Below are positions 1 through 64,000 of a stretch of DNA of 64,000 bases, piece after piece. The stretch is from contig JASSKH010000030.1 in the NCBI GenBank assembly GCA_031763025.1, forward strand, positions 248,001 to 312,000, read 5' to 3'. The position numbers and the translations under genes are program-made. Every line of letters begins with the position of its first letter. The stretch's first letter is position 1. The stretch comes from Macrocystis pyrifera. Its lineage: Eukaryota > Sar > Phaeophyceae > Laminariales > Laminariaceae. The notes under the pieces are model-generated. The model was not told the DNA's origin. It made no database searches and saw only the letters and a program-made list of their open reading frames with translations.

Positions 1-1085
1 GACGACAGCCGTGACGGCGGCGGCGGCGGTGGCGGACGCCGGCCGAGGCTAAAGTCTCGATCTCGATCAAACAGTCTCAGTCGCGGGCGTCCCTCCCCCG
101 TCCGCGGCGGCGGCAGCGGTGGCCATGGCGCGAAGGAGCGCGGCAGCGGCAGCGACGGACCCCACCGCGGCGACCGAGCTCGAGGTAGGAGCAGGAGCAG
201 GAGCAGGAGCCTCCCGGCGAGGAGAATGCAGACGTACGACGGCGATGGTGGAGGGGGCTACGACTACAAGGACGACAACGACGAAGGGGGGGGGGGGGGG
301 GTAAGAGAAGCAACGGTGCGGGCAGAGGCGGAGGCGGCGGGGGAGGCGGTGGCGGTGGCGGTGGCCGCGAAAGGGGCGACGGCCGCCGCGACAACCGCCT
401 CGAGGAAGATCGTAGTTTTCTATCGAAGAGAGGCGGTGGTGGCGGCGGTGGCAGCGGTGGTGGCAGCAGCGGCCGTGGCAGACGCGAAGGCAGCGACCGT
501 GGCTGGGAGGATTCTCGGCGCCACAACCGCCAGCGCAGCTTCTCGCGAGACGGCGAGGTCGAGCGGCGAGGCTTCAGCGACCCAGCTGTTGGCGACGGCG
601 CTAACCCTCGCAACCGTGGGTATGATGCCGCCGACGTGCGCGCACGGGGCCGGGAGGCCTGGGATGACCGCGGGAACGATGAGCAGGCCAGACGCCCAGC
701 AGGCAGTAGCCGCCAGCGGGCGCACCCTAAAACCACCTTCACGGTTACAGCGCGTCTGGGCACCTTGCAGCCGCCCCCTTCCGCGGAGGCGACGGCGATC
801 GCCGCTGCCGCTCCCGCCCCCACCAGGTTTTCCATCACCATGCCGCCTAACTTGAACCGGGCTTTGGGGCAAAACAACGCGCCTCACGGGGTTAGGGTGG
901 AGGAAGGCCGCGGGGGGAGGCGGGGAGAGGGTAGAGTACGGGGGGGCGAGGGAAGAGTGAGGGGAGGGGAGGGGAGGGTGAGAGGAGGGGAGGGGAGGGT
1001 GAGGGGCGGGCGCATGGACCATGGCCGCGATGATGGTGAAGCCGATAGGCACCCTCGCTCTGGTAGAGGCAGACACGACGAGTGA
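1..1085 (+). CDS. RGG/RS-rich protein, 3' part (5' end outside window)
   Basis: The reading frame is open from the first base and ends at TGA 1083-1085. The product is low complexity: Arg-Ser dipeptides near residues 20-30 and 60-70 (RSRSRSRS), a short acidic Tyr/Asp segment (YDYKDDND), long Gly runs with Arg (RGG type), and near the C-terminus five or so repeats of a G-E-G-R-V-R-G unit. Such RS/RGG tails are typical of RNA-binding or splicing proteins, so an RNA-binding role is inferred; no RRM or other folded domain is visible in the window. The frame switches within the G-run at about 285-301: codons before it are in frame 1 and convincing RGG codons after it are in frame 3. A splice-donor-like GTAAGA follows the run, but the coding pattern resumes at once, so a homopolymer length change or assembly error is the simpler reading. 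Confidence 0.6.
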
Positions 1086-1096
1086 GCAAGGCGTTA

Positions 1097-2028
1097 TTAA
1101 AGCCACGCATGACCGAGGCGGAGCCAAACGGGACGGAATTTCAAGAAAGGCTGTGCGGGAGATGGATACGTGGATGTTTTGCACTTCAATCGGCGGCGAC
1201 GTGCGCGGTACGTCCGGGCTTGCACAACAACCGAGCTCGATTGTGCACGCTTATGTCTTTTGTGTCCTGGCGAGCGAGGGTCTGGTTTTTTTATCGAGAC
1301 ATAAACTCGTCGCCACCAACTCGCTCGCGACACAAAGAAAGTAGGGGGGAGGGGAGGAAGCGAAGGCTGGGTTTTCATCGAGAATATTCTTCGTGCTGGA
1401 GGTTAGGGAGCGAAGCCTGGATTTTCATCGGAAATGTGCTGCGTTCTGGAGGGTTACTCTCCGCTGACCAGAGAAGCGTGACAGCGAGACTGCTACGCGA
1501 ATCTGACTGGTGGGAGTTTTGTCTACGTTGCGGATGGCGTCACGGCGGGGCGGCGGCAAGGGAAATGGAGGTGGGAGCCGTACAGGAAACCCTGGGAAGT
1601 AAAACAGACCGTCAATGTTATTCTGGGGAAGTTTCATCAAGCTTGTAGTTTCTCTTTTTTTTTTTTTGCGTTGGAACTCCCCATGTTGTGGCATGGAGAG
1701 GCAGGCGTGGAGCGGGTTTTAAGAGCTACTGGTGGTGGTGGTGGTGGAGGAGGAGGAGGAGGAGGAGGAGGAGGAACTTATATAGGTAAGGAAGGAGGAG
1801 GATGCTCGAGACATCCACGACTGCTGGGGGGCGGGGGTGCTCGTCTACACCATTGCTGATACTTTCCGGGCACCTGCCTGGAAGAGCGAAAGCGTCTCGC
1901 GGGTTTGAATCGAGGGGCCGCCGCCGTTGTCGCGAACCACTACACGGAAAGCGAGCAGGAGACGGATCGATCTACCAAGCGGATACCTTTTTTTTTTTAA
2001 TGTCAACGAGCTATTCGACAAAGCAAGA

Positions 2029-2030
<2 letters not shown>
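1097..2030. other. no gene recognised; simple repeats
   Basis: Between the RGG gene and the poly(G)/N gap I see no convincing exon. It holds a (GGT/GGA)n stretch at about 1730-1775. The last exon(s) and 3' UTR of the minus-strand myosin gene could lie here or in the gap but were not identified. Confidence 0.4.
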
Positions 2031-2096
<66 letters not shown>

Positions 2097-2196
2097 NNNN
2101 NNNNNNNNNNNNNNNNNNNNNNNNNNNNNNNNNNNNNNNNNNNNNNNNNNNNNNNNNNNNNNNNNNNNNNNNNNNNNNNNNNNNNNNNNNNNNNNN
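2031..2196. repeat. poly(G) run ending in an assembly gap of 100 N
   Basis: About 66 G in a row run directly into N at 2097-2196. The true length is unknown; the assembler evidently stopped inside the homopolymer. Confidence 0.95.
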
Positions 2197-2411
2197 GATG
2201 TAAAACTGTCACTGTACCGTATCGTACTGTACTGTAAGGCAACAAGAGCCAAGTGTTCGAAAACCAAAAAGTCCGAAACGAAAAAAAAGGACATGCGGCA
2301 ACACGCATAATGCGCCTCTCCTTTTTTTAGCTCTCTTTCTCGCCTCCCTCCCCCCCCTTCCTCGTACGTATGCCTCCGCACATTTATCTCGAACTCCCCC
2401 CCTGTGTATGT

Positions 2412-2502
2412 TGGAGGTGTCTCTAGTAAGGGTAGGAACGGTGCTGCTTCTCGAAAGGGATGCGTAGTCAATGGTCAAATGACTAAGGCAAGCAACAAAT
2501 GA
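2412..2502 (-). repeat. GTACTC/AATGAG-type repeat (family C) copy
   Basis: Contains the shared string set GTTGGAGGTGTCTCTA, AGGAACGGTGCT, GGGATGCGT, GTCAATGGTCAAA and GCAACAAATGAG, followed at once by poly(C). The same order recurs at 2700-2803, 4527-4637, 10255-10322 and, reversed, at 8807-8868 and 27220-27330. Confidence 0.8.
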
Positions 2503-2512
2503 GCCCGCCCCC

Positions 2513-2530
2513 CCCCCCCCCCCCCCCCCC

Positions 2531-2624
<94 letters not shown>
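2513..2624. repeat. poly(C) run, ~110 bp
   Basis: Nearly pure C with one interrupting A, directly abutting the GCAACAAATGAG end of a family C repeat. Confidence 0.95.
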
Positions 2625-2627
<3 letters not shown>

Positions 2628-2639
2628 TCCCTCTCTCAT

Positions 2640-2803
2640 TATCGATAAGGTTAGAAAACTAGTCCTACGAAATATATTGAAACAACGTAATGAGCGCCCG
2701 ACTGTTGGAGGTGTCTCTATTAGAAGCAGGAACGGTGCTCCGTCTCGGAAGGGATGCGTGGTCAATGGTCAAAGGAATAGAGGGCGAGCAACAAATGAGT
2801 ACC
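2640..2803 (-). repeat. family C repeat copy, longer form
   Basis: Extends further than the copy at 2412: it also carries ATATATTGAAACAACGTAATG upstream of GTTGGAGGTGTCTC, a part shared with the copies at about 4490 and 27330-27370. It ends AACAAATGAGTA next to poly(C). Confidence 0.75.
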
Positions 2804-2852
2804 CCCCCCCCCCCCCCCCCCCCCCCCCTCGCCCCTCCTCCCTATTTATCAC

Positions 2853-3032
2853 CTCTTCAGTGAGCTTCTGCTTGCTCGTCGATAGCGCCTTCACCGTCTG
2901 GTTCAAAGCGTGGTACGTCATCCCCGAGGCCTCGAAAGTGCTCAAAGCTTTCTGCTTTTCGTACTGCCGGTCGCGGCGGAGCGTCTCGTTGGCCGCCTTG
3001 AGGTTATCGTTTTCCTTGCGTAGCTTATCCAC
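2853..3032 (-). CDS. myosin exon 21: coiled-coil segment
   Basis: Exactly 60 codons between a TAG acceptor and a GTGATA donor, phase 0 at both ends. It begins [20 protein letters not shown], a typical heptad-rich coiled coil, and continues to KQKLTEE. Its 5' end is copied into the tandem repeats just upstream (see 3026-3420). Confidence 0.85.
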
Positions 3033-4930
3033 CTATCATATCATGTCAGACAAAATCGAAGTATCGGTATAATATATCGTATCATAATATCACATTGTAT
3101 GACACGCGGAACATGCGCGGTGGAATTGTCGTTACATATCGTTTCGATAACATCGTATTTTATCATATCACACGCGGTAGGTGGGCTTGTCCTTTTCCTT
3201 GCGCAGCTTATCCACCTATCATAAAATATCAAAACATAGCATAGCAAACCATAGCATATAATATCATATAATATCATATCATACGTGGTATATACGTAGT
3301 GAGACTACCGTAATCGTTTCGATCATATCGTATTTTATCATATCACACGCGATAGGTGGGGTTATCGTTATCCTTGCGCATCCTGCTCCCCTGTCACATA
3401 CATGATACGACATGATACGGTACAATGATACCCATACCACACGGGGTAGAGGAGGCGCAGACAAGCTCACAAAGGCATACCCTTGGCCCTATCATACGAC
3501 ATGTCCTAAACTCGCACCCACGCGATGGGAAAAAAAATGAGTCGGGTAACACAAGAAAGCGGACGGGGGGGTGGAGGGGGGAGGGAGGGGCAATGAGGGA
3601 GGCCCACCCAGCTAAAAACCGCAATAGTTTTGGCACGGTTTCAATACCTATGACTATTAACCTTTTGTTCTATCAAATTAGAAAAAAAAAAAAAAAAAAC
3701 ACCAAGTGGAGCTTTACGAGCAGGCAGACAGATACGCGGAGTGCGCAGCATAGTATATACTCATCGACGGCCACGACAAAGAAAAAAGCGCGGGAGGGGA
3801 GGGGGGGGGGGGGGGGTATCGAATATCTACCTGGGCGGACAGGCACACGCGGCACGGTTCACACCAGTCAGCCATGACGGGCAAAAATGGTCCATAGGAA
3901 CGAGGGGGGGCGGGGGGGGGATTCTCCACCTGGACAGGTGAACATGGTGATGAATGTATGGGGACGGCGGCGGCGATGATCATGTCGTCGTGAGATAATG
4001 AATGCGTGCAAGCGTCTGGGGGGGGGGGGAAGTCGACGTCCCGGGGTGCAGAACGCTCATTTTCAAGAGTGTGTAACTGCAAGCCCTCGGGGTAGTACGT
4101 AGTGGAGGAGAGTTAATACGCGCCGCCACTCTCTCAACTATGATACCACTACTACTCCTACTACTACCCCTACTGCTTCTACTACTACTACTGCTACGAC
4201 TACTACTGCTACTACTGCTACTACTGCTACTACTGCTGCTACTACTTATACTACCACTACTACTGCTACTACTGCTACAACTACTACTACTCCTATTGCT
4301 ACTACTACTACTGCTGCGGCTACTGTACCAACCACCACACAACAAACCACACTACTACCACTGTTTATGCTACTACTAATATAGTCTACACCATCACTAT
4401 TAATACCAAAACTCTACAACCAACCACTGCTACTATTATTCCTTCTACTATTGCTACTCCTCCAATAACATAACAGGAGCAAAACGCTCCGATGTATTAT
4501 ATGGGGAAAATATAATGATCGCCCAAATGTTGGAAATGTCCCTATTAGGAGTAGGAACGGTGCTAGGAACGGTGCTCCCTCCCGAAAACGATGCGTGGTC
4601 GAGGGTCCAAATACGGAGGCAAGCAACAAATTAGCACCCCCCCCCCTCCCCCGTCCCAGCATTGTAGCGACCGAGGGTCCACGGTCATACGACTACGGCT
4701 ATGCATGATGACGAGTGCATGCCACCCCCCCCCCTCCCCCGCCTTCTCCAAGCCAACCACCCACCTCCGTCTTCAGCGCGCCGATAATCTGGCTGCTCTC
4801 CCCCATGATATCAAGGCTCGCCTCTCTCCTCTGATCCTCCTCAACAAGCAGCTTCCTGTGCTTCGCCAAAGACGTGGGGCTGAAAAACCCCATTGCACCC
4901 TCGATCATCCCCGCAACTGTCTTCGCCCCG

Positions 4931-4990
<60 letters not shown>

Positions 4991-7900
4991 ACCCCGGGGC
5001 TGACTTCGACCCATCCCCGGGCTTATATTGGCTGCTACTACCGCCTACCATGTCCAACACCCCTCCTCCCCCGCCGCCATCACCATCCGCCCTTGAGGCA
5101 AGCGCAACCGCATCATCTGGCGAAATTCGCCCGGGGAGTTCCATTTTCCTCGCCGAGGCTTTTATTGAGGTTGCTTCCGAGGAAGGGGCGGCTGCCGCTG
5201 CTTGCTGCTTCGACGCTGCCTCTGCCTTAAGCTGCAGCTGCTTGTGGGCCTGCAGAAAAGAGAAGACACAAAACACTCAAGAGTTAGGGTCAAGGTACAG
5301 AGTAACGAGCAAATGCGAGTACCTTTTTAGTAAGCCACCCCCTGCTTATCGGGACCTCTCAGCGTGTCATCGAGGTATTACGGACTACATCAGCTTCCCT
5401 AGCCATTCTTAAGTGGGTCTGTCCTACTAAACACAGGGCAGGCCAGGCTGGACATACAGTGAGGAGTGGTTTTTAAACGACCCTTGCTTATCGAGACCTT
5501 CGATAGTGCCATGGAGGTATTGCTAATCAACGTCAGCTTCCTCCACCATTCCTACTTGTTAGGTGCGTCCGTTGATGGCCCCCCCGAGGGCCTCTTGATG
5601 GACTGACCGTTTAAAAATCCGACGCATCGCCCTGTACCCGCCGGCTAATTTTTCCATCGGGGTTTATACTCGGGGGTAGCGAACCTTGATATGTCGGTCA
5701 TACCTTACAAGGCTACCCTTCGGAGGCGTTCGGACGTGGGGCGACTGACGCAAGGTAAAGCCAGCTGAAAAAGACGAAAGGCCCACCAGCCGTGGGCATA
5801 TTGAAGTTTGTATAGCCCGAAAAGCGAAAGACATAGCAGCAACCCGCGAAACGAAATCGGTACATGCATGTCTACACGTACTCGGGTATGTACCTGGGTA
5901 GACCCCTAAAACGATACATATAAGTACCCGGGTATGTACGCGGGTATGTACCCGACTTGAACGCTTCTCACTCCTCACCTCTTCAGTGCCCAGCCTGGCC
6001 TGCCGTGTTAAGTGTGAGTATATCCTCTGGGATACTCGGGTACCCTACCTGATTTTATTGGCTATACCCGGGTGTGTATATGTACCTATTGCTATACCCG
6101 GGTATCTATATATATGTACCCGGGTATGTACCCAGGTAGATACCACTATTAATAGTCCACTCCTCACCTTTTCCATGTCCAGCCTGGCCTGCCGCTCCTC
6201 GTCCAGCTTCCTCTGCAGCGCCAGGATCTGGTTCTCCAGCTTAGCCGCCTCGCGGTGCTCAACCACCATCACGGCGTACGCTCCTCGGGCTTGCGCCCCT
6301 CTCACAAAGGTTTGCACCACCACCGAAGCATCTTCGTTTCATGTTATTGTAGTGTGCGGTGGAAGGGGGGGGAGGGGGGGTGTACTCATCATCATGCATG
6401 GCCGTAGAGGGGGCGGGGGAAGGTTCCGCGCGGGAAAGAGGAAGTCGGCGTCGTGATCATGCGAGGAGAGGACAAGCACCCTCACCAACACTTGACACCA
6501 ACACGACCATCACTATCAACACCAATGCCAACACTAATACCATCAAAATGCCACCGACCCAAACCAACACCGTCACCATCCAAGACCAACGACATAGGCA
6601 CCACCACAGCAAACCATTACCGTCACCAACACCATGATCACCCCAAACCAACACACCCCCACCTCCCCCTGATCACACCATCAACGACACCAACACCAGC
6701 ACGCATGCCCGAACCAATCGCAAGCCAACTTCCACCACACTACCACCACTACCACCACCACCACCACCAAAACCGACACCACCAACCCTCACCTCGCATA
6801 GCAACAAAATTTCGGCGAGCGACCACCATCCTCCTCCAGGACTGCAGGCATGCCGCCGCCCGGTGTCGCCTCAGCCCCAGCACTTCCTTTGCTGCCTTCA
6901 CCCTTCTCCAACATGCCTGCGTACAAACGGAAACCCCTCACGCTGTCAGCGGGATAGACATTGACCCAATAACCTCGCAGTTATCTTGGCTCTAATTTTC
7001 GTGTTTTTCCGCATATGCGTCATGTACGTTTCTATTACGGAGGGACCATAGTAAGTAGGACCTACGGTACACACAAAAACCTTTATATTCCCCTATTTTT
7101 ACTAACAATATCTGGTCCCATTTACTATGGCCCCCCGTACTAGATGTTGTGCCGCCTAACGTAGATAATGCTGGGGGCAAAACCTCCTACACATATACGA
7201 CGAGGTTCCCTGAGCTGCAAACCAAAAACGCCAATTGAAACGAAAAAAGGGGGAAAAAAATAGATAAAACAATACCTGGGCCTTGATGATCCGCCCCCGA
7301 GCCGTGAGATACCGCCTCCTCGCCGAAACCCTCCGCCACTCCCTCTGGCCCCTCAGCGCCCCCGCCTGCAGCCTGCAGTAGTGCATCTTCCTCGGCCACA
7401 TTCTCGCGACCGCCTGCAAAATCGTTACCCTGGCCGATCGCTCCTTAAGTCGCAGTCCCTCCAGGTGCTCGAGGGCCCCGGCGCGGAAGTAGACCTTGCT
7501 CCGCCCCATCTCGAAGCGGAGGACGGGGTCACCACCCTGCTATCCCCCGGGCCCGGGTGATAGTGACGTATGTACACCGCGTGTTTTCGGAGTGGTACGG
7601 GACGGGGCGACCGGAACGAGATAGCGCGTCAAGCAAAGTGGGCAGCAGCAAGCAAGCAGGCAGACAAGCAGGCAAAGGTAAACAAGCAAGCAGGCAAGCA
7701 AGCAACACACGATACCGATACTTCGCGGCTCTAAACCCTAAAGTACTGCTGCTGCTGTTTGCAGCTATGCTGCTGAGGACGCACGTGCAAGCAGGCTGGC
7801 ATGCAAGGAAATGATTACCGGCCCTCTTCCACCTTCCAAAATGCTCGAACACCCGTAACGTACTATCCCCCCCACCCTCACCCCCGCGCTCCGTCCCGGC

Positions 7901-8769
7901 ATTGTAGGGGTGCGAGGGTCTATGGGCGTACGGCTAAGGCCATGCACGACATGAGTACCCCCCCCCCCCCCCCCGCTATTATTATATACCTTGATATATA
8001 GGTTGGGCTGGCGTTGGTTGGCGACGACGCTGTAAAACATGCCTCTCATTGCGTGAGCCAGACAGCCAGGGTACCGTTTTTTTTTTTGTTTATTTTGGCG
8101 GTTACCACGGCTAGCGGTCAAGTTAGATCATTTTTTGTGCGGGGAGAACATTTACTCCGCACAAGGGGGATGATCGTATCACGTAGTGTGTATATGGTGA
8201 GGCACCCACGAGGCAGTTACATAATAAATCCATTGCTGTCTCTGGAAGTGGCCACACCATAAATTAAATCAATTCGTTGATGCTGTCATCCATTTGCAAG
8301 AAAATCTGCCTCTAAAGCGGTTCTTAGTAGGATGCAGCTCACCCTTCATCCGACTCGCCCAACACCTCACGGCGCTTCGCGCTTGGTGCAAGCAATGTCT
8401 GCCTGGTCGGTGAAAACCCGACGCGCTCCGTCCCGGCATTGTAGGGATGCGAGGGTCTATGGTCATACGATTACGGCCATGCATGATAATGAGTACACCC
8501 CCCGCCCCCCACCCCCCCCTCCTCCCTAACCCCGCCCCCTTCCATACGTTGGAAAACTTCGCACCTCTTCCTGCGGTGGCAGCGGCGGCAGAAGCTTGGC
8601 CAGGAGAGAGCGGCAAGCGGCCAGCTCGTCCTCCTCACCCTCGGGCAAAACATTCCCAGCGGCGGTGCCGCGTCCTCCGTTCGTCCTTGAGGTAGCCGTA
8701 GCCCCCGGCGAGGTCAGGAGCGCGAACCTTTTAAAATCAACAATGACCATGTACCGCACGCAAAAACGT

Positions 8770-8806
<37 letters not shown>

Positions 8807-11352
8807 CGTTCTCATTCGTTGCTTGCCTTAGTAATTTGGCCATTGACCACTCATCTCTTTCGAGAGGGGGAGAGGGTGTACTCATACCATGCATGGCCGT
8901 AGTCGAATGACCATAGACCCTCGCATGCCTACAAAGCCGGGACGAAGCACGTCGGGTTTTCGCCGACCAAATAGACATTGCTTGCACCAAGCGTGAAGCG
9001 CCGCGAGGTTGTTTGGCGAGTCGCATGAAGAGTGAGCTGCATCCTACCAATGACCTCTTGTGAGGCAAACTTGCAAATGGATAGCAGCGTCAATGAGTTC
9101 ATTTATTTTCCGTTGTGACCACTTCAAGAGACAGCAATGCGGGTGCAATCTAGGGGCGGGGTGTACTCGAAATCACGCATGGCCGTAGTCGTATGACCAT
9201 GTATGGGGGGGGGATAGAAGGGAAAGGGGGATGGGGTGGGGGGGGGCGTGTACTCGATGCTGTGCATGGCCGTAGTCGTATGACCATCGACCCTCGCATC
9301 CCACAATGTCGGGACCGAGCTTGTCCGGCTTCACCAACGAGGCAGACATTGCTACAGTAGCACCAAGCGCGAAGCGCCGTGAGGTGTTCGGCGATTCGCA
9401 TGAAGCGCGAGCTGTATCCTACTAAGAACCGCTTGTGAGGCGGCTTCCCTTGGACATGGGTGACAGCGTCAAATGACGGGGGGGGGGGGGGGGGGGGGGG
9501 GGGGGATAGCGGGGGGATAGCGGGGGGGGGGGGGGTGGGGGTGGGGATAGGAAAGGGGAGAGGAAGAGAGTGCCCGAGAGAGACACCGACGCCGCATGTA
9601 TACTCGTCCGTAAAAAACAAAAGTTTAAAAAACGACATTTTCCCCCTAAAAAACAGAAGGCCCACCAGACTTCTACTGCTACCTCCGCCTCACGGTCGTG
9701 GTCGGTAGCAGCACCAGCAATAACAGCAGCAGCAGCAGCAACAACCACACCAGCACAGAGAGCAACAGCAGACCGGACAACCAAACAAAAAGCTAAAAGG
9801 TCAAAAGGTCGAAAAGTTAAAATGGAAACTGACAAATAAAATAAAAAAAAACAGAGGAAAAAAAGTTCACCCCAAAAAAGTAAAACAAAAAAAAACAAAA
9901 AACAAAAACGCTCACCTTTTGTTGAAATCCGTCCTGCTCATGCGGTTGGGGTAGGCCGCCCTCGAAATCCGAATGGCTTCCACAACTCCTGCGCATCGAA
10001 GCTGCTCTGCCACCTGTTCCCACCACCAACAGGATCACCCCCCCCCCCCCCCGCACGCCCGGGACAAAAATGCAAACAAAATTTGCGAAAAAAAAAAAAA
10101 AAAACAGGGAAGAATTGTTTTGGTCCGGTGGCCCACCAAGAACATCACCCTCCCCTCCCCGGCGCCCTGGAAGAAAATGTATTTTTTTCGAGGGGAAAAA
10201 TATCCAGAGAAGGGTTTGGACCGGCGCTTAATCATGAATCCCCCCCCCCCCCCGCCGCGCTCCGTCTCGAAGGGATGCGTGGTCAATGGTCAAATGGCTT
10301 AAGGCAAGTAACAAACGAGTACGCCCCCCCGCCCCCCCCCCTCCCCCCCCCCCCCGCCCTCCCCTAAGGGGCCCGGAAAATGCAAAGCTATTATTACGGG
10401 GGTCCATAGTTAACAGGACCTACGGTATACACAAAAATCTATATATTTACCTATTTTTACTAACAATATTTGGTCCTATTAACTATGGTCCCCCGTAATA
10501 ATAGTTTGAGGAAAACGTGAGAGAAGGGTTTGGTCTGGCGTTCTAGCAAGCAGCCGACCCCTCCCCTCTCGCTCGAAACGCCCCGGAAAATAAAAACAAA
10601 CGAACGGAAGTCTTCGAAAAAGTCAGAGAAGAGGAGCTCAATCTTCTCCTCGTTCGACTGCGGCTTGGCCTTGCACAGGCACAGGTGAAGGTTGTGACCT
10701 AGGTAGGTGGGGTGCAACTTGCCTGTGGCCTGTGCGAGGGCGAGTCGTGAAATTAGGCACTACCTTCGGCCAGTTTGTTCATAGTTACGTTTGGATGTAA
10801 CCAGTATTGTCCGCTCTGTTTTTTTTTCTCGTTTCCTTCGTAAATTTGGCTAGGTTTGGCTAAATTCCGATATTCTCGTTTAAAAGTGTATCTGGTACCT
10901 GGTGTGATACTGTACTTTGCGCAACGTTTGGCTGAAATAGGGTTGTGCTCTCCAGCAGCGAAAAGCCGGCCGACAGCATCAACGACAAACCAAACGCTGG
11001 GCACACAACTCAACACGCCAGCACGTACCATGAACAAAAGCACCAGCATAAGGCAATAAACCAAACGTTGAAAGCACACCTGAACGCACCAGCAACGAAA
11101 AACCACATGTTGGACACACACCTTAAAGCATCAGCAACATCAACAGCATCAACGACAGACCTTAATGCTGGAAGCACACCTTAACGCATGAGCAACAACC
11201 AACAACGATCAACCGATCATTGGCAACACACCTTCACACAACAGCAACATCAACAGTATCAACGACAAAACCAAGCGCTGGACACACACCTCAAGGCATC
11301 AGCAACCTTAACAGCACCCGCGGCAAACCAAACGCTGCAAGCCCACCTTTAC

Positions 11353-11405
<53 letters not shown>

Positions 11406-12292
11406 CAACCAGACGCTGGAAGCACACCTTAGCGTTCTCCATCCTGCCAGGAAGCTTGGCCGCGTTAGGCTTGATGCACCTCACGTACTGTACCGCGGTG
11501 AGGCCGATCGTTTCCCTGTTAGCACGTTAACACAAGTCAAAGGTAAAAATCACGAGAGCGTGAAACCATGACAAAATATACCAGGCATGCTTCAAGCATC
11601 GAAAGCCGAAAATATCCAGACATCGTCAAATCATCGTCAAGATACCAAATATGTCACACACGCTAGAAACATCGTACCACAACTACGCCAACAGTCAAAA
11701 CAACAAAAAGACAACACAAAACAGCAAGGGAACAAATCATTCAAGACCGGAAACATCGAAATACGAAACATCGTCCAAACATTGTGCAAACACCAGAAAC
11801 ACCAAAAACACCAAAAACTTGAAAAAACACCAAAAACATCAAAGATATTTGGAAAAAAAATCATCTAAAACGATCAATCAAACTCAAAAACACAAAAATA
11901 CCCCAACATCAAGAACGTAACGGTACTGCTGTAGGCATGGACAACGCAATGAGACGTGCTCACATGAGCGTCGTCAAGCTCCCCTTAAACTTAGTCGCGA
12001 GGGTGTTCGTAGCCATGGAGGCTTTACGCTTCGGTCCCCCCGCACCGCCACCGCCACCACCGCCGCCGCCGCCGCCCTGAGCAGCGCCAGGCGCCGAAGC
12101 AAACACCTTGGCCACCTGAACACGCCACAACAAAACACAAAGCAACGAACAGACAGATCAAAGACAGAAAACAAGCTTTTTAAACACAACAAAAGGACAA
12201 CACACAACAAAAACATGGTAGGCTATAGCCGGGTAGGTGTAAAATTACAATAGGCATAGTATGGGGGGGGGGAGGGGGGGGGGGGGGGGGGG

Positions 12293-12341
<49 letters not shown>

Positions 12342-15296
12342 GTACTCATTGTCATGCATGGCCGTAGTCGTATGACCATAGACCCTCGCATCCCTACAAT
12401 GCCGGCAATGCCGGGACGGAGCATGTCGGGTTTTCACCGACCAGGCAGGCATTGCTTGCACCAAGCGCGAAGCGCCGTGAGGTGTTCGGCGAGTCGCATG
12501 AAGGGTGAGCTTCATCCTACTAAAAACCGCTTGCGAGGTAGACTTGCATATGGATGACAGCCTCAATGAGTTAGTTTAATTTCCGGTGTGGCCACTTCCG
12601 GAGACAGCAGTGGGGGTACTATATAACTGCCTCGTGGATACCTTACCATAAATACTACGTGATACGACCGTTCCCGTTGTGCGGAGTAAAGGTTCTCCAC
12701 CCCGCACGAAGGATCTTAAGTCGATCGTCAGCTGCAACCGACTGCCAAAAAAAACGAAGAAAAAAAAAAAAAAAAACGGGTAGGTGTAAGGCCACAACAG
12801 GTGTGGCCTTGAGGGGCGATCACATACATAAAATATATCCGTTGGTAGGTTATACTCGGGTAGGTGTAACATTCCAACGGGTATGGTATTGAGGGGCGGA
12901 ACATAGGTATAGCTGTGTACCCGTTGGCAGGTTATACCCGGGTAGGTGATACCCTGCCGAAGACACCTTTGTACAGCTGTACCCGTACCCGCAACGACTA
13001 CTGACAGGCAAGGAGCACTCGAACGAGCGTTGGGGGGGAACGCACTTGCCCGATGCAACACAAGCCACGAAACGACGCAAGCCAAGAGTTGGGATATTAA
13101 TCCCAAACCGGAAGCCGTACACCGAAACCGAAACCGCAGCTGTAACCGTAACCGTGGCTCAAACCGTAACCGAAACTGCAGCTGGAACCGAAACCATATC
13201 CGAAACCGAAACCGTAGCCGAAACCAGAACCGGAACCGTATCCGAAACCTAAGCCGCAGCTATAACCGAAACCGTAACTGATAACGTACCCGAAAGCAAA
13301 ACCGAAACCGTAGCCGAAACCAGAACCAGAACCGTAGAACCGAAACGGAGTCTAAAACCGCAACCACAACCAAGTCCAAAATCATAAACCGAAACACGCA
13401 GAAACCGAAACCGCAAAACCCAAAACCCCAAAACCAAAACCTCAAAACCGAAACGGCAAAACCGCAAAACCGAAACCCCAAAAACCATAAAAGTAAACAA
13501 AAAAAAAAAAAACAGAAAAAGTTTCTTGCCAGGGGGACGGAGCTCTTGGCCAGCAGATCCCGACATGCCTCCCCGACGGTGTCCCTGTTCTTGTCCAAAA
13601 ATCCTTCCGCGTGGTACAAAACCTCCCCCGCGTAATGTCGAACAGAGAACTCGAACGGCCCGGCTAGCTTGGCCCTGGCGAAGGCCGCGTGATCCCCGTG
13701 CAGGGTGACAAGCTGGGGGAAAAGTGATGGGAGATACGGAGACGGTGTCGACGGGAGTCGGGGTTGAGGGTTTGGCGGTTGGAGTTTGTTTTTGTTTGGG
13801 CGGGGGGATTAAGGGGAAGCTGAAAGGGGACGGTGGAGACGGAGGGTGGGGGAGGGGGTCAAGGAGGACCAAGAGGAAGAGGGGCGGAGGGGGTGGGAAA
13901 GAGGGTGAAGGGGGAGGGTGGAGAGGAGGTGGGAGGGCGAACAGGTGGAGGGGGGGGGGGTGGGGGTGGGGGGGGGGGGGGGGGGTGTACGCTCAACTTT
14001 GGGTTTGACGTACGCCGTTCCGCTACCGCGGGAGCGGTTCGCCGTGCCGGGCGTCCACAAGGAGAGGTACAGCATGCTTCTTTCCTACTGGCCGATTTCG
14101 ATCACAGAACACCACAGGCGATACGCTGCACACTACATCAACGCGCCACAAAACACAGCCAAAATACATCAAAACCGCCCTAAAAACACACCACAGAGGC
14201 AATAAAATAACAAGACCAGACGCGAAACGCCGGCACAGCACGAGACAGGACAAGACATCACACACCCGCGACGCAAAATCACACCCCATGCACAAACCAC
14301 CAGACACAACAAAAACAACGGAAGCGCGAGTTACCTTGCTGACGAAGCTTCGGTCACCGCCCCTGGGTCTGACGCACTCCTCGTTCAGAACAGCGATAAC
14401 GCCCATCCTACTCTCCACCAAAGCCAGCACGTCGGCATTGTCAGAAAAGTCGACGTGACTCCAGGAGATGCCCTCTTCCTCGTACTCCACCTGCGATATA
14501 TCATGGTAACATGCACCGTAAATCATGTACCATACAGCGAACGGAGGATTGGAAAAAATGGGAGGCATACAGGAAGGGGGGGGGGAGGGGATGCACTCAT
14601 TATCACGCATGGCCGTAGTCGTATGACCATAGACCCTCGCATCCCTACAATGCCGGGACGGAGCACGTCGGGTTTTCACCGACCAGGCAGACATTGCTTG
14701 CACCAAGCGCGAGTCGCATGAAGGGTGAGCTGCATCCTACTAAGAACCGCGCCAGAGGCGGGTTTTCTTCCGCGCGGATGACACCGTCAATGGATTGATT
14801 CATTTATCTGGTGTGGCCGCCTCCAGACACAGCAATGGGCGTACTATGTAACTGCCTCGTGGGTGCCTCACCATACACACACTACGTGATACGATCATCC
14901 CCCTTGTGCGGAGGAAAGGTTCAGGGGGGTGGGGGGGGGGGGCAGGCAGCAGTTAAATATATATATATATATATAAGTGCAGAGACAGCTACGTACCGTG
15001 GCGTGGTGTGTGGGAGTCATCGCGCGCCGCACACCGTACGGCGTGGTATCACACACAGCTTTCGTCAACATGCTATAATACAAGTACTTGCTCATTCTAA
15101 CGCGAACATAATACAACCAAAGCAGCCCCAACTCCACGTCCACTTGACGACGCCAACAGCTACACCGACGCTAGCAGCGACGCCAACACAGACACCAACA
15201 CCAACACCAACACCACCAACATCAACACCACCACCACCACCACCACCAACCAACACCAACACCACCAACCACCACCACATCACCAAAAACCCGTTG

Positions 15297-15327
<31 letters not shown>

Positions 15328-18300
15328 ACCCTTCCCCTTCCCGCCCGCCACCACCCCCACCTGAACATTCTTGAACACATCCAGGGTAAACTTCTGCTGT
15401 AGCTTCTCGTTCGCGTAGTTAATGCACAGCTGCTCGAAGCGGTTGATCTTGAAGCTTTCAAAGCCAAAAATGTCGAGGAGAGCCACCGTCCCCCCCCCGG
15501 CGCAAGGGCCTCGCCAGCATGGCGACGCGTAGCCCCCCCCCCCCCCCCCCCCCGCCCCGCCGCCCCCTCCCGCCTCCCCGGGGTTTTCAGTCGAAGACGC
15601 CGCGGCCGTGCTTCGATTGATTCGCTGAACCAACCATTCGAAAACCCTGAAAATAGAATACAATGAAGGGGGGGGTGGGATAGGGAATGGGGGATACAGG
15701 GGGGGGGGGGGGAGAGCGAGGCATACAAGAATATCACACTGGGGGGATAGACGGGGCGGGGAGGCAAAATAAACTAAAACGCGGAGGGGGCATAGGGCAT
15801 AACTTAACTTGTGAAATTAACTCTTTATTACTGCAAAAAAGGCCCACGCTAGTTCCAAGTATGTTTTCCCTTAAAAAGGAGCGGGCAAGTGTAGTTGGGT
15901 TAAGCTGGGGGGGGGGAAGCGAGGGGGATTGGGGGGAGGGGTGGAGGTTGGGGGGGGGTGTACTCGATAGGAGAGATGGGGGGTAGTTTGGGCGTGGGGG
16001 GGGGCACGATATAATACTGCTGTGGCCCAAGTCAGGAGACCACAGTAGTCAACAGCTAACGATCCCGAGATCAACAGGCGAAAGCGCTGGGTGGGGTGGA
16101 GACGCGATCAGGGGGCACGCACGCGTTTAGCGAATGTTGATACGGTTTGAAACCGCCATGACGTGCGTATATCTACCGTGTTGAGCCAGAAAAATCTCTA
16201 CAAGCAGAGGCAGCGAAAAATGAACGCCTCCCCCCGCACATGGCCTGCGCCTACTGTAATTCCCTCTCGCTTTATCTTTCACGTACCTCTTTGGACGGAA
16301 ATATAAGGTTCGTTTGGTCTTCCTATTTACACTCTAACGGCCCTTACATTTCCATCCAGAGTGACAAGTGTACTTGCTGTCTATGCCGCTGAATACGCCT
16401 CTTCTGGCTGTCCCCCTACTGGTAGGTAGCTGCCCTTGTCTCCCAATCGGTCTACGTCTCTCCGTTTCGAAATTTCCTTGTCGCTCCCTCTGTTTGTCCT
16501 CTGGCTTCTTAACTTGGTTCTACACTTCGTATGTATACACTCATCGCCCAAAATCCGGCTCCGTCTCTCTCTTTGTCCCTACCTCCCCCCCCCCCCCCCC
16601 CCCCCCCTCTATGGTCATACGACTACGGCCATGCATTATATCGAGTCACCCCCCCCCCCCCCTCCTTCCCCCCTCCATATCTCCCACTTCCCGATTCCAC
16701 CCCACCCCTCCTACCCCTTCCCCTCCCCCCCCCCTTCTCCCGCTACACCCTCCTCCCTGCCCTCTCCCCCTCCCCTCTCACCCACTATAGATGGCTTTCG
16801 CCATGGCATCCCGAGCGTCTGCCGCTTGAGCCGGGCTGCTGTCCGCTCGCATCACGTCATTCCTAGCACGAATCGTACGGTAGCATAACGACGAGTCAAG
16901 AGCCGACCCCGGCCCCCCTTCTCCCCCACCAGCACCGCCGGAAGAGGAGAGACCGAGAAGGTCCGAGGGAGGGAGGAGGGAGGAGGGGTCGATCACCTCC
17001 GACTTGTCTTCGTCTCCTCCTCGCACGCTGAAGTCGACCTGGTGGTGGTGGTGGTGGTAGTGGTGGTGGTGATAGTGGTGGTGGAATTGGTGTTGACGTC
17101 GGTGTTGGTGGCGATGTTGGTGTTGGTGATGATGTTGATGTTGGTGTTGTGTGTTTGGTGTTGTTGGTTGTAATGTTTGGTGTTGGTGTTGGTATTGGTG
17201 GCAGGGGGGGGGGGGGGGGGGGGGGCAGGGGCGGGGGAGGCGTACTCATGTCATGCATGGCTGCAGTCGTATGAGGGGGTGCAGGGGTACAGGTCATCGC
17301 GAGAAGCAAAAAAAATACTACAGACGAATACCCTACAGCCTCATGGACACCGATACAAAAGGGACAGCAGGGGAAGGGCGGACAAGGACCGACAGGCACT
17401 TGCTGAACAAGGAAAAACAACAACAACAACAACAACGAAACTTACTGACAATTTCCTCCCCCCCTCCCCCCCAACAAAACAAACAGTACGAGCAACAAAA
17501 AAACGAAACCTCCGAAGACCGACCGGCAGATATTTTATCGATGTGACCAACCAATCGGCCCTTACAAAACCTCGCGCGGAAAACGAGCGCACGACAAAAC
17601 GCTGCACTATGTACGTGACCACCCAAGAAAAAACTGAAAATCGTGTAAAACCACACAGGCTGAACACATTTCACCCCAATACTATACTTGGGAGTATCGA
17701 TGAAGTTCGATTCACGATCATTCCCGTCACGGCACAACCTCCCCCCCCCCCCCCCCCCCCCTCCTCCCTCCCGCCTCCATCGTCGCCCCCGCCGCCCATA
17801 GCTATTCGAGGGGAAACCCCCATAACGAGCGTGTTGTGCGCAGGCTATATATTGGTGATGGCGAGCCAGCGGCTGAGAACGAAAGAGTGTAATACTTCAC
17901 ACATCGGCCAGGCAGATGATCTACAGATCATGTACAAATCATGTACAGATCATGTACAGATTATTGATGATCTAGATCCTTCAGGGCAGATAATTTTTTG
18001 ATCTGCGTGATCTACTTCATGACACCGACTGGGAGTGGTATAAATCTGGATGATTTAGCAGCGCCTGTTTCCTTCGTTGGATATCTACTACCAGGTATAC
18101 AACAGATCCTGCATTGCCCTACAAGGGCAGGTTGGGATCTAGACGATCTATCTGTAGATCATGTATAGATCATTTTAGCTAGAAAGCGCGAGCTAGCAAC
18201 ATTCGATGAACATCGACGAGCAATGGGAAAGCTGAACCCTATGCGCGACAAAAATGAAGGCGCGTACAGAGGGGGGGGGGGGAGGGACGACATCTGTGAC

Positions 18301-21092
18301 CACGCCTACTACTGTAGTCCACAAGGTTGCCGAGGGTGTAAAACCTCATATGAGCGGAGCTGGAAAGTAAAAGTGATGATAAAAAAGAAGGAAAAACAAA
18401 ACATGAGCTATCTGTAGACGTGTGTAATACTGGTACAAAATTATGAAAAACACAAAAACACAAAAACACAAAAAAACACAAAAACAACGACATACGGCAC
18501 ACGCACCTGCCCCAGGAAGAGAACGCCTGCCAGAGCGCGGAGCAGGTCGCGAGTTTCCTCCTCGTTCACGCCGATCAGCCCAAGCGCCGCTGTCGTCATA
18601 TCAAACCTACAATAGGTTATCGTTAGGACAGGTTAGGTTACAGGTCAAGGTAAGCTACAGTAGCATAACGTACGTTACAGTAGCTATGGTTGGGTTTGGG
18701 TTTGGTTGGGTTGGGTTGGGTTGGGTTGAGCTTGGTTGGGTTGGGTCATAGGTTGCAGGGTTAGGGTTAGGCTAGGGGTTACATTTGGCCGGGTTGCTGC
18801 AGCTATTATAGCTGTGTGTGTACACTGTAGTGTACTGTACGACTACATTTCACTGCACCGCACTGCGTGCCACCGCGCCACGTATAGCACGGCTATTACG
18901 GGGGACCATAGCAAACACAACCAAATATTGTTATTACGGGGGGCCATAGTAAATAGGACGAAATATTGTTCGTAAAAAATGTAAATATATGGGTGTTTGT
19001 GTGCACCGTAGGTCCTGTTAACTATGGTCCCCCCGTAACAGTAAAAATAGGGAAATATACAGGTTTTGCGTGTACCGTAGGTCCTATTTACTATGGTCCT
19101 CCGTAATAGCAGGACGCTTAAACGCTCAAACGCTCAGAAGCTTAATCGCCCAGACACCCAGACACTAAAAAAACACGAAGCACATCACGACGCTCAAACA
19201 CTCCCAACTAAGAAATACACGAAAATGCTCAAAGGCTAAAGCGACCAAACGCTCAACTGCTCAGACGATCAGAAGCTCAAACGCTTCAACGCCCAAACGC
19301 CCACGGCCAGAGGCGCAGGCGGTCATACGCACACGCGTTTTCCTTCTCCTGGTCCTTTTCGTCACGTCCGCAATAATTTCGCTTTCGCTTTCATTGTATT
19401 TGACGGATACTACGATTAATAACATTACGGGGGACCATAGTAAACAGGACCAAATCTTGTTAGTAAAAATAGGGAACTATACAGGTTTTTATGTGTACCG
19501 TAGGTTTCATTTACCATGGTCCCCCGTAATAGTAGCCCGTTGCTGCTGCTGCTGCGGACGTACCATCCTGCTGCCGTACTGCACAGTACTACTCGTATGA
19601 ATCGTGAGTAAGAATACATGACCAAACAATAAAATGGAGGGGGTCTATTCGATATTCTGCATGGCCGTAGTCGCATGACCATAGCCCCTCACATACCCAT
19701 GAAGTCGGGACGGAGCACGTCGGGTTTTCACCGACCAGGCAAACATTGCTTGCACCAAGCGCGAAGCACCGTGACGTGTCCGGCAACTCGCTTAAAGGGC
19801 AAGCCGCATCCTAGTACGAGGGTCTATAGTTAATAGGACCTATGGTATACATAAAAAACTATATATTTGCCTATTTTTACTCACAATATTTGGTCCTATT
19901 TACTATGGCCCCCCGTAATAGTAATAACCGCTGGTGATACGGACATCGGTACCTGGTGCGCACTTTCTTGCGTATGGGTGACAGCGTGGAATGAATTGAT
20001 TAGTTTCCCTGCGGAGCGGGCAGACAAGGAAGAAAAAGACAAAAACAAAAAAAGACGAAGACGGGGAGAAACACACAAAAATATACGCGAGGCCAAAAAA
20101 AACAATCGACCAAAACTAGTAACGTTCGACCATACCGGCACTGAAAAAAAAAAAAAAAAAAAACGAAAAACCGTACCTCTGTGCATCAGTCCTTCCCTCG
20201 ATGACGCTGTCCGCCTCCTTCCCGTCGGCCGTCAGGTACCTAAAATCCAAGGCGCACTTCCCCGCTAAGCCAAACGCCTCTTTTGCTGAGTCCGGGGCGG
20301 CCAGAATCTGCAGCCGATTTATGGTCAAAGCGGAGAAGAAAAACAACTTGGCGTTTGTTTGGCAGTGCGGGGACCACCAAAAGACGTCATGCGGAGACTC
20401 ATAACCGTTACCTACTATTACGGAGGGCCATAGTAAATAGGACCTCCGGTACACACAAAAACCTACATATTTTCCTATTTTTACCAACAATATTTGGTCC
20501 TGTTTACTATGGTCCCCCGTAATATATACTGCTGTATGTATACCGTATGAAAAATTCATGTACAGTAGTACTATTAATATTACTTCTACTTCTTTGGTCG
20601 ACCGCCAAAACGAAAATCTAACTTTGGGAAGGACAAGCATGGTGACTGAACAAGTCGCCGTGCAACAGGAATCACGTACAGCATCAGGCCTATATTATCT
20701 TGTCCCGGGTATTGTACTCGTCACACCTATTAATAGTTTGTGTCATTCTTCTTCATGTAACGCAGCCGATGCCGTCCGTCTCCGCCGCCGCCCGTGTGTT
20801 TGAAAAAAAAACCCATCAACCAAAACTCCACGCCAACCGTCGGCCATCAAGCACAACTCACTAGGGCAATAATTCATCAAATCCTCAAAAAAAAATCATC
20901 GACCAATCACCACTCAATCCGTCATCAACCAATCGCCAAGTTAAACATGCAAACAATCTTATCGCCCCCTTGTCACAACCCCACACCACCAACACCAACA
21001 CCAACACAACAACACCACCACCACCACCAACACCAACACCAACCACCAACACTACCGCCACTACCGCCACTCACCATACCAACACCAACAGC

Positions 21093-21125
<33 letters not shown>

Positions 21126-21645
21126 CCAACACTACCGCCACTACCGCCAACAACAATAACACAAAAAAAAACAAACACCACAACACCACAACCATAACCA
21201 CCACCACCGCCACCACCACCTCTATCTCGACCACTCCATCACCACCACCCCCACCACTACCCCCCCCCCACCCCCACCATCAACACCACCACCACTACCA
21301 CCGTTATCATCACCACGACTCCCCCCACTTACACCACCCCCCCTCCCCTCGCCACAACCACCGCGGCACCTGATAGAAGACGTGGTACGCCCTCTCCCCC
21401 GGCTCGTGTCCCACTACCCGGCTCTTCTCGAGCAGGTACGTCGTGCAGCCCGATCCAGCCATGCGGAAGTCGCCGTCGAACTGCAGCTGAGTGAATTTTC
21501 CGAACCTGAAACGGTCGGCGATTAAAGTCATGTTGTCCTCGTTGTTGATCTCACATGAACTTTAACTCATCGCCACGATCTAGCGCGTGGTCACAAGACT
21601 GGCAGGCTCCAACAACACTCTGGAGTGGAATAAAAAAACAAGCCA

Positions 21646-21676
<31 letters not shown>

Positions 21677-23171
21677 TCCAATGTTGTCGCCTTCACGAAC
21701 AAACGCTATCATACCGCGGTGTGTTATTCCTGCAACCAAACGTCGTGTGTATCATCGACCACAGTCGTGCGAGAACCCCCCCCCTCCCGCCCTTCTCCAC
21801 CAAAACCAACCCCCTAAAACACGGTGTAACTCGAAAGCAGGCCTGTTTGTAACATGGGCATCGGGAGACGACAGTGACACACCGCCTTGCAGTACCACTG
21901 CGAATCTAGCACGGCCAACTCAGCCCGAAGACAACGCTCGTAGCCATGTCTGCATACCCTTCCCCGCACGACGCACACTGGAGGCACAGCACGATGTCAC
22001 CCTCTTCCACCCCTCCCGTTCCTGGTCCTCCTTCCCTCCCTTTCCGCCTCCCTCCCTCTCCTTCGGCGTCCCCCCTCCTTCTCTCTCTCCCCCCCCATCT
22101 CCCCTCTCCCCTCCCCCCCTTCCCCCCCTATGTATCATGTATAGATTGGGTTGGCGTCGGTTGGCAACGGCGCTGTAAAACATGCCGCTCACTACCTGAG
22201 CTAGACAACCAGAGTACCATTTTTTGTTTTATTTTGTTTTTGGAGGCGGCCGATCACAGCTGGATATCGAGCTACAGATGATATGTGCGGGTGGAGAACC
22301 GTCACTTCACACAAGGGAACGATTGCATCACGTTGTGTTTATCGTAAGGCACCCACGAGGCAGTTAAATAGTACAACCATTGCTGTCTCTAGAAGTGGCC
22401 ACACCGGAAAATAAATTAACTCGTTGAAGCTATCATTCACGTGCAAGTCCGCCTCACAAGCGGTTCTCAGTAGCATGCAGCTCACCCTTCATGCGACTCG
22501 CCGAACACCTCACGGCGCTAATGTCTCCCTGGTCGGTGAAAACCCGACTTGCTCCGTCCCGGCATTGTATGGATGCGAAGGTCTATGGTCATACGACTAC
22601 GGCCATTCATGATATCGAGTACACCCCCTCCCCCCCTCCACCCCCCCCATATTTCTTCCCACCTCCCCCACTCCTCCCACCGCTCCTCCCACCGCCCCTC
22701 CCGCCGCCCCCCTCCCTCCCGCCCCCTCTAAGACAAGCAACAAATGAGTCCCGCTTCGCCCCTATACCCGCCTTCTCCGCGGCGCCTCCGCCCTCTCTCA
22801 CCGACTGCTGTTGTCGTTTCGTGTGGTCTGTGCGTTCCCGAAGCTCTCCAGCAACGGGTTACTCTCGATAATCTTCTTGATAACACCATCATTCCCCTCC
22901 TTCCCACTCCCGCCCCCTGTCCCCCCCCCCTCTCCCTCCCCGTCCCCTTCCCCCGTCCCCTCCCCAATCATGCCTCCTTCAGCAATGCCTGCGCTGCTTG
23001 CTACGGCGAGGTGGCCCATGAGAATTTTCACGGTTTCGGTTTTTCCAGCCCCAGACTCCCCGCTCACGAGGATGCTCTGGTTTTGCCTGTCCTTGGATAG
23101 GCCCGCGAAAGCCACAGCGCTGTAGATAGAGAGATGCATTGAAGGAGGCGGTGTCAGGATCGGGGAAGTGT

Positions 23172-23208
<37 letters not shown>

Positions 23209-26200
23209 AAGGGAGGGAGGGAGGGCGGGAGAGAGGAAAGGACGGGGGAGGGAGGGCGGGAGAGAGGGAGGGAGGGAGGAAGAGAGGGAGGAAGAGAGGG
23301 AGGGAGGGCAGGAAGAGTGAAAGTTTGGACGAAACAACAAATAGTGGTGGGCGGGGGGACAAGGGATGAGAGGGGGGGGGGGGGAAGAATATCGACGTTC
23401 TTGGCTTAAGCGCGTGAACACAAGCATGGCATCTGCGAATCGATCGCGAGGTACAACGCACACACCATCAGCAGCATCATCAACATCACCATCATCACCC
23501 ATCGCCATCACCACCACCACGGAGCAGGGGGAGGAAACCATTCAACACGACGCGCACCGCCGGCTGAAACCAAACGCAGGACCTCCGGTACCGTCTCGTC
23601 TCGCCCCGTACCGTACCGTATCAACTCGTACGATACCGTCCCGTGCCACACCGTACCGTACCGTATCGTACCCTACCGTACCAAAGCATACCATACCGCA
23701 CCACATCGCAGTATGCCGTACCACACCACCCCTTATCGTAACGTACCATGCCGTACCGTACCGTACCATACCGCATTATACCGCATTGCACTGCACCATA
23801 CCGTACCGTACCCAATAATCCCATGTAGTACCATCCTATACCGTATCGCCCCGTCGCAATTGGACCGCGCAGCAACCGCGAACATACAGCTCGGTGCGTG
23901 CAACACACCACTCCACCCCCCCCCCGTCCCCTCAAGTCCACGCCATCATACCGATAGAAAACTTGGGGTTTGCACGGAGGACACAGGCGTTAGCCGGGGC
24001 TGCCACGACCCACCTCGTGGAATAGACGTGGGGGGGCAGGCGGGACCGGTCCCCCCGAACCATGCCAGCGTACTGCCTCCTCCGCTCCTCGCCGTAGAGG
24101 TCCAGCCATCTGATCCACGCAGCGAGAGACACGCAAGGGTGGGGGTGGTGGAAAGGGGCGCGTAACAGGGGGAGGTTGGGGTAGGGGTGGGGGTAAGGGG
24201 TGTGCGGTGGGAGGTGGTTGTGAGAGTCGTGGGGTTAGGGTTGCGGTGTAGCGTTAGGGTTGGGGGTGGGCGGAGTTACGGGTAGAGGTATGGGTGGGGG
24301 CGGCGGGGTTAGCATGGGTTTCGGACTGAGATTGGGGTTGGGGGAGGCGGGTTTGAGATTGGGGCTGGGGGTGGAGGTGAGCGTCGGGGTTGAGGTTGGG
24401 GGTCAGGGTCGGGAGTGGCGTCGGGGTCGGCATCGGGGTCTGAGGTGGGGGGAGTGACAACACGCACCGGTAAGGATTACAGGCGATGACGATCTCCCCT
24501 GTGTAGGTGTACGGCAACGCGCGAAAAAAACCGCCTTCGAAGGTTGAACAGAATCGCCGGCTCGTGGAGGTAGTCGAGGCGAGTCATGTCCTCCACGCCG
24601 TCTGCCGGGATGCCGACGTTCTGCAACGGGAGGCCGCTCTCCGACGCCCCCTTGCCATTGGCCCCGAACTCCGGCCCTGACAGGATATTTACGCAGTTAG
24701 TAACAGTTTTTCACAGTGGTGGGAAGGCCGGGGGGGGGGGGGAGGGGGGGGGGGGAGGGCAAGAGAAGTTATTTTACAGATTTCTTCACCGTAAAAAAGT
24801 CGCAACAATACTATATAGCGGGATTCGGGCGGGGGGGGGGGGGGGGGGGGGGGGGGGTAGAATAGATGTTCTTGTTCATGCCTGGGCAGGTATGGACCGC
24901 TTCATCGTAGGCAAGTAAAGAGCCTGGTAGGTCGCTCCGTCCGTGCGTGGTGAAAAATAAAGTAGCACGTGGAGAAAATACAACAACGCGCAAGTAGAGA
25001 AGTAGCTACACAACGACAAAGGATAACAACGATAGATTGCTCACGTAGAATTGACCAATAGAATCTGCGTTTAACTTATAGTACGGGGGACCGTAGTAAA
25101 TAGGACCTACGGTACACACAAAAACCTATATATTTCCCTATTTTTACCAACAACATTTGGTCCCATTTACTATGGCCCCCCGGAATAATACATATAGCAC
25201 TACTTGCCATGTTGGGGCTTGTGCGTGTGGCTGGCTTATCTGCCGTGTTCGGCCATGCTACAAATCGTGTCACGAAATCAATGCACGGGCTGCACTGCTG
25301 CGCCCACAGCACCAGCCTGGTACATTACCAGTATCATACTCCAAAAACAACGCACGACAACCCGCTTCGTAGATATTGGTGTCTGTCTGTCCTGTCTGTC
25401 TGTCTTGCTGCATACCTACTTCGAACAATTACCTGTCTGCATGTCTGTGTATCAAGGCGTTCTACCTAAAGGTGCTACGTTGTACTGTATACTCCATACC
25501 AGGTACCAGGGTACCACTCTGTACAGAAATACAAGAGCCGTTTGGTTTAAAACTTAGTGTAAAAACGGTGCTTATATAGTGGGACATAGTGGTATACAAT
25601 ACACAAAGAAGCAGTCGAGCTTACGTACGCGCGTTGAAAAACGCTGCGCCCGACGCCCGCTCAAAAACAGCCAACAAAAAAACGAACAGAAGATGCTGCA
25701 TAACCTCACGCGCAAAGTTGAGTACCAGGCATAACACGCACAATAGCAGCAACAGCAGCAATACTATTGATATTAAACCCTCTGCGGCTTCAGCGAGAAA
25801 AAAAAAAACTGTCGAAATAACGTCACGATCACAGCATCTGCCACGCGACGCAGCCTATTCATAGCCTGCCGAGGAACCCATGCGTCCGAAGGGCAACTTT
25901 GGGAGTTAGTAGGGCCGATCCGTTTATAGTGCCGGTATGTATGCGTTAGCCTATAATACTGGCACTATAGCGTCAACCGGCACTATTTACTCCGCACACT
26001 GCCACACTGGTTACAGTGATCTCATCTGTGCTAAGCGATTCCACAGGCACTATAGCGGGCAACCAGCACTATTCAAGTATTCAACCGGCACTATAGATGG
26101 ACAGACCACTACTGCTGCTCCTCGCCTACTCTATATACGACAATGGTCTCTCTATAGTGCTGGTAAGTGTGCGTTAGCCTATAATACTTGCACTATAGCG

Positions 26201-29200
26201 TCAACCGGCACTATTTACTCCGCACACTACCACACTAGTTACAGTAATCTCATCTGTGCCAAGCGATCACACAGGCACTATAGTGGGCAACCGGCACTAT
26301 TCAAGTATTCAACCGGCACTATAGAGGGACAGACCACTACTGTATAACGACATCCACGATCTCACAGCCGTTTTGTTTATATTTTTATAAATCCAAGTAA
26401 AATCAAATCACACGAGAAGTCATAAACTGTACCGACATCGAGCTAAGACTGACTTCGAGCTCAACTCGCAGCTGTAAGCATGTAGTTTGAAGAACAAGAA
26501 ATAAGACTCAAGCCAAAAGACAATGGTAAGTTCCGGTACCCGATTGGGCTGGGGGATGGGAGGTGGGAGGGGAGATCTGACCCTGTGACCCCGAACCTTA
26601 CCCTACAAAAAAAAAAAAATTGCGAAAGTAGGTATTAATAAAACAAAAACAAAAGTAACAGGAAATTGGTCCTGGTGACAAACGAAGGTTGCGCTTGTAG
26701 GGCGACACACGGTAAGAAGATAAGAACATCAATCAACTGTCGAGATTTCAGGGATATATCTGGTACCAGGCGGTAAAAAATGTTCAAAAAGTATTCATAG
26801 GTTTCCCACGATGAGGCATTTTTTGTTGGGGCTCAACCTCGTACCTCTCCTACTATTTACCAACAGAGAGGGAGAAGCAGAACTCTTTCGGTTGTTCAAT
26901 GCAAGCAGGGCAGGCTTGAGGCCTAAAAACTGAAAAACGTTGTATTACGGGGGTCCATAGTTAATAGGACATATGGTGTACATAAAAACCTATATATTTA
27001 GGTATTTTTACTCACAAATTTTGGTCCCGTTAACTATGGACCACCGTAATAGTAACACCATACACCAACCTCATCGAACCAGTACAGTCAAATTCATTCG
27101 TTTACGATTTTTACAGCGGCATCAAGCGAGTTGGCAAAAATCGATGAAAAACGACGAGCAGTGAGAAAGTTGAGCCCGCTGCGCGTTAAAAAAGAAAGGC
27201 GTGCATATACTGGGGTGGAGGCGTACTCATTTGTCGCTCGCCTTAGTCATACGACCATTGACCACACATCCCTTTCGAGACGGAGCACCGTTCCTACTCC
27301 TAATAGAGAAACCTCCAACATTTTGGCGTTCCTTGCGTTGTTTCCATATCATACATAGAAACTTTTTGCTAATCTTATCCCCTTCCTGTTTGGCCGCCTG
27401 TGGCCACCATCCATCTCCCCTAGGATAGCCATCGTTTTCTCGCTGCTATCTAGTGTGTTAAACTCCTCCATGTCACATTCTCGATTTCCTTCATCTCTTT
27501 CAACACATCCCGTTCTTCCTTGTATATTTCACGTTCTCCTACTATACGAGATCTACTCTCTATTGCTTTGCCACACGGGCACATCTGTCCATCTACTTCC
27601 TCCTCCTCCCGGCTACTGGTATGCCTCTTTCTTCTTTCTGTACATACTGGGGGGGCGGGGGGAGACCTGTGACCACGGCCTGTCCAGAAGGTCGTCAAGC
27701 GTAAAAACGTACCAGGTAAGCGAAATGAGCTGAGAAGTAAGTGGGACGACAAAAAAAACGCAGGGACACTCGTCGTACTCATAGATAAGAAACATGCGAA
27801 ATTTACAAGGATGAGTTTAGTAGGGTAGGGTATACTGAGCATGCTCTGGGCGCATCCGGGTACCCGAGTATGACCCAAACAACCATCTTTGGTACCAGGG
27901 TACCCCAGAGTATATGCCCTACACAAATGCTCCCACAGTATGCTTCATAGTTCGAGTATACTCGGGAGTATTGAGTACATTTTGTACTCCAACTACTGAG
28001 AGTATTGCGGTACAGACGGCTTAACACTCTGGGGGTACCCGATCCCTACCCGGGTATAAAGTATATACTCTATTGAGAAGGGTATCCGGGTGCCTACCCG
28101 AGTAGACTCAAACAACCAGGTCTGGTACCAGGGCACCCCAGAGTGTATGGATATACCCCACTTTTAATAAACAAACCCTAGAAAAAATGCATACCAGGGT
28201 ACCTGGTAGTGTATATGCGAAGCAGTTTTCTTGTCGGACGTACGGCTGTTTAGTTTTTCAGATACTCGCACTATGTTGATTTGTTTCTCAAATACTCGCT
28301 AAACAAGCAAGTGTTCACTTCACGTCGATGGCTGATGTTCTGATGTCATGCTCTGATGTAATGGTGTGATGTTGTATGATGCCATGGTATGATGCCCCAA
28401 AGTACGTGCAACGTCAGCAACTGCTGCAGTTGGCGGCGATGCCACTGCTGTTCGTACTCCGTAGTACGTAGGGATCGCTCTTGGTGGTGATGGCCGACGC
28501 TGGAAATGTTTATAAAGTTTTAGTTACAAAACGTTGCCGGGGCTATGAATAGCTGATCATACCCGCGACTCGCTCCAGCAGTCTAAGGGTATGATCATAG
28601 CGAAACATAGGAGCTCCTGCCGTTCCCCTATGGTACGGTAGTACTACTTGTGTAATACTGCTGTATACGTACAATTGTTCCAAAAGCGTATTAATAGACG
28701 GTATCGAGCCCTGTATCTATCGTGCCTGCGCGCTATGTACATAGCGGTTGGGGTTCTACGCCGGTGAATATAACCGTTGAATCGACCGTGGCACAGATCG
28801 AATAGACGAGACAACCATTGGTCAAGAACACCACGTACAAGGTACAAGCGCACATGAGACAGATGACAAAATGCAAGACCACAGACAATCGGGAGGAAAG
28901 GAGGACGAAAAGCGGGATGATTCTCTGGCTGCAAAAAATTTCCCCGCAAGAGTGAGAATTTATAAGTGTTCCTTGATTTCCGACTCGGGACTTGACCCTT
29001 TTAGAATTGCAGTTCCGTTTAAGGAACAAACTACTGAGACTTTGAGTGGTTTGTTCCCAGAACGGGACTGCAGTCGTAAAAGGGTCAACCCCTTTATGAA
29101 CAAGGTCTCGTCAATCTCTAATACGGGGGAACATAGTAAATAGGACCAAATATTGTTACTACGGGGAGACCATAGTAAATAGGACCAAATATTGTTAGTA

Positions 29201-29711
29201 AAAATAGGTAAATATATAGGGTTCTCTGTGTACCGTAGGTCCTATTTACTATGGTCCCCCGTAATAGTATAATAGGTAAATATACCTGGTACAGGTTTTC
29301 GTGTGTACCGCAGGTCCTATTTACTATGGTCCCCCGTAAAAGCAAGAGCGTGCGACAGAAGTACTGTAGTACAAGTGCTGCGCGCGTACCGTACATCCCC
29401 CCTTTCCGGTGGACGTCGGACACATCTCCCGCCTCGCCAGTCCGGGCTGCTTCGTGCGGCCGATGTGACGCTGCAATCGTACACTAATCGTCACTGTTTT
29501 TCGTAACGTTTTTCCTCTCATTCCTCTTACTACCGCACTGCACATAAACCTACTGTAAATCCGACTCTAACTTCTAGCGTCCCCACAATGGGACTTACTG
29601 TACGTCGCTATGCCTGGGTCTCAAAAGAGTTTATTGGTGCGGTTGTTGTTGTTGCTGCCGCTGTTGCTATTGTTGTTATTGCATTGTTGCTGCTGTCGAC
29701 AATACTGCTGC

Positions 29712-29756
<45 letters not shown>

Positions 29757-31278
29757 ATCACGGGCACTAGTGTTGCTGTACCATACCACAGAGCGTGGCT
29801 GCTGCTGCGTTGAAGTTGGTATCAAAAGTTTCACCCGCTGTTAGTGTAAGACTATGTACACACATCCACAAGGCGACACCAGCAGCAGCAGCAGCAGCAG
29901 CAGCAGTCGCAACGCAGTCGCAACATCAAACACCAAACAGCAGTAGAAGCCAAAGATATCAAGAAACATGTCACGCAAGGCCAATCGGGCGCTGTCAAGG
30001 GTGCAGGGCCGAGCGTTGTACATTAAAACCTAGTATTTTGCTGTCAGTCAAGCCATGTCAAGGCAAACTTGCTGTTTGTCGAAAGGTGAAAGTGCTGTCT
30101 CCTGGCATCTTGGGTATAAACTGACGTACAGCTTGGCATTACATTTGCGATGCACGAGTATTGAAGTCTGTCTCGTATAATGTAAAAGTATGCGGCCAGA
30201 GCTTTTATTTCTTTCGGGTGAAGAACACACGCGCAGCAACCAGTATACTGGCGTCCAGCAACCAGTACACTGGCGATATGCCAATATACCGGAATATATA
30301 CAAGGGGTCACCTGCCAAGTCGACGCGCCGGACTTCCCCCGCTCCCCAGTCGCTCTGGCCTGATTCGTCGTTGTCATCAATGCCATCGATCCGGACCTCG
30401 TACGCCGTGCCCCCGAGAGGTTGCAACACCGAGGCGCGAGCCCAGGCAGAGTCTGCATCGGGCACGTAAACCTGTTTTCGTTTTGTTTGTTTTTTTTTGT
30501 CGTTGTACGCACGGGATGGGAGGGGAGGAGCATATCAAATCTTCGCAGGGCAGCAGTATGTACTGTGTATTCGTACCGTCTTGTCGAGGGTTGGGGAGGG
30601 GGGGTTGTTGCCCTGGAGGGGAGGGAGTTAGAGACGATTTCAGTGGGGCTTGAGAGGGGGGAAATGTCAAAAAAAAAAAAAATGACGATTTATATACATA
30701 CGTAAAACAGACGAGAGTACTCGTATTAATAGACGGTGGATGTTCTCGGTGCGGTTGCCGTTGCTTACCTCGTGTACAGCCGTTCTACTCTGCAGGCATA
30801 CGACCGTTCGTGGCCCAGTGTTCGTTATTGGTTCGAGCAGCAACAACAATTTTGACACTCCGTTTCGATGACTATGACTTGAAGCAGCAGGTGCTGCTGT
30901 GTTGGCGTGCAACATGGTCGGCGGAGGACGAGCTTCGACCTTTGGATTAAAGTTGTTTCCGCGGTGCGAATTATTTCTTGGTTAGAACGTTAGCGTTTTG
31001 TACGTAAAAAAACACGACCGACGAACATTTCGACCTCGTTCGTGCGGCGGTTTCGCGAGGCGGCTGCTGTAGCCTGTCGCTCGCGTAGCAAGCCGGTGAG
31101 TGAGGAGGCGAGCCGCCTAGTATTCGTCGAATCAGACGACACTCTGTCCTGAGCAGACACACGACGACTACAGGCTGCTAAAACCCGTTTGCTTTCGCTC
31201 GTATATGCAGGCCACCGCACGCACAACGGAAACATATGACGTCAAAGATGAGGCAACTCTCACCTGTGCTTCCGACAT
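2853..31278 (-). CDS. unconventional myosin heavy chain (gene span, ~21 exons, 3' end not seen)
   Basis: Actin-based motor ATPase of the cytoplasm. Exons with matching splice phases read in order: N-terminal SH3-like segment ([10 protein letters not shown]), P-loop GESGAGKT, switch I NDNSSRFGK, switch II DIFGFE, the SH helix ([12 protein letters not shown]), converter, lever arm with four IQ motifs, then coiled coil. The TEDS-rule position is Asp (NDV, 16 residues before the Asp of RDAMAK), which in the family predicts activity without heavy-chain phosphorylation. Gly-rich insertions enlarge loop 1, the segment before switch II and loop 2. Visible coding sequence is about 3.76 kb in 28.4 kb. 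Introns are mostly GT-AG, one GC-AG; the largest is 5.6 kb. The class is not assigned; the tail domain that would decide it lies beyond the last exon found. Coding exons: 31264-31278, 30312-30471, 24468-24676, 24014-24109, 22802-23119, 21370-21505, 20177-20307, 18507-18606, 16782-17038, 15361-15646, 14335-14490, 13530-13712, 11964-12115, 11428-11515, 9916-10013, 8565-8727, 7276-7536, 6793-6916, 6168-6331, 4765-5249, 2853-3032. Confidence 0.93.
3026..3420. repeat. degenerate tandem repeat of ~190 bp carrying copies of a myosin exon start
   Basis: AT-rich units built of TATCATATCA-like runs; a segment GTTTCGATAACATCGTATTT ... CACACGCGGTAGGTGGG occurs at about 3141 and again near 3325. The start of exon 21 with its acceptor (TTTCCTTGCGYAGCTTATCC on the plus strand) is repeated at about 3191-3222 and, more decayed, at 3365-3390. 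Confidence 0.8.
3787..4036. repeat. cluster of short poly(G) runs
   Basis: G-runs at about 3796-3816, 3904-3920 and 4018-4030 inside the intron between myosin exons 20 and 21. Unlike many others, these are not next to a GTACTC repeat. Confidence 0.7.
4137..4335. repeat. (ACT)n / (CTA)n microsatellite
   Basis: About 200 bp of ACT/GCT triplets; translated it gives Ser- or Leu-only frames, which are not genes. Confidence 0.95.
4490..4637 (-). repeat. family C repeat copy
   Basis: GTTGGAAATGTCCCTATTAG, AGGAACGGTGCT (tandemly doubled here), ATGCGTGGTC and GCAACAAATTAG, ending at a C-run. Confidence 0.8.
4676..4738 (-). repeat. short terminal fragment of the GTACTC repeat (family B)
   Basis: About 45 bp matching the poly(G)-proximal end of family B (GGTCATACGACTACGGC, TGCATGATGACGAGTGC), followed by a C-run. 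Confidence 0.7.
4765..5249 (-). CDS. myosin exon 20: coiled coil, Gly-run, second helical segment
   Basis: Starts after a CTGCAG acceptor with [16 protein letters not shown], continues through a Ser/Pro/Gly linker, then a ~65-bp C-run (plus strand 4927-4990), then [15 protein letters not shown] and [14 protein letters not shown], ending ALKTE before a GTGGGT donor. The two flanks are in different frames across the run. No intron with matching phases was found in the run, so a homopolymer length change inside one exon is preferred; a tiny intron remains possible. Confidence 0.65.
5325..5580. repeat. two diverged tandem copies of ~150 bp
   Basis: CCCTGCTTATCGGGACCTCTC ... GTCATCGAGGTATTACGG ... 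CATCAGCTTCCCTAGCC at about 5340 is repeated as CCTTGCTTATCGAGACCTTC ... GCCATGGAGGTATTGC ... GTCAGCTTCCTCC at about 5483. Located in the intron between myosin exons 19 and 20. Confidence 0.7.
5868..6150. repeat. GTACCCGGGTAT minisatellite with a duplicated exon end
   Basis: Palindromic TACCCGGGTA units are repeated about ten times with variable spacers. Within it, at 5972-6006, is a partial copy of the 3' end of myosin exon 19 plus its GTGAGG donor (minus strand, RQARLGTEE against RQARLDMEK in the exon). Confidence 0.85.
6168..6331 (-). CDS. myosin exon 19: IQ motif 4 and start of coiled coil
   Basis: Phase 1 to 0. The split codon with exon 18 gives [14 protein letters not shown], an IQ motif ending [10 protein letters not shown], followed by a heptad segment [20 protein letters not shown]. 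Donor GTGAGG after LDMEK. Confidence 0.88.
6370..6410 (+). repeat. short family B fragment next to a G-run
   Basis: TGTACTCATCATCATGCATG then GCCGTAG, directly after GGGGGGG; only the first ~30 bp of the family are present. Confidence 0.7.
6480..6792. repeat. ACC/CAA-rich simple sequence
   Basis: Degenerate (ACCAAC)n and (CAC)n sequence in the intron between myosin exons 18 and 19. On the minus strand it is pyrimidine-poor and G/T-rich. Confidence 0.8.
6793..6916 (-). CDS. myosin exon 18: IQ motif 3
   Basis: 124 bp between GCAG and GTGAGG, phase 0 to 1. It reads [20 protein letters not shown] then [20 protein letters not shown], the latter fitting the IQ consensus. Including it is what makes the phases of exons 17 and 19 agree. 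Confidence 0.85.
7035..7140. mobile_element. TTACGGGG MITE, copy 1
   Basis: ~106 bp, inverted ends TTACGGAGGGACCATAG / CCATTTACTATGGCCCCCC, flanked by TA on both sides. Lies in the intron between myosin exons 17 and 18. Confidence 0.92.
7276..7536 (-). CDS. myosin exon 17: end of converter, IQ motifs 1 and 2
   Basis: 87 codons, phase 0 at both ends. It carries the family motif [16 protein letters not shown] at the converter/lever junction, then IQ-like [16 protein letters not shown] and [16 protein letters not shown]. Donor GTATTG. Confidence 0.93.
7626..7715. repeat. (AAGCAGGC)n minisatellite
   Basis: Repeats of AAGCAGGCAGACAAGCAGGC in the intron between myosin exons 16 and 17. Confidence 0.7.
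7886..7976 (-). repeat. family B fragment, poly(C) end
   Basis: CGCTCCGTCCCGGCATTGTA ... GAGGGTCTATGGG ... GCCATGCACGACATGAGTA, then poly(C). Confidence 0.8.
7988..8503 (-). repeat. family B repeat, near full length (~515 bp)
   Basis: Reads from TATATAGGTTGGGCTGGCG through GTGCGGGGAGAAC, GAGGCACCCACGAGGCAGTT, TGCTGTCTCTGGAAGTGGCC, GCGGTTCTTAGTAGGATGCA, CTTCGCGCTTGGTGCAAGCA and CGGTGAAAACCCGAC to GATAATGAGTACACCCCCC. Same order as the copies at 12341, 22125 (same strand) and 47237. Confidence 0.9.
8565..8727 (-). CDS. myosin exon 16: converter
   Basis: Phase 2 to 0; with exon 15 it gives [13 protein letters not shown], followed by a Gly/Ser insertion and [18 protein letters not shown]. Donor GTGCGA. 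The linking codon across the intron is intact. Confidence 0.87.
8771..8868 (+). repeat. poly(G) run with family C copy
   Basis: About 36 G then CGTTCTCATTCGTTGCTTGC, CTTAGTAATTTGGCCATTGA, CCACTCATCTCTTTCGAGA. Confidence 0.85.
8874..9150 (+). repeat. family B repeat, 5' half
   Basis: TGTACTCATACCATGCATGG through GGACGAAGCACGTCGGGTTT, ATTGCTTGCACCAAGCGTGA and GACCTCTTGTGAGGC to AAGAGACAGCAATGCGGG. Confidence 0.88.
9165..9216 (+). repeat. short family B fragment between G-runs
   Basis: TGTACTCGAAATCACGCATG, GCCGTAGTCGTATGACCATG, then another G-run. Confidence 0.8.
9240..9520 (+). repeat. family B repeat, 5' half, ending in poly(G)
   Basis: GTGTACTCGATGCTGTGCAT through GGATACAGCTCGCGC-type segment (plus strand GCGAGCTGTATCCTACTAAG) to TGACAGCGTCAAATGACG, where it is cut by a new G-run. 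Confidence 0.88.
9916..10013 (-). CDS. myosin exon 15: SH helix
   Basis: Phase 0 to 2. [20 protein letters not shown] then YPNRM, the highly conserved helix before the converter; the SH1 cysteine position is Ser, as in many unconventional myosins. Joins exon 14 exactly (RMENAK then VAEQLR). Donor GTGAGC. Confidence 0.93.
10237..10372 (-). repeat. family C fragment between C-runs
   Basis: GCTCCGTCTCGAAGGGATGC, GTGGTCAATGGTCAAATGG, GTAACAAACGAGTACG, flanked by C-runs at 10238-10252 and 10324-10362. Confidence 0.75.
10394..10498. mobile_element. TTACGGGG MITE, copy 2
   Basis: 105 bp; ends TTACGGGGGTCCATAGTTAA / TTAACTATGGTCCCCCGTAA; TA on both sides. In the intron between myosin exons 14 and 15. 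Confidence 0.95.
10598..10728 (-). other. coding-like island in a myosin intron
   Basis: On the minus strand an acceptor-like CACAG is followed by an open GC-balanced stretch reading [20 protein letters not shown], then [16 protein letters not shown]. It cannot belong to the standard myosin product because exons 14 and 15 join perfectly without it, and no clean GT donor follows. It may be a cassette exon, a captured gene fragment or chance. I do not recognise it. Confidence 0.3.
11350..11405. repeat. (ACA)n microsatellite
   Basis: About 18 uninterrupted triplets, in the intron just downstream of myosin exon 14 (minus strand). Confidence 0.95.
11428..11515 (-). CDS. myosin exon 14: actin-binding/relay end, [10 protein letters not shown]-type motif
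   Basis: 88 bp, phase 2 to 0. [20 protein letters not shown]; the family usually has HYVRCIKPN, here QYVRCIKPN. Ends RMENAK before GTGTGC. Confidence 0.93.
11964..12115 (-). CDS. myosin exon 13: loop 2
   Basis: Phase 0 to 2. [13 protein letters not shown], an 11-Gly run and PKRKAS form loop 2 (actin contact, basic at its end), then [14 protein letters not shown]. Donor GTGAGC. Confidence 0.92.
12258..12340. repeat. poly(G) run ~80 bp
   Basis: Ends exactly at the TGTACTCATTGTCATGCATG start of a full family B repeat. Confidence 0.95.
12341..12805 (+). repeat. family B repeat, near full length
   Basis: Complete from TGTACTCATTGTCATGCATG to GTCAGCTGCAACCGACTGCC and an A-run; the last part (GTTTTACAGTG ... 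CCAACCC) is replaced by GGGTAGGTGTAAGGCC. Confidence 0.9.
12775..12965. repeat. GGGTAGGTGTAA/TACCCGGGTA minisatellite
   Basis: Three imperfect ~65-bp units with GTTGGTAGGTTATACTCGGG and GTTGGCAGGTTATACCCGGG. Confidence 0.7.
13105..13500. repeat. (CCGAAA)n / (CCGTAA)n hexamer array
   Basis: Almost 400 bp of AACCGA-like hexamers, degenerating into (CCAAAA)n, then a short A-run right beside the 3' end of myosin exon 12. Confidence 0.9.
13530..13712 (-). CDS. myosin exon 12: lower 50K, GC-AG donor
   Basis: 61 codons. [20 protein letters not shown] then DKNRD match the HYAG-V-Y-GFL-KNRD family motif. Family alignment (LLAKSSVPL joined to VAKVF of exon 13) requires the exon to end at CTG before GCAAGA, a GC donor. 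Confidence 0.9.
13925..13987. repeat. G-run ending in GTGTAC
   Basis: G-rich run with T interruptions, followed by TGTACGCTCAAC; only the first bases resemble family B. Confidence 0.5.
14335..14490 (-). CDS. myosin exon 11: relay/lower 50K
   Basis: 52 codons, phase 0 at both ends. [39 protein letters not shown]; matches the EGI-W-DF-DN ... LDEEC-P family pattern. Donor GTAACT. Confidence 0.94.
14584..14990 (+). repeat. family B repeat ending in (TA)n
   Basis: TGCACTCATTATCACGCATG through the standard order to TGCGGAGGAAAGGTTC, then a G-run and TATATATATATATA. A ~20-bp block (GAAGCGCCGTGAGGTG) is missing inside. Confidence 0.88.
15175..15327. repeat. (CCA)n / (CAACAC)n and poly(C)
   Basis: CAC/AAC-rich simple sequence running into ~28 C at 15299-15327, close to the donor of myosin exon 10. 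Confidence 0.9.
15361..15646 (-). CDS. myosin exon 10: switch II
   Basis: Phase 2 to 0. [18 protein letters not shown], a Gly-rich insertion of ~30 residues (C-run on the plus strand, frame kept), then [20 protein letters not shown] and [13 protein letters not shown], ending VFKNVQ before GTGGGG. Switch II and relay helix start are intact. Confidence 0.95.
16590..16665 (-). repeat. short family B fragment between C-runs
   Basis: CTATGGTCATACGACTACGG, CCATGCATTATATCGAGT, with C-runs on both sides. Confidence 0.8.
16782..17038 (-). CDS. myosin exon 9: HCM loop and TEDS site
   Basis: Phase 0 to 2. [20 protein letters not shown], a Gly-rich insertion, [15 protein letters not shown] and [15 protein letters not shown]. 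The TEDS position is Asp. Donor GTGAGA; the acceptor lies in a (CCA)n tract. Confidence 0.92.
17039..17225. repeat. (GGT)n microsatellite and poly(G)
   Basis: GGT/TGTTGG triplets (CCA/CAACAC on the coding strand, serving as the acceptor tract of myosin exon 9), then ~25 G at 17203-17226. Confidence 0.9.
17236..17278 (+). repeat. short family B fragment
   Basis: CGTACTCATGTCATGCATGG, CTGCAGTCGTATGA, next to a G-run. Confidence 0.75.
17905..18180. repeat. GATCATGTACA / GATCTAGATC-rich repeat
   Basis: Repeats of ATCATGTACAGATCATGTAC and GATGATCTAGATC; a related but diverged segment with the same order (GATCTGTATGATCTAGCTCA ... GGGGTCTAGATCTATC ... GGTCTATCTGTACATG) lies at 43095-43270. Confidence 0.65.
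18190..18370 (+). repeat. dispersed repeat (family H/I)
   Basis: GAACATCGACGAGCAATGGG, AAAGCTGAACCCTATGCGCG recurs inverted at 44645-44715 and diverged at 27130-27190; GGGACGACATCTGTGACCAC ... GTCCACAAGGTTGCCGAGGG resembles 27655-27710. Confidence 0.65.
18507..18606 (-). CDS. myosin exon 8: upper 50K helix
   Basis: Phase 2 to 0. [33 protein letters not shown], matching the family GF---E---I---LAAILHLGN pattern. Donor GTGCGT. Confidence 0.92.
18665..18780. repeat. (GGTTGG)n array with TTAGGG units
   Basis: GTTGGGTTGGGTTGGGTTGG, then AGGGTTAGGGTTAGG. Internal, short and degenerate, so not a telomere. Confidence 0.85.
18896..19106. mobile_element. TTACGGGG MITE, copy 3 (outer), split by copy 4
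   Basis: Outer element ends TTACGGGGGACCATAGCAAA / TTTACTATGGTCCTCCGTAA, TA on both sides. Its interior ...ACCAAATATTGTTA / GTAAAAATAGGG is interrupted by another whole copy. Confidence 0.92.
18934..19038. mobile_element. TTACGGGG MITE, copy 4, nested in copy 3
   Basis: 105 bp, TTACGGGGGGCCATAGTAAA / TAACTATGGTCCCCCCGTAA, flanked by TA and CA (a decayed TA), inside the outer element. Confidence 0.92.
19425..19529. mobile_element. TTACGGGG MITE, copy 5
   Basis: TTACGGGGGACCATAGTAAA / TTTACCATGGTCCCCCGTAA, flanked by CA and TA. In the intron between myosin exons 7 and 8. Confidence 0.93.
19628..20015 (+). repeat. family B repeat split by a MITE
   Basis: TCTATTCGATATTCTGCATG through CAAGCCGCATCCTAGTA, then MITE copy 6, then ATAACCGCTGGTGATACGGA ... 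GTGACAGCGTGGAATGAATT. Confidence 0.85.
19814..19918. mobile_element. TTACGGGG MITE, copy 6, inside a family B repeat
   Basis: Left end diverged (GTACGAGGGTCTATAGTTAA), right end TTTACTATGGCCCCCCGTAA; TA on both sides. The host repeat resumes after the right TA. Confidence 0.9.
20177..20307 (-). CDS. myosin exon 7: upper 50K
   Basis: Phase 0 to 2. [40 protein letters not shown]; joins VFYQ of exon 6 to give the family's YQ-L-GA...L-YRYL pattern. Donor GTACGG. Confidence 0.92.
20418..20522. mobile_element. TTACGGGG MITE, copy 7
   Basis: TTACGGAGGGCCATAGTAAA / TTTACTATGGTCCCCCGTAA, TA on both sides. In the intron between myosin exons 6 and 7. Confidence 0.94.
20985..21310. repeat. (CAC)n/(CAA)n microsatellite
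   Basis: Over 300 bp of CAC, CAA and ACCAAC repeats near the donor of myosin exon 6. Confidence 0.92.
21370..21505 (-). CDS. myosin exon 6: end of switch I and following strand
   Basis: The split Arg codon with exon 5 completes NDNSSRFGK. Then [42 protein letters not shown]. Donor GTGCCG; phase 2 to 0. Confidence 0.95.
21648..21675. repeat. poly(G) run
   Basis: About 28 G following CAAGCCAT; not next to a recognised repeat. Confidence 0.9.
22125..22627 (-). repeat. family B repeat, near full length
   Basis: From GTATAGATTGGGTTGGCGTC through GTGGAGAACCGTCACTTCAC and GGCACCCACGAGGCAGTTAA to CATGATATCGAGTACACCCC. A ~15-bp block is missing before TGTCTCCCTGGTCGG. Confidence 0.9.
22802..23119 (-). 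CDS. myosin exon 5: P-loop and enlarged loop 1
   Basis: Phase 2 to 2. [40 protein letters not shown], then a Gly/Glu-rich loop 1 of about 40 residues ([15 protein letters not shown]), then [20 protein letters not shown] and TRNDNSSR. Donor GTGAGA. ATP-binding residues are intact; the loop, which tunes ADP release in the family, is unusually long. Confidence 0.96.
23173..23320. repeat. poly(G) run and GGGA/GGGAGGGA tract
   Basis: ~35 G then purine-only GGGAGGGAGGGAGGGC-type repeats to about 23315. Confidence 0.92.
23588..23860. repeat. (CCGTA)n pentamer array
   Basis: TACCGTACCGTA-like units for ~270 bp with many point changes. Confidence 0.92.
24014..24109 (-). CDS. myosin exon 4
   Basis: Phase 2 to 2. 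[31 protein letters not shown]; the LPPHVY motif is the family's PPHIYA before the P-loop. Donor GTGGGT. Shorter than usual around the variable segment. Confidence 0.92.
24150..24460. repeat. G-rich GGGGTTGGGG-like tract
   Basis: About 300 bp of GGGGTTGGGGGTGGG and GTCGGGGTC units between myosin exons 3 and 4 (C-rich on the coding strand). Confidence 0.8.
24468..24676 (-). CDS. myosin exon 3: motor start, with a T7 frame break
   Basis: Phase 1 to 2. [20 protein letters not shown] then [18 protein letters not shown], both family landmarks. Seven T at about 24524-24530 (A on the plus strand) put the two halves in different frames; six would keep the frame. A sequencing or assembly slip is as likely as a true mutation. 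Donor GTGCGT. Confidence 0.9.
24830..24857. repeat. poly(G) run
   Basis: ~27 G; a shorter set of G-runs lies at 24730-24758. Confidence 0.9.
25081..25186. mobile_element. TTACGGGG MITE, copy 8
   Basis: GTACGGGGGACCGTAGTAAA / CCATTTACTATGGCCCCCCG, TA on both sides. In the 5.6-kb intron 2 of the myosin gene. Confidence 0.93.
25925..26335. repeat. tandem duplication, 2 x ~225 bp, built on CCGGCACTATA
   Basis: The two copies start near 25929 and 26154 (ATAGTGCYGGTAWGTRTGCG) and are about 93 % alike. Each holds several direct and inverted copies of CCGGCACTATAG. Confidence 0.9.
26945..27049. mobile_element. TTACGGGG MITE, copy 9
   Basis: TTACGGGGGTCCATAGTTAA / TTAACTATGGACCACCGTAA, TA on both sides. 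Confidence 0.94.
27120..27420 (+). repeat. family C repeat joined to family H segment
   Basis: CGACGAGCAGTGAGAAAGTT, then GGCGTACTCATTTGTCGCTC, GACCATTGACCACACATCCC, TTTCGAGACGGAGCACCGTT, CCTACTCCTAATAGAGAAAC. Longest family C copy, reaching past GTTGTTTCCATATC. Confidence 0.75.
27830..28205. repeat. GGTACCAGGGTACC / TACCCGAGTA tandem repeat
   Basis: Two imperfect ~230-bp units: ACCCGAGTATGACCCAAACA ... GGTACCAGGGTACCCCAGAG and ACCCGAGTAGACTCAAACAA ... GGTACCAGGGCACCCCAGAG. Confidence 0.8.
28992..29088. mobile_element. foldback MITE, TTGACCCTTTTAG family, copy 1
   Basis: ~97 bp; left arm TTGACCCTTTTAGAATTGCA ... GGAACAAAC and right arm GTTTGTTCCCAGAACGGGAC ... CGTAAAAGGGTCAA pair over ~45 bp. 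A second copy is at 44083-44189. Confidence 0.85.
29121..29339. mobile_element. TTACGGGG MITE, copy 10 (outer), split by copy 11
   Basis: ATACGGGGGAACATAGTAAA / TTTACTATGGTCCCCCGTAA. Interior ...AAATATTGTTA / GTATAATAGGTA is interrupted by copy 11. Confidence 0.92.
29159..29264. mobile_element. TTACGGGG MITE, copy 11, nested in copy 10
   Basis: CTACGGGGAGACCATAGTAA / TTTACTATGGTCCCCCGTAA with TA on both sides; inserted at the same internal TA as in the 18.9-kb pair. Confidence 0.93.
29700..29757. repeat. (CTG)n microsatellite
   Basis: ~16 near-perfect CTG triplets; a second, shorter AGC array is at 29880-29905. Confidence 0.95.
29955..30110 (+). repeat. dispersed repeat (family F), copy 1
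   Basis: GCGCTGTCAAGGGTGCAGGG ... CAGTCAAGCCATGTCAAGGC ... GTGCTGTCTCCTGGCATCTT; an inverted copy at about three quarters identity lies at 50025-50175. Confidence 0.75.
30312..30471 (-). CDS. myosin exon 2: N-terminal SH3-like segment
   Basis: Phase 0 to 1. [48 protein letters not shown]. The pattern VWVPD---W--A-V fits the N-terminal SH3-like domain of class II/V/XI-type motors. The split codon joins exactly to exon 3 ([11 protein letters not shown]) across 5.6 kb. Donor GTGACC. Confidence 0.9.
30769..30915 (-). other. alternative first exon candidate of the myosin gene
   Basis: An ATG-started 49-codon stretch ending at a good GTAAGC donor in phase 0, which would also splice to exon 2. Its composition ([12 protein letters not shown]) is less protein-like than the MSEAQ start at 31278, so it is kept only as an alternative. 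Confidence 0.25.
31264..31278 (-). CDS. myosin exon 1, coding part (MSEAQ)
   Basis: ATG TCG GAA GCA CAG then GTGAGA. Phase 0, so the product starts [15 protein letters not shown], a length and form usual for this family. The 5' UTR would lie above 31278. Confidence 0.6.
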
Positions 31279-32742
31279 TTTTTTTACAGCAGCTCGGTTT
31301 TGATCAGGCGGTGCTCGCCAAAGAAAGCTCCTCCTCCGCCCAAAACAATCAGCTCTTGGACACTCCTCGACCACAGCAGTTTCCTGGGTACTTCTGGTCT
31401 CGTGTCCAAGGCCTGGCTATCCCCCTGGGGTGGGATGGGCGGGTGCAATGGCTCTTCCTTCCATCAAAAACGTCGAAAAGTGTTTCCCGTTGTGGCAAGG
31501 CCTTCCAAATGAAAGTAACTCCGGGGAAACCTAGTCATTCCCATTTGGCTGCAGGCAGGACATCTTGCAGTAGTTTAACTGCCCAACTCCACCTTCTCCA
31601 GCATGAGGACTCACCGTAGAGGCCTCGCGTTAGTGGGCGTGGGAATGATGGTGCCTTGCTTCGCGTTCGTACCGGCGATGCACCAGTTTTGCGCTGTCCA
31701 AGGTCTGTCTAGAGCACACGCGAGCCATAGTGCTGCATGCGGGCCTTCGTTGAATCAGGTTGGTGACGGCAAGGGTTTCACGTACTCGTATCTCATAGCT
31801 CTTAGTGGCAGCGACAAGTGACGTCATGAGTAAAGCAGAGGGTGTGCTTTAGCCTACTTTTGTTACGATGCAGCGCGATGGCGTCGACGTAGCTCAAGGG
31901 AAAAGAGAAGATGGTACAGCAGTAGAAAGAGATAGGCCACCTGAAACGAGGAACGAGCTGTCGAAAACATGAAAAACGAGGTGATGGGAAGGCGTCGCGA
32001 CGTCAGTGATACAAGTAACATCTGCAGGCCCTCCGCTGCTGTAACTGCTATTAATACTATCAATACCAGGTTCGTATCATGCTTACCAGAGGTATTTTGA
32101 CAAAGACCCATCGTGCACTCCAGCAGGGTTCGAGGTTCGAGTTCCTTTACTGCACAGACTGATTCCAGTCATTGATATCGATTTCATACATAGCTGGTAT
32201 TAATACAGTAGTACTGCTGCAGTTCGGACTTGCAAGTACCGACCACACTCGTGCTGCTTTGGCTCCAGTACTATTAATATTAATCATGCTGTGTACCAAG
32301 TTTACCCCTCCCTGTTCTCAGCGGGAGGGGCTTCGATGACTGCGGTGGAGCCTTTCCTTAAGGTATCGGCCACTGCTGCTGCTGTTGCTGTAGACTACCT
32401 GGTACATGCGTACGAGTATGTGGGTCGCTTTGTCTTCGATGTTTTTGCTCGCGACAAACAAGACGCCAGCCTTATCACCTAACTACAGTAAACGTACGAC
32501 TGCATACGAGTTCGTTCCAGGGCATGTACACGAGTAGAAGTACCTTGGGTACGTTTTTTTTGCTGTTCCTCTCGTACTTGGTACTGGTGGCAACCGCCTC
32601 GTCCGGCGCGCGATGAGTCGACGAGGCTCGCGAAGGGCAAACACCGGCCGAAAAACAGGCTCCTTTGCTCCTTGGACTTGAGCGAAGAAAATCGGCGATT
32701 CAAATTGACGATCACAGCAACGGCTGCTACTACAATGTGTGA
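31279..32742. other. no gene recognised
   Basis: Upstream region of the myosin gene; no convincing exon or promoter motif on either strand. Confidence 0.4.
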
Positions 32743-33508
32743 GGGTGTGTCTAAACAGAATCGAAAAACTCAATCGAAAATCGAATTCATTTCGATTTCG
32801 ATAAAAATATGCCGAGGTGTCTAAACAGAATCGAAAAGTGAAAATACTTAGAAGTCCAGGCAAAAAGCAACGGAGAGCACGACCTACTAGGCCGTTCGCA
32901 TCTGTGCACACATGCCGGCAATCTAGCGCTCGGTAACTCAGATCCACCACACAAGCAGGCAAACGCGACGGCAATTCGATTCCGGGTGGTCGTTGGGCCT
33001 CCCATGGAGGTGGTGGCGCGTCCAACGTTGACGTCCCGAGATCAAACTTGAAATTATACTGAGAACGAACTTCCGACCTCGTTCTCGAGGGTATCATCCT
33101 GAATTTTCCTCAAACTATGCTCGCTTTGGCTCGAACGCCGGGAAACAAAGGCCCGAGAACGTCGGGGCTGGTGTTGTGGTTCACCTGCTGGCTGTTTACG
33201 GGGGGTCTATGCGGCTATGTTGCCGTGCTAGCTGTGGGTTGGATGATGTGTACAGCGGTCCTGATGTGATATTTTGACGTGGCTGCGCTGACCAGTAGGA
33301 CGAGCTGAATTATTGCTGTTCGTGCTTTCGATTTCCTTTTCGATTCCCAGCCGTCGACTTTTTGATTTTGGCATTGGGTTGTAAATCGCTCATTTTTTCG
33401 GAACCTAAAAAACGAAGGGGAACATGTTTTGACCAGGGACCAATCAGCGCCTTGTTTATTATCAACTCGATTTTCGATTTTCGATTTCGATTCTGTTTAG
33501 ACACACCC
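32743..33508. mobile_element. non-autonomous DNA transposon, TIR GGGTGTGTCTAAACAG, TSD TGA
   Basis: 766 bp. Left end GGGTGTGTCTAAACAGAATC, right end its inverse GATTCTGTTTAGACACACCC, both running on into CGAAAATCGA-type sequence; TGA on each side (32740-32742, 33509-33511). A second internal copy of the TIR (GGTGTCTAAACAGAATCGAA) lies at 32816. No transposase seen. The 3-bp duplication is like PIF/Harbinger. Confidence 0.88.
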
Positions 33509-33541
33509 TGATTGATAGGGCTGTGAGTTGGATGACTATAA

Positions 33542-34317
33542 GGCCGTTTCCTATGCGGTTCGATTTTTGAGCTTCAGATTTTGACCCGATCGCATTTTCA
33601 GATGTGAGCTTGGCAAATCGAAACAGTCTTCCTATCCGGAAAAAACAGATTTATTACGCGTGCTGAGATTCGAGCACACGCCAAGACCATCTGCTGTCGT
33701 TGTGGTCTGGCGCCGCGAAGAGACGCGCTGGGTGTGCTGCCCTGCGCGTAGGACCCACGCGTCCGAGCCAGGCTGACTGCCTCTGGTCTTAGCGGCGAAG
33801 AGACGTGGAGAGTGCGCTAGACTCAACCTGTCTTGGCATTGTGTGTTTCATAGTGTGTCTGACTGCTGCTGCTGTACAGCAGTGTACTCTACGAGTACGG
33901 ACCCACGGAGAGGTGCGCGTCGGGTGCGCTTGTCTCGGTCCCTAGGCCCGAGCCCGCGCCAACCGACTGTAGTCTGGCCACGGAGGGACGCGCCGCCCGC
34001 CGACCGCGCGTCGGGCGCGAAGCAACGCCGCTATACAGCTGTCACCATCCAACTCATCGATATTCTGCTACTGTTTGCTGTCGTAGATAACATCTTGAAT
34101 TTAGAGAGCATGCCATTTTGCGATTTGAAAATCTGATGACCCAAGTCGTCGGAGTCGGATTTTGGGCCAAAAATCCGACGACTTGGGTCATCCTATTCTC
34201 AAATCGAAAAATTCCGGTCGGGTTTTGCATATTGGGACTGCACAAGCAGGGTCATTCATTTTTGAGATCGAAAAATGCAAATCTGAAGCTCGAAATCGAA
34301 CCGCATAGGAGACAGCC
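33542..34317. mobile_element. non-autonomous DNA transposon, TIR GGCCGTTTCCTATGCGG, TSD TAA
   Basis: 776 bp, starting 33 bp after the previous element. Left GGCCGTTTCCTATGCGGTTC GATTTTTGAGC..., right inverse GAACCGCATAGGAGACAGCC, arms ~42 bp; TAA at 33539-33541 and 34318-34320. A GGCC start and TWA target duplication fit PIF/Harbinger. Inside, at about 34137-34188, is a hairpin (ATGACCCAAGTCGTCGGA / TCCGACGACTTGGGTCAT). No transposase. Confidence 0.9.
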
Positions 34318-34536
34318 TAAGTTGCCAGCTACGAGTACCCGGTAGTTACTAGTTTGCTTCCAGGTAGGTATTTAAGTTACTACTGCTGTAGTTGCAGCGG
34401 TGCCAACTATCCCACACTACTATTTTGTGCATTTGGGTTTTCGTGGTTGTAGGAGGGCTTGTTTCGTTCGGGGCACGCGTTTCCCCGCGACATCAGGAGG
34501 CCACCCTTGTTCGAACAGAGAGAGGTCTACTGCAGT

Positions 34537-34755
34537 TCATGGCGCATCGACCCATCGCCATCGACGGTGCTGGTGCCGATGGCAGTGCCGTCGTTGCTGA
34601 CGGCGTTGAACCTGGCCCGTCAGACTGCCACGTCGGTGATGGAGCCTGCATCGATTAAGGAGGCGTTCCGACCGCTCCCCCTGAACCGGGCGCCCGCGAC
34701 AAAGATGCGGTTTGCCACCGTGCGCTGAACGATCGCCGGCTTCCCAGGTCCCCAT
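34537..34755 (-). pseudogene. unidentified coding-like remnant
   Basis: One minus-strand frame reads VANRIFVAGARFRGSGRNAS, LIDAGSITDVAV, an in-frame stop, then RARFNAVSNDGTAIGTSTVD. The composition is protein-like but the frame is broken and I cannot name a family. Confidence 0.3.
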
Positions 34756-35089
34756 AATCCCAGCACTGGGTGTGGAAGCACTGTACGGTGTACGCTAATC
34801 CCTATTTTATTTTACAGTCCGATAAGAAATTTTTACAATACACCTACTTCGTCATGCCTAAAAGCCGGTGCTCAACTTGGCCTTTTTAACATGCTTTTTG
34901 CGTATAAAATGAAGCCCTACAGCGTAATTTTTACCTGCGGCGGGCCCCCCTTCGGCCGGGGGGGGACTTTTTTTTTTTCTCGACTAGTTGGCTCGCTACG
35001 ACTAAAGTCAGTTTGTTGGCTGGCTTCGCCAGCCAACTAATAACTAGGCGGGAATTCCAGCCAATTCACACTTCTAGGAGATTGAGGGA

Positions 35090-35250
35090 TGACACGAATT
35101 GGTGTCCGAGTTACAATGGTTGATACAAGTCGTACGAGTGTGGCACGGGCGCAACGTGGTCCTACCCCTACTGCTGTGCTGCTGGGCGTACGTAGAATGC
35201 TGGCAATACCCCCAAGTTATCAACCATTGTTTTGGTCGCTATGTTGGAGT
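35090..35250 (+). repeat. dispersed repeat (family E), copy 1
   Basis: AATTGGTGTCCGAGT ... CACGGGCGCAACGTGGTCCT ... ATCAACCATTGTTTTGGTCG, resembling 49815-49975 (AATTGGTGCCCGAGTGA ... CACGGGCGCAACGTGATCCT ... ATTTATCATTGTTTCCGTCG). Confidence 0.6.
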
Positions 35251-35338
35251 CCCACAGGGTAATATTTAAGATGTAGTTGTCTGCATAACGTCGAACTTCG
35301 AAGTACGAACGTACTGATCGTGTATACCTCGTTCTCGT

Positions 35339-35728
35339 TCATACCACAGAGTAGGCACCTTTTACATGCCTGATGCCTGCTACCAGATATTTTATTTTGA
35401 TGGTCATTCGGATGATGCCTTGCCGCGTACCTTTCAGGAGGGACGCGAATACCGCGGGAAAAATCGACCGCCGCACTCGTACGAGAACCTCCGCCGCCCC
35501 CGGAAGCGCGGTCCTGTAGGCGTTTCTTACGCCAAGGGGACAGGGGAAGCGGTGGATGACGGTGAAGGCGTTGCCGCGGCCGACGACGACACTGCCCTTA
35601 TCGATGCGAGGACGGACGAGGAGAGGACGGCGGAGATCAACCAGCAGGTTTGAGATGTACCTATCCTGCAATAGCTCATACAAAAGCCGTAGTTCGCGCG
35701 ATGGCGAAGGATGACTAGTATCACACAC
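35339..35728 (-). CDS. unidentified ORF, 129 codons
   Basis: Open on the minus strand: YISNLLVDLRRPLLVRPRID, VVVGRGNAFTVIHRFPCPLG, VLVRVRRSIFPAVFASLLKG. Protein-like but the opposite strand is open too, so the coding strand is uncertain. Not recognised; it could be an exon of an unseen gene. Confidence 0.25.
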   Translation of the reverse strand: MCDTSHPSPSRELRLLYELLQDRYISNLLVDLRRPLLVRPRIDKGSVVVGRGNAFTVIHRFPCPLGVRNAYRTALPGAAEVLVRVRRSIFPAVFASLLKGTRQGIIRMTIKIKYLVAGIRHVKGAYSVV

Positions 35729-36254
35729 AGGTCACCAAGACGAGTTTTGACGAAGTCCTCGATCTCACAGCTGATGTTTTTTGTTATTTTTATTATGAAT
35801 ATTCCTGGCAGTCTACAGCAGTAGATTGATTCCGATGCATAAGGCCTGGTACCTTTGGTGTTCCATGATAATGGAGGCTGTGTTGTACCCTTGGACTATC
35901 AGTAGATTATGGCGATGAGTCAAAACCTGTTGGAGCTTGAGAGGAAGAGAAAAAACTGTGGGAAAACTGTCTATTGCTTGTGCTCAGAATCACGACGGAG
36001 ACGTTACATCAAATATTATGGAGTTCCATATATTGACATAGGATTATAGGAGAGGGATATTTAGTCGGATATTCGGGGGGATAAACGGGAGGTTTATTCC
36101 CGCGTCATGTTGGATAATAACCTGCATACGATGCATGAGCTGTCACTCGACAGCTCGGATATAATATAAGAGGAGTTCCGTGTTCCTGTCTGGAGTCAAC
36201 CACGCGTTCCCGTGCCAGCTGCGCCTATACCTTTAGAGATCAATCAACACACTA

Positions 36255-38060
36255 GTGAGAGTCCGGCGATCTTCTATTGGCAAGCGTAGCCAAGGCCAAC
36301 CTAGAGAGGTGGGAACCTGCTTCGGCATGCCTAGTTTCGAGGACATGCCCAGTCAAGAAGCCAGCGTGGAGAGTGAAAAGACCATAGAGGAGATGAAGAA
36401 GAAAATAGAGGTCCTGGAAAGGACGATGGAGGAGCAGAGACTGCGCGCCGAGAGGGACGCGCAGGGAGCAGGAAAGGAAGGGGGGGCCGGTGGGGGGACG
36501 AGAGGAGAAGGAACTGCTGGAAGACAACAAGCAGCGTCGACGGTGCCGACACCTGGGCTGGAGGCCCGATCAGGCATGTCACTACCTTCTTTGTACCGCC
36601 CAAGTTTGTCCCAGTCGAGACCCCCGAAGTTCGATAACGTAGAGGCCCACTTTAGCATGTGGCGCGTAGTAAGTTTTTGGCATACCTATCATCGCTTGGG
36701 TGCTTGCATGTACTCAGTAGCACAGCAAACCCAGTTATGGTGGGTGACATGAGGGTTTCGCCGGAGGAATTAGCCTCCAGACATTCCCCCCAGGAGATTA
36801 GGGACGCGAGATTGGTGTAGGGATTGATGATGGAGGCCATGACAGGATACGATATGGCTGAGTTTAGAATGCAAAAGGCAATGTCTCCGAGTGGTGCTTG
36901 GAAGGAGTTGGAAGACTATTATATGCCGAAGACGATAGCCGCAACTCATAGATTGAGGAGGGAATTTGATACAATCCGAATGGCCGAGGATGAAAACCCC
37001 TTGCTGTTCCTGGGAAGGGTGGACAAGGCAGCAGATGAGCTGGCGATGCTAGGATGTGGTAAGAGTACGGAGGAAGTAAACCGCCACATTGTCACCAACC
37101 TCTCATCTTTGTATACTATTCAAAGCAAGTCCATTATTTCCCGCCCTTCCATCCCCCGTTCCGAGATCGATGAGATCATCCGTGACGCGTATGCTAACGA
37201 CAAGGTAGAGAAGGAGATGGTTTCTAGGGCGTTGGGCGTGCAGGGAGTGGTAGGTCAGCATGCCTTGTACGCCGGAGGTGCGCAGCCTGCCGGTGGCGGA
37301 GGTGCGGGTCCAGGAGGGGGAAGGAGGAACAGGAGAGGTGGGAGGCTCAAAGATGGGCAACAGCAGCAGCAGCAGCAGCTCCAGCGACAGTATCAGCAGC
37401 AGCAGCAGCAATATCAGCAGCAGCAGCCTCAGCAGCAGCAGCAGCTCCAGCGACAGTATCAGCAGCAGCAGCAGCAATATCAGCAGCAGCAGCCTCAGCA
37501 GCAGCAGCAGCACCAACGGCAGCAGCAGCATCCTCAACAGCAGCAGCAGCACCGTCCCCATCAGCAACGTGGCAACCGGGGAGGAGCTTCGTCGGGGGGG
37601 ATAACCGGCCCCAAATGGCGTTGGGATGCCGTGGCCTGCAGGTACCGTTGGGATGACTCAGCCCCAGACCCCTTCGGTACACCACCAGGGACGTTGCCGC
37701 CGATGCCCCCGCCGCCCGCAGCGACTCCGGCAGACTGGGGTCCCCCACCGAACAAAACATGGAGGCGCAAGGGGCCCTGCTTCCGGTGCGGCAGACCGGG
37801 CCACCACGCCGCGGAATGCCAGGCAGCTCCCGCGCAAATGAATATCGCTTTCCCGGGCGCCGCTTCTCCTCAAGGTGGCTGGCTGCAGGAGACGCCCTAC
37901 GGCAGTGGTGGGTATACCTCAGCCGGAGCTTCCCCGCCACAGCAACCCTCCTTCAGCACTTCCCCCTCCCCTGGCCCAGCGAACAACGGCAACCCTACGC
38001 CTACGTTCGATCCGCATCTCCTCACCGCGCAGTTTGCGCACCAAGGCAAGGCGAATGATG
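36255..38060 (+). other. copia element: leader and gag region
   Basis: A coiled-coil-rich stretch (KTIEEMKKKIEVLERTMEEQ) is followed by a gag-like domain, a long Gln-rich tract (~37.36-37.56 kb, CAG repeats) and one CCHC zinc knuckle, CFRCGRPGHHAAEC, near 37780. Nucleocapsid role by family. Confidence 0.85.
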
Positions 38061-41000
38061 ATTTGTTTTGGGTTAATGGGAGAGAAGAGTGGGTAGCGGA
38101 TTCGGGAGCAACTTTTCATGTGACTGGCAACCCTTTTGGTATGGTAAACTGTACTCCCCCTCCCCCTGGTAAGAGCCGTTTAGTGGTCGGTGACATGAGG
38201 TCACTGAAGATAGAGTACTTCGGCCAGATTCCAATTGTGATGCACAGCTCTCAGGGTGACGTTCAAGTTAGGCTGATGGACGTAGCATACGTACCCGGTG
38301 TTCGCTTCAATTTATTTTCGCTTCATGCAGTAATGTTGAAATGCCCGGTGACACTTGATGCTCAGGGAGCTCACACGTTGAATGGACAGCTGTCTTTCGT
38401 GCGTAGGGACGCGGGTTCATACGTAGACGCCACGCGGATTGTAGAGACCCCGATTGCTGCCGCCGTTTTGGCTCCTGGAAAAATGAGGAGGATCGATATT
38501 AATGACCTTCACGTTGCCCTTGCCCACTCCCATGCTGACACTCTCCGTGAGACGGCACGCCAGATGGACATTAAGGTTTTTGGGGAGTTGGTTCCGTGTG
38601 CTGGGTGTTCTGAGGCGAAAGGGAGGAGGATGGCGGTGCCGTGGACGACCGAGTGCCGTTCTACCAGGCCTCTGGAGCGTCTGTTCGTGGATCTGTCGGG
38701 ACAACAGCCTACGTCTGCTGGCGGTGCGTCATACTTGATGATGATCGTCGACGACTACTCGCGACTGGGATGGCCGTATTTCTTGAAGCGGAAGTCCGAC
38801 GTCCCGAAGGTCTTCGCTGGTTTCCTGGCCGACATCAACGCGAAGGGTGTGCCGTCCATCGTGGAGTGCCTTCGCTCGGACAACGGCACCGAGTTCACCA
38901 AGGCGGAGTTCGTGGAGTTGCTCAACCACCACGGCATCCGCCGCGAGTACACGCCCGTCGATTCTCCGAAGCATGACGGGGTGGTCGAGCGACGGATCGC
39001 CATGACGCTGGAGCTTGCAATGGCGTCCCGCCTGGAGGCCACCCGCCTGTTCGGCGATGCAAGGATGCCGGCGACGCAGCCCCTCTGGGCTGAGTCATGC
39101 GTGTACGCGAGCGATGTGATCAACATGACGGCGAGGGTAAGGGACAAGCCGGAAATGCACTCGCCGTACCGAATATTCTACGGGAGACCACCGTTTGCGC
39201 GGCTGCTCCCGTTTCTGAAGCCGGGCTTCCACCACGTCAGGAGGACCCTGAAGACCGAGCCGAAGGCGGAGGCTTGCTTCTACCTCAACGGCGGCAACCA
39301 TCACGCAGCTGACTGCAGCAAGATCCTGCTGATGTCAGGCCGAAGGTCGTCGTTCTCCCGTGACGTCACTTGGGAACACCCGAGGAAACCGTTTGTGGGG
39401 TTACTGCCTTCGGAGGAGGAGAGCTCCCCGCCGCCGCCGTCGCCGTCGCCACCGCCGCCGGGTGCGCCGGAGCCTCTGAGGGGCCCCGACGTATGGCCCG
39501 AGCCACCGTCCCCATCTCCACTGCTGCCGCCGCAACCGCCGTCATCAACGCCGCTACCGCCGCCGCCGCCGCCGTCGCCGTCGCCACCGCCATCGCCGTC
39601 ACCGTCGCCGTCGCTGCCGCCGTCATCGTCACCGCCGCCGCTACAGCCACCGTCACCGCCGCCGCCGCCGCCGTCGCCGCCGTTATCATCGCCGTCGCCG
39701 CCGCAGCAGTCACCGCAGCCACAGCTTTCGCAGCGTGCTGCCCGGGCACTAGGTTATTATATCCCGGACCCGGGGGATGGCCATGTGCTGAGGGGGCGGA
39801 CAAGGGGGGAGACTGCACGACACCAGGAGAGCGGTGGCGCTGTGCGGAGAGGGCGGACTAGGGGGGAGACCGCACGACACCAGGAGGGTGGTGGCGGTGT
39901 GCAGGGTGATCGGGCCAGGGGGGAAGCTGGGCGACATCCGGAAGGTGGAGATGTGCTGAGGGGGCGGACAAGAGGGGAGACTGCGCGGAAACGCGAGGCT
40001 ATGGGGCATGGGCTGCTGTCGTTGATGGCAGCGCGGGAAGGTATAGGCCATGTACTTTTCCACCAAGCCCCACCGCGCGAGAGCCCTCCCCTTCCCACAC
40101 GCCCGGCGAGCGAGCTTTCGACGCCGAACTCGTATGCTGAAGCGTGTGCGGACGAGAATTCGGCCATCTGGAGACAGGCGATGGACAAGGAGTACCATGG
40201 GCTGGCGGACGCGGGGACATTTGGAGCGACGGAGCAACCAGAGGGGCTCAACGTCATCTCGGCGAAGTGGGTGTTCGCCTGGAAGTCCAACGAGCATGGT
40301 GACGTGGTGCGGGCGAAAGCAAGGCTGGTGGCACGAGGTTTCAAGCAGCGTGAGGGTATTGATTTCTTTGAGACTTTTGCTCCGACGCCTGCAGCGTCTT
40401 GTTTCCGTTTGTTGGGTGCTATTGCGTGCGAGTTGGGTTTGGATTTGTGTCATTTTGATGCTGAGCAGGCGTTCGTGCAGTCGAGTTTGGATGAGGATGT
40501 ATTCATGCGACTACGTCCCGGCTGCGGCGAAATGTCTGGTAAGGTGGTCAGGTTGAATCGCAGTCTCTACGGCTTGAAGCAAGCGTCGAGGTCGTGGCAC
40601 AACCACCTTCTCACTCACATGAAGAGTCCAGGATTTGAGCAGAGCCCCGCTGACGCGTGTGTCATGAGGTTGGTCGAGTCGGGCTCTGTCTCCATTGTAA
40701 CGGTAGTTCATGTGGATGATATTTTTGCTGTAGGACTCAAGGCTAGATGCGATCAGTTCTGTGACGACCTGAACAACCTTGTTCCGATCAACAATCTGGG
40801 CGAGTTGCGGTGGTATGCTGGTTGTTGTTTTTCGAGGGATTGGGATGCTGGTACTTTGACGATTTCGCAGCAGGCGTTCGCTGAAAATACCGCGGCGAGG
40901 TTTGGTGTTAGTTCTGGGAGGAATAACCCGCTTTCGACTGGTGTGAAGCTCGAGGAGTTTGACGAGAATGAACCCGTGGGTGATTGGCCTTTCCGCGAGT

Positions 41001-41640
41001 TGGTGGGGTGCTTGATGTGGCTTGCGAACCAAACACGACCAGATATTGCGAACGCGGTGAGGGCGGTAGCGAGGTACACGAATAGGCCGAGGGAAGTACA
41101 CTGGAAGACAGCAGTCGGTATTTTAGAGTATGTATTTTCTACGAGTGATTTCGGCATTACGTTCCAGAAGGGTAGCGGGCTTGAGCTGGTAGCGTTTGCG
41201 GATGCAGACTATGCCAACAAAGCCACTGACAGGAGGTCAGTTTCCGGTGGGGCCATCATGTGTGCTGGTTTTCTAGGACGCAGAAATGCGTCACACTCTC
41301 AACCACTGAGGCCGAATATGTAGCACTGGCAGACACCATCAAGGAGGCAATGTTCATGCGCTATGTATGGAGTTTTATTTTTCCGGGGTTTGGAGAGAGA
41401 TGCATTACGGTTTTCGAGGATAACGAGGGGGCAAGGTACCTGGCACAAAATCCAGTGTGCACGTCGAATTCGAAGCACATCGACGTACGACACCACTTTT
41501 TGCGCGAGCTTATTTTTAAGGGGGAGTTTGTTATTACCCATGTAGAGTCGGAGAAACAGCATGCAGACTTCTTGACAAAGCCGCTCAACAACACGGTGTT
41601 TCGTTACCACCGGGATTTTCTGATGAATATTTGACACGGT
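38060..41640 (+). other. copia element: pol region (PR, IN, RT, RNase H)
   Basis: Protease DSGATFH near 38100; GAG-pre-integrase LHVALAHSHADTLRE; integrase core with DLSG, SDNGTEF and a late Glu (VVER); reverse transcriptase with ARLVARGFKQREG, HFDAEQAFVQSSLDE, RSLYGLKQASRSWH and the catalytic HVDDI; RNase H with TTEAEYVAL, EDNEGA and SKHIDVRHHF. All usual copia landmarks are visible. Confidence 0.92.
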
Positions 41641-42182
41641 TTTTCCGAGGTGGAAGGTTTTATGTTATTTTTGAGTGAAGGAAGGATTTGTGTGAACTAC
41701 GTATAAATCCGAAGATGCTGCCGTTTTTCCCTGGCTAATTCCGAGGATGATACCATTTCGTTCCTGGTGATGGATTTCGAGAGTTTTTGGTGTTTTCGAG
41801 TAGTCCCCACGTCAAATAAAATTCAAGTGAAGGAATGTATGCTATCTCGCATTACCGTCGCGATCTGTGTATCTATGGCGGGAGTAGGGGGCAAGGGGAG
41901 ACCCTTCTCCGAGGGAACGGGGTTCCTTGCGATCTCTGGCATTTATTTTCTTGGCTTAATTTTTATTCTGATGAGTATGACCACTGTGATGTTTTTATAT
42001 GATTTGCATTAATTCCTCATGAAATAGAGGGAGATTTTTTGGATAAGGTTGAAGAGAGACTATGAAGCGCCTGGGGGCGTGTGCGGTCCATAGAAAATGT
42101 TTTCTGAGTTGGAGAGTTTGGATAGTATTTTGGAAATTGAGAGTTTGATTTTTGGTTCTATACCTTTAGAGATCAATCAACA

Positions 42183-43090
42183 CTGTCCAATATATCCACT
42201 GGTGTGACGGGCCGGGATCGGTTCAAAGATAGGCACTCGTGATATAAAAGCTTCAAGGACACGTACATATGTATTCGTCGTTGCATAAAGGAGTGATGAC
42301 CGAACACCGCATGCTCGTAGAATTCTCCACAGAGAAACGTCCCTATTGCCTCTGTGGAACTCCTAAACACCGTTACACGAGCATCTCTGAACCGTTACGT
42401 GAGCACTCTGAACAGAAGAAGTGACGATTGCATCATCGGCCACACGAAAGAACGTAAAAAGGGATTGTGGAGTAGGGGATAGGGGATGCTTGAGTTTGTC
42501 CGATAGTTGATGTTTCGCACTGCTGCGCGCCCACGCGGCATGTACACGGCGAATATAGTTGACCGAAGCCGTCATTTTTTGCTGTTTTGTTTTTCACCTC
42601 CATCCCTGGGTCCCGAAAGGAAGATTCCGGCGATGAGCTGATGTGAGACTACTGTTGCAGGAAAAACAAAGTAATCAGGACCAAATATGCTTCGAAAAAA
42701 TACTGGAATATATAGGTTTTGGTGCATATGATGGGTCCTGCTGTCTATGGTCCAACGTGAAGTATAAGTACATCAACATTGCGTGCGTCCCAGATTCTAG
42801 ACATTCCTCCTGGCCAAAAGGTGTGCAGCTTTCGTACTTACGTATGTTAGGAGGTTGCGGCATTTTGGATTGTGGACTCAGGTGTTAATAGTCTTTTTTT
42901 TGCCACTTGGCCGGATTTCCATATTTGGTTGTGGACTTGGTTTGTGTGTTGACCGCTTCGGGTTGGATTCGACTGGTTGGGTTAGCGGAATGAGTTGGGT
43001 TCCGTTCGGTTCGATCGGGACTGCCTGCACTGGCCCTTGCCTTGGGAGTTTTTTTTTTTTTCGGAGAAGCTCCCACACCTTGGACAGATA
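42183..43090. other. no gene recognised
   Basis: Flank of the copia element; a decayed MITE at 42656-42762 is the only feature identified. Confidence 0.4.
42656..42762. mobile_element. TTACGGGG MITE, decayed copy 12
   Basis: Interior AATCAGGACCAAATATGCTT ... GGAATATATAGGTTTTGGTG ... GGGTCCTGCTGTCTATGGTC still aligns with the family; the ends are worn. Confidence 0.65.
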
Positions 43091-43094
43091 ACTA

Positions 43095-43270
43095 TATAGA
43101 TTCCTGATCTGTATGATCTAGCTCATGTTGCCACGAGGGAGCCGTATATTCAGCATGATCTAGGACAGGCTTCATGGGTTAGATATGCACTATACGGATG
43201 CTGCACAGCACCTCATAACGATAGGCTGGGGTCTAGATCTATCTTTAGATGGTCTATCTGTACATGATAC
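43095..43270. repeat. GATCTAGATC-rich repeat, second copy
   Basis: See 17905-18180; shared order of GATCTGTATGATCTA and GGGGTCTAGATCTATC-like blocks. Confidence 0.55.
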
Positions 43271-43659
43271 ATCTGTCCGACATGTGGAAGGCTTGTATTG
43301 GGAGGCTTGTCGTGCGTACTGTAGGAGCAGACTTGTCTTGGGAGACTTGTTTTAGGAAGAAGGATCGCCGTGGGAGGCTTATTCTTGGACAAGGTTCGTC
43401 TTCGAACAGTGCGGTGTTACGGCAGGGAGAGTCGGGTCTTTTTTTGGAGGCCCCTCACATGAACATCTCCACCAGGTACTCGTATACATCACACAAAACT
43501 CGATTTTGATTGATAAGAGTACATACGCGCGACCCGACAGGCTGATCCAATGACTAGGCACACCACGTACATAGTTTCAGGATACGTATCAAAGATGGGA
43601 TTGCATAGATATTGGGCAATTTGTCGGTTGAGGAGCTCGCTTTGCTCAGAACATGTAGG

Positions 43660-43905
43660 GTTCAAAAACATCCCCCTCTATACCGCACTGTGGAGAACCA
43701 CCTCTACCTCACTGTAGGTGACCTCCTCTACTGCGCTGTAGAGGACCCCCTCCCTCTACGGCACGATAGAGGACCCCCTTTACTGCACTGTAGAGGACCC
43801 CCTCCCGCTACCGCACTGTAGAGAGCCCCCTCTACCGCGCTGTAGATAATCCACTTCACCGCACTGTAGGGAACCCCTCATACCGCGCTGTAGAGGCATG
43901 TCCCC
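43660..43905. repeat. ~28-bp minisatellite, CCGCACTGTAGAGGACCCCC
   Basis: About eight imperfect units. A short related piece (CCACACTGTAGCGGAATATACC) is at 47124. Confidence 0.9.
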
Positions 43906-44082
43906 TTCGCAGGCTTGTCTTCGAGAAAGCCTGTCTGCGGGACAGCCGTTGCCGCTGCACTGCGCTTCGCCCCGCTCCAGTCCTCAAGCCCGCTCTTTTG
44001 CCCCTTCCTTGCTCCCTCCCTCCCTCTCACGCCTAACGTGCAATGTAGCGTGTTTTTTTTTCTCTCGGGCGGGCGACTAGCC

Positions 44083-44189
44083 TCAATCCTTTTAGGACTG
44101 CAGTCTCTTTATGGTTAGCTTTGGGGACAAACTTCTTAGAAATTGACTGGTTTGTCCACAAAGCGGGACTTCAGCACTAAAAGGGTCAA
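44083..44189. mobile_element. foldback MITE, TTGACCCTTTTAG family, copy 2
   Basis: TCAATCCTTTTAGGACTGCA ... GGGGACAAACTTC / GACTGGTTTGTCCACAAAGC ... CACTAAAAGGGTCAAG. Confidence 0.85.
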
Positions 44190-44644
44190 GAGCATTCTCA
44201 GGGGTGCGATCGTTTTTTTGATCGCTCGTTTTGTCGACAACGGTAAGGGAGCTAAGGCCAAACATTCTATTTTCGGAAGACCCTCGGCCAGATCTTTCCG
44301 AAAATACCTTGTATGTCGGTGGTGTTGTTCGGTATTATCGGCAACCTTCCCGTTCTGAGAAAATCGAGCGCTCAAAAACGATCGAACCTACCCCTGCGCC
44401 AACTCATCGCCCCTGACGGTGTCTGCTGAAGACCCTTCCTGCGGTAGGGTTGCACACCTACCAGGCATTTTCCCCCTTAAGCTCGTCACTTGACGAGCTT
44501 TCTGTATACCTCACCCAAAAGCTGGTTTTTGAGATGATTATTTATACCCTGGTATATTTTTTTCAGTCATAACTTTTACTTTCCAGCTTTTGGACAAGCC
44601 GTGGTAACAACTGTCGTCTCCCCTCCCCCTGTATACACGTGCCT

Positions 44645-44720
44645 TAATTTTTATCGCGCATAGGGTTCATTCAGCATTCCCATTGCTCGTCGATTCTCAT
44701 CGAATGCTGCATGAAAAACT
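44645..44720 (-). repeat. dispersed repeat (family H), inverted copy
   Basis: CGCGCATAGGGTTCATTCAG, CATTCCCATTGCTCGTCGAT, TCTCATCGAATGCTGCATG; inverse of the sequence at 18195-18245. Confidence 0.75.
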
Positions 44721-44754
44721 TAGCCCCATGAACCATCCCCGTGGCCTGTCACTA

Positions 44755-44860
44755 TTGCTGGGGACCATTGTTAATAGGACCAAAATATTGTTAGTAAAAA
44801 TAGGTAAATATATAGGTTTTTGTTTGTACCGTAGGTCCTGTTTACTATGGTCCCCCGTAA
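44755..44860. mobile_element. TTACGGGG MITE, copy 13, inside a perfect palindrome
   Basis: TTGCTGGGGACCATTGTTAA / TTTACTATGGTCCCCCGTAA. Flanks GTGGCCTGTCACTA (44741-44754) and TAGTGACAGGCCAC (44861-44874) are exact inverses, so the target was the central TA of a 26-bp palindrome. Confidence 0.93.
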
Positions 44861-45083
44861 TAGTGACAGGCCACGAATAATAATGTAAAACGTTAACCTG
44901 AATTTAGTCCAACGATATTGGGCGATGCAGTTCCCCAGTGGAGGAGCCCCGTCAGTCGCAAATATTTGCCTCGCAAGGCAAAATGTGCTACTGCAATCGT
45001 CGCACGCCTCTGATTGCCTCTGGTGCGTTGTTTTCGGCGCCTCTCTTTTGTTTTCTCGACCGACGGGTCCCCGGCCCGCACAG

Positions 45084-45239
45084 GTGTACCAGTCAGAATA
45101 TCTTGTAGGGTCAAAGATGATGACGATCAGCTCCTTCGGGCCGGACTCTGTTGCCTCCGCGCCTTGGCGAGCGGGGAAAGGCGGGAAGGTCACCAATTCT
45201 AGGTCGGCGGTCATCAAGCCGGAAGCGATGATGCCGGAG
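45084..45239 (+). CDS. AtpI/CGL160-like exon A
   Basis: CCGCACAG acceptor, GTGGGT donor, 52 codons, phase 0 both ends. Confidence 0.6.
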
Positions 45240-46823
45240 GTGGGTTGGTTGGTGGGTTCGTTGAATGGTTTCGGTTGATGGCTGTTTGTGGTAGGTGATG
45301 TTTGGTTGATTGCTGATTGGCTAGTTGGTTGATCGGCTGGTTGTTTGGCTGGTTGTTTGGTTGGTTGGGTGTTTGAATGGTCAGTTGGTTGGTGATGTTT
45401 GGTTTCTGGTTGGCTGGTTGGTTGTTGGTTAGCTAGTTGGTTGGTCTATTGGCTGGTTGGTTGGTTGGTTGGTTGGTTGATTGGTTGGTTGGATGTTTGC
45501 ATGGTTGGTTGTGTGGATGGTCGATGGGTGGATTGGTCGGTCCGTCGGCTGGTTGGCTGGCCAACGTGTGCGTTGATCAATTTTCAAGCAGTCGCCTATT
45601 GGCCCGGCTCGTGTCCCCCGTACCAACAAGGAAAGCCTCGCCGAGTTACCCTTGCCGGGTTCCTAGGTATCACCCAATAGGAGGAGCGCGGTTTTGTTTT
45701 TTTCGCCATTTTGTCTGGTATATTTCGGAAGATGTAGCATAGGGCAGGTCGCTCGCCTCAGGAGTCCCAATTTCTGTTCGAGACCGCTAACTCTGGAACT
45801 CGCGCCTGCGGGTTTCCTTCCGCGTCGGCTAGTGTTCGTGGCGGTTTCATCTCTTCCGTTATGCCTGCGATGTTCGAGGTCGTTTAGTGACGTACGAGCA
45901 TGCTGCCAGTTTTTTTATTTCCCCTTCGTTAGCGAGAGCTGTGATACTTCTTGAGCTCAGAGGTTCGATTTGTGGAGACGTGCAATAGTGTAATATTTGA
46001 GGAAGCAGATGAACAGCGCAGGCCAGACAGGGAACGGACAAGCCGAGCGGCCGGGTACAATCTCGACGAAAACACACAGCACGCCGATCCTTTGGGACTA
46101 TCAGACCACCGTCCTCTTCGTCGATCCCCCTTCTCCCTGCGCCTTTCCATTCGCTTCGTCGGTCTGTGTCCCGAACAAGCGTTACGTTACGTTACCTTTT
46201 CCTCGCCCCACTTCACCTCACCTCACCTTTCCTTTCCTTTCGTTTCCTTTCTTTACTCTACCCTGCATTACCATGCCCTACCCGTGCATTGCCTTACCTT
46301 ACCTCAACTTAACTCCCCCTCCCCTACCCGACCCTACCGTACGCTTATAGGCAATAGCCCGGCAAAACAAGTTGTTCGAGAAGCGAAAGTGGCGCCTAAT
46401 CGGAGACAACGTCTTTGTGGGTCTCCTCGGAACAAGCGGGGCATGGTGCTTGTCCTTCAAAGCGGCCTGCAGCTTCGGGTTGGGGGTGACCCTCGGAACG
46501 GCCTACCTCGTCCTGCTTAGCCGGTTCGTCGAGAACCTGGGTAAGGAGGGCTCGGAGGGAGGCGGGGGGGGGGGGGGGGGGGGGGGGGGCCGGCAAGGCT
46601 GGCGCTTGCCGGGCTTCTGGTGCTGCTGGTCTCAAAGAACAAGGAGACGCTCGAGTTTATCCCCGCTCTCACAGGTTTCCTAGCGTACCAGGTGGGTGCT
46701 TTATTTTGTGGCGGAAGGCGGGATGAGGGGTTTGGTTTGACGTACCCAGGAGTTGCTTTGCTGTTGAGTACCAAGTATCGTTTACTATGGCCGTACCGGG
46801 TAATGTTTATTCGAAAAATATAA
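45084..46823 (+). CDS. ATP synthase protein I (CGL160/AtpI)-like plastid membrane protein, exons A-C
   Basis: Three exons in matching phase. A (45084-45239): VYQSEYLVGSKMMTISSFGP ... EAMMPE. B (45592-45658): SPIGPARVPRTNKESLAELP. C (46358 onward): KLFEKRKWRLIGDNVFVGLL, two hydrophobic helices, LVLLSRFVENLGKEG, a Gly run, ARLALAGLLVLLVSKNKETL and FIPALTGFLAYQ. The helix pair, the L-L-R-VD-LG-Gly-run-ARL spacing and the P-L-GF--Y end are those of the AtpI domain of CGL160, which helps assemble the plastid ATP synthase membrane ring. The G-run at 46562-46589 sits between the two helices in different frames. After AYQ there is a GTGGGT donor (exon end 46691), but the frame also stays open to a stop at 46823 and VGALF suits the family. 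A first exon with transit peptide is not certain; an ATG at 44925 is in frame but lies in a repeat. Confidence 0.6.
45245..45560. repeat. (GGTT)n minisatellite
   Basis: GTTGGTTGGTTGGTTGGTTG with GCTG and ATTG variants for ~310 bp, filling the intron between exons A and B. Confidence 0.95.
45592..45658 (+). CDS. AtpI/CGL160-like exon B
   Basis: 67 bp, phase 0 to 1. Its donor (G then GTTCCT) was chosen because it makes exon C fit; an alternative GTATCA donor six bases on would add an in-frame stop. Confidence 0.45.
46195..46330. repeat. (CTTACC/CTTTCC)n pyrimidine-rich tract
   Basis: CACCTCACCTTTCCTTTCC-like repeats, directly before the acceptor of exon C. Confidence 0.7.
46358..46691 (+). 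CDS. AtpI/CGL160-like exon C, membrane domain
   Basis: Carries all hydrophobic segments of the AtpI domain; interrupted in frame by a ~28-bp G-run. Confidence 0.68.
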
Positions 46824-47236
46824 TCGTGCAAAAACATGGTTTTACACATGATTCAGAGGATATTTCGTAGTGGTGTGGGTGCATTGTTTTTTTAGAGAGT
46901 AGACGATGAAGCAGAAAGTAAAGGTTTGGCGATTGAGGACTAAATGCGGGGATAAAGTAGGGCCTTCGCACTGTAGGTGTTGGTGCGCTCAGTATCATCA
47001 GCATCATCGTCGTCGTTATGAATGGCGAGTAAAGTTGTAAGACACAAAATGGGATTGCTAAAAAACGTTGGGTAAGTCCTTAGTTGAATTGAACCCCGCT
47101 AGGAACCCAAAAGTACCCCTCCCCTGCCACACTGTAGCGGAATATACCGCACTGTATAGGCATGGATCGATGTGATGGTGTGCCGGAGGCGGCTAGAATG
47201 GAGAAGGAGTTCCATTAACGGGACGAGATGTCTAGG

Positions 47237-47772
47237 GGGGGGTGTACTCGATAGGAGAGATGTACCCGATCTCATGCATGGCCGTAGTCGTATGACCATA
47301 GACCCTCGCATCCCTACAATGCCGGGACGGAGCATGTCGGGTTTTCACCGACCAGGCAGACATTGCTTGTACCAAGCGCGAAGCGCCGTGAGGTGTCCGG
47401 CGAGTCGCATGAAGGGTGAGCTGCATCCTACTAAGAACCGCTTGTGAGGCGGACTTGCATATGGATGACAGCTTCAATGAGTTAGTTTAATTTCCGGTGT
47501 GGCCACTTCCAGAGACAGCAATGGGAGTACTATGTAACTGCCTCTTGGGTGCCTTACCTTGAACACTACGTGATGCGATCAATTCCCTTGTGCAGAGTAA
47601 AGGTTCTTTACTTCGCACAAATGATCTCACTAGACGACCAGCCGTGGGCGACCGCCAAAAAAAAAGAAACAAAAAAAACCGTACCCTGGATGTCTAGCTC
47701 ACGTAGTGAGCGGCATGTTTTACAGTGTCGTTGCCAACCGACGCCAACCCAACCCATATATAATATATATAT
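47237..47772 (+). repeat. family B repeat, full length (~530 bp)
   Basis: From TGTACTCGATAGGAGAGATG and CCCGATCTCATGCATGGCCG through all family blocks to GTTTTACAGTGTCGTTGCCA, ACCGACGCCAACCCAACCCA and TATATAATATATATATAA. Best copy for defining the family. Confidence 0.92.
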
Positions 47773-47795
47773 AACAGGGGGGGGGCGGGGTGGGG

Positions 47796-48025
47796 TGTGC
47801 TCGTTGTCATATATGGCCGTAGTCGTATGGCCATAGACCCTCGCACCCCTACTATGCCGGGACGGAGCTCGTCGGGTTTTCACCGACCTGGCAGATGATG
47901 CTTGCACCAAGCGCGAATCTCTGTTAGGTGTTCCCGCAAGTCGCATGAAGGGCGAGCTGCATCGTCCTACGAAAAGCACCGCTTGTGAGGCGGATTTCCT
48001 TGCACATGGATGACAGCGAGGTCCC
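47796..48025 (+). repeat. family B repeat, 5' half, in tandem with the previous copy
   Basis: GTGTGCTCGTTGTCATATAT through CCGCTTGTGAGGCGGATTTC; separated from the previous copy only by a G-run. Confidence 0.88.
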
Positions 48026-48164
48026 ACCCCCGTCAGTCAGAATAAAAATGGCGCAAAAGCACCCCCCACCTACCGCAGCATGCCTCCAGCTAAACCCCGC
48101 TCTCTTTCCATTGGTTGGTGTGCCGGCGAAAAACAGGTTGCGACGCTCGTGCAAGGCGTCTACA

Positions 48165-48250
48165 CAGATTTCGATGATGTCGAGGACGCGGAGGCTGCTG
48201 TGTGAAGAGATTTCGATGATGTCGAGGACGCGGAGGCTGCTGTGTGAAGA
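48165..48250. repeat. exact tandem duplication of ~42 bp
   Basis: GATTTCGATGATGTCGAGGA CGCGGAGGCTGCTGTGTGAA occurs twice in a row. Confidence 0.9.
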
Positions 48251-48344
48251 CGAAGACACCTCTTTTATGAGGCGGTGGAACTCCGCGGCAGGGTTAGGGT
48301 TAGAGTTCTCCCCCCTGCGTTTTTTTTTTTCGTTATTTTGCTGG

Positions 48345-48705
48345 CGCCCCCATGTTACCGTTGGGTGGTATAGCTCGCACATCTTACCGTTGGGTGGTTT
48401 GGATCACTCATGTTACCGTTGGGTGGTGTGGTTCATCTTACCGCTGGGTAGTGTGGCACAACTTAACTTTGGGTGGTGTAGATCACTCATGCTACCGTTG
48501 GATGATGTGGTGCATCTTACCGTTGGGTGGTGTAGATCACACATCTTACCGCTGAGTGGTGTGGCTCATCTTACCGCCGGGTGTCGTAGATCACACCTCT
48601 TACCGTTCAGTGGTGTAGCTTATCTTACCGTTGGGTGGCGTAGATCACACATCCTACCGTTGGGTGGTGGTGCTTATCTTACCGTTGAGTGTTGTAGATC
48701 ACGCA
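48345..48705. repeat. ~28-30-bp minisatellite, TTACCGTTGGGTGGTGTAGA
   Basis: About twelve units with CATGTTACCG or CATCTTACCG starts. One frame is open throughout, but the repeat explains it. Confidence 0.92.
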
Positions 48706-48959
48706 TGCGTGACGTGTCCGGCACGCTTCCGTCAGCGGCTTTGCCGTGGTTCGGCAGGAGAGACATCAGGCATGGACTCTCGTTTGATGCCGCGCATACG
48801 AAATCGCCCTTCGGGGGGAGCACTATCCGCACAGCAGGTTGTTAATAGTTAAGTTTCACGCTTTTACAATCAGCCAAAATTAGAGACGCCTCGGCTGTAA
48901 GATGAGGGGTACACGGAACAAACGAAAAAAAACGACGCCTTTTGCTCTAAATCCCAGAC

Positions 48960-49005
48960 AGGGGGGGGGGGGAGGTGTACTCATTCCATGCCATGCATGG
49001 AGAAC
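48960..49005 (+). repeat. short family B fragment next to a G-run
   Basis: GGAGGTGTACTCATTCCATG, CCATGCATGG, then unrelated sequence. Confidence 0.7.
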
Positions 49006-52000
49006 AAAGTAAGTATAATTATAGAAGTAAAAATTCCTTTTGTTATCCGCCCAGAAATCTCACCATTCTGGCTTGTGTCTCATTCTGACCTTGGGAAGGG
49101 GTGTATTAATCGGCCCCTTTCTCTTCTTTTCGTGCACTCCTGGCGCGATCGAGAATTGCGTCGTCGAAGCTATTTTTTTGCAATTTACTGAGCGGGCGGT
49201 GGTGGTTCCTCCTGTAGCTGGGGGAGTGGGGCGGCCGCTGCTGCCGCCAGAGGATAGTAAAATACGAGAAGCAGCACGTGCTGTGAGTTAGCCGGGGGGA
49301 GGGTACTTTTCGCGTCTTGGAGCTTCTTCGTGTGTGTGTCACCCGGAAGAATAGTTTCGTTTTTTTTTTGTTTCTTTTGTGTTTTCTTATTGTCCTCCGG
49401 CGGATTGTTAAAAATAAAGGCTCAAGAACACACCACACCTCTACACTGTCTACTAACGTTTTTGGGACCCACTCATGTCGACAAAACAAACGAGAAGGTG
49501 CGGTCTTTTCGCAGCAGTGGGAGCATGGAGTCCACGATAGTTCATGCTATGAGCGGGAGGTGGTACGTAGGACTCCTCGCTTCGACCACAGTCCGACGTT
49601 AAGATCACTAAAAAGCGCGATACACTAATCCAGCGGTCCGCATTGCTCCGTGTTGCTGATGCTGTAACCAATCGTCCTCTTTTTCTGGTCGTTTTTTTTT
49701 TGTCAACCCTTTCGAGACTTCGGAGGGACTTAAGAGGGACTTAAGAGGGGAGAATTGACCAAAACAAAGTGACGATTACAGCGACGGCCACTGCGTGATT
49801 GGGGGATGATAGAGAAATTGGTGCCCGAGTGATGCATGCAGGGAGTCGCACGACACGGGCGCAACGTGATCCTAGCTCGCACCTTGGGCCCCTCGCGCTG
49901 CTGCTACGTGGTTGACAACACTACGTAAATTTATCATTGTTTCCGTCGCATTGTTTTGTTCGGTGTGCTCGAGGTCCCAGTACGCGCAGCTTCGTGCGGA
50001 TGATTGATGCTGTGCTCGTCGAAGTTGTCAGGAGACAGCATTTTCACCCCTTGCAACTTTGCCTTGACATGCCCTGACTGACATCAAACTACTAGATTTT
50101 AGTGTGGAGCACTCGACCCTACACCCTTGACAGCGCACGTTTTGCCTTGCTTGACATGTCTTCTGGCATCTTTGGTACTCGTCCGCTTTTTTTGTCGTTT
50201 TCATCTTTTTGTGGTCACCAAAAGGGCTATTCCTCGTGTATAAGCAGCTGCGTTGTGAAGATGAGGCAACATCATGTATGAAGAAAATTTAAACTGAAGC
50301 TTGAGAGATCGAAAAATTACTACTAAAAACTCGTATTTGCAAGCTTGGTGTGATAATTCGATACCGCCTTCTTCATGGTGTGTAAGTTTTTAGAGTTGTT
50401 TACAAATTAGTACAGGTTTGAACGAAATCATTACCCACCAAGTACACCATATGGGCGGCTGCTGTAGTTGCGGCATACTTACACTATGTGGGTAGGGCAC
50501 GATCAAGCGAAGCAAACACTTGCTCAGAAGCTCCGTGTTTGTATCACTCGCCTCACCATTCGTTGCGTACAACCGGAGGAAAGCCACTACTTTTTTCATA
50601 CTGTAGTACATACGTGTATCATGGTCGGAAAATGGCAGCGCACTACCTGTGCCGTGTACAGGCAGTGTATGAACATATAATAACCACTGCTCATGGATAG
50701 AAATGTCCATGGTGTGGCAGCGCATGGACACGTACTAACATATTGCAACTGATATCCATGCTCGAAGCTGGAAATTTTAACAGGGCAGTAGCTTGTAGCT
50801 TGCGATTTCGTTCGGGAAAGTGGCTGGCGCACGCTGTGTACCAGGTACGAGATAGAAGCGGACCAACCCTAAGAGCATTGGTTGACCGAATAGGGATGGA
50901 GGTGGAGGTGGTTACCACCTAGGGTCTTACAAACGGAAAGTCCAAAGGTGTCCGCAATACCTCGCGAAAATAAACCATAAAAAGGTGTACCGGACGCGTG
51001 CTACTATACGTATAGAGGTATACCTGGTAGCACTTTTTTGGCTAAAACATTGTCTGAATGAGGGGGCTTCTTTGCCCTATAAATCGTCGGAATGTCATTC
51101 GTTTTTTAGTAATATGCTTTTTTTTTTACACGTAGGACGTGAGATTTATTATCGGGTTGTACTTTCTATTTTTTCAATATCAGTTGTTGGGTGACCTCTA
51201 CTTGCTGCTTGTAGAGCTCCTCAGGCCAGGAACCTCAGGAAACAATTGGTGCACCTCCTCTACCTTACTGCTTGTTTCACAGGAAATTTTTTCCGCCAGT
51301 CGACAGAAAATGAAATCAGCTCTCCGAGGTGCAACAAAACCAGAAAGAGATGCCTTTTTCTGTCCCGGCATACCGTTTTATGTCAAACGGCGCACTTCGC
51401 CAAAACCGCAAGACAAAAAAGAAATTGCCATCAAACGGTATACCCGTGGATTTTCCGCTAGTGAATAATGATGCAGGAAATTAAATCAGCTCTTCAAGGC
51501 ACAACTGACCCAACATCATCCCGTGCTCAAGACGAAAACTCTCAAGTCAAGAAACTATACGCGGCTACCACTATTAATGCTCGAGACTACCGCGGTGGCG
51601 GTCAGTCAGCACAACACATCAATAATATCTCACCAAGTAACATGTCCTTTTGTTGCTCTCTCTTTTCTTTTTTCACGGCGGGCGGGCGTGGTTTCGTTGC
51701 CGGCAGGAGGCGCTTTCCTGTGGGTCTTGGGGCGCCAACGTCGAAAGCTGCGCCTTTCACCCTCTTGAAAAATGTGCAACATGTCCCACACTTGACTCTA
51801 CGTAATGCCCCCAAAACAGTACATATCAACCACTGAACCGGTCGAACTCGCAGCTGATGTACTAGTGATAATTTCATCAAAGAAACAAGAGCGGCGGCAG
51901 TCGACCGGCGGCGCGACCGATCGAGCGACGGCGGACGACGAAGGCGCCCCGTTAAGACCGCCCAACTAACTACGAGCGACGAGGTCAATCGTCCCAGGGA

Positions 52001-52440
52001 GCAACCGAGTCGAAAAAACGCGGGCGCAGCTGAAAGGAGTTAACAAGAGCAGGAAGGCGAGTTGGAAGTTGACCGCCACCTGAAACCTGAAACTTAGGGC
52101 ATGCCTTGATGCTTTCTGCAGCTGGATGGAGCCGGAGAGATCAGCGCCACGGGTCCAACCGAAATCTCCAATCGTTTTCCTGTATTCCTTGGACAACAGT
52201 TGAACAGGTCCACCAACGTCAGTTTCTAATGAAAGTTGCTCCACCTTGTACCAATCTGGCCGTCAATATAATCCCTATGCGGACTCTACTGTGAATATCA
52301 AATGGTTGTTATTATATTCCCTACGAGACTGGTACTTCAACACGAGTGAAGTTCGGACCCTGTTCATGCTGTGAGTCGACCTGATGACTTCGGTAGTCGC
52401 TCTTAGTACTTTGTACCTGGCATATCATACGTACAGGGGG
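49006..52440. other. no gene recognised
   Basis: AT-richer DNA without convincing exons. It holds a family E copy (49815-49975) and an inverted family F copy (50025-50175). A minus-strand stretch near 52080-52240 (LLSKEYRKTIGDFGWTRGAD) is protein-like but isolated and unidentified. Confidence 0.4.
50025..50175 (-). repeat. dispersed repeat (family F), copy 2, inverted
   Basis: GGAGACAGCATTTTCACCCC, TTGCCTTGACATGCCCTGAC, CCCTTGACAGCGCACGTTTT; reverse complement of the 29955-30110 block. Confidence 0.75.
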
Positions 52441-52594
52441 GGGGGGGGGAAACCCTCGTATGCCGCTTCACCTCGGCTTACCGTCACTTTACCACAAACA
52501 ATATAATACGTTTCAACCTCCGAACGCTTACGAATACCGGTGTACGATATCACGATGGGAGGGAAATTACTTTTCTGTTGTCGTCTGTAATCGA

Positions 52595-52690
52595 AACAGT
52601 CGGGCTTACCCCAAAACGACTTTCGACGAAATGATCGATCTCACGACTCATCAAGCGTCTTTTAAAATATTTTTATTTTCACAATCACAA
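52595..52690 (+). repeat. dispersed repeat (family G)
   Basis: AAACGACTTTCGACGAAATG ATCGATCTCACGACTCATCA resembles 35738-35785 (AAGACGAGTTTTGACGAAGT CCTCGATCTCACAGCTGATG) and shorter pieces at 26345 and 51835. Confidence 0.5.
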
Positions 52691-53339
52691 ACACAAACAA
52701 GACGGCGATTTTCCGACCCCTGTTTTATGATACCGATTTTCGTCCTTCCATTTAGGAGGGAAATGGGAAACGTTACCGGTGTTGCACGAGGATAGCCCTC
52801 GGCGCTTGTAGGGAAAAATCACAGAAAAGCCCAAGGATATGAAAAAGATACTGCAGCTCTGGCTCTCGGAGCAACAAAGACATGCCTGCATGCGCTCGCC
52901 CTGCGCTAAAATTAAACATCAGCTCGCGTCGATCGCCTCCTCGCGCTGACACTGCCTGCGTAAAAACATCACCAGGTATTCACAAAGCCTTGCAACGCGT
53001 GCGGATGCCACTTTAGCGACTTGCAGAGCAACCGAACCGGCGTGGGTAGACGACGACAACGCCAACGGGGGAAAGCAAATACTACTAAAAGGACACATCT
53101 TACCCGACCCCCCCCCCGCCCCCCCCCCTCTCGTGCACCCCTCCTTTCGATATGTACGCTACGGTAGAGAGGGGTGCAACCAATTTTTACGTTTTATGGG
53201 GCGCCTCACTTGAGGAGCACAACCCTAACCCACCTGAAAAATATCACTTTTGAGAAAAACGAAAAATCCCATGACCAAGGCACAGAACCGAAAATATTCT
53301 AAAACACACGTGGTATGCCAACGATAAGGCATGCGGTAT

Positions 53340-53430
53340 TGGTTACTTCCTCAGTTGACGATCCTCGTCAGTCAGAAATATTTGCCTTGGAAGACAAAAA
53401 AAGTGCTGCTACCCCTATATCGTAGCCTGC
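53340..53430 (+). repeat. repeat shared with 44935-45010
   Basis: CTCGTCAGTCAGAAATATTT GCCTTGGAAGACAAAA matches CCCGTCAGTCGCAAATATTT GCCTCGCAAGGCAAAA. This is why an ATG at 44925 is not trusted as a gene start. Confidence 0.65.
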
Positions 53431-53549
53431 GTCTCGATGCTCTATTGAACACAACTCGTAAAGCACGTCTCTTGGGGAAACCCAAGAACCACGCGGTGCT
53501 AAAGAGATCACACCGTAGTGTCGCTGGAAAGCTCAATTATTTGTTCGAG

Positions 53550-53697
<148 letters not shown>

Positions 53698-53975
53698 CCC
53701 CTGCATGTTTTCCGTGCATATCCCTCGTAAAATTCAAACGATGACACCGTTAAAAACAATAACCCTTCATCCTACTCGCAACGGATATCGTTGCCGTTGA
53801 GCGCCGATTTTTTTTTGGCTATTTATACTATATTCCACCAAGTTCGGGTCCCACCTTAGCCCAAAGTTAGGCTACTATTATGTGCTCCCCCAAGTTCAGC
53901 TACTATTAATGTCTTCCCCGAACCTCTACCACTATGCATGTGTTCTCCCAAGTTCAGTTAATACGAGTGTCTTCC

Positions 53976-55883
53976 CTAAAGGTAGCTGCCGATTATCTGG
54001 AACGGGCCGTCGGCCATCTCGAGTGTTCGAGTCGCAAGGTCGTAAAAAGTAGATTCTTCGTTGCTAGGTCCCGCGAGGACGAGCCCCGTCGACTCCAAGC
54101 TCACCCTCCTCCGTTTGCACGGCTTGTCGGACTGTTCAGCAGCCGAGAACCCCGTGCACATGTCCTCGCTCAGTAGATCGTCGCACGTCGCTTGGAGATC
54201 GAAAGAGCTCGAGGGGATGTCAGCAAAGCCGTACAGCGGCGACTCGAGGGCCCGCTTATCTCGCGGCAAGCCTACCTCCCAGTCGCACGCTTGCACGTCC
54301 CCACCATCACACCGCCGGAACGGTTCGCGGAACAGTTCACCATCGCTACGCTTTAACAAGTCGTCCTCCTCCTCAACTCCCACTCCCAGCAGCTCCTCGT
54401 TCAGCTCGCTAACGTTCGGCCTCTCCTCGTCATCCCCAAGCGCCTTTCGAAGCGACGTAAAAAATTCCTCCAGGGATGCCGCGTCTGCGGCTTCCTCTGC
54501 AGTTGAGGGCGCCCGCGCAATCGCTCCCGCCGCGCCTAGAGACGGAGTGTTCCCTCCCGCAACCCCCTCATTCGCCATGAACTCCCCGGTATGTTTGACC
54601 GAACGGGCGCGAAGCATGACCAGCCACCCGCGGCGTCTCCACGCGCGACCGGCGGGGGCGGTCTCGAGTGCCGCGTATATCTCCCGCGCCTCGTCTGCCG
54701 AAAAATCGCCGCGTTTCTCGGCTTGCCTCGCCACATCCTCCGGGGTCTTTCCCAAGTCGCACCTCGTGCGTTCGTCGGCGTCGTGGCGCAGCAGCAGCCG
54801 CACGGCGTCCGCGCGCCCATACCGGCACGCCACGTGAAGCGGCGTGTCGCCGTCGTCGCTCGAAGTCCGCACCTTAGCCCCCGCGTGCAGCAGTTCCCGC
54901 ATCACCTCTAGGCCGGACTGGCCGGCCCACCTCCCCGCCTGGAAGAGCGCAGAGCGGCCGCATCTATCGCGCGCGTCCACCTCAGCGCCCAGCCCAAGCA
55001 AGACGCGGACGCAGTCCGCCTTCCCGTGGCACGCCGCGGTGTGCAGCGGGGTTGCCCCCATGTCGTCCCCCCCCTCGACCGCCACTCGGAGATCGACGAC
55101 TAGGGCGGAGATCATCCCCGCGTGGCCCGCGCCGGCGGCCAGGTGCAGCGCCGACTGCTTATACGGCGCTTTGCGGTGGACGGCCGCCCCCGCGCGGGCG
55201 AGCGCCATCGATGCCTCCTCGCGTCCCCGGATCGCCGCGACGTGGAAAGGTGAAAAGCCGCCACCCGCAACGGCGTTGACCACGACCCCCGCACCGTTTT
55301 GCAGGAGGGCCTCGACTACTCTCGCATCTCCCCCGTCCGCCGCCGAATGTAGCAGGGTCCGCCCATCGCCTCCCGGGATCATCCACGCGCTGATGCCTCT
55401 GTCGCGCCCCCCCGCCCCGGCCCTCAGCAGGGCGGACACCGCCTCGAAGTCGCCCTGCGAGGTTGCGCCGACGAGGGGTATCTTGAGCCAGTCCGACCAC
55501 TCGGACTCTTGGAGGTTGAAGATTGCATGCATTAGGACTTTTTCGGCATTTCCGAACAGGGTGATCAGGGCCTCGTACAGGGGCATCGCGAGGGCCTCGC
55601 GAAGACCCTTGAAGGCGGCGAGGGGGCGGCCGCTTTCGCATGAGGAAGAGAGCGTTCGCAGCCAGTCGCTCAGAGGTCCGGGTGATGCCGGCGACGGCGT
55701 GGCAGTGGACGGTGCTAGCTCCGAGTAGGGGAGTCGCACCCCCCCGTCGCTTGTCTTCGAGGCCAGCAGGAACAACGCCTTCCCCCTCCCGATGAGCGTG
55801 CATCGTTTGCTCATCGTCTGGTCATCCTGTGTGCGTAACATACGAGGGAGAGAAGAGCAAGGAAACCATGAATGGACCATCAT
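53976..55883 (-). CDS. ankyrin-repeat protein, 635 codons, single exon
   Basis: Uninterrupted reading frame. After an N-terminal region with KRCTLIGRGKALFLLASKTS and a conserved-looking FGNAEKVLMHAIFNLQESEW come about seven or eight ankyrin repeats (about residues 140-390), for example GRTLLHSAADGGDARVVEAL, ATPLHTAACHGKADCVRVLL and DTPLHVACRYGRADAVRLLL. The C-terminal 230 residues are acidic and low complexity, with a short basic KRRRV near the end that could be a nuclear signal. Function is protein binding, partner unknown. Three in-frame ATGs lie near the start; MSKRCTLIGR (residue 24) may be the true one. GC-rich codon use like the myosin exons. Convincing as a gene, not as any named protein. 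Confidence 0.85.
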   Translation of the reverse strand: MMVHSWFPCSSLPRMLRTQDDQTMSKRCTLIGRGKALFLLASKTSDGGVRLPYSELAPSTATPSPASPGPLSDWLRTLSSSCESGRPLAAFKGLREALAMPLYEALITLFGNAEKVLMHAIFNLQESEWSDWLKIPLVGATSQGDFEAVSALLRAGAGGRDRGISAWMIPGGDGRTLLHSAADGGDARVVEALLQNGAGVVVNAVAGGGFSPFHVAAIRGREEASMALARAGAAVHRKAPYKQSALHLAAGAGHAGMISALVVDLRVAVEGGDDMGATPLHTAACHGKADCVRVLLGLGAEVDARDRCGRSALFQAGRWAGQSGLEVMRELLHAGAKVRTSSDDGDTPLHVACRYGRADAVRLLLRHDADERTRCDLGKTPEDVARQAEKRGDFSADEAREIYAALETAPAGRAWRRRGWLVMLRARSVKHTGEFMANEGVAGGNTPSLGAAGAIARAPSTAEEAADAASLEEFFTSLRKALGDDEERPNVSELNEELLGVGVEEEDDLLKRSDGELFREPFRRCDGGDVQACDWEVGLPRDKRALESPLYGFADIPSSSFDLQATCDDLLSEDMCTGFSAAEQSDKPCKRRRVSLESTGLVLAGPSNEESTFYDLATRTLEMADGPFQIIGSYL

Positions 55884-55978
55884 TTAAATGGAAGCGAGCC
55901 CCCTTCCGGAATTCTGAGGTACTCTCCCAATTTGGAGCCTGTCCTGTGCCCAAGGACTGCGTATAAATAGTGTTTTTC

Positions 55979-56020
55979 AACAAACAAACAAACAAACAAA
56001 CAAACAAACAAACAAACAAC
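55979..56020. repeat. (CAAA)n microsatellite, then (ATGCT)n
   Basis: AAACAAACAAACAAACAAAC upstream of the ankyrin gene; TATGCTATGCTATGCTATG at 56079-56102. Confidence 0.95.
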
Positions 56021-56371
56021 AACAACAACGTCGCCCTACCATTCGTACAAGGAGGAAAATGTTGCGCGTTCGTACGCCGTATGCTATGCTATGCTATGCT
56101 ATGATACGAGACTGGTTCATACAAAACGCTCTGGCTCACCAGTGGCTTATTTGTTGACAGTCTTGTCGGCGATAGAAGTAGTGGAGTAACCATGATCGTC
56201 GCACGTCGTACGCGAGAAGCAGCAGTCGACGTCAGAGTCAAGTGCTGCGTAGAGCTGCCATGGTACGTAGATATGAGTATGATAAGTACGATACGTATGA
56301 GGAAACGGCAAAAGCACCCAAGTGCAGGACACAGGAGGAGGAGGAAGAGGGGGGGGGAAGAGGGTATGGGA

Positions 56372-56373
<2 letters not shown>

Positions 56374-56414
<41 letters not shown>
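56374..56414. repeat. poly(G) run
   Basis: About 40 G inside a GGA-rich stretch (56335-56420). Confidence 0.95.
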
Positions 56415-56415
<1 letters not shown>

Positions 56416-56499
56416 GGGTGAGAGCGGTGCAACACTCGCTGTTTTCGCGGGAATGACGAAGAAAGCGGTCGGTTTGTAGCGATACTCATCATATATACT

Positions 56500-58925
56500 A
56501 CAGAGACAACAACAGTAGGTATATCAGACGTACAGGAGTAGACCGCCGCCTACCTACGTACAGGTATAATTATTGAAGTTGTCGTGTGATATATCGCTCT
56601 GTCCCTAAACATCAGGATATTTGGTATACTAATATTCATTCAAAACAACCTTATATTTCGGAACAGAGTATTAAATGGTATACACTTGTACAAACAGTAC
56701 GTACAGATCGGGATGACACATGATGGCTCCGTTGCACCCTACAAACACTATTAATACTAATAAACACTAAACCTGTAATTCTAGAGCTCTACGTACGGAA
56801 ATATTCCTACTGGACTGCTGTCTGTCCTTCACCAGTATTTTGGACAACTCGCGTCCTGCAAAAAAAAACCTAGGATAGTATGGCCGGACACTCAACGAGT
56901 ACAACATATACGGTATAGACTTGACCATTGTTGACCATCACCCACAAGTCAGCGTCGTCGTATTACTGTACAACTACGTAGTCGTAAACGTAGAGTGTTC
57001 TTGTTGCCAAGAGCTCGAGTACCAGCCGTCCTTATATTGCTTTGCTACCCCTCACTGGCCAATGCCGGACGCATCCTCTCGTATATACCTCTACGACCAA
57101 AGACGCGCTATTAATCAGTAAAAAAATGGTATTGTTAGTCGCCTGTTTGCGGCATTTCACCCTGATGCGTAAATACCCGCCAAAAAAATGGGTCGCAGCA
57201 TGTAAGTTGCGAATTTCCGCAACGTTCAAACTTGAAAAAAAATTGAAGGAACACGTTATCCTGTATCACTACGTGGGGGATAGCAGAGGCGGGTGTGAGT
57301 CGCCCTTGGACGGCTACCCTCTCCTATGATGCGTGTCATGCTTGCGGATACGCCAAGGCATGGGGACATAGAAATTATAGCTGGCTTTGTACGAATGTTT
57401 AGAAGTTAGAGCGAGCGGTATCTGCCTTGAGCTGAAAGTACTGGCTGATCTGACAATTCCGATGATACAATATGTTCGTGATGATCGAGGATGCTTCCGT
57501 TTCAGAGAGAGAGCTGTGATGCTTGGCTAATTACGGAACCAAAAGCCACAAGCACCACGTCCCAGCAGAGCAGACTACAGGCAACGCTCGGCTGCGGTAC
57601 CGAGAGTTGCCGGGTACACGGTTTGTTGCTGCTACCTAGAGATCTACAAGCCTACACACGTTGCTGCTGCTGTGCTCGCTGCTGCAGCTGCTTGCTTCTG
57701 TTGTGAGATGCCCGACAGGTGCTGCCTGGCTGCTGTCTGTGCTGTATGTACCAGGTACCAGGTATTATTATTGACGCCCGCGTGCCTACCTATTAATCAG
57801 TGTGCGTAGACCCTTCGGATGCTGAGCAGTACAGAGCACAGAGCGGGCCGGACCGCTTCTCCTGTTAGCTGCACGTTCCGCTGGTTATTGGCTGCAGGAT
57901 GCACTCAGAGTGGCTTCGTAGCTGTCCGGCAGTGATGATGGGGTGTGTGACCGAACACTGATTGCTGCTGCTTGCCTTGTACGTGGGAAATCAGCGCTGC
58001 ACTGGACTGTGAGCGGGCTCGGAATAATCCGGGGGTGTGCAGACCGACACGTCGAGTCTCTGCGAATTTTCAGTGATTTGGTTATTTTTCGGTTCTGTTT
58101 CGTAGATCGCGCCTCTTGCGCAGAACTTCCCCTTCGTAGATCCGCGGCGAATTTCAAAATGCCTTCGGTATAGGATTTTCTTCCCATTTATTCATTTTTT
58201 CACATTTCCTTGTGCGTGTGCCGATCAACAATCAACACCGATCGCCGCGGGATTATCAGGCAACAACAGCACTTCCCGCCTTCCGCTTTCCGACAACCCG
58301 CCACTCCAACGTACACACTGCTTGTTTCAGCTGCGTCGGCGACGCTCCCACTGGTGCTACCCGGCATGCACCTGGTACGTCTTTTACTAGTAACAAACAG
58401 TTGTAGATCGATCGTGCAGGAAGGTATCATCAGTATAATAAGTAAAGTAACGTTCATGTACATGTATGTACACAGCAGTACGTATGATGCATCGCATTGA
58501 TTATCGTTATATCTTGTAACTCCTCGTGCCACATGTACTACGTAACAGGTACGATGATAACAATGAATGTGATTTGATTTGCGATGTCTCGCGACCACGA
58601 AGCTTTTTTTGTCTGTATCTCTGCCACCACAGCCACCAGGTACGTACGTACGTACATAGACCCTGGCTTGATATCATGATACTTGGAACGAAAATCGGCA
58701 AGGTCTGGATGTATTCAGCTCAGGACACCCACATAATAAGAAAACGATCATAGAAAGGTAGGCTGAGATTGGAAGGAAAATAAGAAACTCGGGAGTCGTT
58801 ATATAGTTACTTTCAGTATTAATAATGTAGAATGCACCCATTGTCAAAATAAGAAATCTAGCCTGGAATATACCAGTACGTATTTATTTCTTGTTTCTCA
58901 TTAGACATCCGTAAACGGCGACTCT
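56500..58925. other. no gene recognised
   Basis: AT-richer sequence with scattered CTG/GCTGCT triplets (57610-57740) and TACGTACGTACGTAC (58640); no supported exon. Confidence 0.45.
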
Positions 58926-59425
58926 TCTTTGCGGGGGCTGTGGTGCGGCAACACGAGGGGCGATTGCCCAGTCGGTTGATGTTCGGGACGATCACTGGTG
59001 GCGGGAGCCCGAAACCAGGCGGGCAGCCCAAGACTTGGCCTAGGGCAATTGCTGAGGACCTTAGAGTGTTCAAAGCCACCGAGGGATCAACGGAAGACTC
59101 CCCCTTAGTCTTTGGAGTTGGGACCGCACTGTGGCCCACTGCAGCAAAACAGACGGGAAAGTGGTACCGGGGAATCCTCGAAGCAGCTGAACAGTTCATG
59201 GGCAGGTGGCACGAGGCTGAGGCAAAGCTGAGTAGACAGCGCCGTGCATCCGCTGCAGGTAGTGTTAGAGGGAATGGGGGGAGGGGTAACAGCAGGAGGG
59301 GTAGAGGGAACACCGTACAAGTGTATGGGGGCAGGGGGGGGAACAGGAGGAGTAGAAGGGAAACCGCGGTAGAAGAGAGTAGCAGAGAGACCGCAGATAG
59401 GGTAGCAAGGTACCAGGCCGACTAA
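58926..59425 (+). pseudogene. LINE (non-LTR) reverse transcriptase, C-terminal remnant
   Basis: VRQHEGRLPSRLMFGTITGG, GGQPKTWPRAIAEDLRVFKA matches the end of LINE ORF2 proteins (R-P---LFG-L--G-R--G-P--RW-D-V--DL). The RT core is absent. After it comes an Arg/Gly-rich tail (GNGGRGNSRRGRGNTVQVYG) to a stop near 59425. 5'-truncated copies are the rule for LINEs. Confidence 0.65.
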
Positions 59426-59889
59426 TAGGTTGGACTTTTCTTTGCTACTCGTACCGCCAACTGCTGCGGCCGTTCGGTATGCATTTTGATTTTTTTCCCT
59501 TCTTATCCTTATGAAAGAAGTACTACATAGTGGGTGGGTGACGAGCGTATTTTGACCCACTCACTATTTTGCTCTTTTTACTTAGTTAAGTGTTCACCGG
59601 GATGCATAGTCCCCTTTTTCCTTCTCGTATCTTTCCCCTTGCACGTCCCTTTTGGCTCATGCTCGGGGTAAGTATGTGTATGTGTCTGAGCTTTGGCTTC
59701 CCATTTTATTTATTTATTTGGGATTCTTCTCCTTTTCTTTTTCTTTTTCTTGTTCTTTTTCGGTTTGGTTTTTTCGTTGCTTCTCTTTCTTTATGGTGTA
59801 TTTTGGTTGCCGGCGTATGTATGTATGTTGTGTCGGCCGCACCTAGTGCGAAGGCATGGTATTACGTAGGCTATTAATGCATTACGGTG

Positions 59890-60243
59890 TGTTATCTCTG
59901 TGTCGTAGTCTGTGACCACAGAGCTCGTATCTTTCTAGGGTGAAGAATCAGCACGGACACTGGGCTTGCTGGATGTCGACGAGTAGAAGAACGGTTTAAT
60001 GTGAAGAACACACACACACACACACATTACACCAGGTTGCTGTCCTGTAACGGCAGTTATTAATAAATAATACCAGGACAAGGTACTTAACCTGTAGTGT
60101 GTGTAGTATCACATCAAACCTTTCTACCCGTCAACATCCAGCACAACCAGTGCCCGTGCCGATTCTTCAAATGTAGAGCAGAGAGAGAGATACAACTTCT
60201 TCTGTGGTCACAAAGCTACGCCACAGAGCTCTGAGATACTACG
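59890..60243. mobile_element. foldback element with ~100-bp inverted arms
   Basis: Core TGTGACCACAGAG ... GAAGAATCAGCACGGACACT ... GCTGGATGTCGACG against the inverse CGTCAACATCCAGC ... CCAGTGCCCGTGCCGATTCT ... TGTGGTCACA (59911-60212). The arms extend outward to about 59890 and 60243 with more changes. The loop holds (CA)n. No coding. Confidence 0.85.
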
Positions 60244-60354
60244 TTGCCAGTTGCCACCTACCAGAGTATTATGCGGTAAGCACAAGTGGCCAATGCTGGA
60301 TACGACAGGCACGACAAAATATACAACATTCCATGAAATAGATAAACGAAACGA

Positions 60355-60430
60355 AACAGAGAAAAAAAAAAAAAAAAAAAACAGACAAAACAAATCGAAG
60401 GAGAAAAAAAGAAACACAAGAAAAAAAAAT
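60355..60430. repeat. A-rich run
   Basis: GAAAAAAAAAAAAAAAAAAA and similar; not at the 3' end of the LINE remnant. Confidence 0.8.
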
Positions 60431-61133
60431 ATACTATTAATATTAACAAACTAGTGTCGTGCCCCCTGGCAGGGGATGGATGTGTGGCAGAGCTTTGAAA
60501 CGCAACAAAAACAACGTGATTGATGTTGATGACGATGTGCACAATGATAATAATATCGATACTCACTCACTGCTCACTCGTAAAACAAATATAAAAGTTA
60601 AAATGTGAAGATGCTGCGACTGCTGTTGTTCTGTTGTTGTTGTTGCTGCTTGCTGCTGTCCAGTCAGCCAGGCTGTTGCAGTAACGGCAGCAAAGTTGTT
60701 GCTTTAGTTGCTGCGGCTGCGAATGATGGGGCGACTGCTGTGAGCACGCTCATTGATTGCTGCTGCTGTGGTGGCTGCGCACTGCTGTTTGTTTGCACTG
60801 CGCACATACAACGTGTACACTACTGCTGCTGTGTGTGTTCTTCACATACATACGAGTTTACCTTTTACCTTCGTACAGCAGTAGTATATATATACACATC
60901 CCAAGTACAACAAACATCTTCCGAACCGTATACAGGTACACAGCTTGGTACATTCGTACGCTCGTCTATCTTCTCCAGCCCAAACACCAGACAGATTGGC
61001 AAACAACCCTTCACCTCTTGGATGGCGCACATTGTTTATTTTGCATTGAATTTTGTGCATCATCATTGTTTGTGGTGGGCGATCGGCTGAAAACAAAGTG
61101 GGCATCAATAATTGCCGGCGGCTGACGTTACTA

Positions 61134-61234
61134 TCACCAGGGTCCATAGTTAATAGGACTTAAGGTATAGATAAAACCTATATATTTATGTATTTTTGGT
61201 CCTTTTTACTATCATAAATATGGCCCCCCGTATT
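61134..61234. mobile_element. TTACGGGG MITE, copy 14, worn ends
   Basis: TCACCAGGGTCCATAGTTAA ... CTATATATTTATGTATTTTT ... CTATCATAAATATGGCCCCC. A short insertion lies near the right end. Confidence 0.85.
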
Positions 61235-61836
61235 ATTTGATACCTGGTAATAATATTAATAGTAAAAGTGGATGATTTGCATCCAAAAACGTGGGGAAGA
61301 GGGGAATTCTAGAACACACAACACGCCCTGCGCTACAGGTTGACTTTTGCGTCGACGCGTGGCTGTCTGTGATGACGTTCTATGACGTTATCTGTTGTTT
61401 CCTTTCTGAAGAAACAAGACCACTACGAAAAAAAAAGGCGAGAGTTACTCACGTTCCACATTCCACGACAGCAGCAGCAAGCACCACACTACTCCTATAA
61501 TTTGCAGTCCACATTGAATTTCCATTATTACCCACAACATCAACACTGCTTTGTACTATTAATACTTTACTGCCTGATGAGGAGATCCGATGAGTATCAG
61601 CCGCCCACATTTTGCCTCTCTCTACTCTGCTGTGTATTTTTTACATGTCTTGTGTACCCCGGCCCTCACGTGTCGATCTGCTGTTTCAGTGCGCGAAATG
61701 GTACTGGCCGAAATCAATTGGAAATCGAACCAGCTGTAAGTATTATCGTCTCGTCGACCCTGGTGGCATCCAGGGGAGTCTCTGGCCAGTAGTCAATCGC
61801 GAGGGAAATAATGGAAAACGCGCGCGGTTGACGCAG

Positions 61837-61981
61837 CTTGCAAAGTTGAGTATCGACCGATCTGCCGATCGGTTGCACTCACAGCTGACGTGCTTTCTTA
61901 GTTTCTTATAAAAAAATGTGATGAAATACGTCAGCTGTGCAAGAGTTCAACTGACAAATAGTTGATACTCAACTTTGCAAG
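61837..61981. mobile_element. small inverted-repeat element, ends CTTGCAAAGTTGAGTATC
   Basis: 145 bp with perfect 18-bp inverted ends plus an inner pair AGCTGACGT / ACGTCAGCT around TTCTTATAAAAAAATG. Single copy in the window. Confidence 0.8.
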
Positions 61982-62129
61982 ATGCCTATACATATATTAA
62001 TACGCCTCGTCTATACGCCATTTTTACTGAATTTTACAAGTTTCGAGTTTGATCTGGAAACATGTTGCTGTCCCCGCACAGCTGCTGTTTGTAAGGATGT
62101 GGGGCCAGGGGGGGAGGGCGGGTACGTAC

Positions 62130-62339
62130 ACGGGTCGCAGTGGTATGACCATAGACGCTCGCATCCCTACCATGCCGGGACGGACCGCGTCGGGTTTTCA
62201 CCGACCAGGCAGATACTGCTTTCACCAAAAGCACGAAGCACCGTGGGGCGTTGGGCGAGTCGCATGAAGGGTGAGCTGCATCCTACTATCCGCTTTTGCG
62301 GTGGATTTTCTTGCGTATTGATAACAACGTCAACTAAAT
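62130..62339 (+). repeat. family B repeat, left part, split by a transposon
   Basis: GTACACGGGTCGCAGTGGTA, GGACCGCGTCGGGTTTTCAC, CGAGTCGCATGAAGGGTGAG ... GATAACAACGTCAACTAAAT. Resumes at 63535. Confidence 0.88.
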
Positions 62340-63534
62340 CAGGGCTTTCCTCGGGACCGAATTTTCGTCTCGGGACGGGATCCCGCCGGATCGAGATATT
62401 CCGGGATTCCCCGGGACGGAATAGGAAGGGGTATTTAAAGCACGGCGAGACGGTACAGGATGGGGTTGACTCGTCACGGGATTGAACGGGAATATTTGGA
62501 CGGGATTGAGTTTTTTACGGGATTGTTAAGATCAGAGGTCGGGACACTTCGTATCTCTGGACAGGTTTGCCTATTAAGTCGGTACTCGTTGGTAGTCACG
62601 TGTGATGCTTGTTTAGAGATAGAAGAAGAGCAGTTTTATACCTTCGTGCACGCGGAGACTGAAACCAAGCTCGTGCCTCTCTGGAAAACCCCTGGTTTTC
62701 CACCTAAGATACGCCTTCCAAGTACTACAAATACGATCCCAGTGCCTGAACCCAGGTAATTACCGGGTTTTCAACCTCATGCAAGGCAGTATCATAACAG
62801 GATTGCACAGGATGGGATTGAGAAACCACGGGATTTTACGGGACGGGATTTCACGGGACGACAAAAACACGGTACTCCACGGGACAGGATTGAGATATTA
62901 CGGGATTTTGCGGGACGGGATTTTACGGGGTGAAAAAAACACTGTTCTCTACGGGGCGGAATCCATGAATGATTTTACACCGTATATACGGCGGTACACA
63001 TCAAGCATGGTGTTTTTTTTATATGTGGAACGAAAACGTTTTTAATCATAGGAAATTAGTATGGAAAACATCCGGAAAATATACCCGGCAGCGCATTTAA
63101 AAATAAATGTCACAGGCAAGGTTCGAAAGTATGACTTACTGCCTTGAGTTGAGCACGTTTAACTCCTGAGCTATACACCAAAAATCCCTGGAAAATCCCG
63201 ATGTATCAGAAAACACGGGATACATCCCGTGGGATCACGAAACCACGGGATGGTTTGGACGGGTTTTGTGACGATTCAAATTTTCTCGGGTTTGCATGGG
63301 ACGGGACACGGATTCCACGGGATTTCCCCAAATTTCACGTGACTAGTTTGCACGGGATCGGGATTTAAAAACAAAGCACGGGACGGGATCGGGATCGGGA
63401 TCGCGAACATCTCCATGGGATCAGTTTAGACGGGAACGGGATTTTCAAAATTCTACGGGATCACGGGAATGTCCCGTGTCCCGTGGAATCCCGTGGGATT
63501 TTCGCAACGAGAAAAAATGCCGAGGAGAGCCCTG
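62340..63534. mobile_element. CAGGG...CCCTG DNA transposon-like insertion, 1195 bp
   Basis: Ends CAGGGCTTTCCTCGG and CCGAGGAGAGCCCTG are inverse with one mismatch; TAAAT occurs just outside both ends. The interior is mostly variants of CGGGATTTTACGGGACGGGA, plus a ~270-bp segment also found at 63695-63955. CAGGG ends recall hAT elements, but the 8-bp target duplication of hAT is not clear. No transposase. Confidence 0.82.
62526..62800 (+). repeat. dispersed repeat (family D), copy 1
   Basis: GGTCGGGACACTTCGTATCT ... GGTACTCGTTGGTAGTCACG ... CTGGAAAACCCCTGGTTTTC ... GAACCCAGGTAATTACCGGG. Confidence 0.85.
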
Positions 63535-63690
63535 GGTAAATTGATTTATTTCATAGTGTGGCCACTTTCAGAGACAGCAATGGGTTTAGTATGTAACTGC
63601 CTCGTGGGTGCCTTACCATATACCAGGTACACACTACGTAATACGATCATCCCCTTGTGCGGAGTTAAGGTTCTCCCGCACAAAAACTAT
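63535..63690 (+). repeat. family B repeat, right part
   Basis: AATTGATTTATTTCATAGTG, TGGCCACTTTCAGAGACAGC, AACTGCCTCGTGGGTGCCTT, TGTGCGGAGTTAAGGTTCTC. Confidence 0.88.
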
Positions 63691-63694
63691 CTAA

Positions 63695-63955
63695 TGTTAA
63701 GTTTAAGGCCGGGACACTTTGTATCCCTTATTGAGATTGCCTCTTGAGCAGGTACTCGTTGAGACTCACGTATGTATGTTGTTGGCTTAAACATAGAAGA
63801 ATATCAGCTTTATTCCTTTCGCACACGATGAGAGACTGAGGGCAACGCTCGTGCCTCGCTGGGAAACCCCTGGGTTCTCCATCTAAGACACGCCTGAGCC
63901 CAGGTATTTACCGGCCTTTCAGTTTCATTCAAAGCAGCACCATGAGCCGTATATA
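63695..63955 (+). repeat. dispersed repeat (family D), copy 2
   Basis: GGCCGGGACACTTTGTATCC ... GGTACTCGTTGAGACTCACG ... CTGGGAAACCCCTGGGTTCT ... GAGCCCAGGTATTTACCGGC. Confidence 0.85.
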
Positions 63956-64000
63956 TATGCAGAATTGTGAGAGATTCATGGAAACCCCAATTCTACGAGC

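Follow-up and report, generated by a model that had tools for sequence, protein, structure and literature searches.

LINE-1 retrotransposons insert at runs of T, and the target homopolymer lies next to the 3′ end of the element. A 3′ tail common to LINE and SINE, 5′ truncation, and target-site duplications are typical of the LINE-1/SINE system. These elements move by target-primed reverse transcription (PMC12809410 and PMC10830416). Some non-LTR retrotransposons are microsatellite-specific, among them Togen at (TG)n and several HERO families (PMC4640811). For Ectocarpus, the available text of PMC12477816 describes RTEX-N1_Ec32, a ∼600-bp non-autonomous element with thousands of copies, a 3′ end in common with an autonomous LINE (RTE-X), and a 5′ region of unknown origin. 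Long poly-G/poly-C tracts are reported from Caenorhabditis genomes in the available text of PMC2211496.

We analyzed a 64,000-nt stretch of the Macrocystis pyrifera genome (the window) that carries copies of a LINE (family B) and a SINE-like element (family C), and we ran genome-wide searches over the assembly (223 sequences totaling 537,376,219 bases). The pair matches the LINE-1/SINE system in its common 3′ tail, 5′ truncation, and duplications, and its arrangement mirrors T-run insertion with G:C in place of T:A; unlike the LINE-1 target, however, the kelp homopolymer is long (median ∼17) and lies on both sides of the element. As with Togen and HERO, a simple repeat serves as the address, but the kelp target is mononucleotide poly(G), which is not named in the available text of PMC4640811. 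Family C resembles RTEX-N1_Ec32 in the features listed, compared by description only, and the Ectocarpus RTE-X relative may be its kin, whereas a poly(G) target is not named for the Ectocarpus elements in the available text of PMC12477816. The Caenorhabditis tracts are alike in G/C abundance, but no link to retroelement insertion is seen in the available text of PMC2211496. This kind of element is known, and we found no report of a poly(G)/poly(C) retroelement target among the open-access papers listed in our literature searches, including those on brown algae. We conclude that the LINE and the SINE-like element, with their common 3′ terminus, very probably insert by target-primed reverse transcription into pre-existing poly(dG).poly(dC) tracts.

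An earlier note on this DNA had described poly(G)/poly(C) runs anchored to repeats ending in GTACTC, and that juxtaposition was borne out. At least 8 G occupy the 12 bases before GTACTC, on the same strand, at 15 of the 49 hexamers in the window versus 1.4 expected from the position background, although these copies are homologous and thus not independent events; GTACTC is also the top hexamer in G-rich preceding context within the window. We compiled a mixed sample of 51 B/C ends from the window, 19 loci chosen by place (L024 to L042; 10 kb each, at hand-picked places with no formal random draw, two of them near the window), and locus L023. GGGG or longer adjoins the GTACTC end in 49 of the 51 (23 of 24 in the window), and G4+ (at least four G) occurs within 22 nt of the other end in 38 of the 51. 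The ten places listed in the note are correct to a few bases, with the exact hexamer absent at three (2513 reads GGGCTCATT, 8771 reads GTTCTC, and 16640 reads TGACTC).

The association is with the B/C terminus and not with the hexamer itself. G-runs are far commoner than B/C ends: exact GTACTC lies within 15 nt of 3 of the 25 window runs of 15 or more, and a B/C end was flagged by motif at 10 of the 40 runs of 12 or more in L024 to L042. The word GTACTCATT occurs 21,202 times genome-wide (2,171 for the reversed control), and 4 of 28 sampled words, from a sample biased to small contigs, stood beside a run, with the others mostly inside other repeats. The earlier note had stated that its reading would fail if most poly(G) runs lacked GTACTC, or if GTACTC without a run were as common; formally, both are the case by these counts (3 of 25 and 4 of 28). 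The pattern holds but has to be interpreted the other way round: GTACTC is the shared 3′ terminus read backwards (...GAGTACG or ...GAGTACA in element sense). Other repeats, in L016 to L022 and L044 to L062, bear GTACTCATT without any G-run (GAAGC/GTACTCATTGTTTAGAGCC and CCCCAC/GTACTCATTT...).

Family B, once reverse-complemented, is the 3′ end of a LINE. All 20 further B copies run on past the end of the window copy, 19 of them well beyond it, and in the remaining one a G-run begins 11 bases past that end. At L035, the sequence beyond B encodes reverse transcriptase (RT) motifs on the opposite strand. We searched the genome with this fragment (best 150 of 2,173 candidates scored) and with B (best 40 of 4,650 scored, full-length) and compared the 39 B copies outside the window with all 150 scored RT matches. 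An RT match lay within 4 kb of 6 of the 39, in every case on the opposite strand and across a gap of 842 to 846 bp; two more B/RT pairs ∼6 kb apart were not counted as linked. Because the RT is on the opposite strand, GTACTC on the G strand is the LINE 3′ end and the stubs look like products of 5′ truncation, and once this was found the view of GTACTC as a 5′ end with 3′ truncation was dropped as the main account. When target-primed reverse transcription is 5′ truncated, as is normal for LINEs, the usual outcome is a stub that keeps the 3′ end.

The LINE encodes its own RT domain. At L144, a 5′-truncated LINE carries an 856-aa open reading frame (RVT_1, 3.2e-29) with PDB matches to the RTs of R2 and LINE-1. 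The frame reaches the very end of the element, with its stop codon inside the terminus (AAC-AAA-TGA-GTACG); C18-TCGTAACT follows the terminus, and C9-TCGTAACT precedes the truncated 5′ end. Exo_endo_phos_2 is a weakly supported candidate for the endonuclease (4e-5 and 23.9 bits, below the cutoff of 27.4, in a read-through with one X; 0.0089 without read-through), and a PDB search for the LINE endonuclease gave no match. As expected of a LINE, 5′ truncation leaves a constant 3′ end: 51 of the 56 B/C pieces in the window and L016 to L062 start at the GTACTC end, and of the remaining 5, 3 or more are internal segments of interrupted copies. Target-site duplications of variable length, also expected, were found at L144, at window positions 27223 to 27640, and in the young SINE set described below (P = 0.0003). 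G4+ is present at the GTACTC end of 20 of 21 B copies, by the same kind of test as for C (the window copy reads GGGGTGGAGGC).

The longest B copy in the window is 5′ truncated and occupies 27223 to 27640 on the minus strand, with its 3′ end at 27223. Its duplication is flank plus GGGG, with TGCATATACTGGGG at 27202 to 27215 and TGTACATACTGGGG at 27639 to 27652 (both read on the plus strand; 12 of 14 identical, and G-rich to 27662 after the second). Further 5′-truncated LINE copies on the plus strand lie at 2630 to 2804, beside a minus-strand G-run (2802 to 2842); at 2409 to 2504, beside a 121-bp minus-strand G-tract (2504 to 2624); and at 4513 to 4639. LINE stubs were found at 8808 to 8868 (minus strand, beside G37 at 8770 to 8806), at 10257 to 10322 (plus strand, minus-strand G-runs on both sides), and at 22728 to 22748 (plus strand, 21 bp, with only GGG at the GTACTC-type end).

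Family C, a SINE-like element of ∼530 bp, has the same 3′ end as the LINE. It matches the LINE 3′ end over 54 bp at 80% identity (E = 1.2e-5), and a 3′ end in common with a partner LINE is what is expected of a SINE. The two families had been called unrelated, a view that we rejected because of this shared end, with ∼55 bp or more common to both at the GTACTC end. A SINE is also expected to have an RNA polymerase III promoter or a head derived from tRNA, 5S, or 7SL RNA. ARAGORN with the bacterial code found no tRNA, and Rfam gave no match in the window at gathering score and a chance-level match only for one copy; these known models lent no support to a 5S rRNA or tRNA origin. Nor did a ∼1,250-aa LINE that fills the scored RVT_1 matches look like the partner, as two 3′ stretches of it had only low-complexity matches to B or C. 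Viral and prokaryote collections yielded nothing useful, with 0 matches apart from 15 viral contigs that matched a short degenerate pattern.

Full-length C copies in the window lie at 47244 to 47776 (minus strand, 3′ end at 47244, G-runs at 47235 to 47242 and 47777 to 47795), at 7975 to 8497 (plus strand, minus-strand G-runs at 8498 to 8539 and 7958 to 7974), and at 22129 to 22623 (plus strand, minus-strand G-rich blocks at 22624 to 22648 and 22070 to 22128). Some copies have no far-end G-run, such as that at 12341 to 12770 (minus strand), which adjoins a 78-bp G-tract (12263 to 12340) and has its other end at an A-rich stretch. The 5′-truncated copies, all on the minus strand, are at 14592 to 14923 (G-runs at 14576 to 14590 and 14924 to 14942), 8877 to 9152 (in a head-to-tail chain spanning 8770 to 9546), 9162 to 9200 (a 39-bp stub between G-rich blocks), 9249 to 9472 (G28 starting at 9478), and 47796 to 48018 (chained with the copy at 47244 to 47776, far end without a G-run). 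Two minus-strand copies are interrupted, one at 19644 to 19819 by another repeat (resuming at 19964 to 20001) and one at 62133 to 62337 by other insertions (resuming at 63539 to 63694). Stubs with G-runs on both sides lie at 4651 to 4719 (plus strand, 69 bp, G-runs on the minus strand), 6381 to 6407 (minus, 27 bp), 7885 to 7958 (plus, 74 bp), 15960 to 15978 (minus, 19 bp), and 16608 to 16650 (plus, ∼43 bp). Two more minus-strand stubs are at 17241 to 17274 (34 bp, G-tract before and GGGGG after) and 48977 to 49002 (beside G12, far end without a G-run by eye). Terminal stubs that keep the GTACTC end thus exist as described earlier, but they are not confined to family B, with seven C and three B among the 10 stubs shorter than 80 bp.

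A 117-nt repeat has six window copies (7026, 10384, 19804, 20408, 25071, and 26935), one of which interrupts C near 19819. By eye, truncated C copies at L036 (2480 to 2606), L068, and L096 break ∼127 to 135 nt from the 3′ end, and this near-identical place is a possible RT pause site.

The flanks of young insertions bear on the origin of the G-runs. We took the full-length C copy at window positions 47244 to 47776 and 39 others fetched with flanks (best 40 of 2,075 candidates scored), all at least 95% identical over nearly full length and, being at different loci, mostly independent insertions. G4+ occurs within 9 nt of the GTACTC end in 38 of the 40, with GGG in the other two (background, 2.2%), and no more than 45 nt from the final conserved base at the far end in 40 of 40 (background, 11.4%). 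Both sides carry G4+ in 38 of the 40 versus 0.64% of 373,160 positions, as expected of a target-specific retroelement. The runs on the two sides are of equal length (medians, 17 near and 17.5 far), and the near-side run is longer in 20 copies, shorter in 17, and equal in 3. By a motif test, 17 of the 40 directly adjoin an older B/C end, although L064 among them is a doubtful case and L100 is included solely for its duplicated stub; the test missed the window copy W47244 and L087, both of which qualify by eye. Chains are also seen in the mixed sample, in which the 51 ends form 33 groups and 12 groups hold two to four copies.

If the G-run were a product of insertion, duplicated letters should lie outside both runs, whereas if it were the target, the sequence that precedes the near run on its left should be found again to the left of the far run. 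In young C copies, the left-of-run comparison gave a mean alignment score of 4.67 versus 4.11 (20,000 permutations; P = 0.0003), and the right-of-run test for a product gave P = 0.41. As the left-of-run letters recur and the expectation for a product is not borne out, the G-run is very probably mainly target. Duplications, made up of flank plus Gs, are clear by eye at L072, L073, L079, L100, L093, and L064. The best case is L100, with a 62- to 64-bp stretch, containing an older stub, on both sides of the element. On one side, the duplication leads into G18, then AGT, and then the element; on the other, it runs into G16 and then unique sequence and therefore shows the pre-insertion junction.

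A wider duplication search of the young set gave 7 scores of at least 13 versus 2.0 expected (P = 0.0009), of which 4 (L068, L071, L082, and L083) look like element homology or local or low-complexity repeats. Mixed-age tests were not significant (35 copies, P = 0.30; 32 chains, P = 0.08), which we put down to decay and small numbers, and nor was one half of the B-flank test (P = 0.07), for which the query ended inside the element. In most young C copies, the duplication, if any, consists of Gs only, with no further duplicated letters. At least three truncated copies have duplications: the L068 stub (99% identical, TGTATC plus G on both sides), L040 (AGGGTA plus G), and the window copy at 27223 to 27640.

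Genome-wide, the exact LINE terminus CGTACTCATTTGTTGCTTGCC occurs 3,174 times, with GGGGGG before 2,247 (71%), and the exact young SINE terminus TGTACTCGATAGGAGAGATGTACTCG occurs 3,542 times, with GGGGGG before 2,668 (75%). The reversed control gave 0 in each case, and GGGGGG precedes 1,043 of 379,772 positions (0.27%) in the 19 loci L024 to L042. The pattern TGTACTCGATNTCATGCATGGCC (6,377) was left out of the ratio because a subfamily carries the head twice. G-runs of 12 or more number 60,490 and 60,172, or ∼120,700 over both strands. An unoccupied 152-bp G-tract lies on the minus strand at 53550 to 53701 (a run of 145 C at 53550 to 53694), with no B/C end beside it. At window positions 2030 to 2196, G67 leads directly into a 100-N gap, and G-tracts may break the assembly. 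In another repeat family (D), at L029, L030, L033, and L037, conserved flanks enclose a G-run of ∼10 to 40, and the length of this run seems to vary by slippage.

Other elements include a 1,500-aa Ty1/copia-type open reading frame at window positions 36821 to 41320 (plus strand; RVT_2 at 9.6e-40, an integrase core, and gag below the cutoff) and a 635-aa ankyrin-repeat frame at 53979 to 55883 (minus strand). A different, very abundant LINE has open frames of up to ∼1,250 to 1,300 aa (best 150 of 7,470 RT candidates scored). One of the two copies read, at L102 and L103, ends in a long CATA repeat by eye, and a similar stretch lies near window position 59327.

The earlier note took a common terminus beside a homopolymer to point to the insertion step, and it does. 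In the mechanism that we propose, the G strand would be cut in or at the end of a tract, and the ...GGGG-3′OH of that strand would prime cDNA synthesis at the RNA 3′ end, where it may pair with C; the C strand would be cut upstream of or inside the tract. As each insertion is left with a G-run at either side, the next copy could then land beside the previous one, giving head-to-tail chains that could grow. We weighed this against the possibility that the element itself supplies the G/C run as a tail, an untemplated or slipped poly(C) at the RNA/cDNA end, made at insertion and later expanded. A tail would account for a run that touches the element 3′ end and for hypervariable runs (∼10 to 40 in family D), and L144, with C9 versus C18, would permit some added tail if taken alone. 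However, the far-side G-run in all 40 young copies is beyond the reach of any tail, run lengths are equal on both sides, and Gs lie inside the duplications at L072, L073, L079, L100, and L144, so that this account is highly improbable. The suggestion that insertion creates the tract, or is what mainly lengthens it, is likewise not supported, as the far duplication copy also has a G-run and lengths are equal, and untemplated G addition at both ends was dropped as the main account.

Fragility of the tracts is a less remote alternative, although we consider it unlikely. The element would have no endonuclease specificity, and any broken G-ended 3′OH, arising because G-runs are fragile or form G-quadruplexes, would serve as primer. 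The abundance of runs of 12 or more (60,490 plus 60,172), the weakly recognized endonuclease, and the varied extent of visible duplications (Gs alone in some, ∼63 bp together with Gs at most) are consistent with this, but duplications imply staggered cuts on the two strands, and in the two stretches read of another abundant LINE (L102 and L103, by eye), its end seems to lie in ACAC or CATA repeats and not at a G/C-run. It is quite improbable that the stubs formed after insertion by G-quadruplex-induced deletions beside the run. G4+ lies within 22 nt of the broken end in 29 of 37 copies shorter than 400 bp, as such deletions would predict, yet LINEs are normally prone to 5′ truncation, and no fewer than three truncated copies (L068, L040, and window 27223 to 27640) keep duplications that a later deletion would remove; this account was dropped as the main one after the opposite-strand RT was found. 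Nor is a hot spot at which copies break, as once proposed, needed, since stubs retain the element 3′ end and duplications persist at those truncated copies.

Long runs of G are commonly regarded as noise or as fragile sites. In this kelp, such tracts seem to serve as a landing pad for a LINE/SINE pair present in thousands of copies, and of the young insertions in our set, roughly four in ten directly adjoin an older copy. Insertion targeted to G-runs would explain the mosaic of stubs and G-runs in the region, and it alerts annotators that a short stub next to a G-run may be the end of a retroelement. It also offers a natural test case for how a reverse transcriptase uses a G-run (or a quadruplex) as primer. 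We tentatively suggest that, for this kelp LINE/SINE lineage, poly(dG).poly(dC), possibly as a quadruplex or triplex, may be the integration address, that the G-run may act as primer by pairing with C at the 3′ end of the RNA, and that the target may be renewed with each insertion, such that copies and G-tracts would spread together.
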